Positions 1 through 56,936 of a DNA stretch of 56,936 nt are shown here, piece by piece. Each line of letters begins with the position of its first letter. Position 1 is the stretch's first letter. The position numbers and the translations under genes are program-made. The DNA lies in contig QHWT01000054.1 of the NCBI GenBank assembly GCA_003222675.1, forward strand, positions 1 through 56,936, read 5' to 3'. The notes under the pieces were generated by a model, which ran no database searches, had not been told where the DNA came from, and saw only the letters and a list, made by a program, of their open reading frames with translations. The DNA is from Acidobacteriota bacterium (GTDB lineage: Bacteria > Acidobacteriota > Vicinamibacteria > Vicinamibacterales > 2-12-FULL-66-21).

Positions 1-2
1 CG

Positions 3-257
3 TTTGGTACTGCGCGGAACTCGTGGCGGATGCCCACATCGGCGACGCTCGATGTCCGGATCCTCAAGTACTTCAACATCAAGCCCCGTGGCAAGCTCGA
101 TGTCGTCGTCGAGGCCTTCAACGTGCTCAACCGAACGAACGTGACCGGAGTGAACATGGTCTACGGTCCCTTTCTGACGCCCCTTGGTTCGTTTGGACGA
201 CCAATCGCGGCGAGCCAGGCGCGCCAACTGCAATTTTCCATCGACCTCGAGTTCTAA
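3..257 (+). CDS. TonB-dependent receptor, C-terminal end (partial)
   Basis: Only the last 84 codons lie in the window; the gene starts upstream. The visible part contains VVEAFNVLNRTNVTGVN, the usual penultimate-strand motif of Oar-like outer-membrane beta barrels, and ends ARQLQFSIDLEF, an alternating hydrophobic strand with the terminal Phe typical of outer-membrane proteins. The family imports large substrates through a 22-strand barrel; the substrate cannot be inferred from this piece. The PAP2 gene follows after 16 bp, so the two may be co-transcribed. The family call is firm; the function beyond that is open. Confidence 0.8.
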   Translation, partial: FGTARNSWRMPTSATLDVRILKYFNIKPRGKLDVVVEAFNVLNRTNVTGVNMVYGPFLTPLGSFGRPIAASQARQLQFSIDLEF

Positions 258-273
258 CCAGAGGAGGAATCGC

Positions 274-1137
274 ATGCGAGGTGTCGTCGATCCACGTGTC
301 ATTGGCGTCGCGTTGTTGCTCTGTGCGGCTGCAGCGCCGCTGAGAGCCCAAACGGCTTCGGAGATTCCAGCAGCTGTCAATGCGGTTGCGCCGCTGAATC
401 AGCACTCGGGCAGTGAGGCCGACACCGCCGAGCCGTTCGATCTGACGCAAGTGATACAGCAACCGACCGGTCCGCCGCCGACGCCCCGTCACACCGGTAT
501 CAAAGCGATGGTGAAAGGTCTCGTCACCGACGTCGAGCATCTTCCCTCACGCGAGAACCTCTTGTGGGCAGGCGTTGGTGGCGGAGTGGCGCTCGCTGTG
601 CATCCGCTGGATGATGACGTGAACCACAAGCTGGTCGGCAACAATACTGCCCGGAATATTTTCAAGGCCGGAGAAATTCTCGGAGAGCTCGGCACGCTGT
701 TGGGCAGCGCTTCGGGTATATATGCGTTCGGCCGCTTGAAAGACAAACCAAGGGTGTCCCATGTGGGCATGGACCTGATCCAATCGCTCGCCATCTCCGA
801 GGGCCTGACGCAGACGTTGAAATACACCACGAGGCGGGAGCGGCCAGACCACAGCAGCCGCAATTCGTTCCCGTCCGGCCATGCCGCGGATACGTTTGCA
901 TTCGCCACCGCGCTCGAGCGCCATCTCGGATGGCGGTACTCGGTGCCTGCGTACGTGCTTTCGTCGTACGTGGCACTTTCGCGGCTGCCCGCGAATCGTC
1001 ATTGGCTCAGCGATGCCGTGTTCGGCGCATCTGTTGGAATCATCGCAGGGCGGACCGTGACGAGTCGTGAAGCGCACCCGTTTCCTGTCGCCGTCACGTA
1101 CATTCCGGGTGGAGCGATGGTGATGTACGTTCGGTGA
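274..1137 (+). CDS. PAP2-family phosphatase, exported or membrane-associated
   Basis: A 287-residue protein. The ATG at 274 is preceded by GAGGAGG and is followed by a hydrophobic segment ending LRAQ, which looks like a signal peptide; an upstream in-frame extension overlaps the previous gene and is discarded. All three acid-phosphatase signatures of the PAP2 superfamily are present: KX6RP at K183-P191, PSGH at 200-203, and SRX5HX3D with S236, R237, H243 and D247. The His residues form the phospho-enzyme and act as the acid. Family members dephosphorylate lipid phosphates such as phosphatidate or undecaprenyl pyrophosphate. The intact catalytic set argues for an active enzyme, but the substrate is unknown. 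About 75 residues between the signal and the catalytic domain are low in recognisable features. Confidence 0.88.
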   Translation: MRGVVDPRVIGVALLLCAAAAPLRAQTASEIPAAVNAVAPLNQHSGSEADTAEPFDLTQVIQQPTGPPPTPRHTGIKAMVKGLVTDVEHLPSRENLLWAGVGGGVALAVHPLDDDVNHKLVGNNTARNIFKAGEILGELGTLLGSASGIYAFGRLKDKPRVSHVGMDLIQSLAISEGLTQTLKYTTRRERPDHSSRNSFPSGHAADTFAFATALERHLGWRYSVPAYVLSSYVALSRLPANRHWLSDAVFGASVGIIAGRTVTSREAHPFPVAVTYIPGGAMVMYVR

Positions 1138-1155
1138 CGTAGTTTGCTGTCAGCC

Positions 1156-1815
1156 GTGAGGCCACATCGACTCGCAGTATCAGTTGCACTTGCCGGCGTG
1201 GTGGCGGGTTGTGCCGTCAACCGTCCGCACGTGAAGAGTCTTCGCGATCCGGAGGCCCGCGCAATTCAATTTGATGTCCCGATCCGCACGACGGTCAAGG
1301 CGCTCAACGCGATCCCGGCTCATTGCGGTCCTACATCGGATCACCGTGTGCGTCGCGAGGAATTCCAGGTCTATGAGGTGATCGGCCGAATCATTCGCGT
1401 GAAGCGCGAGCGGGATCACGATATTCATCTCGTTCTCCAGGATCCAGAAGACCCTCACGAGCATTTAGTCGCGGAATCGGATGACCCCAACTTCCGCGGT
1501 AACAGCGCATCGCCGTACCGAATGAAACTCGGCGCAGCCAGAAGCATGTTCGAGGAACTGGAGCGACAGTCTGGTGCCCACCAATTGAAAGACATCCGGG
1601 GAATGACCGTGCGCCTGACCGGCGTGGGGTTCTTCGACATGAACCACCTTCAGGTCGGCCGATCTCGAAGCTGCATCGAGTTGCACCCCATCCTGACGAT
1701 CGAGCGGGTCAGCGAGTACGCAGCCGCACCCACCGTCAGCACTCGGGTTGATCCATCGCCAGGGGTTGTTCCACGAAGTCGACGCTTCACCGTGTCGCGG
1801 CGCGTGGGTTCTTGA
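1156..1815 (+). CDS. Lipoprotein of unknown function
   Basis: A 219-residue protein from GTG 1156; a TTG at 1144 would add four residues. The N-terminus has a short basic stretch, a hydrophobic run and the lipobox VAGC, so it is probably lipid-anchored. The body contains DHDIHLVLQD and a C-terminal VTGVGFFD-like segment (GVGFFDMNHLQ) followed by IELHPILTIE. I remember this combination from a widespread family of small uncharacterised bacterial proteins, some annotated as nucleases or OB-fold proteins; that link is from memory and not proven here. It lies 18 bp after the phosphatase stop in the same direction and may be translated from the same message. The last ~40 residues are low-complexity and basic. 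Confidence 0.65.
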   Translation: MRPHRLAVSVALAGVVAGCAVNRPHVKSLRDPEARAIQFDVPIRTTVKALNAIPAHCGPTSDHRVRREEFQVYEVIGRIIRVKRERDHDIHLVLQDPEDPHEHLVAESDDPNFRGNSASPYRMKLGAARSMFEELERQSGAHQLKDIRGMTVRLTGVGFFDMNHLQVGRSRSCIELHPILTIERVSEYAAAPTVSTRVDPSPGVVPRSRRFTVSRRVGS

Positions 1816-2454
1816 TGGGTCTATTCGTCTTCCGCAAAGCCCGACTCATTCGTTGGAGAGAAGAAAGCCCGGTTCAGTCCTGGTTCGATGAGGGCGTTTG
1901 CCCGGACCGCATTAGATAAGAGGTCCCGGAAATGTCTGGGGGCCGGCCGATTACAGATACGTTATCGTGTACAAAAAACACACGAGGAAGGCAAGCGTCG
2001 GCCTGGGAAGCCGCACCTTTCTTTCCAGAAATTTCCTTCGGATGCCGTGAAGCTGATGGACTCCTTCTTGCTCGAGCATGATGCCCTCTGAAGAAGTGCT
2101 TTCCGGGCATCGTCGCCACGCCGTCGCCGTCTTGGGCTTGAGGCGATTGACCGGGCAGCGTTTGAGGGACGCCGGGGCCGCATGTTCCTCGGCCCTGCTG
2201 GTCATCGGCGGGCCACCGACAATCTTTAGACGCGAGCAGATCACTCACGCGGCCTCGTAGATTCCCGAAACTTCAAAGGGCCCCACTCAGAAATGAGGAA
2301 GCGTGCAGACGCGCTGTCGCTGCGCTGCGACGGCGATACCTGGCGGTGTAGCTTGTTTCGCGTATCGGTTCGTGAATGTCAGCGCTCATCACTGCACGCG
2401 AGCGGCTGGTGAATGAGCATTACGTTCAGCGTCTGATTGATTGTGAGGAACTGT
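1816..2454. other. 639-bp non-coding stretch before the chemosensory operon
   Basis: Open frames of up to 124 codons occur on both strands, but none has a ribosome-binding site, a recognisable motif or a biased composition. Base composition is less GC-rich around 1960-1990, next to a run of A residues. The promoter of the downstream operon must lie here or just after, but I cannot point to convincing -35 and -10 boxes. Confidence 0.5.
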
Positions 2455-2913
2455 GTGAGGGTCGAAACGGGTGATCTGTGTCTGCTTGTCCGGGCGGGAG
2501 GGCAGTTATGCGCGATGCCGCTCGAGCACGTCGACGAGACGATGCGTCCGCAGCCGGTGCACGCGGTTGCAGGTGCGCCGCATTTCGTCTGCGGCATTGC
2601 CGTGATTCGTGGAAAACCGGTTCCAGTCGTTGATGTCGCCTCGGCACTCGGCCAGCGCGACTCACAGTCGACCCGGTTCGTGACGATCAAGACCGCTGAC
2701 CGCCGAGTGGCGCTCGCCGTGGACGACGTTCTTGGGGTGCGCACAATCGATGCGAAGTCGATTTCGGAATTACCGCCGCTGCTCTCACACGCCAGTGCTG
2801 AAGTCGTGTCGGCTATCGCAACGCTCGATAGCGAGCTGTTGATGGTCATTCGAAGCGCCAGACTTGTATCTGAGATGGCCTGGCCGGCGATCGAGGCCGG
2901 TGTAACGGCGTGA
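2455..2913 (+). CDS. CheW-like coupling protein (first of two)
   Basis: A 152-residue single CheW domain. I start it at GTG 2455 because GAGGA lies 5 bp upstream; TTG 2437 and GTG 2443 are alternatives. The sequence shows the CheW pattern of two small beta barrels, with AMPLEHVDETMRP near the N-terminus, GIAVIRGKPVPVVDV in the middle and ALAVDDVLGVRTI after it. CheW proteins link chemoreceptors to the CheA kinase in a cytoplasmic array. This gene opens an operon, and its stop overlaps the cheR start by four bases (GTGA). With the second CheW downstream, the order matches wspB-wspC-wspD of the Wsp system. Functional assignment is by family and context. Confidence 0.88.
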   Translation: MRVETGDLCLLVRAGGQLCAMPLEHVDETMRPQPVHAVAGAPHFVCGIAVIRGKPVPVVDVASALGQRDSQSTRFVTIKTADRRVALAVDDVLGVRTIDAKSISELPPLLSHASAEVVSAIATLDSELLMVIRSARLVSEMAWPAIEAGVTA

Positions 2914-4436
2914 CTGCCGCGATTGGTGCCCGCGAAATCGAACGCTTCCGCGCGGCGCTCGCGGCCCGTCTTGGCCTGCATTTCGATGAAGGGAAGTTCG
3001 GCTTTCTCGCCGAGGTGCTCGGGCGCCGCGTCGAGGCGGCGGGACAAGGTAGCGAGGCTTACCTGTCCCGTCTGGAAACGCGACGGATGCCGGATGAGGT
3101 CGCCGCGCTCGCCCGAGAAGTCACGATTCCCGAAACGTACTTCTTTCGAAACCTCGATCAATACCGCGCGTTCGCCGAGATTGTCCTTCCGGACCGTCTG
3201 GCCGCGCCGACAGTCGGGAGGCGCCTGCGGATACTGTCGCTGGGGTGTGCCTCAGGAGAAGAGGCATATTCACTCGCCATTCTCGTTCGCGACATGATCG
3301 CCAACCCCGCATGCGATGTCTCAATTGTCGGCGTCGACGTGAACTCGGCGATGATCGAAAAGGCCAACCGCGGACGGTTCTCCGCGTGGGCGCTGCGAGA
3401 GACGCCGGAGGAAGACAGGCGGCGATGGTTTCGAGCTGACGGCCCGGACTTCATCCTTGACGACGCGGTCCGCACGTCGGTCCGATTCGAGCAGCGCAAC
3501 CTTATTGATGATGATCCTCAGTTGTGGCAGTCCAGCACCTATGACGTCGTTTTCTTTCGGAACGTCGTCATGTACTTCACACCCGATCAGGGGCGGCGCG
3601 TCGTCGACCGAATCGCCCGCGCGCTCTGCCCCGGAGGGTACCTCTTCCTCGGACACGCGGAAACCCTGCGCGGTTTTTCCAACGACTTCCACCTCCGTCA
3701 TACACACGGCACGTTCTATTACCAGCGGAAAGAGCGTGCCGAAAGCCTCTCCTCGGCGTCGTTCCCATCTGACGTGCGGCATCCGCCAATCGCGTCGATT
3801 GCGGCGGTACCAGCAGATGCCGACTCGTGGGTCGACGCGATCCGCCGCGCCTCGGAGCGTGTCGCTGCGCTCACGGACTCTCACCGGCCGGACCCCTCCG
3901 GCCTCGGCTCGAACGTGGTTACCGCCACACCTGCGTGGGAGCTGGGTCTCGTCCTCGAACTGCTGCGGAAAGAGCGCTTCGCCGAAGCCCTCGCGATTGT
4001 GAATGCCTTCCCGCCCGCGTCCGGCCGTGACCCAGACGTCCTGTTATTGCGTGCCGTGCTCCTGACCCATGGTGGTCAGCTCGCGAGGGCCGAAGACGCG
4101 TGCGCGCGTCTCCTTGACGTCGATGATCTGAGCGCGGGGGCACATTATCTGCTGGCGCTGTGCCGGGAAGGTGCAGGCGATCGGGCCGCCGCGTCCCATC
4201 ATGACCAGGTGGCGGCCTATCTGGATCCGGGTTTTGCGATGCCTCGCCTCCATCTCGGCCTCCTTGCCCGTGGCGTCGGAGAGCACTCGGTTGCGCGTGA
4301 GCAGCTGGGACAGGCGCTCGTGCTTCTACAGCGCGAGGACGCCTCCCGTGTCCTTCTGTTCGGCGGCGGCTTCGGCCGTGAGGCGCTCATCGCGCTTTGC
4401 CGCACGGAACTGCTGCGATGCGGAGGCACGGCGTGA
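2910..4436 (+). CDS. CheR-type receptor methyltransferase with C-terminal TPR region
   Basis: A 508-residue protein starting with GTG inside the GTGA overlap with cheW. Residues ~1-75 form the CheR N-terminal helical domain. Residues ~75-275 are the SAM-dependent methyltransferase, with the SAM-binding motif LGCASGEEAYSLA, the acidic GVDVNSAMIEKA strand and FFRNVVMYF, the family's catalytic-region motif. It ends with GGYLFLGHAET. The remaining ~230 residues are alanine- and leucine-rich helical repeats (for example ELVLELLRKERFAEALAIV), consistent with tetratricopeptide repeats. A CheR with C-terminal TPRs is typical of WspC- and FrzF-like methyltransferases in non-flagellar chemosensory systems. 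The likely substrates are glutamates of the MCP encoded at 4982. Confidence 0.92.
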   Translation: MTAAIGAREIERFRAALAARLGLHFDEGKFGFLAEVLGRRVEAAGQGSEAYLSRLETRRMPDEVAALAREVTIPETYFFRNLDQYRAFAEIVLPDRLAAPTVGRRLRILSLGCASGEEAYSLAILVRDMIANPACDVSIVGVDVNSAMIEKANRGRFSAWALRETPEEDRRRWFRADGPDFILDDAVRTSVRFEQRNLIDDDPQLWQSSTYDVVFFRNVVMYFTPDQGRRVVDRIARALCPGGYLFLGHAETLRGFSNDFHLRHTHGTFYYQRKERAESLSSASFPSDVRHPPIASIAAVPADADSWVDAIRRASERVAALTDSHRPDPSGLGSNVVTATPAWELGLVLELLRKERFAEALAIVNAFPPASGRDPDVLLLRAVLLTHGGQLARAEDACARLLDVDDLSAGAHYLLALCREGAGDRAAASHHDQVAAYLDPGFAMPRLHLGLLARGVGEHSVAREQLGQALVLLQREDASRVLLFGGGFGREALIALCRTELLRCGGTA

Positions 4437-4978
4437 GCGGCGCAGACATGCTTGCGACCGATCGTGGCGCGGAGTTGCGCCGCGCGTTCGACCGTTCCTT
4501 TGCCGAGGCGCCACGGTCCGATGTGACGTCTCTAGAAGATCTGCTCGAGATCACAGTCGGTGTCACGCCGTACGCGCTCAGGATCACCGAGGTGGCGGGA
4601 CTCTTCGTCGACAGGAAGATCACGCCGCTTCCAACCACCGTCCCCGAACTGCTCGGCATCACCGGCTTCCGGGGTTCCATTCTGCCGGTGTACGACCTGG
4701 CCGGCATGCTGGCGTATCCGGTCGCGACGGCGACGAAGCCGCGCTGGCTGGCGATCGCGGCCGCGCTACCGGTGGGCCTGGCATTCGAAGGGTTTGACCG
4801 TCATCAGCGAATCCCTCGTGACGCAATCGTGCCGCAGGTTCGTCGCGACAGTCAGGTGCGGCACGTTTGCGAGGTGTTTCGAAGTGGGGAGAGGATGCGG
4901 CCGATCATCTCGGTAGCATCCATTCTGGAAGCAATTACGAGCCGGGTGCGTCCCGGCGCATCGGTGAGGAAACGATAA
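4433..4978 (+). CDS. CheW-like coupling protein (second)
   Basis: A 181-residue CheW protein. The GTG at 4433 overlaps the cheR stop as GTGA and has GGAGG 7 bp upstream, which favours it over the in-frame ATG at 4418. CheW features include the ITVGVTPYALRITEVAG entry strand and GITGFRGSILPVYDLAGML. It differs strongly from the first CheW, so the two are probably not interchangeable; in Wsp-type systems the two coupling proteins (WspB and WspD) have separate roles. The MCP gene follows after 3 bp. It is presumably co-transcribed and translationally coupled with cheR. Confidence 0.87.
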   Translation: MSGADMLATDRGAELRRAFDRSFAEAPRSDVTSLEDLLEITVGVTPYALRITEVAGLFVDRKITPLPTTVPELLGITGFRGSILPVYDLAGMLAYPVATATKPRWLAIAAALPVGLAFEGFDRHQRIPRDAIVPQVRRDSQVRHVCEVFRSGERMRPIISVASILEAITSRVRPGASVRKR

Positions 4979-4981
4979 CAA

Positions 4982-6454
4982 ATGGCTCGACATTGGACGT
5001 TCGGACAAAAAGTGGGTGCCAGCTTCGCGCTGCTCGTCGCGCTGGCCATCGTGATGGGTCTCGTGGCTTTCCTGGCGCTTCGGACCGTCGTCTCGAGCAA
5101 GGACCGCGTCATCGATATCGACGCGCAGCTGCTCATCGGTGCACAGCATCTTCACGCGTTGCGTGAGAGCAAGGGAAGCAGCGCGCGGGAGTTCCTGCTG
5201 ACCCGTGACGAACAGGCTCTCGGCACGATGCAGCAGGCGCGCGCCGATGTCGTGATGGTGCTGGCGCAGCTGAAGCGGAACGTGAGCGACGAGGACGGCC
5301 AGCGGCTGGTTGAAGCCATCATCGAGGCGGAAACTGCGAACCAGCGCGCGATTGATGATGTGGTCGCGCTCCGCCGCACGAACGTATCGCTCGACGAGGT
5401 CGTGCGTGCCTTCGAGAACCGGATCGATCCCACTCGAGACCGGCTCGACGCCGCGATTCGGACGTTTGTCTCGCGTGAGGAGCAGCGGCTGCAGGGCGCG
5501 AAGCAGGCATCCACGGAAACCGCTTCCCTTGCCACGATGGTGGTGGCAGTACTTGTCGCCATCGTGTTGCTCTGCGCGATTGCGACAGGCGTCGTCCTCA
5601 CGAAGACACTGGGTCGGCAAATCGGCACCGCGGTCGGTCAGGTCCAAAGTTCGTCCGCGGAACTGCAGGCGGCGGCGACCCAGCAGGCGACTGGGGCGAA
5701 AGAGCAAGCCACCGCCATGAGCGAGATCGCCACCACCATCAGCGAGCTTCTTGCCACCTCCCGCCAGATTACAGAAAGTGCCCGGCGCGTCGCTCAGATC
5801 GCGGAGGAGACCGCCGCCGCCGCGCGGTCAGGAGACGACACGGTTGATCACGCGCACGAGTCGATTGCGGCTATTCGCCGGCAGGTCGATCTGGTGGTCA
5901 GTCACATGCTCGAGCTCGGGAAGAAATCGCAGCAAATTGGGACGGTACTCGAGATCGTGTCCGAGCTCGCCGAGCAAACGAACATCCTGGCCATCAATGC
6001 CACGATCGAAGCGGCCGGTGCCGGAGAAACGGGAAAACGGTTTGGCGTCGTGGCCGATGAGATCCGCAAGCTGGCCGATCGTGTCGCGGGCTCGACGAAG
6101 GAGATCAGAGGCCTCATCGAGGATATCAGGAGCGCGGTGAACACGACCGTTATGGCCACCGAGACAGGCTCGAAGGCCGTGGATACGGGTTCGAAACAGT
6201 TCGCGTACGTGACTGCTTCGTTCAAACGGATCGTAGGACTCGTGACGACCACGACAGAAGCCGCAAGAGAGATCGAACTGTCCATCAAGCAGCAGATGAG
6301 CGCCATCGAGCAGGTCAATGTCGCGATCGCCAACATTGCTCAGGCATCGAAGGAGACAGAAGCCAGCACCGGGCAGACGCAGCAAACAGCGTCGCAGCTT
6401 GCGTTTCTCTCGAAAGACCTGCTGAGGGTCATCCGGCCAGAGGCAGCCGCTTAG
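4982..6454 (+). CDS. Methyl-accepting chemotaxis protein
   Basis: A 490-residue receptor. TM1 spans ~11-34, followed by a ~145-residue alpha-helical periplasmic region resembling the four-helix-bundle or CHASE3 type, and TM2 at ~180-205. There is no clear long HAMP domain. The cytoplasmic part is a coiled coil with the conserved hairpin tip [20 protein letters not shown] and then [17 protein letters not shown], which contacts CheA and CheW. No CheR-binding pentapeptide is present at the C-terminus (it ends RPEAAA). As the only receptor in the operon it should define the input. In the Wsp system the matching WspA responds to surface contact, but the ligand or stimulus here is unknown. Confidence 0.93.
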
Positions 6455-6456
6455 AC

Positions 6457-8517
6457 ATGGCAGGGGATCCCTATCAGTACTTTCGGATCGAGGCGCGAGA
6501 AATCCTCGAACAGCTGGGACAGGGTGCACTCGATCTCGAGAAGGGGATTCCATCCTCTGACGTGATCGCCCGACTGCTGCGGCTGGCGCACACCCTGAAG
6601 GGCGCCGCCAGAGTCGTCAAACAGCCGGAGATCGCCGAGCATGCGCATAAGCTCGAGGATGTCTTCACGACTCTGCGAAATTCAACGGCGTCCGCGCCGC
6701 GCGAGCAGATCGATCTCGTGCTGATGCTGCTCGATCAGATTGGAGTTCGACTCGGCGCACTGGCGGCGGGCGGCCCGGCTGACGCCGTGCTGCCTGGCCG
6801 CTTCGAGACAGAAGAGGCGGTCCATGTCTACCGCCCCGATTCGCAGGACATGGAAGGACTGGTCGACGGAGTCGCCGAAGCGCAGTCCCAGCTTGCCGCA
6901 TTGCGGCTCAGACTCGACCGCGGAGATCGAATCCGCCACTTGATCGATCTGATTGACGATCAAGTTGGCCGCTTCCGTGTAGCGGACGCGGTACGGGCAG
7001 GCAACCGCCCGGGCGTTGAGAAAACACTCTCGATGATCGAGGAACTGCGCGGGGGGTTTGGCGCGCTCGAGCGGGACGTCGCTCACGGCGTCGAGCAGAT
7101 TGAGCGCGAGCTGCGCCAGGTCAGCGAAGCGGCCGCGCGCCTGCGGCTGGTGCCTACCAGCGCCGTCTTCCGGTTCCTGGAGCGGGCCGCGCGCGATGTG
7201 GGCCGGACCCTCGGGAAACGGGTCACATTTGAGGGCCGCGGCGGTGATGTTCGCGTGGACTCCGGCATTCTGACCATCGTCCAGGGCGCGCTTCTGCAGG
7301 TTGTGCGCAATGCCGTCGCTCACGGCATTGAATCGAGCGACAACGAACGACGGGCAGCGGGCAAGCCTCCGGACGGCCATGTGACGGTTACCGTCTCACG
7401 CCGCGGCGCCTCTGTGTCGTTCGTCTGCTCGGATGACGGCCGCGGGATCGATCTCGACGCTGTCCGCCGAACTCTTCAGCGGAAGGGGCTGTCACCCGCC
7501 GAGCGCCAGGCACTGGACGCTGACGCGCTCCTTCGCCTGCTGCTCAAAGGCGGCATCAGCACGTCACGCACCGTCACCGATGTAGCGGGCCGAGGGATTG
7601 GGTTGGATGTGGTGCGCGAAGCCGCCGAGCGGCTGGGCGGCGATGTCACGATGCGGACGGAGCCCGGCACGGGCACGACCATCGAGCTCCTGGTGCCGTT
7701 CTCGATCGCCTCTTTGCCGGCCCTCGTCGTCGAGGTGGCAGGCATCGCGGCAGCTGTTCCACTGGATAGCGTGCGGCGCACTCTTCGTGTCACGTCTGGC
7801 CAGATCACGGAAACCGCGGACGCCACCTCGATTCTTCACGACGGCCGAAGCATCCCCTTCTCGTCGCTCCTTCGCGTTGTCCGTCCCGCGGAACCTCGCC
7901 CGCGCGCGGCTGGGGCGTCGCCGACATTCATCGTCGAGGCGGGCGGCGGCGCAGCAGCTTTCGCGGTCGACCGAATTCTCGGAACCGCCACAGTCGTAAC
8001 GCGGCCGCTGCCGGAACTCGCACCGGCGGCGCCGGCCGTTGTCGGCGCATCGCTCGACCCCGGCGGCCAGCCGCGTCTCGTGCTCGATCCCGTCAGTCTC
8101 GTGGCAGAGGCGTACCAGTCATGTGTGCCACAACTCCACGCGATCGCATCGCGGCCCTCGATCCTGGTCGTCGATGATTCACTGACGACGCGAATGCTGG
8201 AGCAGAGCATTCTGGAATCCGCGGGATACGTCGTGAGTCTCGCGAGCTCCGGGGAGGAAGGCCTGGAGAGGGCGCGCGCGGCCAGGTACGCGCTCTTTCT
8301 CGTCGACGTCGAGATGCCTGGCATGGATGGATTCGCGTTCATCGAACAGATTCGTGCGGATTCGTCGCTGCGCGATATTCCTTCGATCCTGGTGACGTCC
8401 CGGGCTGCTGCGGAAGATCGGCAGCGGGGACGGGAAGTGGGCGCCCAAGCCTACATTGTGAAGAGCGAGTTCGATCAAGGGGCGCTCCTCGAGTGCATCC
8501 GGAGGCTCGTGCAATGA
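6457..8517 (+). CDS. CheA-type hybrid histidine kinase (Hpt-HATPase-CheW-REC)
   Basis: A 686-residue hybrid kinase. The N-terminal Hpt domain has H45 in AHTLKGAARVV, the phosphorylation site. The ATPase shows the N box VVRNAVAHGIE, G1 DDGRGIDLD and G2 GRGIGLDVVREAAERL. A CheW-like regulatory domain follows at ~420-545, and a C-terminal receiver at ~565-686 begins ILVVDDSLTTRMLEQS and keeps the phospho-acceptor Asp in FLVDVEMPGMDG. This Hpt...REC fusion is the WspE/FrzE type and removes the need for a separate CheY; none is present in the operon. It starts 2 bp after the MCP stop. The REC domain may act as output or as a phosphate sink. Confidence 0.94.
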   Translation: MAGDPYQYFRIEAREILEQLGQGALDLEKGIPSSDVIARLLRLAHTLKGAARVVKQPEIAEHAHKLEDVFTTLRNSTASAPREQIDLVLMLLDQIGVRLGALAAGGPADAVLPGRFETEEAVHVYRPDSQDMEGLVDGVAEAQSQLAALRLRLDRGDRIRHLIDLIDDQVGRFRVADAVRAGNRPGVEKTLSMIEELRGGFGALERDVAHGVEQIERELRQVSEAAARLRLVPTSAVFRFLERAARDVGRTLGKRVTFEGRGGDVRVDSGILTIVQGALLQVVRNAVAHGIESSDNERRAAGKPPDGHVTVTVSRRGASVSFVCSDDGRGIDLDAVRRTLQRKGLSPAERQALDADALLRLLLKGGISTSRTVTDVAGRGIGLDVVREAAERLGGDVTMRTEPGTGTTIELLVPFSIASLPALVVEVAGIAAAVPLDSVRRTLRVTSGQITETADATSILHDGRSIPFSSLLRVVRPAEPRPRAAGASPTFIVEAGGGAAAFAVDRILGTATVVTRPLPELAPAAPAVVGASLDPGGQPRLVLDPVSLVAEAYQSCVPQLHAIASRPSILVVDDSLTTRMLEQSILESAGYVVSLASSGEEGLERARAARYALFLVDVEMPGMDGFAFIEQIRADSSLRDIPSILVTSRAAAEDRQRGREVGAQAYIVKSEFDQGALLECIRRLVQ

Positions 8518-9590
8518 CGCGCGTGCGCGTGCTCGTCGTCGAGGATTCGGTTACGGTCCGACGCCATCTCTGCGCCGTGCTGGGGAGCGATCCGGACATC
8601 GAGGTCGTCGCTGAGGCTGGTGATGGGAAACAGGCGATCCATCTCTGTCAGACCGTCCGGCCCGACGTGGTGACGATGGACATGATGCTGCCAGTGATGA
8701 GCGGCCTCGGCGCCACCGAATACATCATGGCCCACTGCCCGACACCGATTCTGATTGTGTCGGCCTCGATGAACCGTGGTGAGGTGTTTAAGACATACGA
8801 GGCGCTCGCCGCCGGTGCGATCGAGGTGCTCGAAAAGGCGAACGGGGAAGAACCGGCGGGCGAATGGGAGCGGAGGTTGGCCGCGACCGTCAAGCTCGTG
8901 TCGCGGGTCCGGACCGTGACACACGTGCGCGCGCGCCTGGGGGCTCTCGGCCAGTCGCACCGCGCTTCGAAGCCCTGGCCGGTCATGCATTCGCCTGGAC
9001 GAAGGCAGGGCCAGGTCGTCGCGATTGGCGCATCCACAGGAGGACCCGGCGCGATCCTCGAGATTCTGCGCGCCCTGCCGCGAGACTTTGCGTTGCCGCT
9101 GCTGCTGGTCCTGCATATCAACGAGCCGTTTGCCGCGGCATTCGCGGAGTGGCTCGATGGCCAGACCGCTTTCCGCGTCTTCTATGCGGTGGACGGACAG
9201 CTCGTCAGCGCGACGTGCGGGCGCGTGACGATGGCACCTCCAGACTCGCATCTCGTAGTGCGGAGCGGCCGTCTGCGGCTGACGCGCGAACCGGAGCGGC
9301 ATTCGTGTCGTCCATCAGTCGATGTGCTGTTCGAATCACTTGCCACCGAGTACGGTTCCTCGGCGACCGCGTGCCTGCTGACGGGAATGGGCCGCGACGG
9401 CGCCGCCGGGCTGCTCGATATCCGGCGGGCCGGAGGGCTGACGATCGCTCAGGACGAAACGACATCGGTCGTCTACGGCATGCCGCGGGAAGCGGTGCTC
9501 TTGGGCGCCGTCGAGCGTGTGCTGCCCCTCGGGGAGATCGCATCCTCGTTGGCGGCGGTGGCCGATTCCGCACGGAGTGACGAAGGATGA
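8514..9590 (+). CDS. CheB-type receptor methylesterase/deamidase
   Basis: A 358-residue protein. The ATG at 8514 overlaps the cheA stop as ATGA and has GGAGG 8 bp upstream. The receiver domain (1-~125) carries D56 in TMDMMLP. The esterase domain has the complete catalytic triad: S174 in GASTGGP, H201 in LLVLHINEP and D295 in TGMGRDGA. It removes methyl groups added by CheR and so resets the receptor; in Wsp-type systems the CheB homologue (WspF) is the main negative regulator. Its own stop overlaps the next kinase gene by four bases. This is a standard family member and a confident assignment. Confidence 0.95.
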   Translation: MTRVRVLVVEDSVTVRRHLCAVLGSDPDIEVVAEAGDGKQAIHLCQTVRPDVVTMDMMLPVMSGLGATEYIMAHCPTPILIVSASMNRGEVFKTYEALAAGAIEVLEKANGEEPAGEWERRLAATVKLVSRVRTVTHVRARLGALGQSHRASKPWPVMHSPGRRQGQVVAIGASTGGPGAILEILRALPRDFALPLLLVLHINEPFAAAFAEWLDGQTAFRVFYAVDGQLVSATCGRVTMAPPDSHLVVRSGRLRLTREPERHSCRPSVDVLFESLATEYGSSATACLLTGMGRDGAAGLLDIRRAGGLTIAQDETTSVVYGMPREAVLLGAVERVLPLGEIASSLAAVADSARSDEG

Positions 9591-11587
9591 ATCACACCGT
9601 GCTCATCGTCGACGATAGCCTCACAGTCCGAATGGATCTCGCTGACGCGTTCAAGGCCGCGGGCTTCCGGCCGCTGCCTTGCGCGACGGCGGCGGAAGCA
9701 CGGGACATGCTGTCCCGTGGTTCGGTGGATGTGATCATCCTCGACGTGCTGCTGCCCGATGCCAACGGTGTGGATCTCTTGAACGAGATTCGATCCGCGC
9801 CCGGCGGCTCGGCGGTCTCCGTCGTCATGCTCTCGTCTGAGGCCGATATCAAGGACCGGATCCGGGGACTCCGGACCGGGGCCGACGAGTATGTGGGCAA
9901 ACCGTACGATGCCCGGTATCTCGTCGCGAAGGTGGAGGAGCTGATTCAGGCGCGTCGGTCGGCTGATGCAACGACGATCCTCGTGATCGACGACAGCTTG
10001 ACCTTTCGCGAAGTACTCCGCGACGCCTTCCAAAGTGCCGGGTATGTCGTGCTGGAAGCGGCGACAGGAGAAGAGGGCTTGCGCCTGGCCGGCACGCGTC
10101 GTCCCACTGCGATCGTGGTGGATGGTGTCCTCCCGGGCATTGATGGCGCCACCGTCATCCGACACCTTCGCCTCGACGCGGCGCTGCGCGACGTGCCCTG
10201 CCTCCTGCTGACTGCTTCGGAAGGCAAACACGCTGAACTTCGAGCGCTGGAAGCCGGAGCCGATGCCTTCGTGCGGAAGGAGGAAGATCTCGACGTCATC
10301 CTCGCTCGGCTGGCGGCCATGCTCCGCCGATCGCCGACGCGCCCGCAGGGAGTCGACGAAACGAAGAGTCTGCGCGGTCTCAAGAAGATTCTGGCCGTCG
10401 ACGACAGCCTTACCTATCTTCACGGACTCAATGACGCGTTACAGGACGAAGGCTATGACGTCATTCTGGCGCGATCCGGCGAGGAGGCTCTGGAGCTGCT
10501 GGCGGTGCAGACGGTGGACTGCATCCTGCTCGACTTGCTGATGCCTGGACTCAGCGGCCAGGAAACCTGCGAGCGGATCAAGACGGCCCCCACCGTGCGC
10601 GACATTCCCCTCATCATGTTGACCGCTCTGGAAGATCGCGAGGCGATGATTCAGGGACTCAGCGCCGGGGCCGACGACTACATCTCGAAATCCAGTGAGC
10701 TTCAGGTGCTCAAGGCCCGCGTGCGCGCGCAGATTCGGCGAAAGCAGTTCGAGGACGAGAACCGCCGCATTCGCGAGGAGCTGTTGCGGAAGGAGCTCGA
10801 AGCGGGCGAAGCGCGAGCCGCCCGCGAACTCGCCGACACGAAAATGGTTCTGATAGACGAACTCGAGCGCAAGAACAAAGAGCTTGAAGCATTCAGTTAT
10901 TCCGTCTCCCACGACCTGCGCGCGCCACTTCGCGCCATCGACGGATTCAGCCGGATTGTGCTGCAGGACTTCGCCGGCACGCTCGATCCCAAAGGGCAAG
11001 AGTACCTGCAGCGGGTCTGCGCGGCCGCGAAACGAATGGGCGAACTCATCGATGATCTGCTGGAGCTGTCACGCGTTGGACGAACCGAGCTCCGGCGCAC
11101 TCGCGTGAACCTCTCAGATGTCGCGCGACATGTGATCGACGACTTCCAGAAACAGGCCGACCGCCAAGTCGACGTCGCCATTCAAGAGGAGCTCATGGCG
11201 GATGCGGACAGCCGATTGATGCAAATTGCGCTGGAGAACCTGCTTGGAAATAGCTGGAAGTTCACCCGGAACACTGTCGGCGCCAGGATCGAGTTCGGCC
11301 GCGATCAGAACGGCCACGGCCCCATCTACTTCGTTCGCGACAACGGCGCGGGCTTCGACATGACCTACGCAGAGAAGCTTTTTGGACCGTTCCAGCGCTT
11401 GCACAGCGACGTGGAGTTTCCAGGCACTGGCATCGGCCTCGCAACGGTCTACCGCATAGTCGAGCGGCATGGCGGCCGGGTGTGGGCCGAAGGCGCAGTT
11501 GGGCGGGGCGCCACGTTCTACTTCACGATTCCATCCGTCCGCCGCGGAAGCCGGTCCTCAACCGTACCAAACCTCTCCTCGATGTAG
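9587..11587 (+). CDS. Triple-receiver hybrid sensor histidine kinase (REC-REC-REC-HisKA-HATPase)
   Basis: A 666-residue cytoplasmic protein with no membrane segment. Three receivers follow one another: REC1 (1-~120; D53 in IILDVLLPD), REC2 (~125-245; acceptor in IVVDGVLPG) and REC3 (~265-385; ILLDLLMPG). All three keep the acidic pocket (DDS) and acceptor Asp. A coiled linker leads to HisKA with the phospho-His in YSVSHDLRAPLRAIDGF, similar to phytochrome-type kinases, and HATPase motifs NLLGNSWKF, DNGAGFD and GTGIGLATV. The start ATG overlaps the cheB stop (ATGA). A kinase with three N-terminal receivers could integrate phosphate from CheA before passing it to the REC-HD-GYP protein encoded next; that flow is inferred from position. 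Confidence 0.92.
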   Translation: MNHTVLIVDDSLTVRMDLADAFKAAGFRPLPCATAAEARDMLSRGSVDVIILDVLLPDANGVDLLNEIRSAPGGSAVSVVMLSSEADIKDRIRGLRTGADEYVGKPYDARYLVAKVEELIQARRSADATTILVIDDSLTFREVLRDAFQSAGYVVLEAATGEEGLRLAGTRRPTAIVVDGVLPGIDGATVIRHLRLDAALRDVPCLLLTASEGKHAELRALEAGADAFVRKEEDLDVILARLAAMLRRSPTRPQGVDETKSLRGLKKILAVDDSLTYLHGLNDALQDEGYDVILARSGEEALELLAVQTVDCILLDLLMPGLSGQETCERIKTAPTVRDIPLIMLTALEDREAMIQGLSAGADDYISKSSELQVLKARVRAQIRRKQFEDENRRIREELLRKELEAGEARAARELADTKMVLIDELERKNKELEAFSYSVSHDLRAPLRAIDGFSRIVLQDFAGTLDPKGQEYLQRVCAAAKRMGELIDDLLELSRVGRTELRRTRVNLSDVARHVIDDFQKQADRQVDVAIQEELMADADSRLMQIALENLLGNSWKFTRNTVGARIEFGRDQNGHGPIYFVRDNGAGFDMTYAEKLFGPFQRLHSDVEFPGTGIGLATVYRIVERHGGRVWAEGAVGRGATFYFTIPSVRRGSRSSTVPNLSSM

Positions 11588-11705
11588 TGATGCCGGATGA
11601 TAGCGGTCCTCTGATTGGGGAGTGATATCTCGAAGCCGGCCAGGTGCAAAGACCATCTATATGTCTGGTCAGCAAAGGCCGTCACTCGGAAGAGTGAGAA
11701 AATCT

Positions 11706-12683
11706 ATGAGCGATTCACCGCAACTTTCGAAAGTCCTCATCGTTGACGATGATGAGGCCATCACCCGTCTGTTGATACGCCGACTTTGTCCGCATGGCTA
11801 TGCCGTCCAAGTGGCGCACGACGGGCCAAGTGCCCTCAGCGCCGTGCGCGACGACCCACCGGATGTCGTACTGCTCGACGTGATGATTCCAATCATCGAT
11901 GGCTACGAGGTGTGCCGTCGTCTGAAGCGCGACCCCGCGACGCGGCTGCTGCCGGTTGTGCTGGTCACTGGACTCACAGAGCGAGCGCAGCGCATCGAGG
12001 GCCTGAAGGCAGGTGCCGACGATTTCCTGAGCAAGCCGGTAGACATACACGAACTGCTGGCCCGCGTCGGTTCTCTGTTACGCATGAAACGTTACACCGA
12101 TGATCTTGACTCGGCGGCTTCCATCATCGAAACACTGGCAGAGATGATCGAGGCGCGGGACGGCTATACGCAGGGTCACTGTCATCGAATGGCCAATTAT
12201 GCGACCGCGCTGGGACGAAAACTCCGAGTGAGTGAGGACGATCTGCAGGCCCTCCAACGCGGCGGCTTTCTTCATGACATCGGCATGCTGGCCATTCCCG
12301 ACCCTGTTCTGAAGAAGGAGGGGAAGCTTTCGCCTGAAGAGTACGAGCTGGTCAAATCGCACACGGTGATCGGTGACTCGCTGTGCGGTAAGTTGCGATC
12401 CTTGTCCTCAGTCAGACCAATCGTGCGTCATCACCACGAACGATTCGACGGCTCCGGCTACCCCGATGGGCTGCGAGGGGATGACATTCCTCTCGTGGCG
12501 CAGATTGTCGGGATCATCGACGTCTACGACGCTGTGACGACACGACGCTCATATCAGCAGCCCAAGCCCACCGACGCAGCAGGGGCGATCCTGCGACGCC
12601 AGGTAGAGCATGGATGGCGCCGGCACGATCTGGTCGAGGAGTTTATCACTATGATTCGAGGCGGGGGATTCGTGATCTCTTGA
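11706..12683 (+). CDS. Response regulator with HD-GYP c-di-GMP phosphodiesterase domain
   Basis: A 325-residue RpfG-like protein from ATG 11706; ATG 11661 would add 15 weakly folded residues. The receiver (1-~125) has D58 in VVLLDVMIP. The HD-GYP domain runs from ~140, with HDIGM at 190-194, the GYP loop at 251-253 in DGSGYPDGLRG, HHHERF and IIDVYDAV. HD-GYP enzymes hydrolyse cyclic di-GMP. The usual motif is HDIGK; here Lys is replaced by Met at 194, which may change phosphate binding, although the metal ligands H190 and D191 remain. It lies 118 bp after the kinase in the same direction and is the only obvious effector of the chemosensory operon. Confidence 0.9.
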   Translation: MSDSPQLSKVLIVDDDEAITRLLIRRLCPHGYAVQVAHDGPSALSAVRDDPPDVVLLDVMIPIIDGYEVCRRLKRDPATRLLPVVLVTGLTERAQRIEGLKAGADDFLSKPVDIHELLARVGSLLRMKRYTDDLDSAASIIETLAEMIEARDGYTQGHCHRMANYATALGRKLRVSEDDLQALQRGGFLHDIGMLAIPDPVLKKEGKLSPEEYELVKSHTVIGDSLCGKLRSLSSVRPIVRHHHERFDGSGYPDGLRGDDIPLVAQIVGIIDVYDAVTTRRSYQQPKPTDAAGAILRRQVEHGWRRHDLVEEFITMIRGGGFVIS

Positions 12684-12694
12684 GCAGTGACCAG

Positions 12695-12713
12695 GGCGGC
12701 GGGAAACGCCGCC
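12695..12713 (+). terminator. Possible terminator stem-loop after the HD-GYP gene
   Basis: A 7-bp perfect GC stem (GGCGGCG / CGCCGCC) around a GGAAA loop begins 11 bp after the stop codon. There is no T tract, so it would be a weak intrinsic terminator or merely an RNA-stabilising hairpin. Confidence 0.35.
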
Positions 12714-12910
12714 GACGACCTTCCATCCGTAAGCGTTGCCTCAAAGTAGTTGACCGATGCCATTCGTCAGAGTGATTACCGCACGAGTTCGCCGCTGATC
12801 TCGAACAGGGCGGCTCGCCGGCGACGGTCCACCACTGACGCTTATGCCTGGCGTCGACAGCTTCCGCGCGCCGTTGGGCACGGCGAGGCGGCGATAAAGA
12901 GAGCACACTC

Positions 12911-13009
12911 ATGAACATACTCGCCGTGTTGGGACTGGTTGTGATCGTTGCAATTGTCATCGCTCTGTGGCGCATCAAGCGGCCCCCACCGCCTCCGCCG
13001 GCTTCGTGA
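12911..13009 (+). CDS. Possible 32-residue single-pass membrane peptide
   Basis: ATG 12911 opens a short frame with a clean hydrophobic segment of about 19 residues (ILAVLGLVVIVAIVIAL), then WRIKR and a run of six prolines before the stop. This is the layout of a small inner-membrane peptide with a positively charged cytoplasmic stop-transfer. AGAGAG lies ~10 bp upstream as a weak ribosome-binding site. It stands alone in an otherwise non-coding interval. No family is recognised and the coding status rests on composition only. Confidence 0.35.
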   Translation: MNILAVLGLVVIVAIVIALWRIKRPPPPPPAS

Positions 13010-13199
13010 GGAGAGCGGCAACACGCAGCGCGCGAATAGCCAAACCAACCGCGTCGGCGCCATACCGTTCGCAACGCGGGATCCTGGATGAGATCGAGCG
13101 ACTGCGACACTCGTAGTGTGTGTGACGCCAATATGACGGGCCTTCCGCGATTATTGACAGCCCGTTCCAGGCGATCGGGCAGTTGCCCTCGATGAAAAA

Positions 13200-13284
13200 G
13201 CGTTCGCGAGGATTGCATCACGGGTAACAGTGGTTTGGGGACGAGCCGGCAGATCCAGTTTTTGCCTTCCGCTTGAACTTCTAA
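13200..13284 (+). pseudogene. Fossil of a TonB-dependent receptor C-terminus
   Basis: Read across three frames the DNA gives AFARI, then ITGNSGLGTSRQIQF, then AFRLNF followed by TAA at 13282. This matches the ending normally seen in Oar-like receptors (compare ARQLQFSIDLEF at the window start), but with two frame changes within ~30 codons. Nothing of the remaining receptor is visible upstream. A hairpin terminator follows 25 bp later, in the right place for the lost gene. I read this as the decayed 3' end of a deleted receptor gene; chance similarity is the alternative. Confidence 0.5.
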
Positions 13285-13308
13285 GCAGCGAATCGCCGGA
13301 GACTGATG

Positions 13309-13351
13309 CGAGAGGCCCGCCGCCAGAAATGGGACGGGCCTCTCGTGTTTT
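13309..13351 (+). terminator. Rho-independent terminator
   Basis: An 11-bp perfect stem (CGAGAGGCCCG / CGGGCCTCTCG) with a 15-nt loop is followed by TGTTTTA. It points along the plus strand and lies just after the receptor fossil, with no intact gene immediately upstream. Confidence 0.7.
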
Positions 13352-13579
13352 AGCAGTGTTCATCCCGTCGATCTCAATCTCGCTGCTCCGGTACACGAGG
13401 ATGTGTCGATGCACCGCATATACCACGCCCCTGGCACATCCGGGTTCGTCACCACATTGAACCCAGATGTTACCGGTGCGTCACACGTGGATCTGCAGAT
13501 GGTCGTTGTCTCGTCTTATACATTGACGGTCCGGCGCAGGGCTAACCCGCAAGCGACGGGTCGTAACACGCGGTGCTCA

Positions 13580-14122
13580 ATGATGATGTCAGCTACATCC
13601 TGGCTCTCCCCTATGGTTGTGAGCGTCTGTCTCGCGCTTTGTCCGGGTCCGGCGGTGGGGCAAACAACAGACGCTACGCGGCATGTGCGGGCGTTCGATC
13701 CGGCGCTCAGGGGACTCCTGGACGAAGGCATCGAACGTTCCGTCACGTTCCACCGCCTCGTGCAGCGGATCGACGAGACCGATGGCATCGTGTACGTAGA
13801 GAGCGGAACGTGCTCGATCGGCGCCGCGATGGGCTGCCTGATGCTCGCGGTCCGTGAGGCGGGGCACACGCGGTACCTCAGTATTCACTTGCCGCCCCGT
13901 CAACACCGACGCGACACCTACATCGCGTTGACTGGTCACGAACTTCAGCACGCGAGTGAGGTGCTGACCGCCCGCTGGGTGCGGAACAGCGCCGACGCGT
14001 ATGCTCTCTTTATTCGTATCGGGTCGGCCGAATCGATCAGAAGTTTCGAGACCGCCGAGGCTCAACGCGTCGGCGCGCTGATCGCACAGGAGCTCGCGGC
14101 AAGCCCTCGCACCTGTCGCTGA
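13580..14122 (+). CDS. Secreted protein with HExxH motif
   Basis: A 180-residue protein. I place the start at one of the three adjacent ATGs at 13580-13588 because a signal peptide follows (hydrophobic core, then PAVGQ as a likely cleavage site); the much longer open frame upstream lacks protein-like character. After the signal come LLDEGIERSVTFHRLVQRID, VYVESG and TGHELQHASEVL, where H120-E121 and H124 form the HExxH pattern of zinc metallopeptidases. A third zinc ligand is not obvious. I recall similar small secreted proteins in Acidobacteriota annotated as hypothetical. Proteolytic activity is possible but unproven. There are no co-directional neighbours close enough to suggest an operon. 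Confidence 0.7.
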   Translation: MMMSATSWLSPMVVSVCLALCPGPAVGQTTDATRHVRAFDPALRGLLDEGIERSVTFHRLVQRIDETDGIVYVESGTCSIGAAMGCLMLAVREAGHTRYLSIHLPPRQHRRDTYIALTGHELQHASEVLTARWVRNSADAYALFIRIGSAESIRSFETAEAQRVGALIAQELAASPRTCR

Positions 14123-14147
14123 GCATCGCCCATCCGCCGCCGAAAAT

Positions 14148-14380
14148 CCCACCGTGCCTCTCGGCCACCATCGGATGGACGCGACGCACATCACGCACGG
14201 CGTCGTAAGCGTAATCGCGGCGCGATAACGCTGGAAGGATCGTGGTTCCGCGGCGCCGAGCCGGACGAGAACCGGAAGGACATAGAGCTCGGGAGGCTGG
14301 ACTCCTACGCCGGCCGTCTTTCGTGCAGACGTCGCGGTTGGGACGCGCAAGTCAGTGGGGCCCATCTGAAGACGCCGGAA
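14148..14380 (+). pseudogene. Coding fossil, frameshifted fragment of an unknown protein
   Basis: One frame from 14148 reads PLGHHRMDATHITHGVVSV and stops at TAA 14226. A second frame from ~14222 continues with ITLEGSWFRGAEPDENRKD and then IELGRLDSYAGRLS, SGAHLKTPE. The two halves join naturally across a single frame change. I associate the GxEPDExRxDxxxGxLDSYxxRL pattern with uncharacterised envelope proteins found in several soil phyla; this is from memory. Neither the N-terminal nor the C-terminal part of such a protein is present, so this is a remnant and not a gene. Confidence 0.5.
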
Positions 14381-14421
14381 TTTATTGCAAACCGACGGGC
14401 TAGAGGCGAAATTGAAGGGCG

Positions 14422-14640
14422 TCAGCTACAGATGCTGTGTGGATCAAGGGCTGCGGTAATCGCTTGCTCGATGCTGGCGACGCTGCCCTGGTGCACTGTG
14501 ACGAACCGTTCCACGCCATCAGGATCTTCGAATCGCAGCTCCCATGCAAAAGGAAGCGCCTGGATTGCGATGAGCGTGAGGGGCAGATCGACATCCCGAA
14601 GCACCGAATGGACGGCGCTGGCAATCTCGGAGCGTGTCAT
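14422..14640 (-). CDS. Small hypothetical protein (72 aa)
   Basis: The minus-strand frame from ATG 14640 gives a balanced, acidic globular sequence, with IASAVHSVLRDVDLPLTLIA, FAWELRFEDPDGVERF and SVASIEQAITAALD, consistent with a short alpha/beta fold. No signal peptide, membrane segment or known motif is seen. There is no good Shine-Dalgarno upstream of the ATG. It stands between a coding fossil and the TonB receptor gene, pointing the same way as the receptor's complement. Its protein-like composition is the main support. An overlapping minus-strand frame (14400-14624) looks less protein-like. Confidence 0.45.
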   Translation of the reverse strand: MTRSEIASAVHSVLRDVDLPLTLIAIQALPFAWELRFEDPDGVERFVTVHQGSVASIEQAITAALDPHSICS

Positions 14641-14836
14641 GAAGGTAATGACGCCTCAGGGCGAGCGTAGGATCCCGCACTACGAATCGGCGAGCGAGCT
14701 GAGCCCACCCAAACCTACGTCGCGTCGGTCGTCAGAACGCGCGCTTCTGATGCGTTACACAGAGGGATGCACTCGGCGCAAGACGGGAGCCCAGGTCGTA
14801 CGTTCCTGAACCCCCAATACGCATCCAGGTCGGTCG

Positions 14837-17341
14837 TCAGAAGCCCACGCCGACCTGGACCTGGTAAGCACGCGGCGTGACGAAATGCGTTCCCGTGAAC
14901 GTCGAGAGGAAGTTATACAGCGCCTCTTTGTTCGTCAAATTCACCACCCTCAAGCGGACACGGACCTTCGCCTTATCGGTATGGAACAGGTTGTCGGCGC
15001 CAATACCCAAATCGAGCAGATGACGCGGCGCGATGCGGGGCGGATTTTTCACATCATCCGCAGTGCCTTCCGCCGGAATACGCAGACGCGTTGCGCCTCC
15101 GCCCGAGTCACACGCGGCGATCGGCTGATCCCGCGTCGCAACGGTGCTGCCACAGAAAAACCCAATCGCGGCCTGCTGATCCCCGGTGAGTGCAAGCGCG
15201 TCATCGATGCTGCCGACCGCACCGGCGACCAGGCCTGAGTCGTAGCGCCAGCTCAGTGCCGCCCATGCGCCGATCGGCTTGTTGAACACGTACTGAAAGT
15301 TCGCGGTCGAGTTGAATTTCTGATCGTGATCGATGCGGAAGTCCGTGTCTCCTGGCTCGACGAGGATGCCGCCATTGCCCGGCGGCGAAAAGATCGCACT
15401 GGTATGAGCCATGATGAGGAATGCGCTGAATCCATGATGCTCTACTAGATTGATCCTGCTGGTAAAACCGTCGATCTTCGAGTGGTCCCACGAAATTGGA
15501 AACACAATCGGTGTGTCGAACAGCACGCCGAAATCGTAGGCGTTGTGTGTGCGCTTGATGAAGTAGCCGAAGTCGGCGACGAGCCATGACCCAAACGCCT
15601 GCTGAATCCCGAATTCGCCTTGATTCCGCTTGCCTGGCTCGAGGATCTGTCCTTCACCAAAGACACCGTTCAGCCCGATGCCGCTCGAGAGCAGCAGGTT
15701 TTCGTTGTATGGCGTTTCGACCGTGCGGCCGTAGGAAGCGCGCACGATCGTGCCGCTCTGCGGAATCGCATACGACACGCCGAGGCGCGGCTGGACCAGC
15801 GTCGAACTCGTCAGCCCGTCATAGCGATCGAGCCGGACGCCAAGCTTGAAGTTCGCGTTGCCGGCCTTGATGTCGTCCTGGACGTACGCGGCCTGCTGTT
15901 TGATCGTAGCGGTCTGGGCGTAGGTGAGCGGCGAGCCGCCGCGTGTCAAATCGAAAGGCGTCAGGTCAGGGTTGAAGTCGGGACTGTCGGGCGAGTTGAA
16001 TGCCGGATCGGTAAACCCGATCGTGAACTGCTCGTCAAGCTTCGTCGCGCCGATCGTTCCTCCCACTTTCAGATTATGCGCGCCCACCGTGCGGGCCACG
16101 TCCGCCTTGAAGCCGAAGTTCGTCAGCTTCCGATCCTGAGACACGGTGCCGGGTTGGTCTGCAAACGGGCTCGCACTCGGCGTATATGTCAGGTGATCCT
16201 GCCGGACAAAGCCGTTGGCGGTGAAGAGCGTCGTCGCGCCGATCACCTGTGAGTAGCCGGGCGCCACGTTGAACGTGTCGATCTTCTGGTGCTGATCCTG
16301 ACCCAGGTCGTTCTGATCGAAGGTGTTCGGCACATCGAATGACGACCGCGCGCCCAAGACGTTCAGGTGAAAAGTGCTGTTCGCGCCGGTGTGCGCGTCG
16401 AGCCGGTCAAAGACAGTCGCGCTGGCGCCGTGGTCGTGCATAGCCTCGAATTCCGGCGGATCGAGAAATCGGGCGGTCTTGAGCGCGGTGATTGAGACGA
16501 AATTACCGACGGCGTGTGATCCGCCACCGACGTTTGCCTCGAACGAAGGACTGCTGAACGATCCGAACATCCCTGAGACCGTTCCCGTCGGTTTCGGCTG
16601 GTCCAGCCCGGACCGGGTCACGATGTGCACGACGAGGCTGCTCTTGTCTCCATATTCGGCCGGAGCCACGCCGGTGATCACTTCCATGGACTGCACGGCG
16701 TCGGGCGAGAGCTGATTGGAATAGACGCGGCTCTGTTGATCGGTCACCGGCTGGTTATCGATCGAGAACTGCGTCTGCGCATGGTCGCCGACGGGATGAA
16801 AGAACCCGTTCGAGTCAGACACGATGCCTGGCGAAGCCAGCGTGATCACCTGATTGAGGCCCGACGACGATTCGATCGGGAGTTTGGCGATGAGGCTCTG
16901 GTCGACATCGGTGTGAGCCGTTGGATCGCGCTCGAGCAGATCCTCCGCATGGCCCACGACCTCCACCGATGCCGTCGTGCCTTCCAGTGCGAGTGGCACC
17001 TCGATATCAATGGGTACGCCGGTGCGAACATCGACATCTCGCTCGAACCGCGCAAATCCCTGCGCGGTCACGGACAGGTGATACGGATTAGGCGGCAGGT
17101 TGCGAAAGACAAACTTGCCACTCGAGTCCGTCGTCGCACTTCGCTTCAATCCGGTGACCGGGTTACTCAGCTCGACGCTCACAGATACCATTGCGCCGCC
17201 CGTCGGATCCTTGACTGTTCCCTGGAGCGTGCCAGCGCCCCCGAGTTCCTGGCTCGCGCCGGGAAGGGCGCTCAGGATGACAGCCGCGAAGAACCCGGCG
17301 ATCCTGAGGAACGCGCTCACCCTGATCTTTCCCGTGTTCAT
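14837..17341 (-). CDS. TonB-dependent receptor with carboxypeptidase-regulatory-like domain
   Basis: An 834-residue outer-membrane protein. The ATG at 17341 is preceded by AAGAGG and opens a signal peptide ending LPGASQ; the frame is open for another 118 codons upstream, which I reject. Residues ~35-115 are the beta-sandwich carboxypeptidase-regulatory-like domain (GTLQGTVKDPTGGAMVSV, SGKFVFRNLPPNPYHLSV). The plug follows (~120-240; FSIDNQPVTDQQSR, SMEVITGVAPAEYGDKS), then the barrel, ending PRAYQVQVGVGF with the terminal Phe. It lacks the deletions seen in the receptor at 33984 and appears intact. The substrate is unknown. It is transcribed alone, with ~840 bp of mostly non-coding DNA upstream. 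Confidence 0.92.
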   Translation of the reverse strand: MNTGKIRVSAFLRIAGFFAAVILSALPGASQELGGAGTLQGTVKDPTGGAMVSVSVELSNPVTGLKRSATTDSSGKFVFRNLPPNPYHLSVTAQGFARFERDVDVRTGVPIDIEVPLALEGTTASVEVVGHAEDLLERDPTAHTDVDQSLIAKLPIESSSGLNQVITLASPGIVSDSNGFFHPVGDHAQTQFSIDNQPVTDQQSRVYSNQLSPDAVQSMEVITGVAPAEYGDKSSLVVHIVTRSGLDQPKPTGTVSGMFGSFSSPSFEANVGGGSHAVGNFVSITALKTARFLDPPEFEAMHDHGASATVFDRLDAHTGANSTFHLNVLGARSSFDVPNTFDQNDLGQDQHQKIDTFNVAPGYSQVIGATTLFTANGFVRQDHLTYTPSASPFADQPGTVSQDRKLTNFGFKADVARTVGAHNLKVGGTIGATKLDEQFTIGFTDPAFNSPDSPDFNPDLTPFDLTRGGSPLTYAQTATIKQQAAYVQDDIKAGNANFKLGVRLDRYDGLTSSTLVQPRLGVSYAIPQSGTIVRASYGRTVETPYNENLLLSSGIGLNGVFGEGQILEPGKRNQGEFGIQQAFGSWLVADFGYFIKRTHNAYDFGVLFDTPIVFPISWDHSKIDGFTSRINLVEHHGFSAFLIMAHTSAIFSPPGNGGILVEPGDTDFRIDHDQKFNSTANFQYVFNKPIGAWAALSWRYDSGLVAGAVGSIDDALALTGDQQAAIGFFCGSTVATRDQPIAACDSGGGATRLRIPAEGTADDVKNPPRIAPRHLLDLGIGADNLFHTDKAKVRVRLRVVNLTNKEALYNFLSTFTGTHFVTPRAYQVQVGVGF

Positions 17342-18180
17342 GAAGCCTCTTTTCGAAACCCCGTTATGGTCGATCCGCGACGCTACCAAGGAGGGGACAG
17401 ATCGGCTACGAGAACCACACGAATGGCAAAATAGACGCGTCAACGGTTCCTGCCGACCGACGAGTGGGAGCAGCCTTTTCTCAACCGCCCACGCGGCGAC
17501 TATGAGGACGCGCGCAGGGCGCCGACAACTTGTCGGTGCGTACATGCCATTCACTGCCTGAAATCCGCGTTTCGTTGGAAAGAGGGTGAGCTCCGCGGCG
17601 AAGCCGCGTACCCTCCGCGCGGGACGGCTGCATGTCAGCCCCTTCGTGCGGACAGCACGCGCCGCGGCCTCCGAGGCGCTACCGCGGATCAGCAAGACGG
17701 GTGCGGCAGATCTCGTTGCGGCGCAATACGCCGATCAATCTGCTGATCATGTTTCTGCTGACAGTGATCGCTCTCTTTGTGCTGTTGTCCTGGATCGGGG
17801 AACACGCCGAATGACAGCACCGCTTCGCGTCGTCATTGCCGTGCGGCGCTACTGCGCGAGTTCGGCGGTGTGTGCCTGGTGGGAGTAAGCGACGGGGAAT
17901 GACAGCGACAGGTCCCAATGTGTCAACTGCGGCGAGACGGGCGCGATGACTGAATCAATGAACCGGGAGCAGAAGGGACAGTCAATGCCGCGGTACAACT
18001 TCAGCGTGGCGCCTTTGACAATTTTCGCCGAGAGCAGGGCGGAGTCTAGTTTTCCCTGGTCACACTTGCGGTGGCGCTGTTCTTCACGGACAGCCAGGCG
18101 AACCGCTCACCGGCTGATGCGTCGTTTACTCGAATGCTGTATCCTCCGGCCACAGCAATGTCGGTCACAAGGAGATCCAT
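17342..18180. other. 839-bp interval between divergent receptor and dps genes
   Basis: This holds the promoters for the divergent receptor and dps genes, though I see no clean boxes. A hairpin (CGCGGC-GAA-GCCGCG) lies at 17594-17608. The only protein-like frame is the short membrane peptide at 17701. The region around 17930-18030 reads weakly protein-like in one frame but has no recognisable motif. AAGGAGAT just before 18181 is the dps ribosome-binding site. Confidence 0.45.
17701..17814 (+). CDS. Possible 37-residue membrane peptide
   Basis: A GTG at 17701 opens a frame with a short basic N-terminus (RQISLRRNTP), one strongly hydrophobic segment (INLLIMFLLTVIALFVLLSW) and the tail IGEHAE. 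An ATG at 17749 would remove the N-terminus. The arrangement fits a single-pass peptide with its N-terminus inside. No ribosome-binding site stands out and no family is recognised. It could be a chance frame. Confidence 0.3.
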   Translation: MRQISLRRNTPINLLIMFLLTVIALFVLLSWIGEHAE

Positions 18181-18765
18181 ATGAAGACGCTCGACGCAGA
18201 AGCAATCATGGTCCGCGCGACGCCTGCGGCGCATCAACACGCGCCCGAGATCCAGCCCTACGGACATCTTGTGCGCATGCCAATCGCGCTGTCGGAAACG
18301 GCGTGCAAGAAGGCGGTTGAGAATCTGAACCAGGTCCTCGCTGACACCATGGCCTTGCGCGACCTCTACAAGAAGCATCATTGGCAAGTGGCGGGTCCGA
18401 GCTTCTATCAGCTCCACCTGCTGTTCGACAAACATGCGGCAGAACAGAGCGAGCTGGTCGACTCGATTGCAGAGCGGATCCAGTTGCTCGGAGGCGTGAG
18501 CATCGCGACGGCGCACGACGTCGCCGAGACGACGCTGATACCGCGGCCGCCGAAGGGCCGCGAGGAGCCGGCCGTGCAGATCTCGCGCCTCCTGCACGCA
18601 CACGAGATCGTGATCAAGGAAGCGCGCACGATGGCCCGCCTGGCCGGCGAGGCGGGCGACGACGGGACCAACGATCTGCTCGTGAGCGATGTGATCCGTC
18701 GCAACGAGCTGCAGGTCTGGTTCATCGCGGAGCACGTCGTCGACGCAGCCGTCGTGCGCGCCTGA
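18181..18765 (+). CDS. dps: Dps-family ferritin-like DNA-protection protein
   Basis: A 194-residue protein from ATG 18181, with AAGGAGAT 5 bp upstream. The Dps four-helix core starts at ~40. The inter-subunit ferroxidase ligands align with the E. coli protein: H67 in KKHHWQV, H79 in YQLHLLFD, and D94 and E98 in LVDSIAERIQLLGG. Dps dodecamers oxidise Fe(II) with peroxide, store iron and shield DNA. The first ~35 residues (with several His) form an N-terminal extension that could bind DNA or metal. The thioredoxin-reductase-like gene starts 10 bp downstream, so the pair probably forms an oxidative-stress operon. Confidence 0.93.
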   Translation: MKTLDAEAIMVRATPAAHQHAPEIQPYGHLVRMPIALSETACKKAVENLNQVLADTMALRDLYKKHHWQVAGPSFYQLHLLFDKHAAEQSELVDSIAERIQLLGGVSIATAHDVAETTLIPRPPKGREEPAVQISRLLHAHEIVIKEARTMARLAGEAGDDGTNDLLVSDVIRRNELQVWFIAEHVVDAAVVRA

Positions 18766-18775
18766 GTGAACGTCC

Positions 18776-20461
18776 GTGGCCGCGCCCGTCCGTTTCACTC
18801 CGCCGGTGAGCGCCTCGCACGAGGCGCTCATGTTCCCGACCCTGACACCCGTCCAGATCGCCCGAATCGCGACGCATGGGGTGGTACGACCAATCGCGCG
18901 CGGAGAGGTGCTCATCGAGGCGGGCGATCCGATCGTGCCGTTCTTCGTCGTCAGGGCCGGCGAGATCGAGATCATCCGGCCGTCGAGCCTTGGCGACACA
19001 CTGGTCGCCGTCCACGGACCGGGCCAGTTCACGGGCGAAGCCAACATGATTCTGGCGCGGCGCTCGTTGATGCGCGCTCGGGTGACAGAGCCAGGCGAGG
19101 TGATCCTGTTGACGCGCGAGCAGCTGCTCGGCCTCGTGCAGACGGACGCCGAGATCAGCGAGATCGTGATGAGGGCCTTCATCTATCGGCGGCTGGAGCT
19201 GGCGGCGCACGGGATCGGCGACGTTGTGCTGATTGGGTCGGTGCATTCAGCGGCAACGCTTCGGATTAAAGAATTCCTCACGCGCAACGGACACCCCTTC
19301 CGATACGTCGATCTCGATCGCGACGCGGACGTCCAGGATCTGCTCGATCGCTTCAGCGTCGCGGTCGGCGAGATCCCCGTCCTGCTCTGCCGCGGCGACG
19401 TCGTGCTGCGGAATCCCAGCAATCAACAGATTGCCGACTGCCTCGGTTTCAACGATTGCATCGACCAGACGCACGTGCGCGATGTGGTGATCATCGGAGC
19501 GGGACCTGCGGGGCTGGCGGCCGCGGTGTACGCCGCGTCAGAGGGTCTCGATGTGCTGGTGATCGAATCCAATTCGCCGGGAGGGCAGGCGGGCTCGAGC
19601 TCGAAAATCGAAAACTATCTGGGATTTCCCACCGGAATTTCTGGTCAGGATCTCGCCGGCCGCGCATACGCGCAGGCGCAGAAGTTCGGCGCCGAGACGC
19701 TCATCGCACGGGGGGCGAGCGAGCTCACGTGCGATCGCAAGCCGTATAACATCGCAATCGACGCGGGGGCACGCGTTCCGGCGCGTACGGTGATTATCGC
19801 GAGTGGCGCGCAATACCGTAAGCCGTCCGTCGACAATCTCTCGCAGTTCGAAGGCGCCGGCGTCTACTACAGCGCGACGTTCATGGAGGCGCAATTGTGC
19901 AGCGGGGAAGAGGTGATCGTGGTCGGCGGCGGCAACTCCGCTGGTCAGGCCGCTGTGTTCCTGGCACAAACAACCAGGCGCGTTCACATGCTCGTCCGGT
20001 CGAGCGGTCTTGCCGAGAGCATGTCACGCTACCTGGTTCGGCGCATCGAGGAGATCCCAACCATCGACTTGAGAACGAATACGGAGATCGTTGCGCTCGA
20101 GGGAAATGGACGACTGGAGCGCGTACGCTGGCGTGACACGCAGACCGGCGACGTCAGCAGCCACGATATCAAGCACGTATTCCTGATGACGGGCGCTGTG
20201 CCGAATACCGCCTGGTTGGCGGGGTGTGTCACGCTCGACGCGAAAGGATTCATCAAGACCGGACCGGATCTGTCAAACGCCGACCTCGTGACAGCACGAT
20301 GGCCGCTCGCCCGATCGCCGTATCTGCTCGAAACCAGCCTCCCCGGCGTGTTCGCGGTCGGCGACGTGAGGGGCGGCAACATCAAACGGGTCGCGTCAGC
20401 GGTGGGCGAGGGATCGATTGCCGTCGCATTCGTGCACCGGACGCTGGCTGCGGGCGAGTAG
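18776..20461 (+). CDS. cNMP-binding / thioredoxin-reductase-like FAD oxidoreductase fusion
   Basis: A 561-residue fusion starting at GTG 18776 (ATG 18830 is an alternative). Residues ~20-140 are a cyclic-nucleotide-binding beta-roll (ARGEVLIEAGDPIVPFFVV, GPGQFTGEANM). Residues ~150-225 resemble a glutaredoxin or thioredoxin fold, with HSAATLRIKEFL where a CxxC would sit. The rest is a pyridine-nucleotide disulfide oxidoreductase with FAD motif VIIGAGPAGLAAAVYA and NADPH motif VVGGGNSAGQAAVFLA. The catalytic CxxC of true thioredoxin reductase is absent: the region reads YYSATFMEAQLC. It therefore cannot reduce thioredoxin by the usual route, although NAD(P)H oxidation is likely. Placement behind dps suggests a redox-stress role. 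Confidence 0.88.
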   Translation: MAAPVRFTPPVSASHEALMFPTLTPVQIARIATHGVVRPIARGEVLIEAGDPIVPFFVVRAGEIEIIRPSSLGDTLVAVHGPGQFTGEANMILARRSLMRARVTEPGEVILLTREQLLGLVQTDAEISEIVMRAFIYRRLELAAHGIGDVVLIGSVHSAATLRIKEFLTRNGHPFRYVDLDRDADVQDLLDRFSVAVGEIPVLLCRGDVVLRNPSNQQIADCLGFNDCIDQTHVRDVVIIGAGPAGLAAAVYAASEGLDVLVIESNSPGGQAGSSSKIENYLGFPTGISGQDLAGRAYAQAQKFGAETLIARGASELTCDRKPYNIAIDAGARVPARTVIIASGAQYRKPSVDNLSQFEGAGVYYSATFMEAQLCSGEEVIVVGGGNSAGQAAVFLAQTTRRVHMLVRSSGLAESMSRYLVRRIEEIPTIDLRTNTEIVALEGNGRLERVRWRDTQTGDVSSHDIKHVFLMTGAVPNTAWLAGCVTLDAKGFIKTGPDLSNADLVTARWPLARSPYLLETSLPGVFAVGDVRGGNIKRVASAVGEGSIAVAFVHRTLAAGE

Positions 20462-20591
20462 AGATTGCCACAAGGGCCGCATGGCGATCGCGCATGCGCG
20501 CAGAAACTGCGGTCGTCGTCAAAGCGGCCAACTGGCTCACGCATCTCGAATACGAGTGGGAAAGCCCCGTCGATTGTTATCTTCTTGGCCG

Positions 20592-21443
20592 ATGTGGTCC
20601 TTCGAGCACCCGATGTTCCTGACACTCGCAGCCGTCGTCGCGGTTATCGTGCTCGCATACGGTGGTTTCTACTTGTTCGTAAATAAGTTCCCGGGTCATC
20701 GTGGTGCCGGTCAGGTCGTCACAGTCACCCGGACGATTGCCGTTTGCATCGTCTTTTCGGTCGGCCTCAATCAGTTGTGGGGCGCCAGGCGCGACAGGGA
20801 TCAGCGTGTGTGGACAGCCCGCAGCCAACATTTACAACGACTGCAGATCTTGCTTCGGACAGAATCAGAGTCTCTGACAGGAATGGCTCAGGCCTTGCGA
20901 GAGGGCAGATACTTCGCCCTGGTGGCCGACGACGCCAGAAAGGCGGTCTGGCGAGATGACACACTGACAACTGACATCGAACGGCATTTTCCTGAGTACT
21001 TTCGAGAGCGCGAACGACTGATCCGCACCATCCTGGAACACGACAGCAAGCTTGGGCACATCCGACAGATCGTCTCAGCGACTTTGCGGCTCACTGAGGC
21101 CACAGAATTCTATCGTTCGGATCTTGTTCCCGCGCTCGTGAAGAAGTGCGGCGGCGCGGCGCCAGGCGTTTCGTTCAACCACATAGCGGACAACTCCGCA
21201 TTTCGTCGAATGGGTGGCCGCTCGTCGGGCGTCAGGAACCCTGATCAAATCATGCCCATGCGTGACGCGTTCCGAACCTACGAACAGTACCGATGCACGT
21301 CGGATCTTGCTCGCATGTGTCAGAGCCTCTTCGATCGCGCGGCAGATCTCGCCGATGCCGCGTTAGTTGCGAGTGAGGCGGCCCGTCGGTACGCAGAGGA
21401 GACAGTGCTGCACGGTTCATGCACGTATGCGCCGGCGGAGTAG
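20592..21443 (+). CDS. Membrane protein of unknown function
   Basis: A 283-residue protein from ATG 20592; an in-frame extension to 20418 overlaps the previous gene and is not used. Two hydrophobic segments lie at ~8-28 (MFLTLAAVVAVIVLAYGGFY) and ~44-62. A helical, charged region of ~130 residues follows (RTESESLTGMAQALREGRYF, FPEYFRERERLIRTILE), then a tail with several Cys. The layout of two membrane helices near the N-terminus and a soluble helical domain is compatible with a sensor or envelope-stress protein, but I recognise no family. It starts 130 bp after the oxidoreductase and faces the phospholipase-D-like gene convergently. Confidence 0.65.
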   Translation: MWSFEHPMFLTLAAVVAVIVLAYGGFYLFVNKFPGHRGAGQVVTVTRTIAVCIVFSVGLNQLWGARRDRDQRVWTARSQHLQRLQILLRTESESLTGMAQALREGRYFALVADDARKAVWRDDTLTTDIERHFPEYFRERERLIRTILEHDSKLGHIRQIVSATLRLTEATEFYRSDLVPALVKKCGGAAPGVSFNHIADNSAFRRMGGRSSGVRNPDQIMPMRDAFRTYEQYRCTSDLARMCQSLFDRAADLADAALVASEAARRYAEETVLHGSCTYAPAE

Positions 21444-21507
21444 TCCACCGCTCCCGGTTGAGGCGCTGCGAATCTCATAGCAACCATGCCCCGAAACGTG
21501 CACCGAG

Positions 21508-23579
21508 TCACTGCCGCGGATAGATCGTCGTGTCATTCTTGAGCGGTCCCGGCGCTGTTTGTCGGAACGTACTTGGCGACAGAAGAATCTGATCGATTGA
21601 AAGGCCGTCTTCGCGCTGTTGGATTCTCATGGTCTGCGGACCCGTAGTCGCAAAGTAGATCGGCGGCGGAAGTATGTTCAGACCCCACGCTGTGTCTTGC
21701 CATCCCCAGACGGCCAACCCGCACCCACTGCAGTTCTCCAGGTTGTATCCCGCGGCCGACGTCGTGCCGATTCGATAAATCGCGCCGCCGGATGCGTTGA
21801 CGGCGCCCGAAAACTGCACGAACGCTGAGTCATTCGCATAGAAGTCGTTCTCCGCGCGGCCGCGGATCCAGAGGCGATATGGCTGTCCAGCCACGGCGTT
21901 GAACGTGAGCTCGACGTAACTCGAGGGACTCGCCGGTGCGGTGATGATTTTCGCGGCGTCCTGGTTTGGATTCCAGAGCCGCTGTCCGCCGGCGGCGGTA
22001 GCATCGGATACCCTCCGCCACGCGGTTCCGGTGATCCGCCCGTCCGTAGCGTACAGAAGGATGTCGCCGGATCCTAACGTCCCCGTCGTCAGAGGGGGTG
22101 GCGCGGTGCCTGTCGTCGAAAACTCCCACGTCGGTCCCGTTTTCGATAGGTTCGCCATCGTTTTGCTGACAACCTTCCAGTAGTAGGTCGTCCCTGGCAA
22201 CAGGCCCGTCACGGCGTACGATTCCTTCGTGGCTGTGACACCTGCCGTGGCGAAGCTGGGCATGTAGGCCGTGATAATTGGAGCGCCAAACGTCGGCGTG
22301 GTGCTCAAGTAAATGTCGTACTTGAACGCGTAGTAGCCACCTTCCCATTTCAGCGTCACCGACGAGCCGAGTCCGAGTGTGTTGTTCGCAGGCGAAGCGT
22401 AGACGGGAGCCTGAGGCGGCAGCGGCGTGAACGGCACGTACACCTGCTTGCCGATCGGCGTGCCATCGACCACCATTGGAATATCCAGTTCTTGTTCGTG
22501 AAGTAGTTGTGCTCTTCCTGGGTGGTCGACGAGGACGTGGTCCAGTTGGAAGAGCCGAAGACCACCAGCGGCGCTCTGCTGCCGATGGGCGCGAGGCCGC
22601 GGCTGTACAACACGATCGATTTCTGATGGACATCCTGATCGGTGGTGTTGTCCTTGACCTTGATCGGAATCCCGGCCATGTACATTCGATCGACGTTGTA
22701 TGCGTCCCACATCTTGGTCGGTGTGCGATACTGCTGCTCTTCTGTAATCACGCGCACGCGCACACCCGCCCGATGTCGGGCGATCAGGGCATCCGGGATC
22801 TTCGCCGAAGTAATCCGGAAAATCACGGCATCGATCTGGCGGTTCTCATACTGGATTTGCGAGGCCAGCCGGTTCTCGAAGTGCTGATCCGGAGGAAAGT
22901 TCAAATCCGTGGACACCGGATATGTCGCATAGTTGCGCACCAGCGGCGTGGTGATGTTCGCGAAGTTCAGGAAGGTTGTTGCGTCCACCCACTGATCGTC
23001 GAACTTCGTTAGGAAACTGTTGACAATCGCGGGATCATCGGTGAAGTAGATCACTTCATCGACGTAATTTGTATAGGGCGCGGTGAGCGGCGACGGAGAG
23101 TACGATCCGTCTGCATAATTCGCCGCGCTGAACTCGACTTTGCCCTGACCGGCGAACAACATCATTTTCCAATGATTGATCCCCGGTCCGCGATAGTAGC
23201 GGATCGGGATACCGGCGTTCACGAGCGTGTCCCGCACGGCTTTGTTCCCGCCGTAAGTAGGGTCAGCCTGCGTATCCAGGATGATTCGAACGGGCACGCC
23301 CGCCTGCCATCTTTTGATCAATGCGCTGGAGTATCGCCAGTCCGTCATGAACCAGAACGACACGTCGATCCCGACGGTCTCGTTGTTAATCAGTTGCAGG
23401 ATCGATGAGCGACAATCCTGGTACGAACTGTCGCACAGGCACTCGCCGCCGTCCGCACACGCGGGCGCTGCGGCGACCGCGTTCTGCTCTGCCTGTGGAG
23501 ACGTCCCCGAACTGAGGGCGAGGACCGCGCCGACGAAGACTGTGACGATCGGACGATTGAGTGTTCCTGGGCTCGTCAT
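21508..23579 (-). pseudogene. Secreted phospholipase-D-like protein, interrupted by a frameshift
   Basis: The N-terminal frame (from ATG 23579) has a signal peptide and two PLD-like halves: GINHWKMMLF and DVHQKSIVLY carry HxK motifs, each followed by Asn or Ser motifs (FSAANYADGS, FGSSNWTTSS). It reads to HNYFTNKNWIFQW, then loses sense. A second frame resumes at VVDGTPIGKQVYVPFTPLPP and runs through a fibronectin-like segment (YYAFKYDIYLST, GTTYYWKVVS) to a C-terminal ~170-residue module ending at 21508. The break is at ~22470-22490. Related proteins have a few more residues at this point, so a short out-of-frame deletion is likely (length 1 mod 3). Such secreted proteins may cleave phosphodiesters. 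As written the C-terminal half is not translated. Confidence 0.8.
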
Positions 23580-23769
23580 TATTCCGGTTCTGTATCAGCG
23601 ATGAGGGATGAATATGCCAGCCGAATGCCAGCCGCGAGCATGGACCGACTGAGTGGCGACGCCGGAATATGCGCAGGTCGAGAGTTGAGAAATCTATCGG
23701 CACAAATGGAGTGCGATTCTCTCGGAAGGTAGGATCTGTTGTGGCGGATGCCTTCAGCTCGGCAGGCAA

Positions 23770-23877
23770 TCAATTCGGTGCGGATTCGCTCAGCAACCCG
23801 AGCATCCGGTAAGCAACCGCGCGCAGGTGACCCGGGTTCTGCTCGAATCGCTCCGCCAGCCACTCGCGCTCGTTCAT
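23770..23877 (-). pseudogene. N-terminal fragment of an ECF-type sigma factor
   Basis: The ATG at 23877 has GAGGAAG upstream and opens MNEREWLAERFE, followed by HLRAVAYRMLGLLSE, the opening of the sigma-70 region 2 of ECF (SigJ-like) sigma factors. After 35 codons the frame ends in TGA and nothing resembling the remainder of region 2 or region 4 is found downstream. The regulatory start therefore survives but the gene does not. A full protein would be nearly 300 residues. Its start signals may still be active and give a short peptide. Confidence 0.65.
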
Positions 23878-24015
23878 CGTCACACTTCCTCGTCTCGTCC
23901 GGTCATAGCAGTAACGAACGAAACCTGCGCGATGTGACAAGCCAAAACACCGCTGTCTCGCGGCATCGCGAGCAACATCGACTGTCGAATAGTACAAGCC
24001 GCTCGTGCGCGAGTC

Positions 24016-24723
24016 TCAGGGACGTGTCAGATGCTTGTTGCTATCAGGCACAATCGCTTCCAGCTCGCCGGAGAGCAACCGATCGATCAGTTCCCGCACG
24101 CCCGCACCGCGTGACCTTCTGGTGACGACATCGACGAGTTCCTTCACTTCGTCCAGCGCGTTGTCGACGGCCGCCGAGATACCGCTGAATCGCAGAAACG
24201 CGTGATCGTTTTCAGCATCGCCAACGCCAACCGTCTCTTCCGGCAGCACGTTCAGCACTCGCAGTGCCACGGCAAGACCTGTCGCTTTCGTCACGTCGGA
24301 CGGCAATGCCATGACCGCGTCTTTGTTGAAGATCACGTGCCATTCCAGCCTGAGTTCGTGAATGGCCCGCAATACTTCATGTTCAAACGGAATCACCGTG
24401 GCTACGATCGAGTGCCCGACCAGGAGGGGCACCTGCGCGCGCTCCAGGGCTTCGACAAGGGCCGGCGGAGGCGGTGACGCGAGGGTCTGCACGGCGCCGC
24501 TCGCAGGCTCGTAGAGAACCGCGCCGTTTTCTGCGACGATGTGGTCGAACACGTCTGGGTGCGCAAACGTGTTGAACAGGCTGGAAAGCTCGCGTCCGGT
24601 GACGAGAACCACTTTCAAACCGGCCGCGCGCAGGCGTCGCAACGCCTCGAGGGTCGGCTCGTCAACGATTCCATCGTGCGCGATTGTGCCGTCGTAGTCG
24701 GTCGCAAACGCTCGGTATCTCAT
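24016..24723 (-). CDS. HAD-superfamily (Cof-type) phosphatase
   Basis: A 235-residue protein. The nucleophile motif is at the N-terminus (D9 and D11 in ATDYDGT), motif II is in VVLVTGRE, and the C-terminal metal-binding motif GVGDAENDHAFL is complete, with Lys in SDVTKATGLAVAL. The cap region between ~60 and ~150 is of the Cof or sucrose-phosphate-phosphatase type. Such enzymes dephosphorylate small sugar phosphates or cofactors in the cytoplasm. The substrate cannot be read from the sequence. It is transcribed on its own, divergently from the FG-GAP protein, and ends ~140 bp before the sigma-factor fragment. Confidence 0.88.
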   Translation of the reverse strand: MRYRAFATDYDGTIAHDGIVDEPTLEALRRLRAAGLKVVLVTGRELSSLFNTFAHPDVFDHIVAENGAVLYEPASGAVQTLASPPPPALVEALERAQVPLLVGHSIVATVIPFEHEVLRAIHELRLEWHVIFNKDAVMALPSDVTKATGLAVALRVLNVLPEETVGVGDAENDHAFLRFSGISAAVDNALDEVKELVDVVTRRSRGAGVRELIDRLLSGELEAIVPDSNKHLTRP

Positions 24724-25066
24724 CGTACGACCCGCATTATTCCGCCGCTTGCCAGGATCTTCACGTCAGAACCGCCGACATGTCAGCGACGCGCAAGCCT
24801 CGGCCGGACCGTGGATGGGCCCGAAGGCTGGTGATCGAACGATAACTTGCAACTCTGGCCCACGTCGTACCATCCCGCGGCTTGACCATCACCGATCTTC
24901 CTGCGGCACGTCTCACATAAACAACAATCCGTCGCCGACCGCGGGTGTAGAATGCCAACCTCTCGCGCCAACCCACGGTTCCTTCGCGTGGCCGCATTCC
25001 CGCCGGTGATGCAGGTGCGGTCATTCCAGTTCACCTGCGGACCGCCAAAAAAGAGCGTGAAACGCC
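24724..25066. other. 343-bp divergent intergenic region
   Basis: This lies between the HAD gene (minus) and the FG-GAP gene (plus). TGTAGAAT at 24946-24953 resembles an extended -10 box for the plus strand, but the matching -35 is poor. Short open frames on both strands show no protein-like character. Confidence 0.4.
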
Positions 25067-28000
25067 ATGGCTCGACTGACAACGGCGATCGTGTTTCTGA
25101 TCGGGTCCGTCGGCCTCGCGTCGACCGCGGCCGCGCAGGCGTTGACCTTCGCAAAGAACGACTACGCATCGGATGTTGGCGCGCGCGGCATTGCTTCCGC
25201 GGACTTCAATCGAGACGGCTGGGTGGATCTGGCTCACGCGAACATCACCCGGAACAGTGTGACCATTCTGCTCAACCGCGGCGGCGCCAGTCTTGCGCGG
25301 GCCGTCGAGGTTCCAGTCGGCGTGGGGCCGTTCGCTCTCACAATAGGTGACTTCAACCGCGACGGCATTCCGGATCTCGCCGTCACGAACGCCGATGGCC
25401 ACACGATTTCGATTCTTATCGGCCGCGGCGACGGTTCGTTCACCCGAACGGACATCGCAACGCCTTTGCAGAACCCGCGCGGCATCACGACGGCGGATGT
25501 CAACCACGACGGCCGCCCGGATTTGATCTACACGGGTTATGCAACGGGCACCGTGCAGGTGCTGCTCGGCAACGGCGCCGGCGGCTTCACGAAAGGCGCG
25601 ACCTACACCGCTTCCGGGACGCACCCGCAGGGAATCGCGACCGGCGATTTCAATCATGATCGATTTCTCGACGTGGCGGTCGCGTTCGACGGTGGAACTG
25701 GACTGCGGATCCTGTACGGCACGAGCGCTGGCTCATTCACCGCGCGAACGATTGCCGGCCATGGAAATCTCAACGTGCTTGCCGTTGGCGATCTGAACGG
25801 CGACGGCTGGCTCGACGTGGCGGCCGTCTCTACGAGTCGCAGCGATGTCGCGGTCTATCTCGGCGGCGCGTCCGAATTGAGATTCACGCAGTCGTACGAT
25901 GTCGGACTGTCACCACGTGGAATCGCGTTGGGCGACGTGAATGACGATGGGCGGCTTGATGTGATCACGGCGAACCGATCGTCGAGCACCGTCAGCGTCC
26001 TTCTTGGCGATCGTGCCCACCCGGGTACATTTCTCGCCGACGAGGAGATTGCCGCCTCGCGCGGCAGCCGCACTGTGACGCTCGAAGACTTCGACGGTGA
26101 CGGACGGCTGGATATTGCGGCGGGTAACGAGAGCACTGCGGCGGTGACAGTGCTGTCGAACGTCACGCTGTTCCAGAAGGCGGCGTTCACCTTCAGCGCC
26201 CTGACGCTGCCGAGCAACACAGTGCTTGGCGTCCAAGACACCGGTGATTCCCGGTTTTCGCCGGTTCATCAGATCGCGGTTGCAGATTTCAACCGGGACG
26301 GCAAGCTGGACTTCGCCCTGCCGGGCGGCCCGACGTCAAGCCCCTCCGAGGTGGTGATCATGATGCGCGACGGCCCGACCATGACGTTGGCGGGGCTGAC
26401 GCCGTTGACCAGATTTCTCGTCGATGATTTCAACGGTGACGGCAATGCGGACGTCCTCTATTATTCGACGGATCCCGAGGCAACGGACCATTCCACACGC
26501 TTCTTCACGTACTTGGGCGATGGCCGCGGCCACTTCACGGCGTCGCCGACGACCGTCGAATCGCAGTCGCTCGCATGGTGCGCGGCGGGTGATCTGAATC
26601 GCGACGGACGACCGGATCTCGTGTGCGATAACCTCATCCTGCTCGGCAACGGGAACGGCACCTTCCGCGATGGCGCGGCGTACGCCGCAGAGGGCGAGGG
26701 CACGGCGTTCCCGGGTCCGCTCGTGGCCGATATCAATCGTGACGGCAAGTTGGACGTCGTTGGCGGCGCGGGCATCTACCATGGCGATGGCAGCGGTGGT
26801 CTCGCTCTCGCGGATAGCTTCGACGGCCAGGACATCGGAAACGGCGTTGTCGCAGTCGCCGATCTCAATCACGATGGGTACGTGGATCTCGTCGCACGCG
26901 ACTTCCCGGATCGTGTGTCGGTGATTTTCGGGAGCGCCGACGGGTTCCTTCAGTCCGTGCACTACCTGGTGCTCGAGGACTACTCGTTGGTCGTCGTCGC
27001 CGACGTCAACCAGGACGGCCATCCGGACATTGTGTTGAACGGGTCCGCTGACCCGGAGAGCGCCGGCACCGTCATGGTGCTGTTCGGTAACATTGACGGC
27101 ACGTTCAACCCGTTCACGTTCGCGCTGAGCCCTGGGCGCGTGATCGTGGCCGACCTCACCGGGGACGGTCTTCCAGACGTGGCCGCGTACGATATGCACG
27201 CGGTGCACGTGCTGGTGAACGAGCGCAGCGACACCAATCACCCGCCGGTCGTTCCCGATTACAGCGTGACCGTCGGATATCCGTGCGTCACGCTCGACGC
27301 GAAGGCCTCTGATCCGGATCAGCACGCGCTCACCGTCGAATGGTTCGACTCCTCGGGCGCGTCAATTGGAACCGCTTTCGGTGGCATCACGGGCCTCGGC
27401 GTGTGCGTCGACCATGCGGGCACATACAAGTACCGCCGCACAGCGACTGACGGCCGCGGAGGGACCGCGAGCGGTACCGTGACGTTCACGTACCAGGTCA
27501 CGCTGAAGGAGATCGTCCTCTACGCCGCGGCCGGCAACGTTCAAACGGCAGGCAACTGGTCTCGGGTCGCGGATCCAACCGCGGCCGGCGGCTTCAGCGC
27601 GCACGATCATAACCTTGGCGCGCCGAAGGTCGCGCAGCCATCGGAAGCTCCGGCGAACACTGTAACTATTCCGTTCCTGGCAGATCCGAACTTGACCTAC
27701 AAGCTCTGGGTACGCCTGAAGGCCGACGACAACTTCTGGGCGAACGACTCGGTGTGGATGCAGTTCTCCGGTGCTCTGACCGTCCCGTCTCAGGACAACG
27801 TGTATCGCCCGGGCACGACGTCCGGCCTGTCGGTAAGTCTCGAGGAATGCCGCGACTGCGGCGTTTCGGGGTGGGGCTGGCAAGACGACGGGTGGGGCGT
27901 CGTGAACAAGAACGGCGTGTTGCTGCGGTTCGAGCCCGGTCCCCAGGTGATCGTCATCCAGACACGTGAGGACGGCGTATCAATCGATCAGATCGTGCTC

Positions 28001-28081
28001 TCTGCCGAAAAATATTTGACGACTCGGCCCGGCGCCGCAAAGGACGACCGCACGATTCTCGCCGCGACACGACCGCGGTAA
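25067..28081 (+). CDS. Secreted FG-GAP/VCBS repeat protein
   Basis: A 1004-residue protein with a signal peptide ending STAAAQA. From ~35 to ~720 it is built of FG-GAP/VCBS repeats, each with the calcium-binding core D-x-[ND]-x-D-G-x-x-D (for example ADFNRDGWVDLA, GDLNGDGWLDVA, ADLTGDGLPDVA); about a dozen copies are visible. These fold as an integrin-like beta propeller, often used for adhesion or glycan binding. A short Ig-like segment (~725-810) follows, then a C-terminal module (~815-1004) containing GWGWQDDGWG and EDGVSIDQIVLS. That module closely resembles the C-terminus of the phospholipase-D-like protein at 21508. It is probably secreted or surface-bound. No catalytic domain is seen. 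Confidence 0.9.
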   Translation: MARLTTAIVFLIGSVGLASTAAAQALTFAKNDYASDVGARGIASADFNRDGWVDLAHANITRNSVTILLNRGGASLARAVEVPVGVGPFALTIGDFNRDGIPDLAVTNADGHTISILIGRGDGSFTRTDIATPLQNPRGITTADVNHDGRPDLIYTGYATGTVQVLLGNGAGGFTKGATYTASGTHPQGIATGDFNHDRFLDVAVAFDGGTGLRILYGTSAGSFTARTIAGHGNLNVLAVGDLNGDGWLDVAAVSTSRSDVAVYLGGASELRFTQSYDVGLSPRGIALGDVNDDGRLDVITANRSSSTVSVLLGDRAHPGTFLADEEIAASRGSRTVTLEDFDGDGRLDIAAGNESTAAVTVLSNVTLFQKAAFTFSALTLPSNTVLGVQDTGDSRFSPVHQIAVADFNRDGKLDFALPGGPTSSPSEVVIMMRDGPTMTLAGLTPLTRFLVDDFNGDGNADVLYYSTDPEATDHSTRFFTYLGDGRGHFTASPTTVESQSLAWCAAGDLNRDGRPDLVCDNLILLGNGNGTFRDGAAYAAEGEGTAFPGPLVADINRDGKLDVVGGAGIYHGDGSGGLALADSFDGQDIGNGVVAVADLNHDGYVDLVARDFPDRVSVIFGSADGFLQSVHYLVLEDYSLVVVADVNQDGHPDIVLNGSADPESAGTVMVLFGNIDGTFNPFTFALSPGRVIVADLTGDGLPDVAAYDMHAVHVLVNERSDTNHPPVVPDYSVTVGYPCVTLDAKASDPDQHALTVEWFDSSGASIGTAFGGITGLGVCVDHAGTYKYRRTATDGRGGTASGTVTFTYQVTLKEIVLYAAAGNVQTAGNWSRVADPTAAGGFSAHDHNLGAPKVAQPSEAPANTVTIPFLADPNLTYKLWVRLKADDNFWANDSVWMQFSGALTVPSQDNVYRPGTTSGLSVSLEECRDCGVSGWGWQDDGWGVVNKNGVLLRFEPGPQVIVIQTREDGVSIDQIVLSAEKYLTTRPGAAKDDRTILAATRPR

Positions 28082-28193
28082 AACCACAAAGGCGATCAGC
28101 GCCTCCCAGGCGCCTTGAAGAACGACACGGCTATTCTTCCAGCTCGTTGAGCGTGCGGGCACACGTGACTCCCATCGCGAAAGAAAAGGGGAC

Positions 28194-28586
28194 TTACGGT
28201 TTTTTCGTGAGTTTGAACTCGCCGGTCCTTTCACCGGTGAACCGGCCGGTGGCCGTGCCTTTGATGATCGTACCCTCGAGAATAAGAAGGACCGCACTCT
28301 CGCCTTGTTTTCCCAGTTCGAGTCTCAGCGCTCCTGTCTTCGGATCGAAGGTGCCTGCCTTCACCTCGCCGGGGCTCGGAAAACCGGAGAACGTGCCTGA
28401 GACTTCTCTCTTGCGGTCGAACTTCAGCTCCATTGTGATCGAGATGGGATCGGATCCGTTCTCCGGAACCAATTCTCCAGTCCATGTCCCGGTCAGCGGA
28501 TCCCGCGTTGCGCCGCGCGACTGCGCGAACATCGATATAGCGGACAAGAGCACGCAGCAAGCCGTGATGAAAACTCTGCGCGTCAT
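28194..28586 (-). CDS. Small secreted beta-rich protein
   Basis: A 130-residue protein with a signal peptide (hydrophobic segment ending ISMFAQ). The mature part is all beta-like: LTGTWTGELVPENG, SITMELKF, SGTFSGFPSPG, LRLELGKQG and GTATGRFTGERTGEFKL, reminiscent of lipocalin- or calycin-like repeats of acidobacterial exported proteins. No catalytic motif is present. It starts 40 bp after the end of an ADOP permease gene in the same direction, so it could be the last gene of that operon. Confidence 0.75.
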   Translation of the reverse strand: MTRRVFITACCVLLSAISMFAQSRGATRDPLTGTWTGELVPENGSDPISITMELKFDRKREVSGTFSGFPSPGEVKAGTFDPKTGALRLELGKQGESAVLLILEGTIIKGTATGRFTGERTGEFKLTKKP

Positions 28587-28626
28587 CGTATGGTCTCCTC
28601 TCCGAGCTCAGTTCGCCGAAAGCCGC

Positions 28627-31107
28627 TCATTCGTAACGAAGCGCGATGACAGGATCAACTCGTGTCGCCCGTAAGGCGGGAAGCGCGGCCGCGAGCAACG
28701 CCGCCAGCAGCAGTGACCCCACAGGCAGCGCGAGGCTCCAGAAATCCAGCGGCGTGACCTCGAACAGCAAGGCCTCCACGAACCGCGACAGGTACAGGCC
28801 GCCCGCCAGGCCGCAGACGGCGCCGACGAGCGCGGACCGGCCGACATCCCCGACTACGGTCCCTGCGATGCGAAGCTGGCGCGCACCGAGGGCGACGCGA
28901 ATGCCGATCTCGCGCGTCCGCTCGACGACCGAGTGGCTCAACACTCCATACAATCCGAGCGCCGCCAGCACCAGCCCAACCACCGCGAAGAATCCCGACA
29001 GCCGCGCGAGCAGCCGCTCGCGCAGGAGCGTCTCATCGACGGCCGCCGACTGGGGCCCGACGGAGGTGACGCGGAACAACGGATTCGCTGCGTGGATCTC
29101 CGCGCGCAGCCTGGATGCGACCGCCATGGGATCGCCCGCCACGCGCACGTGAATTGTGCCCTTGGCTCGCAACGGAAGCAGGATGTAGAGAGTCGGCGCC
29201 GCGGGCTTGCGCAGGTCGTACCGCGCGTTCGCCACTACACCGACGACCTCGTGTTGAACGGCCGTGTCACCTTCGAAGAAACGTCCTTCGAACGTCCGGC
29301 CGACAGCCGCCTGGCGACCGAAATAGCGTGTGGCAAAGGCTTCATTGACGATGATGACCGGGGAACTTGCCGGGTCGAGATCCCGGCGCGCGAACGTGCG
29401 CCCGGCCAGCAGTGGAATCTTCATCGTTTCAAAGAATCCTGGCGTCACCGGCGACATGGTCGCTTCGATCGTTTCGTGCTCGGCTCCCGGCACACGAACG
29501 TAATGCGTCCATGCGCGGCCAAGCACATTGAACTCGGCCGCGCTGACGGCTTGAACGCCGGGGACGCTGCGAAGCCCGTCGAGCACCTCGAGCAGCGCCG
29601 CGCGCTGCTTCGTCGCGTCCACCTGTCGGACGGCTTCGAGGGACAACAACAGCACGTCGGACGTGGCGAAGCCGGGGTTCACACCCGACAGCCTGGCAAA
29701 CGAGAGGACGAGCAGGCCACCGACGAACAACACGATCAGACCGAACGCGACCTGCACCACAACGAACGGACGCATCGCGGCGCCGCGGCGGGAACGCGCT
29801 CCGCGGGTCTTGAGCGCCGTCATTGGCGCGACGCCCGATGCGCGCAAGGCCGGCGCAAGACCGAACAGGGCGGTCGTCAACACAGCCAGACTGCCTGCGA
29901 ACGCCGCGAGCCGCCAGTTGAGGTGAAGATCGAGATGCACAGGATCACTGGCCGACGCGAGCATGCCAACCACCCACGGTGCGGCGATTCCGGCAAAGAG
30001 GAGACCGAGCACGCACGCGCCGCCGGCCACAAGCGCGCTTTCGACGAGCACCTGCTGGATCAACCGGCCACGGCTGGCGCCGATCGATAGGCGGAGCGCC
30101 ATCTCGCGATCGCGAGCCGCGGTGCGGGCGAGGAACAGATTCGCGACGTTCGAGCCGGCGATGAGCAGGACCAGCGCCGCGATCGAAGCCAGGATCCACA
30201 ACGAGCGCTCGAACTCACGGCGCAGCGGCGACGGACCATTGGCCGCCGATCGCACGTACAGCGGCGCCTCGAGGAACCGCCTGACACTCTCGGGAGCCTG
30301 ATTTCCGCCGAGCCTGTGCGCGTTCTCGCGGCGGAAGCCGGTGAACGCCGCCTGCGCCACGCTCCGCGCCTGCTCGAGTTTCACATTTTCCTTCAGGCGT
30401 CCGAGCACGCGGAACCAATTGAACTCGGCGTTGCCAAACGCCCGCGGGTTATACATCGCGTACGGCAGCCACAGATCCGTTGGACGGCCCGGCTCGATGC
30501 CCGTGAACCACGATCCTGCTACGCCCACGATCTGAAACTGACGATCCTCGAGCGCGAACCAGCGCCCGACGATTGCCGGATCGCCCCTGAAGCGCCGCAT
30601 CCAGAACGCGTGGCTCACGACCGCCACAGGATGGGCGCCAGGCCGGTCGTCGTCTTGCGCTGTGATCGCACGGCCGGCGGCCGATGTGACGCCAAGCTTC
30701 TCGAACGCGTCGCCCGAGACGAACTGCGTGCGCACTTGTTCCTTCTCGCCGCCGGCGCCGTCAAACCTTGCGGGCCGGCTCACCTGGGTGCTCATCGCGA
30801 AGAGGTCGAGGTATCCGCGGGAAGCGTCTCGAAGACGCACGAACAGCGGATCGTTGAATGTGTCAGACTCCGGCCGTTCGGGAGTGTAAGTGGCAAACGC
30901 GAGGTAAATCAGTTGCTCCGGCTGACGGACGGGCAGCGGCCTGAGAATCAACGCGTCAACCAGCGAGAAGGCCGCCCCGCACGCACCCAGCGCCAGCGCC
31001 AGCGACACAAGGGCCGCTGCAGTCACGACAGCGTTCCTGCGAAGCGAGCGCATGCCCGTGCGGACGTCGCGAATCATCGACTCGAGCCACGCGGCGATCC
31101 GGCCCAT
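28627..31107 (-). CDS. ADOP-type (MacB/FtsX-like) permease
   Basis: An 826-residue permease with AAAAGGAT just before its ATG. It has the duplicated FtsX layout of 'acidobacterial duplicated orphan permeases': TM1 at ~25-50 (LVSLALALGACGAAFSLVDA), a periplasmic MacB-like domain to ~290, TM2-4 with AGSNVANLFLARTAARDREM and RLSIGASRGRLIQQ, then a second periplasmic domain and final TMs with LYGVLSHSVVERTREIGIRV and RVDPVIALRYE at the end. MacB-type permeases normally need an ATPase, but none is encoded here. It lies 50 bp downstream of another ADOP permease and likely shares its message. The transported substrate or mechanical role is unknown. Confidence 0.9.
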   Translation of the reverse strand: MGRIAAWLESMIRDVRTGMRSLRRNAVVTAAALVSLALALGACGAAFSLVDALILRPLPVRQPEQLIYLAFATYTPERPESDTFNDPLFVRLRDASRGYLDLFAMSTQVSRPARFDGAGGEKEQVRTQFVSGDAFEKLGVTSAAGRAITAQDDDRPGAHPVAVVSHAFWMRRFRGDPAIVGRWFALEDRQFQIVGVAGSWFTGIEPGRPTDLWLPYAMYNPRAFGNAEFNWFRVLGRLKENVKLEQARSVAQAAFTGFRRENAHRLGGNQAPESVRRFLEAPLYVRSAANGPSPLRREFERSLWILASIAALVLLIAGSNVANLFLARTAARDREMALRLSIGASRGRLIQQVLVESALVAGGACVLGLLFAGIAAPWVVGMLASASDPVHLDLHLNWRLAAFAGSLAVLTTALFGLAPALRASGVAPMTALKTRGARSRRGAAMRPFVVVQVAFGLIVLFVGGLLVLSFARLSGVNPGFATSDVLLLSLEAVRQVDATKQRAALLEVLDGLRSVPGVQAVSAAEFNVLGRAWTHYVRVPGAEHETIEATMSPVTPGFFETMKIPLLAGRTFARRDLDPASSPVIIVNEAFATRYFGRQAAVGRTFEGRFFEGDTAVQHEVVGVVANARYDLRKPAAPTLYILLPLRAKGTIHVRVAGDPMAVASRLRAEIHAANPLFRVTSVGPQSAAVDETLLRERLLARLSGFFAVVGLVLAALGLYGVLSHSVVERTREIGIRVALGARQLRIAGTVVGDVGRSALVGAVCGLAGGLYLSRFVEALLFEVTPLDFWSLALPVGSLLLAALLAAALPALRATRVDPVIALRYE

Positions 31108-31157
31108 ATCCTTTTATTACGTGCCGGTCGTCATTTGGTTAACGAACCGGCTGAGAT

Positions 31158-33623
31158 CTACTCCGATCTGAGCGCCTGGATGGGATCCATCAAGGTTGCG
31201 CGCAGCGCAGGCACGTAGCTGGCGAGCACGGTCGCGGCCATCAGCGTCAGCGATACCATCGCGTACGTCAGCGGATCGACGGGGCTGACCTCGAACAGCA
31301 GCGAGGACATCAACCGCATGATCCCGAACGCAGCCGTCAGGCCGATCGCCACTCCGATGACGGCCAGCCTCAAGCCGTGCGACACGAACATGCGTGTGAC
31401 GGCCTGTGCCTGCGCGCCGAGCGCGATCCGGATGCCGATCTCGCGCGCTCGTTGGGAGACCGAGTACGAAATCACGCCGTAGATCCCAGCCACGCCGAGC
31501 AGCAGCGCCATCCCGCCGGCGATCCCGAGCATCACGAGCGTAAACGACGTCCGCGCCAGCGAGGCATCGTAGATGTCCTGCAATGTTCGGACGCTGGCCA
31601 GCGGGAGATTCGGGTTGATCGACCACACTGCCTGGCCCAGCTCGTTCACGAGCCCGCTGGATCCGGTCCGGCTGCTGCGAATCACGTACGAGACGCCACG
31701 CTGCACAAAGTTTCGGTCGTCCGGTTTAGTCCCGAAGAAATCCACCATCATCAGCGGCCAGTACGCGACCGTCGGCGCCTTCTGATTCAAGCCATCGTCC
31801 CGCATGTCGCTGAGAACGCCGACCACTTCGCGCCAGACGCCATTGGGGTACGGACGCACGCGTTTGCCGATGGCGGCTGCCGGCTCGCCCCATAACTCGC
31901 GCGCCAGGTTTTCCGACACCATCGCCACCGGCCTCAGCTCGTACGCATCTGCCCAGGTGAAATCGCGGCCAGCGATCAGCGACCCACCCATCGTCTTCAT
32001 GTAGCCGGGCGAGACGACCTTGAACAGACGCAGCGGCGGTACTTGGGATTCCGAATAGGTACGATCCTGAGCGAAGAGCGGATCGTGCCAGGCGTCTCCG
32101 GACATCGTGACTGTCGACGTGAGCGCAACCGACGCCACGCCGGGCACCGCGGCAATCTTCTCCATGATCGCCTGGTGCATTCGGGCGACCGCCGCTTCCT
32201 CCTTGACCTGCGAATCTGGAATCGACAGCCGCAACGTCTGGACTTCGTTGGGCCGCACGAATCCGGGATGCACATGGGTCAACGCTTGAAACGTTCGAAT
32301 CATCAATCCCGAGCTGACGAGGAGCACGAGCGCCAGCGCGACCTGGACGATCACGAGGATGTTGCGCGCGCGATGCCGTTCCTTGCTCGCGCTCGCGGTC
32401 CGCCCGCCGGCGCGCAGCGTCGTGCCAATCTGCGTGCCCGCGTACTTGAATACCGGGACCGCGCCGAAGAGGAGACCAGCGATCACGGACAGGACAAGCG
32501 TGAAGAGCAACACGGGGACATCCACCGTGATGTCTTCGAGCCGCGGCAGGTTCCCCGGAGCAAGCGCAACCAGCAGCCGCAACGCGCCAAACGCAAGGCC
32601 GAGGCCGACGAAGCCGCCCATGATGCCGAGCGCCACGCTTTCGAGCAGCAGCTCGCGAGCAATTCGTGTCGAGCCGGCGCCCAGCGCGGCACGAATCGCG
32701 AGCTCCTGCTGCCGTGACTCGGCTCTGACGAGGAGCAAGTTCGCGACGTTCGCGCACGCAATGAGAAGCACCATCCCGATGGTTGCCATCAGCACCCACA
32801 AGACCCGTTGCACGTCGCCGACAAGATCGTCCTTCAGCGAGCGAACGATCGGGGCGAGGCGCACTTCTTCGAACATCTTGACGCTGCCGCCCGGAAACGG
32901 CGGGAAGCGGGTGAGTGAGATGGGGATCAAGCGCGCGACGTCGGCGCTCGCCTGGTCGATCGTGGTGCCCGGTTTGAGCCGTGCGACGGCATTGAAGCTG
33001 AACTGTCCGAGAAACACCTTGCTGCGATCGAACCGGTACGGCACGACGAGCGATACTTTGCGGTCAAGGAATCGGAACGCATCGGGGAGCACGCCGATGA
33101 TTTCGCGCGGGCGGCTGTCGAGCATTAGCGTGCGCCCAATCGCGGATCTGTCAGCACCGAATTTCGATCGCCAGTAGCCCGACGTCAACACGACAGTCTC
33201 CGGACTTCCGGGCGCGTCGTCTGTCCGCGAGAACACGCGGCCGAGCAGGGGCTGCACGCCGAGCATCGGCAGCACGCCCTCGGTGGCGAACAGCGTCTGC
33301 ACTTCCTCGGGCTGCGCGAGTCCGGTGACGCTCACGGTACCGGTGTTCCAGAGCCCGACGTCCTGGAACACCCGGCCTTCCTCGCGATAGGTGAAGTACT
33401 GAAACGGCGCGGCCCCCGCGTGTGCCAGGCTGACGCCGGGCGCGGCGTGATCGAGCGCCACGAGCGCGCCGGATCGCGGATAGGGCAGTGGCTTCAACAG
33501 CACGCCTTCGATGACGCTGAAGATGGCCGTATTCGCGCCGATGCCGATTGCGAGCGTCAGCACCGCCACGCCGGTGAAGAGCGGCATCCTCGCGAGGCTC
33601 CGCAGGACCTGGTGCAATCGCAT
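31158..33623 (-). CDS. ADOP-type (MacB/FtsX-like) permease
   Basis: An 821-residue permease. I start it at ATG 33623 (MRLHQVLRSLARMPLF); a TTG at 33644 would add seven residues. It has TM1 with LTLAIGIGANTAIFSVIEGV, a periplasmic domain, the central TM block with ACANVANLLLVRAESRQQEL and IRAALGAGSTRIARELLLES, a second periplasmic domain, and the C-terminal TMs with IYGVISYSVSQRAREIGIRI and ending DPIQALRSE. The N-terminal prefix found in PadR-linked family members is absent. It is the promoter-proximal gene of a minus-strand operon with 28627-31107 and 28194-28586. It is a different paralogue, not a recent duplicate, of the neighbouring permease. Confidence 0.9.
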   Translation of the reverse strand: MRLHQVLRSLARMPLFTGVAVLTLAIGIGANTAIFSVIEGVLLKPLPYPRSGALVALDHAAPGVSLAHAGAAPFQYFTYREEGRVFQDVGLWNTGTVSVTGLAQPEEVQTLFATEGVLPMLGVQPLLGRVFSRTDDAPGSPETVVLTSGYWRSKFGADRSAIGRTLMLDSRPREIIGVLPDAFRFLDRKVSLVVPYRFDRSKVFLGQFSFNAVARLKPGTTIDQASADVARLIPISLTRFPPFPGGSVKMFEEVRLAPIVRSLKDDLVGDVQRVLWVLMATIGMVLLIACANVANLLLVRAESRQQELAIRAALGAGSTRIARELLLESVALGIMGGFVGLGLAFGALRLLVALAPGNLPRLEDITVDVPVLLFTLVLSVIAGLLFGAVPVFKYAGTQIGTTLRAGGRTASASKERHRARNILVIVQVALALVLLVSSGLMIRTFQALTHVHPGFVRPNEVQTLRLSIPDSQVKEEAAVARMHQAIMEKIAAVPGVASVALTSTVTMSGDAWHDPLFAQDRTYSESQVPPLRLFKVVSPGYMKTMGGSLIAGRDFTWADAYELRPVAMVSENLARELWGEPAAAIGKRVRPYPNGVWREVVGVLSDMRDDGLNQKAPTVAYWPLMMVDFFGTKPDDRNFVQRGVSYVIRSSRTGSSGLVNELGQAVWSINPNLPLASVRTLQDIYDASLARTSFTLVMLGIAGGMALLLGVAGIYGVISYSVSQRAREIGIRIALGAQAQAVTRMFVSHGLRLAVIGVAIGLTAAFGIMRLMSSLLFEVSPVDPLTYAMVSLTLMAATVLASYVPALRATLMDPIQALRSE

Positions 33624-33983
33624 GGCGATACATACGGCCCTCAATGATGAAGGTTTCAGGAGGGTTCTTGCCCGGCATCGGGCCTGTCGCGAGTCAGTCT
33701 GGCGCGGGTTTTATGTCGAATTACGTCGCAGCCGTTCGCAGTCTGCAGGTCGGATCTCGCACGCGCACATACAGTAGAGCTCCGATTTGGGTTGACACTG
33801 GTGCCGGGTACAGTTCATTCTCTCGTCGACCCAACACACACTTGGGAAACACGGCACGGACGGCCCGCGCGCGCGTGTGTGGTGTGCTCGCCTTTGCCTA
33901 TTGGGTCGTTCGCATTCGCGTCAGTGTTCCTGGGTTCCGAAGGTCCGCTCCCCGCCGGCGAGGAAACCCGGGGGGAGGACCCG
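33624..33983. other. 360-bp divergent intergenic region
   Basis: This lies between the ADOP operon (minus) and the broken TonB receptor (plus). TTGACA occurs at 33792, but no -10 box stands at a suitable distance. GGGAGGAC at ~33974-33981 is the receptor's ribosome-binding site. No protein-like frame is seen. Confidence 0.4.
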
Positions 33984-36900
33984 ATGTCTGTAGCTCAGCG
34001 TTTCTGTGTATTCGTCTGTCTCCTTACATTCACGTCGCTGGCAAGCCTTTCCGCTCAAACCACCTCCGCTACGATTACCGGTACGGTCCGCGATCCATCC
34101 GGCGCCGCGGTGCCCGATGCGAAGATCACGGCAACCAACGCGGAGACTCTCGTCGTCACCACGACCAGGTCGAACAAGGAGGGGGTCTACACCGTGGCCC
34201 AGCTCCGTGAAGGCCCCTACCTGGTGACCGTTCAGGCGACGGGCTTCAGCGAGGCGATTGCGACCGACGTCATCCTGGTCGCGCGCGACATCCGGCGTCT
34301 GGATATCGCGCTGCAGGTGGGACCGATCGAGGACCGAGTGGACGTCGTCGGCGGCGCGACCCTCATCGAAGCGGAAACGGCGCGCATCAACGATACGCGC
34401 ACGGCCGACCAGCTCAAGACGCTCCCGCTCAACGATCGCGGCGTCTATGCGTTCCTGCAAATGACGCCGATGATGTCGCCGCGCAACGGCAGCTATTCCT
34501 TTGCCGGCAGCCGCACCAATCAGTCACAGTTCACGATCGATGGCACGACCATGAGCGATGGCGTGACCGAGAACCCGATCGGCCCGCTGGCGAACTTCGT
34601 GGAGTCGTTCCAGGAAGTCAAGCTCGATCTGGCGAACAACAGCGCCGAGTTTCCGACGCTCGGGCAGGTGACGATCATCTCGAAATCCGGCACGAACGCG
34701 TTCAACGGCTCGGTCTTCGATTACTACCAGAGCCCGGTGATGCGCTCGCGGGACTTTTTTGCGACCGCGCGCCGAGCGGGCATCCAGCACAACATCGGCC
34801 TTTCGGCTGGCGGGCCGGTTGAAGTCCCTGGCCTGTACAACGGCCGGAACCGCACGTTCTGGTTTGGATCGGGCGAGACGTTCACCGGCAGCGCGGCATC
34901 AGCGGCGCTGAACCCGACGGTGCCCCTCGAGGCGTGGCGCCGCGGCGATTTTTCTGCGCTTGGCATCCCGATCCGCAACCCGTTCACCGGGGAGATCTAC
35001 AACGACGGCAGGATTCCGGCCAGCGCGATCAACCCGGTATCGCTCCGGATTCAGGACAGGTTTTATCCGCTGCCCAACACCGGCAACACCACCGTGTTGC
35101 GTCCGAGCAACTACAACGAAACGGTCCCGCGCGACTTTTCGAAGCCGTACTACCTGACCGGCCGCATCGATCACAACATCACCGATCGAGACCGCGTGTA
35201 TGCACGGTTGACCATGCACCAGTCAACGAACCCGGTGTGGGAAGGCAACCTGCCTGCATTCGGCCAACGGAACCAGTTCCGGCAGAACAAGGCGTTGACG
35301 CTGTCGTACACGCGCATTCTCGGTCCCTCACTGGTGAACGAAGTGCGGTATGGGCACGCTTACAACAACAATCCAGTCGCCGGACCGCTCAACGGTCCTG
35401 AGGTCGTCAACGATCTCGGTCTGGAGGGGCTGGCGCCGAATCTTCCTGATATCGCCGGACTCTACAAGGTGAACTTCCCGGGGACCGGCCTCACCGGCTT
35501 GAACCAGATCAATTGGAGCAATCCCGGATTCCTGAACCGGGCTCACCAGGTTCAGGAGCAGCTCACCTACATGCGCGGCACGCACACGTTCAAAGGTGGG
35601 GCGGAGATTCGCAATACCAGCTACGACGAAGCGATCGCGAGCGGCAACCTGTTCGGCTTTGCCGACTTCACGAATCGATACACCGCTGTTCCGGGCGTTG
35701 CGCAAAGCGGCCACGCGTATGCGGACTTCCTCTTCGGCGTTCCGACGACCGCCGCGCGCGCGTTCCCGCCCATCACTGTCGAACGCCGTCGCTGGACGTA
35801 TGATTTCTTCGTCCAGGACGACTGGAAGGTCACGTCACGGCTCACGTTGAGAACGATCAGATGGCGATCTTCGATCCTGGTACCGGACAGATCGTCGTGC
35901 CAGATGGCGGCCTCGCGCGGGTCTCGTCGCTCATGCCGGTCGGCTACGTGAACGTCGTGACGGCGAGCAGCGTCGGGCTGCCGAGCAGGGCGCTGGTGCG
36001 AACCGATCGCAACAACATTGCGCCAAGGCTCGGCGCGGCGTTCAAGCCGTTCGGCAACGCCAACACCGTCATTCGCGGCGGCTACGGCATCTACTATGAC
36101 GTGATTCCACTCGATCCGCTGGCAGGCAGCGTTCCGTTTGTGATCAACGAGCTGCCGTTCACCAACACGCAGCCGGTTCCAGCCGTCGTCCTTCCGCAGG
36201 TGTTCCCGTCGGCCGGCGCCGCAGGGCCGTCAGCGGTCGGTCTGCCGCGGGCGATCAACACACGCCTGCAGATGCCGTACAGCCATCAATGGAACGTGAC
36301 GGTCGAGCACCAGCGGTGGAACACGGGCTTCCGTGCGTCTTACGTTGTGACGGCCGGCCGCCAGATGTGGTACTCGCGCGACATCAATGCGCCGGTGCCC
36401 GATGCGCGTCTCTACATCGACAAGCCGCGGCCATTCCCGAACTATCCGGCGATCCCGTTCGTCGACAACGGGGGCAGCCACGAATATCGCGGATTCACCC
36501 TCGAGGCGGAGCGGCGGATGAAGCACGGCCTCTTCGTGCAGGCGGCGTACACCACGGCACGCGATCGCGGAAACACCAACGAATGGTCGAACCAGATCGA
36601 GAATCCGTTCGATTTGGGCCGCGAGGTGGGTCGTGACATCAGCACGCCGCGGCAGCGTCTTACCACCGCCGTCATGTACGAGCTGCCGTTCGGTCACGAC
36701 AGGAAGTGGCTCAGTCGCGCACCGCGAGCGGTCGATCTCGCGCTGGGCGGCTGGCAGGTTTCGGCGGTCGGCTACCAGCAGACCGGCGTCTTCCTCACGC
36801 CGACAATTACCATTGCGGACCCGACCGGCACACAGTTCACCAGCGGCGCCAATCGGCCGCTCGTGGCGCTCCGTCCCGACCAATTGCGCAATCCTGCGCT

Positions 36901-37246
36901 TTCGAACCCGACGATAAACGGATGGTTCGATCCGTCGGCATTCGCCGCCCCGGCGCTCGGCAGCTTTGGCAGCGCGACGCGCGGGTCGATCGAAGGGCCG
37001 GGCTTGAACGTGTGGCACGCGGGCATCCACAAGATCTTCCGCGTCTCGGACTCGCCGAGCGCGCCGCTCTTCCGCGTCGAGTTGACGACCACGAATCTGT
37101 TCAACCAGGCGCAATGGGGCAATCCGAACGTGAATGTGACGCCAACCAACGTGGCGGCCGCAACGATCCGCTCGACCGGCGGTCCCACGAGCTGGCAGCA
37201 GGCGGGAGCCCGCACGATGCGCCTCGGCCTGCGCGTTGAGTGGTAG
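33984..37246 (+). pseudogene. Oar-like TonB-dependent receptor, broken by an internal deletion/frameshift
   Basis: The first frame starts at ATG 33984 with a signal peptide (ASLSAQ), then a carboxypeptidase-regulatory-like domain (SATITGTVRDPSGAAVPDAK), a plug (FTIDGTTMSDG, SFQEVKLDLANNSAEF) and half of the barrel, to FFVQDDWKVTSRLTL at ~35848. Sense continues in another frame with ENDQMAIFDPGTGQIVVPDG through to LFNQAQWGN and MRLGLRVEW, the barrel end. In homologues the strand with LGLRYE sits exactly between these pieces, so ~15-20 codons are missing (length 1 mod 3). The full protein would be about 1,100 residues. The gene sits alone between an ADOP operon and two terminators. It is either a recent pseudogene or an assembly error. 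Confidence 0.85.
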
Positions 37247-37260
37247 GAATTCCAGCGGTT

Positions 37261-37289
37261 CAGAGGGTTCACGTGCAGTGAACCCTCTG
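37261..37289 (+). terminator. Terminator hairpin 1 after the TonB receptor
   Basis: A perfect 12-bp inverted repeat (CAGAGGGTTCAC / GTGAACCCTCTG) with a 5-nt loop starts 14 bp after the receptor stop and is followed by ATTTCAGTTT. It is a weak T tract but a strong stem. Confidence 0.75.
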
Positions 37290-37330
37290 ATTTCAGTTTC
37301 GAGAGGCATTGCGCCTCGAACCATCGTTCA

Positions 37331-37354
37331 GGCCCGGACCTTCCGGGCCTTTTT
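37331..37354 (+). terminator. Rho-independent terminator 2
   Basis: An 8-bp GC stem (GGCCCGGA / TCCGGGCC) with a 3-nt loop is immediately followed by TTTTT on the plus strand. It backs up the hairpin 42 bp upstream and closes the receptor transcription unit. Confidence 0.85.
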
Positions 37355-37450
37355 GCCGTACGAGCAACGGCCGGACGACTCATCCGGCGGGTCCGTGGGC
37401 ATGAAGTACGTGGGCGTCTCCTCGATTCCGGCGGACGAACGACGGCGCGG

Positions 37451-37675
37451 CTAGCGCTTCTTTGGAGCGGCCGCCTTCCCTTTCTCGCGCTCGACGACTT
37501 CCTTCGCGCGCAACTTCGCGATGCCTTCGATCAACCTCACGGGCACGGGCTCGGAGAGCGGAAAGCGGATCGTGCCCTTACCGATCTCGTACGGTGCGAG
37601 CTCGTCCCTGAACGCGACGACGACGTGATCGCTGGACGGGTACAGGGAATAGTGCTGACTCCAGCCACCGAAAAG
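37451..37675 (-). pseudogene. 3' fragment of a DUF1801-family gene
   Basis: The minus strand encodes FGGWSQHYSLYPSS, VVVAFRDELAPYEIGKGTIRF and PLSEPVPVRLIEGIAKLRA, followed by a Lys-rich tail and stop: the C-terminal half of a DUF1801 (YdhG-like) protein. The N-terminal half of the domain is missing. Upstream the frame remains open but enters the repeats and promoter of the padR gene and loses all similarity. No start codon with a ribosome-binding site is present near the domain edge. I read it as a 5'-truncated remnant. Confidence 0.65.
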
Positions 37676-37760
37676 GCTCCGCACGAATTGTCGTTGCAGC
37701 CGCCGCTCTGACCGAGTCGTCCCTCGAGGCTTCGCTGGACACGCAGGGTAGGTTGCAGGC

Positions 37761-37799
37761 TGTCGATAATCGAGGTATGGTTGTCGATAGTCGAGGCAT
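37761..37799 (+). promoter_or_regulatory. Candidate PadR operator, two direct repeats
   Basis: TGTCGATAATCGAGGTAT (37761) and TGTCGATAGTCGAGGCAT (37782) are 18-bp repeats matching at 16 positions, spaced 21 bp start to start, i.e. two helical turns, so both would face the same side of DNA. Each contains a near-palindrome TCGATnnTCGA. They lie 125-163 bp upstream of the padR start. The core TGTCGATA recurs in the repeat before the second padR at 56734. Confidence 0.6.
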
Positions 37800-37923
37800 A
37801 ACGCCTGCGGCCCGACTGAACCGCCGAGGGAAGTGCAAGCGGACCCCAACGCGCAGCGTTGGGGCTGACGCGCACCGGCGAGGTCGAGCGCGTGGGGCTG
37901 GGGCCCGGCGCGCATTGAGATAT

Positions 37924-38253
37924 ATGCCGAAGCCGTCAGACCTGCTGCAGGGAACCCTCGATCTGCTGATCCTCAGAGTCCTCGCGCGCGAAGCCGCGCA
38001 TGGCTGGGCTATTTCCAAACGCATTCAGCTCCTGTCCGGAGACGTCCTGTCGGTCGGCCAGGGCTCGCTGTATCCCGCGCTATACCGATTGGAACATCAG
38101 GGATGGATCACAGCGGAATGGAAGGATTCCGATCTCGGACGTTCGGCGAAGGTGTATTCGCTGACGCGCGAGGGACGCAAACAACTCGATCGAGAGCTCA
38201 AGATCTGGCAGCGACTTTCGTCCGCTGTTCAATTGCTCATCGATAACGCATAG
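37924..38253 (+). CDS. PadR-family transcriptional regulator
   Basis: A 109-residue winged-helix protein. ATG 37924 begins MPKPSDLLQGTLDLLILRVL, the standard opening of short (PadR-s1 or Acidobacteria-type) regulators; longer in-frame extensions upstream are rejected because they cross the operator repeats. The recognition helix region LSVGQGSLYPALYRLEHQGW and the wing SDLGRSAKVYSLTREG are present, and a short C-terminal dimerisation helix completes it. The ADOP permease gene starts 10 bp after its stop. PadR proteins usually repress a linked transporter gene and release DNA on binding small lipophilic ligands; autoregulation through the upstream repeats is an inference. Confidence 0.92.
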   Translation: MPKPSDLLQGTLDLLILRVLAREAAHGWAISKRIQLLSGDVLSVGQGSLYPALYRLEHQGWITAEWKDSDLGRSAKVYSLTREGRKQLDRELKIWQRLSSAVQLLIDNA

Positions 38254-38263
38254 GAGGCTCTCC

Positions 38264-40850
38264 GTGCGCCTCGCCAGGATCGCCATCCATCGACTGCGCT
38301 CGCTGCTCCGATCGTCTCGCGAAGAAACGGAGATGCAGCAGGAGCTCTCTCAACACATCGAGCAACTCACCAGCGAGTACATCGCGACCGGCATGAGCGA
38401 GGCTGACGCGCGATCCGCGGCCCGACGGGAATTCGGCTCAGTCGAAGTGATCAAGGAGCAGTGCCGGGACATGCGACGCGTCACCATGGTGCAGGACGTG
38501 GCGAAGGACCTGGCGTATGCGGGCCGGCTCTTCACGAAATCCCCGGGCTTCACGCTGACGGCCGTGCTATCGCTTGCGCTTGGCATCGGCGCGAACACGG
38601 CAATCTTCACCCTCGTCAACGCAGTGCTGCTGCGAATGCTGCCCGTGCGCGAACCAGCCGAACTCGTGGAAGTCAGCCGCGAAGGCGGACTTGCGATCAG
38701 CTACGGGGTCTATGAAGCGATCCGCGATCGCAATGAGGTGTTCTCCGGTGTGCTCCTGACCTCCGCCGGACGCTGGGGTGTGAGTCTGTCTGCCGGCGCG
38801 GTCAACGCCGGGGATATTCACTTCTCGCCCGTATCGGGCAACTATTTCGCCGTGCTGGGTGTTTCGCCAGTACTCGGCCGATTGCTGACGGACGACGATC
38901 TGCCTGCGTCTAGCGCCGCGGTCATCAGCTATCAGCTCTGGCAGCGCGTCTTCGCCGGAAATCCCGGGGCGCTCGGCAGGACGCTGCGAATGGGGCGGCG
39001 GAACTACACGGTGATCGGTGTCGCACCCGCAGGCTTTACCGGTGTGGGCATGGGACAGACCATTGACATCTGGGTACCGATCACCTGGTTCGAACCGCGG
39101 TACTTGCGCGGCAACGAGGCGAGCATGTTCCGGACCCTCGCACGACGAAAGCCGGGCGTGACGCTGGAACACGTGCGCGCCGACATGACGCTCATCGCCC
39201 GGCAGCTCGACTCCGAGTGGCGGCTCGAGCGGCCCATGCGCCTGGCGGTGGCCAACGGCAGCGGCGGTCTGACGCGGTTACGGCGGCAGTTCGCGCGCCC
39301 GCTCTGGATCGTCATGACGGTGGTTGCGCTGTTGCTGCTCATCGCGACGGTGAACGTGGCGAACCTGCTGCTCGCGCGGGCCGGCGCGCGACGCCGTGAA
39401 ATGGCGGTCCGCCTGTCGCTCGGCGCGAGCCGCTGGCGGCTCATTCGGCAATTGCTCACCGAGAGTGCGCTCCTTGGCGGCGCGGGCGGCGCGCTGGGTC
39501 TCCTCCTCGCCCCGATCGCGGCCGCATCGCTCGTCCGGTTCCTGTCCTCGGCGATGGGGACGATGAATCTCTCGCTGAATTTCGACGGCCGAATCCTGGC
39601 CTTCACGCTCACGACGTCGCTGATTGTTGTCGTCTTGTTCGGTCTGGCTCCCGCGCTCGCGGCGACCCGACTGGATCTGACGGGGATGTTCAAAGGGAGT
39701 GCCGCTGCAGGATCCGGTGACCGCCGTGCGCGCCCGGGGAAATGGCTGGTCGTGGCTCAAGTGGCGATCTCCTGTGTCCTCCTTGCGGGGGCCATTCTCT
39801 TTGCGCGAAGTCTTCGCACGCTCACGCATCTCGACGCCGGCTTCAGACCCGAGAACGTGCTTCTCCTGGCCGTGGGCCTAGAACCCGGAAAGCCGCGAAC
39901 CGACGTAGAAGCCGTACGTATCTACGACCGCGTCGTCGAACGGTTGATGCACGCTCCCGGCGTCCAGTCGGCAGCATTCTCCAGCGAATCATTGTTCAGC
40001 GGGAGTAGCTGGACGGAGCCCGTCACCGCGCCGACATTCGTTCCGCAGCCCGGTCAGGAGCGCGACGCGGTGTTGCTCGTCATATCTCCGCAATTCTTCG
40101 AGACCATGCGGACGGGCCTTCTCCGTGGACGGCGGTTCGATGCGCGGGACGATCAACGCGCGGCGAAGGTGGCGATCGTGAACGAGGCGTCAGCTCGCTA
40201 CTATTTTGGTGACACCGACGCTCTGGATCAGACCTTTCAGCTTGGTTATCCAGCCGGACCGCCGACACGAGTCGTAGGCGTGGTGCAGGATGCGAAGTAC
40301 AAGAGCCTGAAAGACCCGGCGCCACGGATCGTTTATCTCCCTGCATTGCAAGTTCCTGGACCCGTCGGCAACCCCAGTCTTGCGATTCGTACCACAGGCG
40401 ATCCGCAAAGGATGGCGGATCTTCTCTGGACGGAGGCGCACAACGAAGTCGCGGACCTTCGGTGGCGCGGCGCGGGCACCCAGGCGCAGCTGGTCGACGG
40501 CACCATCGCCCAGGACCGCATGCTGGCGCAGCTCTCGGGAGCATTTGGCCTCACCGCAAACCTCCGAAATCGGAGTACGGCTTGCGCTCGGCGCACAGCG
40601 GACCGACGTCATTCGCCTGATCGTCGGTCGCTCCATGACCCTCGTCACAATCGGCGTGCTCATCGGTCTCGGAGGGGCCGCAGCGCTCGCGCGCCTGGTG
40701 GAAAGTCTGCTGTTCGGTGTCCGGAGCGCTGACGCCGTAACGCTCGTCGCAACACCCGCACTGCTACTCGCCGTTGGAACCGCAGCCGCATACTGGCCTG
40801 CCCGTCGCGCAGCGCGGCTGAATCCGATTGCGACACTCCGCGCGGAGTAA
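38264..40850 (+). pseudogene. PadR-linked ADOP permease, broken near its C-terminus
   Basis: Starting at GTG 38264, this has the ~75-residue N-terminal prefix of PadR-linked permeases (RSSREETEMQQELSQHIEQL, AARREFGSVEVIKEQC), TM1 with ALGIGANTAIFTLVNAVLL, a periplasmic domain, central TMs with ATVNVANLLLARAGARRREM, and a second periplasmic domain up to RMLAQLSGAFGLTA at ~40558. The expected next TM helix is missing; sense resumes in another frame with TSEIGVRLALGAQRTDVI and continues to RLNPIATLRAE. Aligned with the intact permease at 49062, about 19 residues are lost, and the frame requires a deletion of 2 mod 3 (for example 56 nt). As written the protein would read ~60 unrelated residues past the break. 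Confidence 0.85.
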
Positions 40851-40931
40851 CCCAAAGCAGTCGTAGGTGTGACGCCATCTCCCGAATGCGGAGTACTGCG
40901 GCATTCAGCGCTTTGTGGTAAACACTTCCGC

Positions 40932-42366
40932 ATGCCGCAGCTCTGGATAAACGGCGAGTGGCAGGCCGGATCCTCCGACGGTTCCCGCCGCATTCAGAAT
41001 CCCGCAACGCTCGAGATCGTTGACGAGGTCGTGGAGGCCGGCGCGGGCGACGTACGGCGAGCATGTGCCACGGCCGCGGACCGACAGCGCCACTGGCGTA
41101 CGCTGCCGGCGCTCGAACGGCGCGGAGCTCTCGACGCTCCTGACGAAAGAAGGGGGAAAGCCGCGCATCGAAAATCTCGACGAGGTCGAGTGGTGCGCCG
41201 CATGCTTTCAGTACTACGCCGAAATCGCGCGCAACTCGCACGGCTCGTCGATCCCTCCGACCGCGGAGCACCAGATCAACTTCACGATCAAGGAACCGCT
41301 CGGGGTCGTGGCAGCGATCGTTCCGTTCAACTATCCGCTCCTGTTGCTCGTCTGGAAGATCGCGCCGGCGCTGGCCGCGGGGAATACCGTGGTCATCAAG
41401 CCGTCGGAGCTGACGCCGCTCGCGACGCTGCGTCTCGTCGCGCGCGCGATGGCGCATTTTCCGCCCGGCGTGGTGAACGTGGTCACGGGCGGCCCGGACG
41501 TCGGCGCCGCACTGGTCGACGATCGCGATGTCGCCTGTATCGCGTTTACGGGATCGACCGCCGTGGGATCGCGCATCGCGGTGCGCGCGGCCGAGCAGCT
41601 CAAACGCGTCAACCTCGAGCTGGGCGGCATCGATCCGCTGATCGTGTTCGATGACGCGGACCTGGACGTGGCGGTGCCGGGAGCCGCGTGGGCGCGATTT
41701 CTGAACAACGGGCAGGTGTGCACGTCGGCCAAGCGCATCCTGGTGACGGAGAAGATCGCCCGCGACTTCACCGATCGTCTCGTCGCGCACACGCGCACGT
41801 TGCGCGTCGGCGACGGCATGGATCCAGATACGGATCTCGGGCCGTTGATCTCGGAGCGGGCACGGATCCGCGTGGAAGCGCAGGTCGCGCGCGCCCTGGA
41901 GCAGGGCGCAACACTCCTCGAAGGCGGCCGGCGGCTCGACGTCGGCCGCGGCTGGTTCTATGCGCCCACAATTCTGACCGACGTCCAGCCGGCGCATATG
42001 GTTGTCTGCGAGGAGGTCTTCGGGCCGGTCGCATCGATTCAGGTGGTCAAGGACGCGGACGAAGCAATCGCGCGCGCCGCGCAGTGCGAGTACGCGCTGG
42101 GCGCGAACATCTATACTCAGAACCTGACCTGGGCGCTCAAGGCGATGCAGGACATCAAGGCGGGCACGTTCTGGATCAACGACCCGCTGACCGACAACGA
42201 CGCGGCGCCCTTCGGCGGCATGCGCAAGAGCGGCATGGGACGCGAGCTCGGCGAAGAGGGACTCGACGCGTTCCGCGAAACCAAGCACGTTCACCTGGAC
42301 TTCATCCCGGAGCGGAAGCCGTTCTGGTTCCCGTACCGGCGGCGACGCGGCGAGATTCCCGCGTGA
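40932..42366 (+). pseudogene. Aldehyde dehydrogenase, broken near its N-terminus
   Basis: The first frame, from ATG 40932, reads MPQLWINGEWQAGSSDGS, then ACATAADRQRHWRTLPALERRG and loses sense at ~41125. A second frame carries the rest: AELSTLLTKEGGKPRIENL, FNYPLLLLVWKIAPALAAGN, NLELGGIDP with the general-base Glu, NNGQVCTSAKRI with the catalytic Cys, and PFGGMRKSGMGREL. Compared with the intact paralogue at 44218, ~14 residues are absent (deletion of 2 mod 3, e.g. 41 or 44 nt). Apart from this gap the enzyme looks normal, except that GGID replaces the usual GGKN. Its stop overlaps the next gene as GTGA, so the two were a coupled unit. Confidence 0.85.
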
Positions 42367-43550
42367 CGTCACGCGCGTCCTGCATCGCCGTCATTGGCGG
42401 TGCCGGCGCAATGGGACGGATCATCGTTCGAGATCTCGCGGAGCTCGCGCCGTCAGACATTGAGATCGTCATCGGGGATCGTGACGTCCGGGCGGCGGAG
42501 CGGATCGCGCGCACCCTACCGCGGCGCGTGCGCGTTGTCGGGATCGACGCCACGAAACCCTCTTCGGCGGTGCGGGCGCTGCGGGGCACCGTGGTGCTCA
42601 TCAACGCCTGCCATCACTCGCTCAACCTCCGCGTGATGGATATAGCCCTGGCGATCCGGAGTCACTACTGCGATCTCGGCGGCTTGTTTCACATCACCCG
42701 GCAGCAGCTCCGTCGCGACGCGGAATTCAAACGCGCGGGATTACTGGCGCTGTGCGGCATCGGATCCGCACCCGGCATCGTCAACATCATGGCGCGTGCC
42801 GGAGCCGACCGGCTCGATCGCGTCGAAGAGATTCATATCGCCGTCGGGACAATCGACCGCACAGTGCGCCAAGGAGAATCGCCGCTCGCGACGTCCTACT
42901 CGATTGAGACGGTGCTCGACGAGGCGTCGCAGCCGGCCGCTATCTACGAGCACGGGAAGCTAGGGTTCGTCGAGCCGCTCAGCCGTGCGGTCCCGGTCCG
43001 TTTTCCGCCGCCCGTCGGCTTGCGGCATCCGGTCTGCACGATTCATTCAGAGCTCGCGACGCTTCCGCGAGCGTTCCGCGCGAAGGGCGTACGTGACGTC
43101 TCGTTTCGGATCGCGTTCCCCGGCGCGCTGACGGAGCGGCTTCGGCTGGTGAATGCGCTGGGCCTCGCGGGCCGTGAGCCTATCGTCGTGGACGGGCGGC
43201 GGATCGCGCCGCGAGACGTGCTGCGCGCGCTGGTCTCCACGCGCGCGATTTCATCGTCCGGCGGAGTGCCTGACGAATACGAAGTGCTGCGCGTCACGCT
43301 GCGCGGCCGGCGCGGGCGAACGCGCGTCGAAGACGTCCTCGACTGTCATGTGCCCGGGATGCCTGCGTGGGGGATCGGCGTCGACATCGATACGGGCGCC
43401 CCGCCGTCGATCGTCTCGCAGATGATCCTCGACGGGCGCATTCAGACGCGCGGTGTGGCCGCGCCCGAATCGGCCGTGCCGACGGATCCGTTTTTTCGTG
43501 CGCTCGCGGCGCGCGGTATGCGCGTCCTGCGACGCAGCCGTCGACTGTAA
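42363..43550 (+). CDS. Saccharopine-dehydrogenase-like oxidoreductase
   Basis: A 395-residue protein from GTG 42363, inside the aldehyde dehydrogenase stop (GTGA). The N-terminal Rossmann fold has AVIGGAGAMGRIIVRDLAEL for NAD(P). The motifs VVLINACHHSLNLRVMDIAL, HYCDLGGLFH and CGIGSAPGIVNIMA are those of the saccharopine dehydrogenase/reductase family. The C-terminal catalytic domain follows to ~380. Members act on saccharopine (lysine metabolism) or related amino-acid imines. Coupling with an aldehyde dehydrogenase, with a second one just downstream, fits lysine degradation through aminoadipate semialdehyde, but the specificity is inferred from context only. An in-frame open stretch upstream of 42363 overlaps the dehydrogenase and is ignored. 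Confidence 0.85.
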   Translation: MTSRASCIAVIGGAGAMGRIIVRDLAELAPSDIEIVIGDRDVRAAERIARTLPRRVRVVGIDATKPSSAVRALRGTVVLINACHHSLNLRVMDIALAIRSHYCDLGGLFHITRQQLRRDAEFKRAGLLALCGIGSAPGIVNIMARAGADRLDRVEEIHIAVGTIDRTVRQGESPLATSYSIETVLDEASQPAAIYEHGKLGFVEPLSRAVPVRFPPPVGLRHPVCTIHSELATLPRAFRAKGVRDVSFRIAFPGALTERLRLVNALGLAGREPIVVDGRRIAPRDVLRALVSTRAISSSGGVPDEYEVLRVTLRGRRGRTRVEDVLDCHVPGMPAWGIGVDIDTGAPPSIVSQMILDGRIQTRGVAAPESAVPTDPFFRALAARGMRVLRRSRRL

Positions 43551-43657
43551 GCCATGCGGGATATTAGGAAGCTCGAGACGCTGACCTGAGGTTCCTGGGA
43601 ACTCGAGCAGGCAGGTAGCGGTCACACAGGATCTACTGGTGAGTATGTCTCGAGTGG

Positions 43658-43960
43658 TTACTTCTTCTTCGTTCCGCCGCCACCCTGCGCCTTCTGCTTT
43701 GCCCACCGGGCCTTCTGCGCATCGGAAATGCGTTTCCGAGCCTCTGCGGACATCCTGCGCCGACGACGCCGGCCGGGTACAGCTCCCTTTCTGCGGCCGT
43801 CCGTCATTGGGTTGGCGAGCGACGTGCCGGCGCCTCGTCCTCTGTTCCGTAGTTCGGGAAAGCTCCGATAGATGGACGCTGCTTCGGCCGAGATCTCGAG
43901 TAGTCGCTGCTCCGCACCGATCACCGCGTAGCGACGAAGGTCCGCAGTCTGCTTGGCCAC
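43658..43960 (-). CDS. Small basic protein with Arg/Lys-rich tail
   Basis: A 100-residue protein from GTG 43960, preceded by GAGGAG. The N-terminal ~40 residues form a helix (VIGAEQRLLEISAEAASIYR). The C-terminal half is strongly basic: GRRRRRRMSAEARKRI and SDAQKARWAKQK, ending GTKKK. The MSxEARKxISxAQKxRWA pattern resembles short nucleic-acid-binding tails such as the NUMOD/AT-hook-like elements in homing endonucleases and histone-like proteins. DNA binding is plausible, not shown. It stands alone, between the saccharopine-dehydrogenase-like gene and the second aldehyde dehydrogenase, on the opposite strand. Confidence 0.75.
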   Translation of the reverse strand: MAKQTADLRRYAVIGAEQRLLEISAEAASIYRSFPELRNRGRGAGTSLANPMTDGRRKGAVPGRRRRRRMSAEARKRISDAQKARWAKQKAQGGGGTKKK

Positions 43961-44217
43961 GAATCAACTCCTCGGAAGTCAACTGACCTGTCACAGAACC
44001 GCACAACCATAGCGGTTTTGCGGGTAACTCGCAACCAATCGGGGCAACCTGACTAACTTGAGGGCGGCCCAACAATTGGTCAGCGCTCCTACTGCCAGGA
44101 CAGTCAGATTTAGTCCGCCTAAGTGATCGGAGTCCTCTCCGAACACGGGACCTCTCGCGTTATGAGACTACTCAACGCCGCGCGGCACGCAGCCGCCGGC
44201 TGTAAGATACGCGCATC

Positions 44218-45678
44218 ATGCAGCGCAAAGCGTGGATTGGCGGCCGTTGGGCGGACGCGAGCAGCGGCCAGACGCGCGAGATCATCAATCCTGTCGATGG
44301 ATCGGTCCTGGCGCGCGTGCCTGAAATGTCCGCGGATGATGTGAAGCAGGCGATAGCGGCCGCGCGGCGCGCCTTCGACGAGGGGCCATGGCCGAGACTG
44401 CCGGCGCGCGAGCGCGGCACCATGCTCTTCAAGATCGCGGAGGCGATTCGCGCGCGTGCGGCAGCGTTCGCCGAAGCGGACACGCGCAACATGGGCAAGC
44501 CGATCGTCGAGGCGGAGTTCGATGTGGCGGATGCCGCGCACTGCTTCGAGTACTACGGAGGTCTGGCGTCGAAGATTCACGGCGAGACGCTCGAGGTGCC
44601 GGACACGGCACTGTCGATGGTGATGCGCGAACCGGTCGGCCTCGTCGGCCAGATCATTCCATGGAACTATCCGCTGCTGATGGCGGCGTGGAAGCTCGCG
44701 CCCGCGCTCGCGGCGGGCTGCACGACGGTGCTGAAGCCGGCGGAGCAGACACCGCTCTCCGCACTGATGCTGGCGGAAATCCTCGAGTCACTCGATCTGC
44801 CCGATGGCGTCGTGAACATCGTCACCGGCGACGGACCCACCGCCGGCGGCGCGCTCGTGACGGATGCGCGCGTGGACAAGATCGCCTTCACGGGGGGCCT
44901 CGATACCGGACGCCTCGTGATCAAGGGAAGCGCCGATACGATCAAGCGCATGTCGATCGAGCTCGGTGGAAAAAATCCGAACGTGGTGTTCGCGGACGCG
45001 GACTTCGAGGCAGCGGTCGACGGCGCTCTGTTCGGCGCGTTTGCCAATCAGGGAGAGGTGTGTTCGGCCGGTTCACGCCTGCTCGTGGAGCGATCGATCT
45101 ATTCACGCATGCTCGATGCGCTTTCCGAGAAGTCGAAGCGCATCCAGCTGGGCGATCCGCTCGATCGGCAGACGAAGATGGGCCCGCTGGTCACGCGTGA
45201 ACATCAACAGAAGGTCCTGGAGTACATCGACATCGGCAGGCGCGAAGCACGCCTCGTCGTGGGCGGCGGCATTCCCCGCGACAGCGCCCTCGCGAAAGGC
45301 TTCTTCGTCGAACCGACGATCTTCGCGGACGTGGACAACCGCGCGCGCATCGCACAGGAAGAAATCTTCGGTCCCGTGCTCGCGGTGATTCCGTTCGACA
45401 GCGAGTCCGAGGCGGTACGGATCGCAAACGACACCCCGTACGGCCTGGCGGGTGCCGTCTGGACGCGCGACGTCTTCCGCGGCATTCGCGTACTGAAGCA
45501 GATCCGCGCGGGTATTCTCTGGCTGAACACGTATCATCCGACGTACAACGAAGCACCCTGGGGCGGATACAAACAGTCCGGTTTCGGCCGCGAGCTGGGC
45601 TCCTATGGCCTCGAGCAGTACCTCGAAACGAAACAGATCAACCTGAACCTGTCCGAAGCCCCCATCGGCTGGTACTGA
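44218..45678 (+). CDS. NAD(P)-dependent aldehyde dehydrogenase
   Basis: A 486-residue intact enzyme. Landmarks: the WNYP active-site Asn N150, KPAEQTPLSA for cofactor binding, FTGGLDTG in the Rossmann fold, E248 in ELGGKNPNVVF as the general base, and the nucleophile C282 in GEVCSAGSRL. The C-terminus has APWGGYKQSGFGRELG, characteristic of betaine/aminobutyraldehyde-type dehydrogenases. It oxidises an aldehyde to the acid in the cytoplasm. The substrate is unknown, though betaine aldehyde or aminoaldehydes are common in this subgroup. TGTAAGAT ~16 bp upstream of the ATG may be a -10 box, which would put the transcription start at or very near the start codon. It serves as a template showing what the neighbour at 40932 lacks. 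Confidence 0.92.
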   Translation: MQRKAWIGGRWADASSGQTREIINPVDGSVLARVPEMSADDVKQAIAAARRAFDEGPWPRLPARERGTMLFKIAEAIRARAAAFAEADTRNMGKPIVEAEFDVADAAHCFEYYGGLASKIHGETLEVPDTALSMVMREPVGLVGQIIPWNYPLLMAAWKLAPALAAGCTTVLKPAEQTPLSALMLAEILESLDLPDGVVNIVTGDGPTAGGALVTDARVDKIAFTGGLDTGRLVIKGSADTIKRMSIELGGKNPNVVFADADFEAAVDGALFGAFANQGEVCSAGSRLLVERSIYSRMLDALSEKSKRIQLGDPLDRQTKMGPLVTREHQQKVLEYIDIGRREARLVVGGGIPRDSALAKGFFVEPTIFADVDNRARIAQEEIFGPVLAVIPFDSESEAVRIANDTPYGLAGAVWTRDVFRGIRVLKQIRAGILWLNTYHPTYNEAPWGGYKQSGFGRELGSYGLEQYLETKQINLNLSEAPIGWY

Positions 45679-45693
45679 ACGGCTCAATCGAAA

Positions 45694-45755
45694 GCCGGGT
45701 CTGAAGACCCGGCCTACGAAGCCGCGTCGTTGTAGGGCGGACCTTCAGGTCCGCC
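45694..45755. repeat. REP-like double palindrome
   Basis: There are two perfect 8-bp hairpins: GCCGGGTC-TGAA-GACCCGGC at 45694-45713 and GGCGGACC-TTCA-GGTCCGCC at 45736-45755. Between them CCTAC and GTAGG also pair, so the whole unit is one larger imperfect palindrome with complementary tetraloops. It lies in an intergenic gap after the aldehyde dehydrogenase, as repetitive extragenic palindromes do. It could also attenuate read-through. Only one copy was noticed in this window. Confidence 0.65.
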
Positions 45756-45947
45756 GTCATGACCAATAAGCCCTGAGGCGTGAGCCGCTCTCCGGCATGG
45801 CCGGTGCAAACCCTTCCCGCAACACCAGAATTCGCAAGTTTGTGAAGACATCCGGGCGTGCGCGCTGTCACTTTTGTAAGTCGGTGTTCGATTTCGAATG
45901 CGGTCTGCGGATTGCGCAACGGTCTCTCGGGATTCCAGGAGGCTCGT

Positions 45948-46400
45948 ATGAACAGGCTTCGATGGTCGGCCGGCGTCGTCATAGCGGTACTTGCGGCGGC
46001 TGCTCCGGTTCTCGCGCAACAGCCGTCCGCGGCTGGACGCGTCAAAGTGGTGTCGGGCTCCGCATTCGTCGTGCGTCAGGACGCGACGATTCCCGCACAA
46101 CTCGGACAGGACGTGTTCGAGACGGACAGCCTGAAGACAGGCGCTGACGGACGAATCGGCATCACCTTGAAGGACGACACGCGCGTCTCGCTCGGTCCGG
46201 GCAGCGAACTGCGTCTCCAGCGATTCATATACGAGCCCGGGAGCGGCAGTCTCGGGATGGTGCTGCAGTTCGTTCGCGGCGCTGCCGCGTACGTCTCCGG
46301 ACGCATGGCGAAGCTCGCGCCGCAATCGATTCGCCTCGAAACACCGGCGGCGATCGTCGGCGTGCGGGGCACGAGCCTCGCGATTCGCGTCGATCACTGA
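45948..46400 (+). CDS. FecR-domain secreted protein
   Basis: A 150-residue protein. ATG 45948 follows AGGAGG; the open frame extends upstream without signals. A signal peptide ends at PVLAQ. The mature protein is a FecR-type beta domain: GRVKVVSGSAFVVR, DVFETDSLKTGADGRIGI, DDTRVSLGPGSELRLQ and RLETPAAIVGVRGTSLAI. Here the domain is free-standing and periplasmic, not fused to an anti-sigma factor. The stop overlaps the start of the OmpA-like gene (TGATG), and a CHASE2-HD-GYP gene follows; FecR next to CHASE2 signalling proteins is a known arrangement. It may act as a peptidoglycan- or polysaccharide-proximal input. Confidence 0.87.
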   Translation: MNRLRWSAGVVIAVLAAAAPVLAQQPSAAGRVKVVSGSAFVVRQDATIPAQLGQDVFETDSLKTGADGRIGITLKDDTRVSLGPGSELRLQRFIYEPGSGSLGMVLQFVRGAAAYVSGRMAKLAPQSIRLETPAAIVGVRGTSLAIRVDH

Positions 46401-47032
46401 TGGCGAGCGCGCGACCACTCCTGCTTTCAATCGTTGCCGGGACGCTGGCGGCCGGGTGCGGCCCGAAACACGTCGCCGGCACCACGCGTCCCGGGCAGGC
46501 GATGGTCGCGCTGCTGCCGGATTCCGAAACGGGCCTCACCGGACGTGCCGTCGTCTCGAACGAAGGCGGATCTGCGGACCTCGCGGCGCCGCGCGACGCA
46601 ACGCTCGCGACGTCGCGTCGACGCCCGGGTGCCGTCAAGACGTTGAGCGCGGCTGATGTCGAACGCTTCTTCGGCGATGCGTTGTCGGCTCTTCCTCCGG
46701 CGCCGCGGCATTTCACGTTGTTCTTCCGCTTCGAATCCGACGAGCTGACGGATGAATCCCGCGCGCTCGTTCCCGAGATCCTGCGGGCGGTCAAGGATCG
46801 TTCCGACCCCGAGGTCGCCATCGTCGGGCACACGGATACGATGGGCACGCCTCCGGCGAACGTCGAGCTCGGATTGAAACGCGCGATGATGGTTCGCGCG
46901 CTGCTCGTGGAGGCGGGCCTGGCGGCCTCTACAATCGAGGTCACGTCGCATGGCGAAGGGGATCTGCTGATCCGCACACCCGACGAGATCCCGGAGCCGC
47001 GCAATCGGCGGGTCGAGATCTCGGTGAAATAG
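46400..47032 (+). CDS. OmpA-family lipoprotein
   Basis: A 210-residue protein from ATG 46400, overlapping the fecR-domain stop. A lipobox (LAAGC) closes the signal peptide, so it should be anchored in the outer membrane. Residues ~20-105 are unstructured and variable. From ~110 it has an OmpA-like peptidoglycan-binding domain: HFTLFFRFESDELTDESR, VAIVGHTDTMG, ANVELGLKRAMMVRALLVEAG and EPRNRRVEISVK. The TDxxG and NxxLxxxRA-type positions contact meso-diaminopimelate. It ends 12 bp before the CHASE2 gene. It may tether the complex to the cell wall. Confidence 0.9.
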   Translation: MASARPLLLSIVAGTLAAGCGPKHVAGTTRPGQAMVALLPDSETGLTGRAVVSNEGGSADLAAPRDATLATSRRRPGAVKTLSAADVERFFGDALSALPPAPRHFTLFFRFESDELTDESRALVPEILRAVKDRSDPEVAIVGHTDTMGTPPANVELGLKRAMMVRALLVEAGLAASTIEVTSHGEGDLLIRTPDEIPEPRNRRVEISVK

Positions 47033-47044
47033 CCGCGAACCGCG

Positions 47045-48985
47045 ATGAGATCGCCTTCGCATGGCGGCGGCCGGACACGCCGCCGCCTGGTATTCATCTG
47101 CGGCGTCGTTCCCGTACTCCTGACAGCGGTTCTCGCCCTTTACCGGCCCGCGGCCCTCGGGCGCCTCGATGACACCGTTTACGACATGCTCCTGCGATCG
47201 TCCCGGCCGCAGCCGCCGGGCGACCGCGTCGTCATCGTCGACGTGGACGAGCGGAGCCTTTCAACGATCGGCCAGTGGCCGTGGCGCCGCAACGTCATCG
47301 CCAGGCTGATCGCTCGTCTGCGCGCGATGGGCGCATCGACGATCGCGCTCGACATCATCTTCGCCGAATCAGATCGCTACGAGCGTGTCGAAGGCATGAA
47401 CCGTCGGGTGCGCGAGAGCCCGCAACGCTATCCGGATGATGTATTGGCGGACACGCTGAAGGACGGCCGGGTCGTCCTCGGCTACGCGCTCACATTCGAC
47501 GCGGCAGCACCCGCACCCAGTGCCTGTGTGCTGCACTCTCTCGGGCTCGCCATCGTACGTCCACGCGAGGAAACCGACGACGCCCCGTTCTTTCACGCGA
47601 CGGGCGCCGTGTGCAGCCTGCCGGCGCTCGGTCAGGCCGCAGGCGTTTCAGGTTTTCTGAACGCCGCGCCCGATTCCGACGGAATTCTCAGGCGCGTTCC
47701 TCTGATCGCTGAGCTCAATGGCCGTGTGTATCCCGCATTGGCACTCGAGGCGGTCGCTGCCGCGACCGGCAGACGCGACATGGTGCTTCGGGTCGCGAAC
47801 GTCAACGCCTCCTCGCTGATGGTCGGCGACAGAGCCGTGCCCGTCGACGGTAAGGGCAACCTGTTGCTGCGGTACCGCGGGAAGAAAAAGACGTTCCCGT
47901 ACGTTTCCGCAGCAGATGTGCTGAGCGGCGAGGCTGCAGGCGCAACGCTGCGCGACAAGGTCGTGTTCGTCGGCACGACAGCTCTCGGCACGCGAGAAGT
48001 CGTTGCGACGCCGCTCGACACGCTGTTCGCGGGCGTCGAGGTCCAGGCAACCGTCGCGGACAACCTTCTGCAGCAGGATTTCATCCGCCGCTCAACGATT
48101 GGATCAATCGTCGAAAGTCTGGTGGTACTCATCCTGGGTCTTGCCGCCGTGGTGCTGATCGCGGTCACCGGCGTCGTCGCCGGAGTGGCAGCCAGCGCCG
48201 GCGCTGTCGGAGCGGTCTGGCTGGGCGCCGTCTGGCTGCTCTCGGCCAATGGACTGTTCATATCCCCGCTATATCCGACGATCAGCGTGATCTCGGTTGT
48301 CGCCATCATGACGCTCGCAAACTTCACGGTCGAGCGCCGGAGAGCCGAAACCGCGGGACGCGAGAGATCGGCGGCGCAGCGCCTGATGGTGCAAACGCTC
48401 CTGTCGCTGACCGAAGCGAGGGATAGCGAGACCGGACAGCATTCGCGTCGAACGCAGCGCTACGCACGGCTGCTTGCAGAACAACTGGCGACGCACCCGG
48501 ATTTCCATCACGACCTCACGTCGGAACGGATCGACCTCCTGTCGAGCCTCGCGCCGCTTCATGACATCGGCAAAGTGGGCATCCCGGATCACATTCTCCA
48601 CAAGCCCGGTCCGCTCACTGAAGAAGAGCGGAGGGAGATGCGAAAGCATCCTGCGCTCGGGCGCGAGGTCATCCTGAAGGCAGAGCAGCAGGCGGGCGTG
48701 CGCGACGATGCGACCCTCGAGATGGCAAAGGAGATCGCCTACACGCACCACGAACGCTGGGACGGCACGGGTTACCCACAAGGGCTCCGCGGCCGGGACA
48801 TCCCGATCGCCGGACGGGTGATGGCCGTCGTCGACGTGTACGATGCCGCGACCACCAGGGAACTGTACCGAGCATCGATATCGCACGACGCTGCCGTCCA
48901 GTTCATTGTCAACGCCAAGGGCACACACTTCGATCCCGCGGTCGTGGACGCGTTCGAGAAGGTCGCGGCGGCGTTTCGCGGCTGA
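47045..48985 (+). CDS. CHASE2-domain membrane protein with HD-GYP phosphodiesterase
   Basis: A 646-residue protein. TM1 at ~15-35 leads into a large periplasmic CHASE2 sensor (~40-340; VVIVDVDERSLSTIGQWPWRR, IALDIIFAE, FPYVSAADVLSG, VFVGTTALGTREVVATPL). Three hydrophobic segments (~350-430) follow, typical of CHASE2 proteins. The cytoplasmic part is HD-GYP: ARDSETGQHSRRT, LHDIGKVGIPDHIL, HHERWDGTGYPQGLRG and VVDVYDA, with all metal-binding and GYP residues present, so c-di-GMP hydrolysis is expected. In operon with FecR-domain and OmpA-like genes, it probably reads an envelope signal. CHASE2 is more often fused to adenylate cyclase or kinases. Confidence 0.93.
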   Translation: MRSPSHGGGRTRRRLVFICGVVPVLLTAVLALYRPAALGRLDDTVYDMLLRSSRPQPPGDRVVIVDVDERSLSTIGQWPWRRNVIARLIARLRAMGASTIALDIIFAESDRYERVEGMNRRVRESPQRYPDDVLADTLKDGRVVLGYALTFDAAAPAPSACVLHSLGLAIVRPREETDDAPFFHATGAVCSLPALGQAAGVSGFLNAAPDSDGILRRVPLIAELNGRVYPALALEAVAAATGRRDMVLRVANVNASSLMVGDRAVPVDGKGNLLLRYRGKKKTFPYVSAADVLSGEAAGATLRDKVVFVGTTALGTREVVATPLDTLFAGVEVQATVADNLLQQDFIRRSTIGSIVESLVVLILGLAAVVLIAVTGVVAGVAASAGAVGAVWLGAVWLLSANGLFISPLYPTISVISVVAIMTLANFTVERRRAETAGRERSAAQRLMVQTLLSLTEARDSETGQHSRRTQRYARLLAEQLATHPDFHHDLTSERIDLLSSLAPLHDIGKVGIPDHILHKPGPLTEEERREMRKHPALGREVILKAEQQAGVRDDATLEMAKEIAYTHHERWDGTGYPQGLRGRDIPIAGRVMAVVDVYDAATTRELYRASISHDAAVQFIVNAKGTHFDPAVVDAFEKVAAAFRG

Positions 48986-49061
48986 GCCTGTCGTTCACGC
49001 GTTCGTTGCATCCCGGCGTTATCCTTCAGGCCGGTAGACGACCCGGAACGTGAGGTCCGCC

Positions 49062-51461
49062 ATGAATCGACTTCGCGATCTGATGCAGGATGCCCGCTAC
49101 GGCGTCCGCACCCTCGCTCGGAACCCTGGCTTTGCCATTGCCGGCATCGTGACGCTGGCCCTCGGCCTCGGCGCCAACATGGCGATGTTCCGCTTCCTCG
49201 ACGCTGTGTTGCTCGAGAGTCTGCCTGTCCACAAGCCACGCGAGCTCGTGCTGGTCAGGCCGTGGAATTTCGACTATCCCTCGTATCGAGAGTTCACATC
49301 AATGACGGCGGATGTCTTTGCTGCCACGGCCGCGCACGCGTTCACCCCGGTAGATTTCTCCGACGGCGGCGCCAGCGAGGAGGTTCAGGCTGAACTCGTG
49401 AGCGGCAGTTACTTCGCCATGCTTCGCGTCTCGCCGCTGATGGGCCGTCTTCTCGACGCTGAAGACAACGGCGCCGAAGGTGAACATCGGGTGTGCGTGA
49501 TCAGCTATGCGCTGTGGCAGCGCAGGTTCGGGGGCGATCCGTCGACGGTCGGTCGCATGATTCACCTGAACGCGGAGTCCTTCGAGGTTGTCGGCGTGAC
49601 GCCTCGGGATTTTCGCGGCGGGGACCTGCACACGAGACGTGACCTGCAGATCCCGATGGCGATGACCCGAACGTTCATGGGTATGGCGCGCGATTCGACC
49701 GACTGGACGTGGCTGAGCATCATGGCGAGACTGGCGCCGGGCGTCTCGCGTCAACAGGCCCAGGCGGCGGTCCGCGCGAAATTCAAGCTGAGAGATTTTC
49801 AAAGAGAAACGCCGCTGTCATTGGCCGACGGACGGCAGGGACTGGGATCTTTGAGGAGCCAGCTGGAACAACCCGTACTCATCGCGCAGCTGCTCAGCGC
49901 GTGCGTGTTCCTGATTGCGTGCGCGAACCTGGCGGCGTTGCTGCTGGCGAAGACCTCATCGCGGCGGCGTGAGATCGCGATCCGTCAATCACTCGGAGCC
50001 TCACGCGGCCGACTCATGACGCAGGTCCTCCTGGAGAGTTCGCTCCTTGCAGGGGCCGGCGCTGTGATCGGCGGCGGATGCGCCGTGCTCCTGGACGGTG
50101 TGCTCACAAACATGCTGTCCGAACCCGGCGCGCCGCTGGAACTGGTCCCGCTTTCGTCGGCACTCTGGATTGGTGTTTCGTCGGGTTCGATCGTTCTCAC
50201 CGCGCTGGCCGTCGGCTCGGTTCCGGCGCTCGCCTCGACACGCGAAGCTCCGCTCGACGGGCTTCGTGAATCACCGCGCCACGGCTACGGTCCGATGTGG
50301 GTCGGCAGGGGATTCGTTGTTCCGCAGGTGATGGTCTGCCTCGTGCTCGTCTTCGCGGCCAGTCTCTTCGCTCGTTCGCTGCACAATCTTCACGCCGTCG
50401 ATCTCGGGCTGGATGCGGCTCACGTGGTGGTCATGACGACGGATCCCGAGCGCAGCGGATACACGGCAACACGCGTCGCTGAGTTCTATGACGAATGGCT
50501 GCGGCGGGCCCGACTGGTGCCCGGCGTGTCGGTCGCCAGTCTCGCGAACATCACGGCGATGTCGGACAGGATGTTCGCAGGTGGAGTAATAGCGCCCGAT
50601 GCGGAGCCGCATCGAGGCCCGGAGCCAAACAACAACATCAACGTCGTCAGTCCAGACTACTTCCGCACCGTGGGCCTGACGTTCATCGATGGGCGGCCGT
50701 TCACCGATCGTGATGGAGCGCAGGCGCCTCGGGTAGCTATCGTCAATCAGCGGTTTGTCGATTATTACTGGCCTGGCCGCTCTCCAATAGGCCGTCGCTT
50801 CTCGGTTTTCACCACGGCACAGGAGGTGGAGATCGTCGGGGTCGTGCGCACGGCGAAGTACCGCACTATTCGCGAGGAACCGCAGATCACGATCTACCTG
50901 CCGCTCGCACAGCGGAAATCCACCGGGTTCACGCTGCACGCCTACGTTATCGGCAACACCGCGGCCGCCACCGCGGCGTTGCGCCAGGCCGTCCACGACA
51001 TCGATCCACGAGTGCCCGTTTACAACGTGGGCCTTCTCCAGGATCACATCAACGCGCGACTCTCCAACGAGCGCGTCCTGAGCGTGCTCTCGATCCTGTT
51101 CGCGTCCCTTGCTCTGCTCGTCGCGTGCGCTGGTCTCTATGGCCTCGTGTCGTACGCGGCCGCGCGCCGCCGACGGGAAGTCGGTATCCGACTCGCCATC
51201 GGAGCGCAACGGCGCAGCATCCTCTCACTTTTCATCAAAGATATTCTGGCGCTCGTCGGAATTGGCGTCTGCCTGGGAATTCCTCTGTCAATCGCCGTGG
51301 GACGGCAGTTCGGCAGTGTGCTGTATGGTGTCGCACCTTCGAGCCTTCCGACGCTTCTCGTGGCCGCTGGACTCCTTGCGACGGTTTCGATTGCGGCGGC
51401 TGCAATTCCAGCGGCCCGCGCAACGAGGGTCGATCCTGGCGTCACTCTGCGCGACCAGTAG
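49062..51461 (+). CDS. ADOP-type (MacB/FtsX-like) permease
   Basis: A 799-residue permease. I use ATG 49062, seven bases after GAGG; GTG 49050 is in frame. It has TM1 with IVTLALGLGANMAMFRFLDA, the first periplasmic MacB-like domain to ~270, the central TM block with ACANLAALLLAKTSSRRREI and IRQSLGASRGRLMTQVLLES, a second periplasmic domain, and final TMs with CAGLYGLVSYAAARRRREVG and the end RVDPGVTLRDQ. The whole family architecture is intact. No PadR gene or ATPase is adjacent, and the N-terminal prefix is lacking. It follows the CHASE2 gene by 76 bp and could be read from it. Confidence 0.92.
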   Translation: MNRLRDLMQDARYGVRTLARNPGFAIAGIVTLALGLGANMAMFRFLDAVLLESLPVHKPRELVLVRPWNFDYPSYREFTSMTADVFAATAAHAFTPVDFSDGGASEEVQAELVSGSYFAMLRVSPLMGRLLDAEDNGAEGEHRVCVISYALWQRRFGGDPSTVGRMIHLNAESFEVVGVTPRDFRGGDLHTRRDLQIPMAMTRTFMGMARDSTDWTWLSIMARLAPGVSRQQAQAAVRAKFKLRDFQRETPLSLADGRQGLGSLRSQLEQPVLIAQLLSACVFLIACANLAALLLAKTSSRRREIAIRQSLGASRGRLMTQVLLESSLLAGAGAVIGGGCAVLLDGVLTNMLSEPGAPLELVPLSSALWIGVSSGSIVLTALAVGSVPALASTREAPLDGLRESPRHGYGPMWVGRGFVVPQVMVCLVLVFAASLFARSLHNLHAVDLGLDAAHVVVMTTDPERSGYTATRVAEFYDEWLRRARLVPGVSVASLANITAMSDRMFAGGVIAPDAEPHRGPEPNNNINVVSPDYFRTVGLTFIDGRPFTDRDGAQAPRVAIVNQRFVDYYWPGRSPIGRRFSVFTTAQEVEIVGVVRTAKYRTIREEPQITIYLPLAQRKSTGFTLHAYVIGNTAAATAALRQAVHDIDPRVPVYNVGLLQDHINARLSNERVLSVLSILFASLALLVACAGLYGLVSYAAARRRREVGIRLAIGAQRRSILSLFIKDILALVGIGVCLGIPLSIAVGRQFGSVLYGVAPSSLPTLLVAAGLLATVSIAAAAIPAARATRVDPGVTLRDQ

Positions 51462-51479
51462 CCCGGCGGGTGTCTGCCG

Positions 51480-51840
51480 CTGGCGCAAGCTCCTTACGAC
51501 TCGAACGATCTGATCTTCCGTGTCCTCCGCGAGCGGACCGGGCTGACCGTAGAAGATCATCGATCGATCGACCTCGTAGCCGCCTTCGGGAATCACCCGT
51601 TTGGATGCCACGTAAAACGCCACGTCGTTGCTATAGGCATTCACCCAGAGCCGCGACGCGATTCGGATAACCTGTCAGACGGATCGGCTCGTCTGGGGTG
51701 ATATCGATTGCACTGACGCCGACGATCAGCGGTGCGGCGGCGGGAGCCGTCCGACCACTACCGGTTGGCGCGCACGCCGCCGCGAGTGCGACGACCGCTG
51801 TCAATCCGCCGCGCTGGAGGAGCGTCACGATCCGCCGCAC
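51480..51840 (-). pseudogene. Remnant of a neutral/alkaline ceramidase-like gene with a large internal deletion
   Basis: The N-terminal frame from ATG 51840 has a lipoprotein signal (AVVALAAACA) and GVSAIDITPDEPIRLTGYPN, the start of the neutral ceramidase family. At ~51650-51670 it changes frame directly into LWVNAYSNDVAFYVASKR, then VIPEGGYEVDRSMIFYGQ, the C-terminal part of the same kind of protein. The ~350-400 residues that should lie between, including the active site, are missing. The remnant cannot be functional. It lies just downstream of the PVC-type haem protein gene on the same strand. Confidence 0.7.
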
Positions 51841-51886
51841 TTGTATCGAGAAAATTGGGCAACTGCCTGACGCGCCAGGACCGGCG

Positions 51887-54865
51887 TCACGTCGCGCCGC
51901 GCTTCAGGAACGCGATCAGATCCGCCATCTGCTGAAGATCCACCTGCGCCTCCAGACCCTCGGGCATGCCTGACGTGTCAGAGATGCGCATCGACTGGAT
52001 CTCGGTCCGCGGCACGATCGTTTCAGCCCCACCGGCGACGCGGAATGTCACCGACGTGGGCGCCTCGTGACCAATGACACCGCCGAGTGTGCTGCCATCG
52101 GTCAGCGTCACAATCCAGAGCTCGTAGCCATGCGCAATCGAGTGGTTCGGATCGAGCACATCGACCAGCAGCGACATGGGGGCGTGGTTGCGCACTTCGC
52201 CGAGAACGGGACCGAACTGCGCGCCGGCCGATCCGCGGTATTGGTGGCAGATCGAGCAGACGCGGCCGAACACCTGACGCCCGCGATCCGCATCACCCTG
52301 CAGCGAGATCGCGGCCTCGTAGCGTCCCACCGCTTCTTTCGGCGTGCCCGCGCGCGCGCTGAAGAGCGCCCGCGCACGGTTGCGCAGTTCGTCATCGTCC
52401 AGCATCATGAGGCGAACGCGCAGCGGGCGATCAATTTCCGTCGCTCTGATCTTGCCGCCGGCGACTGCGTCCAGCAGAACACGCACGCGTGCGGGCTCCC
52501 GCACGAGCGCGCGGACGCCTTCTTCCCTGACAGCGGGAGTCCAGCGATCCCACCACCCGATGACATCGCCGGCAATCCGCGGATCCTTGAGGTCCGCGAG
52601 TGCGCGCACCGCAGCCGTCTGAACTGGTGTCGGTTCGGCGCGGCCCAGCAAATCGCGGAACATCTGTTCATGGGCAGAGGCATCACGAAGCGCGAGGAGG
52701 TGCACCGCGTCCGCCCGCGCGTCCGCCTCGGCGCGCGGATCGAGCGCGAGCCGTTCGGCCTCTTTCGCGAGAGCCGCATCCATGCCGCCGGCACTAAGAC
52801 CGAGCGCGTCGAGCAGCTGAAGAGCCGCGCGACGAACTGCCGTCGACTCGTCGCGCAGCACGAGTCTCGTGACTGAAGTTCGCTCGGGATCGAACGCGGA
52901 CTCTCGTTGTTTTTTGCCGCGAATACCGTCGGCAAGCCCTTGCAGCGCCGCCGCGCGCCACCAGTCGGCCGGACGCTCCGTTGCCATCGTGACCCGCCGG
53001 ACGATTTCGCGCGTCGCCGGAATGTCGTTGCTGCCGGCCATTGCCGCGACGCGATTGAAGAGCGTGCGACGGCCCGGCGTGTCCCGGTCAGCCAGACGCT
53101 CGAAGGCCATGCGGAAGAGCGCGGCCGCATCCCACTTCGGCGCGGAGAGCGCGGCCACCTGCATCCACCCGTCTTCGACGTTCTCGATGAGGGACCGATT
53201 GCGAATCGCTTCCGCGGCGGGCGCATCGATGTCGCCCAACGTGAGAAGGAGCTGGAACCGAACCTTCGAATCCGCCTCGTCGGTCATCTGCAGCAGTCGA
53301 TCACGCACCGACGCGCTGCGGAGGTGACGCTCTGCAATTCTGATCGCGTTTTCGCGGACGCCCGGAGTGGCATCGCCGAGCGCCGCAGCGATCGTCTCGG
53401 CCTGAAGCTTGCCCAATCCCTCTAGCGTCCACAGTGCGTGGACGCGCCCGACCGGTGAGTCGCCGCTCAGCGCCAACTGCGCCAGCGGCCTAACGGCGGC
53501 GCGCGGCTTGCGATCGACGAGCAGCCGCTGTGCGTGCCGCCGCCACCAGATGTTCGGGTGTGCCAGCGTTCGTACGAGCTCGTCGACCGAAGCGCCACCC
53601 AGGTGAACCTGATTCAACCACGACGGGCCGGACGTGCCGGTCGGGACGGCCGTCGCATCATCCAGCCATTCGGGATGCTCGATGATCTTGCGATAGTAAT
53701 CAATGAGGTAGAGCGCACCGTCTGGACCGATGTAAAAGTTCACGGGCCGGAACCACGAATCCGTCGACGCGAGAAATTCGCGCCCGTCGAACATGCGACT
53801 CGCACGGAATGTGACGCCGCGCTCGCTCACCGAGTCGACGTGAACGAGGTTGTGCGCGCTTTCGCCGACAAACGCGGCACTGCGGTAGGCGGCTGGAAAC
53901 AGATCGCCAAGGTAGTAGGTCACTCCGGACGCAGCCGTCATCACGCCAACGTCCGTCAGCAGCTGGTACTCAGGATTGTCGGTGACAGGGAAGAGCTCCG
54001 CCGGGATAGCGTAATCCGGCAGCTGTTCGACCACGCTCGGCACGACCAGCGAGCGGTTGCGGGACACGTACCGCGCCGCAATCACTTCCTGATAAAGATG
54101 GCGGTTATTCGTATTCAGGAACTGGTGGCCCCATGCATCGAACGTCTGGCCGAACTGGCTGCGCGCGGCGAGCGCCTCCAGCTCGAACGTATCCGGCTTG
54201 AAGCGCACGTTCCGACCGTCGGCGTCTGGCGGGAGATGCGGGCCGTTCGGTCGATCGGGGAAATGGACCTCCTTACCCTCGTCCCCGAGCAGATCTCGAT
54301 ATCTGATCGTCCTGACCGGTCCTTCGTTGGCCAGATAGATCCAATTATCGAGACCGTAGAGCGGCGTGTTCATCTTGTGCTGCGGGTTCGTGAGCGCAAA
54401 GCCGGTGAGCACCACCCGTTTCACATCGGCGCGTCCGTCACCGTTGGTGTCTTCGAAGTACCAGACGTCGGGAGAATCCGTCACGAGCACGCCGTTCTTC
54501 CATCGCATGATGCCCGTGGGCAGTTTGAGCCCGTCGGCGAACACGGTGCTGCGATCAGGCTTGCCGTCGCCATCGGTGTCGGTCAACAGCATGACGCGGC
54601 CGGAGCCGCTCAGGTCCAGCGGATAGCCATGCATCTCGACGACGTACATGCGTCCGTTCTCGTCGACCTCCATCGCGACGGGATCCGACACGAGAGGCTC
54701 CGCGGCGAACAGCTCAATCTGAAAGCCCTCGGCGAGCCGGAACGTCGCGAGCGCTTCTTCGGGCGAGTAGGGCGGGCCGTGCTGTCCAGACAGCACGGCC
54801 ACGGCTGCGAGGAGTATGGCAGCGAGCACGAACGGCCGGATTACGCGTGGCCCATGACGCGGCAC
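51887..54865 (-). CDS. PVC-type haem-binding CxxCH protein with HEAT repeats
   Basis: A 992-residue exported protein starting at GTG 54865, with a hydrophobic signal segment (LAAILLAAVAVLSGQ). Residues ~40-420 form a beta-propeller dehydrogenase-like domain (FRLAEGFQIELFAAEPLVSDP, DENGRMYVVEMHGYP, DTDGDGKPDRSTVF, FYIGPDGALYLIDYYRKIIE). Residues ~430-830 are helical HEAT-like repeats. The C-terminal ~130 residues are a cytochrome-c-like domain with the haem motif CSICHQ near residue 870 and a likely distal Met in SGMPEG. The family, named from Planctomycetes-Verrucomicrobia-Chlamydiae, is periplasmic and thought to oxidise sugars or related compounds. No partner oxidoreductase is adjacent. Confidence 0.93.
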   Translation of the reverse strand: MPRHGPRVIRPFVLAAILLAAVAVLSGQHGPPYSPEEALATFRLAEGFQIELFAAEPLVSDPVAMEVDENGRMYVVEMHGYPLDLSGSGRVMLLTDTDGDGKPDRSTVFADGLKLPTGIMRWKNGVLVTDSPDVWYFEDTNGDGRADVKRVVLTGFALTNPQHKMNTPLYGLDNWIYLANEGPVRTIRYRDLLGDEGKEVHFPDRPNGPHLPPDADGRNVRFKPDTFELEALAARSQFGQTFDAWGHQFLNTNNRHLYQEVIAARYVSRNRSLVVPSVVEQLPDYAIPAELFPVTDNPEYQLLTDVGVMTAASGVTYYLGDLFPAAYRSAAFVGESAHNLVHVDSVSERGVTFRASRMFDGREFLASTDSWFRPVNFYIGPDGALYLIDYYRKIIEHPEWLDDATAVPTGTSGPSWLNQVHLGGASVDELVRTLAHPNIWWRRHAQRLLVDRKPRAAVRPLAQLALSGDSPVGRVHALWTLEGLGKLQAETIAAALGDATPGVRENAIRIAERHLRSASVRDRLLQMTDEADSKVRFQLLLTLGDIDAPAAEAIRNRSLIENVEDGWMQVAALSAPKWDAAALFRMAFERLADRDTPGRRTLFNRVAAMAGSNDIPATREIVRRVTMATERPADWWRAAALQGLADGIRGKKQRESAFDPERTSVTRLVLRDESTAVRRAALQLLDALGLSAGGMDAALAKEAERLALDPRAEADARADAVHLLALRDASAHEQMFRDLLGRAEPTPVQTAAVRALADLKDPRIAGDVIGWWDRWTPAVREEGVRALVREPARVRVLLDAVAGGKIRATEIDRPLRVRLMMLDDDELRNRARALFSARAGTPKEAVGRYEAAISLQGDADRGRQVFGRVCSICHQYRGSAGAQFGPVLGEVRNHAPMSLLVDVLDPNHSIAHGYELWIVTLTDGSTLGGVIGHEAPTSVTFRVAGGAETIVPRTEIQSMRISDTSGMPEGLEAQVDLQQMADLIAFLKRGAT

Positions 54866-54971
54866 GCCGGTATCTTAGGCGATCCAACGAATACCGGCTC
54901 AAGGCTCATGACTCGGGGCTTTATGCCGGCCCGGGGTCCTGAGTCGACGATCGGGCGGTAATATTCATCTC

Positions 54972-56612
54972 ATGACCGGCGCCGCGTGGCTTCAATCCTA
55001 CTCAGGGGTGCGGGCGAAGATCGGGCTCGGACCCGATGTCAGCCGCGACGATGAGGCGTTCGCCTTCCGTCATGCGTACTGTTACGCCGTGTCGCGGATG
55101 CAGGCCAATCCCGCGCCACGCGCCACGCTCGTGCTCGCGCGCGACCCTCGCCCGACAGGCAGTGGGCTGGCGCGCGCCCAGGCCCGCGGTCTCGCGACCG
55201 CGTGTCACGATCTCGGCGTCGAGCTCGCGCTGATCGATCTCGGTGTCGTCCCGACGCCTGTGTGGCAGCACTCGGTCCGGCTGTTCGAGGCGCACGGGGG
55301 CGTGATGATCACCGCGAGCCACAATCCGGTGGACGAAAACGGCTGGAAGTACGCGACCGGCGTCGACACGTTCGGCGTCGACCCCGCGCCGCCCGGCGCC
55401 CTTCTCTCGGCCGCGGAGATGGGACACCTGATCCGCGCGGCGAATGCGTTCGCCCCGCATCCCTGGCGATCGCCGCTCGGCTCGGTCACCGATCACGCCG
55501 CACGCGAGCGCGCAATCTCGAATTACGTCAGCTTTCTCGCCGACGGCTACCGCTCGCATGCGCCCGGCGTGCGGGTCGTGGTCGATCCAAATGGCGGCGC
55601 CGCCTGCACGGTAGCGGAACGCGCCTTTCGCGCCCTGGGCGTTGAGCCAATCCTTATCAATCACGTGGAAGGACAGGTCGCGCACGAGATCGACGCCGAG
55701 CACGCGCGCCCCGACGGCACGCACGTGCTCGATGATGTCGCCAGGCGTGTACGTGCGGAGCGCGCGCTGTTTGGACTCGCCTACGACTTCGACGCAGACC
55801 GCGGGAACCTCACCTACATCGATGGGGACGGGCGGACGCACATCCCATCGCCTCAGGCGTCCGCCGCGATGAACACGGCGATCGCGCTCGCACTGCACCG
55901 CCGTTCCGGCGATTCACGACCGCCCGCCGTGGTCGCATCGGACGCGACCTCCTGTCGCGTCAAGCGGGTCGCGGCATCGTTTGGCGCGGAGGTCTTCGAG
56001 GTGGAGACGGGCGAGATCAACGTCGTGACGAAGATGCAGGATCTCGAGCGCCACAACTTCTGCGCCGTCATCGGCGTCGAAGGGCCGAACGGCGGCACGG
56101 TGTTCTCGGGCACGACCTGCCGCGACGGCACGCTCGTCGGCGCCGGCGCGCTGCTCGCGGCGGCTGACGCCGAGCTGCGCGCGATCATCGCGCACGCGCT
56201 CGCGCCCGGCCGTCAGATGCGGCCCGACCTGGCGGGGTTCATTGAAATCTTGCCCACTCAGCGATCGTTCATGGAGAGGCACGACGCGCCGGCGGACTGG
56301 CACAAGACGGTGGACACATTCGACCGCGCGTTTCCGCGCATCTTCGCGTCGGAGCTGGCGCGCACGTGGGAGCGCTTCGACATCGTGTACTCGTACACGC
56401 GATACGTGGGGCCCGAACGGCCTATGGCCGCCTGGTACGGATGGAAGGCGCGGCTGTTCCGTCCCGGTGCCGAGGGCTTCCTCTGGATCCGGGGTTCGAA
56501 GACCGAGGCCGGCGTCGCGCGTGTCGTGGGAGATGCGCCCGATGAGGCCGCGGCGCGCACACTCGTCGATCTCGGCCGGCGGCTTCTGTCAGAGAGCCGC
56601 GCACTCGCCTAG
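54972..56612 (+). CDS. Phosphomannomutase/phosphoglucomutase family protein
   Basis: A 546-residue alpha-D-phosphohexomutase from ATG 54972. The phospho-serine is S116 in MITASHNP; the Mg site is D272, D274, D276 and R277 in DFDADRGNL (usually DGDGDR); the sugar-recognition loop is GVEGPNGGTVF, and a C-terminal phosphate-binding domain follows. The substitutions D-F-D-A-D-R keep all metal ligands. The enzyme interconverts hexose 1- and 6-phosphates for cell-surface sugar synthesis or glycogen metabolism; which sugar cannot be told. At 546 residues it is longer than the usual ~460 because of inserts. It is read divergently from the haem protein gene, with ~106 bp between them. Confidence 0.9.
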   Translation: MTGAAWLQSYSGVRAKIGLGPDVSRDDEAFAFRHAYCYAVSRMQANPAPRATLVLARDPRPTGSGLARAQARGLATACHDLGVELALIDLGVVPTPVWQHSVRLFEAHGGVMITASHNPVDENGWKYATGVDTFGVDPAPPGALLSAAEMGHLIRAANAFAPHPWRSPLGSVTDHAARERAISNYVSFLADGYRSHAPGVRVVVDPNGGAACTVAERAFRALGVEPILINHVEGQVAHEIDAEHARPDGTHVLDDVARRVRAERALFGLAYDFDADRGNLTYIDGDGRTHIPSPQASAAMNTAIALALHRRSGDSRPPAVVASDATSCRVKRVAASFGAEVFEVETGEINVVTKMQDLERHNFCAVIGVEGPNGGTVFSGTTCRDGTLVGAGALLAAADAELRAIIAHALAPGRQMRPDLAGFIEILPTQRSFMERHDAPADWHKTVDTFDRAFPRIFASELARTWERFDIVYSYTRYVGPERPMAAWYGWKARLFRPGAEGFLWIRGSKTEAGVARVVGDAPDEAAARTLVDLGRRLLSESRALA

Positions 56613-56665
56613 CGAGGGGCCACAGAAGAACACGGACAAACACCGCACAGAGTTCTTCTCTGCTC

Positions 56666-56721
56666 CTATTGACACTCGATAGGAAGAAGCGCATAGTGAC
56701 GCTCCTATAGAGTGTCGATAG
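56666..56721 (+). promoter_or_regulatory. Candidate PadR operator, inverted pair
   Basis: CTATTGACACTCGATAG (56666) and CTATAGAGTGTCGATAG (56705) are 17-bp elements in inverted orientation, matching at 15 of 17 positions when one is reversed. Each also begins CTAT and ends ATAG. They sit 13-68 bp before the padR start at 56734, overlapping its likely promoter. The second contains TGTCGATA, shared with the repeats at 37761 and 37782. Confidence 0.65.
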
Positions 56722-56733
56722 CGGGAATGTTCG

Positions 56734-56936
56734 ATGCCATCACGCCGTACCACGCTCCTTCAGGGCACGCTCGACTTGCTGATTCTCAAGGCGCTCGCCA
56801 CCGGCGACCTGCACGGCCTTGGCGTCTCTCGTCGGATTCAGCAGATCACACGCGGCAGGTTCGTCGTCCAACCAGGGTCGCTCTTTCCAGCGCTGCATCG
56901 CCTTGAAGAGGCGGGTTGGCTCACGTCGACCTGGAA
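56734..56936 (+). CDS. PadR-family transcriptional regulator (partial, cut by window end)
   Basis: The first 67 codons are present. The protein starts MPSRRTTLLQGTLDLLILKA and continues with GVSRRIQQITRGRF, QPGSLFPALHRLEEAGW, matching the PadR recognition-helix region (compare GQGSLYPALYRLEHQGW in the gene at 37924). The rest, and presumably the gene it controls, lies beyond the window; in this lineage the usual partner is an ADOP permease. The inverted repeats just upstream suggest autoregulation. Confidence 0.92.
   Translation, partial: MPSRRTTLLQGTLDLLILKALATGDLHGLGVSRRIQQITRGRFVVQPGSLFPALHRLEEAGWLTSTW

Follow-up and report, generated by a model that had tools for sequence, protein, structure and literature searches.

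According to Cooley and Wright 2024 (PMC11017572), many bacterial pseudogenes are artifacts of assembly, with low coverage and the assembler among the causes. That study focused on internal stops and frameshifts and did not assess metagenome-assembled genomes. Chen et al. 2020 (PMC7111523), in excerpted text, describe scaffold joins filled with Ns, in some cases although the flanks overlap, and consensus sequence without read support; they suspect that local assembly errors are most prominent in IDBA-UD assemblies and warn of wrong or incomplete protein sequences entering databases. The draft genome analyzed here resembles the first case in its frameshifted "pseudogenes," which very probably derive from assembly and not from evolution, and would resemble the second in having scaffold joins with Ns, errors of local assembly, and wrong database proteins. 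It differs from the former in the lesion, a loss of ~20–65 bp, and from the latter, as far as the excerpted text extends, in that this text neither describes losses of some tens of bases that leave no Ns nor counts them in genes. Judged by title and start of abstract, searches of one open-access library listed no closer precedent than these two papers.

The source genome is a 7.16-Mb draft of 152 contigs with a completeness rating of 99.9% and a G+C content of 63–64%; its many contigs and short N-runs suggest that it is most likely a short-read metagenome assembly. The window, that is, the whole stretch of DNA analyzed, comprises bases 1–56,936 of contig C20 (145,472 bases). Including this window, 1.66 Mb of the genome was surveyed by tblastn, using as queries the frames of relatives G010 and G008, 83 loci from other relatives, and the source genome itself. 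The family is represented in the searched set by 12 genomes, one of which, besides the source genome, belongs to the same genus.

Frame breaks within the window

The preliminary description of this DNA had claimed that four otherwise conserved genes each lose a short internal segment and one frame, and that a fifth loses most of its middle. For three of the four, measurement of the missing length against homologs supported the claim. The aldehyde dehydrogenase (plus strand, 40,869–42,366), recognized by Pfam and by its ortholog in the syntenic relative G003, is spread over two frames that meet at 41,110–41,120, where a net 44 bp is missing relative to G003. Identity to that ortholog rises from 65% ahead of the junction to 85% beyond it, and the DNA alignment contains three further small gaps nearby. 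Searches of plasmids and named genomes returned, among the matches listed, only homologs below 60% identity.

Immediately upstream, an ADOP-type permease with MacB_PCD and FtsX domains (plus strand, 38,264–40,847) also occupies two frames, with its junction at 40,546–40,565. Besides the Pfam assignment, homolog offsets and a same-genus DNA alignment define this break: of 34 query pairs, 30 give a net change of −56 bp, among them the one with the same-genus ortholog at 64% identity. The permease family is very large, with at least 92 matches in the source genome (84 of 224 first-look candidates were scored) and 86–89 matches in each of five other family genomes.

On the minus strand, a PLD-like gene (21,508–23,579) begins in one frame (22,356–23,579), which carries PLDc_2, and continues in another (21,508–22,710), with a junction near 22,470 and a net loss of ~19 bp. 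The frame switch is also visible without homology, in a codon-usage scan. The size of the loss is less certain because the homolog offsets disagree: four of seven homologs give −19 bp and the remainder −25, −37, and −67, the −37 coming from the gene's own paralog on contig C152. In the tblastn frame-break survey, −19 was obtained for five of nine query pairs.

The TonB-receptor-like gene (OMP_b-brl_4; plus strand, 33,792–37,246) supports only part of the original claim. That it changes frame, from 33,792–35,951 to 35,861–37,246 at ~35,849–35,864, is certain from Pfam, nine homologs, and the codon-usage scan. The two frames match Pfam model positions 1–385 and 404–834, with 18 positions skipped at the frame change. 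All nine homologs agree on the frame, with offsets of −49, −43, −37, −10, +17, +17, +20, +26, and +35. With five of the nine positive, the offsets do not establish that a segment is missing here.

The fifth gene did prove to have lost most of its middle while keeping its ends. By tblastn, this ceramidase-like remnant (minus strand, 51,486–51,843) consists of an N-terminal piece joined at 51,658/51,659 to a C-terminal piece, with ~935–990 bp absent; the offset is ~−935 bp against locus L179 of G010 and ~−989 bp against each of L177 and L178, from two further relatives. The C-terminal piece is 72% identical to the G010 ortholog, and the N-terminal piece is short. The loss falls in a different size class from the others and may have a different cause. 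Given that large internal losses are no more common in the source genome than in the controls (six clusters against five, in a scan that missed this remnant itself, its first piece scoring too low), the remnant may be real. A second ceramidase-like gene in the source genome (contig C128, 59,522–60,194) is also divided between two frames, which cover profile positions 4–144 and 176–233. A DUF7133/HEAT gene adjoins the ceramidase-like gene both in the window (51,486–54,865) and in G010, where the end of the former and the latter share one open frame at L179.

Recurrence across the genome

Similar events occur elsewhere in the genome. The survey of 1.66 Mb returned 59 raw frame-break clusters, 24 of which were kept: three at N-runs, six of 1–4 bp, and 15 N-free losses of ~17–74 bp. 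Together with the breaks in ispE and glnS described below, this amounts to 17 N-free losses of ~17–74 bp; gains in this size range were absent from the kept clusters. We viewed the alignments of 23 kept clusters (all but one at a run of 139 Ns) and of part of the 35 dropped ones. By our reading, those dropped were shadows from the opposite strand, borders between genes, tandem repeats, duplicates, or mirror images of a broken query. The dropped rows include gains of +10 to +37 at L188, L274, and L289 (opposite strand) and at L199 (the mirror image of the PLD-like break in the window). The TonB-like row of the window (+17, +20, +26), its length not being fixed, was left out of the count. Weak rows of 1–11 bp at L265, L266, L268, and L290 were dropped as ambiguous or unviewed, so that small changes are undercounted. 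Short tandem arrays with TACTGG-type and GTTCACGG-type units, at L217 near 12,904–12,983 and L280 near 6,185–6,272 of the source genome, gave spurious frame matches.

Under a uniform rule, the source genome yielded 12 N-free losses (~17–56 bp) in the 545 kb covered by homologs, compared with none in 180 kb of G010 and no N-free loss in 109 kb of G008 (289 kb together; one-sided p 0.006). In G008, a low-identity row of −11 was N-free but outside the size class, and a row of −22 fell at an N-run. In 266 kb of loci from other relatives, no N-free losses were found; these loci were fetched as best matches and are thus biased toward intact genes. One −25 row (L186) was left out of this census, being taken as the border of two genes, presumably cytochrome oxidase subunits, and the uniform filter lost the aldehyde dehydrogenase, L269, and L271 breaks seen in the broader survey. 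The frame-break pattern in the source genome exceeds chance. Extrapolated to 7.16 Mb, there would perhaps be ~160 out-of-frame losses, or ~240 if in-frame losses are proportionate, for an overall range of 150–250.

Within conserved alignments, in-frame losses of 5–24 residues numbered eight, against six gains, an excess that is not clear. Two of these losses (33 and 51 bp, each relative to one relative) lie on contig C135, which also holds glnS and three out-of-frame losses of the class within 40 kb. Sizes based on paralogs vary by multiples of three, as at L184 (−22, −1, −4) and at L213, where −23 was obtained in 17 of 54 pairs. On contig C34, boxB (L281, ~4,731) is 20 bp shorter than in G001 by DNA alignment and 23 bp shorter in other query pairs; its neighbor (L281, ~5,316), which we take to be boxC, carries a 1-bp change, also out of frame.

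Frame switches called from codon usage proved a poor measure of frequency. With loose settings, the scan called 177 candidates per Mb in the source genome, 178 in G010, and 228 in G008. With strict settings the counts were 28, 8, and 2 (16.9, 20.0, and 5.0 per Mb), rates that fail to separate the source genome from G010; from their junction translations, eight of the ten strict control candidates read as gene borders or opposite-strand frames. The strict scan served to find ispE, glnS, and the second break of a TonB-like gene on C34.

Broken single-copy genes and hidden lengths at N-runs

Two of the affected genes, named by NCBIfam as ispE and glnS, are present in single copy. The ispE gene (C152, about 33.7 kb) lies in two frames in the source genome and in one open frame in eight relatives; in G001 it is divided into pieces between two contigs, and neither G002 nor G004 returned a match. 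A net loss of 44 bp was measured against seven of the eight relatives, the eighth alignment running through the junction without a clean value. Bacteria require isoprenoid synthesis, and a live cell with a broken ispE is therefore unlikely unless another isoprenoid route exists. By its profile, Dxr is split into three pieces, one of the breaks falling at a run of 14 Ns. The only glnS (C135, about 35.7 kb) is broken as well, by a net 50 bp in all six relatives tested (of eight loci). Since gatB is intact in the source genome, glnS might be dispensable, and charging of tRNA-Gln without it is conceivable.

Breaks of this kind are not unique to the source genome. In G006, six of six comparisons show glnS (L320) to be short by 65 bp with no Ns present, at a different site from the loss in the source genome, and a PLD-like gene of G003 has an apparent break of ~41 bp by match coordinates. 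To some degree, then, such breaks occur in other drafts of the family.

The fetched stretches of the source genome contain 21 N-runs, the shortest a single base and six of them no longer than 10. Adding the shortfall relative to homologs to the run itself gives the length hidden by each of three short runs inside genes, in every case more than the Ns themselves: ~34 bp for a run of 20 Ns (31–40 depending on the query), ~40 bp for 9 Ns, and ~43 bp for the 14 Ns in dxr. The run of 139 Ns departs from this size: judged from one query, it hides ~147 bp. These measurements are few, covering three of the 21 runs plus that in dxr; within them, the short N-runs hide the same size class as the N-free losses. 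Runs in relatives gave similar values, with ~45 bp hidden by 16 Ns in G003 and ~31 bp by 9 Ns in G008. At two N-runs of G008 (L250, 8,457 and 13,140), about 10 bases recur on either side, as would happen if contigs with overlapping ends had been linked through a spacer of Ns.

Origin of the short losses

The short out-of-frame losses (~17–74 bp) are very probably assembly artifacts rather than mutations, a reading that excludes the ceramidase-like loss and, for the TonB-like gene, covers the frame break only. A few tens of bases would have been lost at many of the joins between contigs. At some joins a short N-run would mark the loss and under-count it; at others the loss would be unmarked, and the gene would read as a frameshifted pseudogene. 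Because short N-runs hide similar lengths, the N-free sites may themselves be contig joins, for example where the estimate of the gap came out at zero or below. That the assembly drops short segments, creating false pseudogenes genome-wide, was one of two options in the preliminary description, and it is favored by the recurrence of the losses, their sizes and spread, the conserved flanking frames with codon-level selection on them, the breaks in ispE and glnS, and the lengths hidden by N-runs. Needed single-copy genes are affected besides dispensable ones (ispE, with glnS and dxr also broken), and marked gaps of 9, 14, and 20 Ns hide lengths of the same size class, in a few cases.

Several observations count against an artifact. 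Both ispE and dxr belong to one pathway, and their real loss in the presence of a replacement route is conceivable; with gatB intact, glnS could be dispensable. Genuine lesions exist in the source genome, in the form of four stop-codon genes and six changes of 1–4 bp. The N-free loss of 65 bp in G006 glnS, the variable sizes obtained from paralogs, the ~147 bp behind the 139-N run, the five positive offsets among nine for the TonB-like gene of the window, and the tally of eight in-frame losses to six gains belong to the same side of the account.

The other option raised was that the lineage is accumulating small deletions. True recent pseudogenization of this kind, with many real deletions of 20–65 bp in genes that are dead or dying, is unlikely. 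In its favor, the ADOP-type and TonB-like genes have many paralogs and the PLD-like gene a few, making them possibly dispensable, and real lesions occur elsewhere, among them the changes of 1–4 bp. As a sign of decay, stop codons gave at least 229 raw candidates, mostly opposite-strand or gene-border noise, which fell to 19 after a strand filter and to four genes read as real. One of these, a gene on C22, has lost 690 bp in addition. On C135, a TonB-like remnant (L276, 5,900–6,355) contains three in-frame stops and has large losses; in contrast to the genes with a single lesion, it has the look of a genuine pseudogene. Ordinary pseudogenes thus exist in this genome. However, the short losses strike the only copy of ispE and also glnS, kept gains of like size are absent, stop codons are few, nine junctions lack direct repeats, and selection is still visible in the frames.

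The latter point follows from differences relative to relatives on both sides of five junctions, where the third codon position is the largest class throughout. For example, differences at codon positions 1/2/3 were 0.05/0.02/0.33 to the left and 0.10/0.05/0.32 to the right of the junction in boxB, and 0.07/0.05/0.36 and 0.16/0.08/0.37 in glnS. The weakest contrast, 0.20/0.28/0.51, came from a short stretch, the 69 codons to the left of the aldehyde dehydrogenase junction; an intact neighboring aldehyde dehydrogenase gave 0.12/0.09/0.39 as a reference. These five genes were under purifying selection through most of their divergence, and a very recent loss is compatible with the test. The combination of relaxed selection and further lesions was not found at the five junctions. 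More than one lesion per gene was seen in dxr and in the TonB-like gene on C34, where one break is evident from homology and one from codon usage only.

Sequence at the junctions bears on how bases might have been lost. Microhomology at nine junctions measured 1–3 bp, against random means of 1.5–1.8, and the direct repeats expected of slippage did not appear there beyond chance. The preliminary description had suggested drop-out at structured GC-rich sites; on this reading, sequencing or polymerase would fail at such places. The G+C content of the genome and two G008 N-runs that lie, by eye, in inverted-repeat-like sequence would fit such a bias, but the lost segments had mean percentiles of 0.59 for G+C and 0.51 for folding energy within the same genes (0.5 meaning no effect; a small sample of nine, with relatives' sequence standing for the lost bases). 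Without an excess of direct repeats, G+C, or folding, the junctions argue against both slippage deletion and structured-site drop-out, within the power of nine cases, and we regard site-specific drop-out as very unlikely. A real process that very recently deleted 20–65 bp genome-wide, blind to repeats, structure, and G+C, in a cell tolerating broken ispE and dxr through a replacement route, is likewise highly improbable.

Ordinary length variation among homologs combined with single-base sequencing errors is barely credible, for while the TonB-like offsets (−49 to +35, in one frame) fit a 1-bp loss in a variable region and those of the PLD-like gene vary by multiples of three, the losses are consistent in ispE (−44 in 7/8), glnS (−50 in 6/6), and the ADOP-type permease (−56 in 30/34 pairs), and the largest gap was of the expected size in all nine DNA alignments of junctions (eight with a relative, one with a paralog).

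The feature is thus very probably non-biological, the ceramidase-like remnant perhaps excepted. A draft rated 99.9% complete may hold 150–250 N-free losses by extrapolation, so that claims about gene loss, pathways, or pseudogenes drawn from such assemblies risk being wrong. When a conserved single-copy gene lacks just one stretch of a few tens of bases and its flanks are intact, this is an inexpensive sign of the error. As biology the finding is ordinary; as a warning it matters, since it points to a genome-wide source of false pseudogenes.
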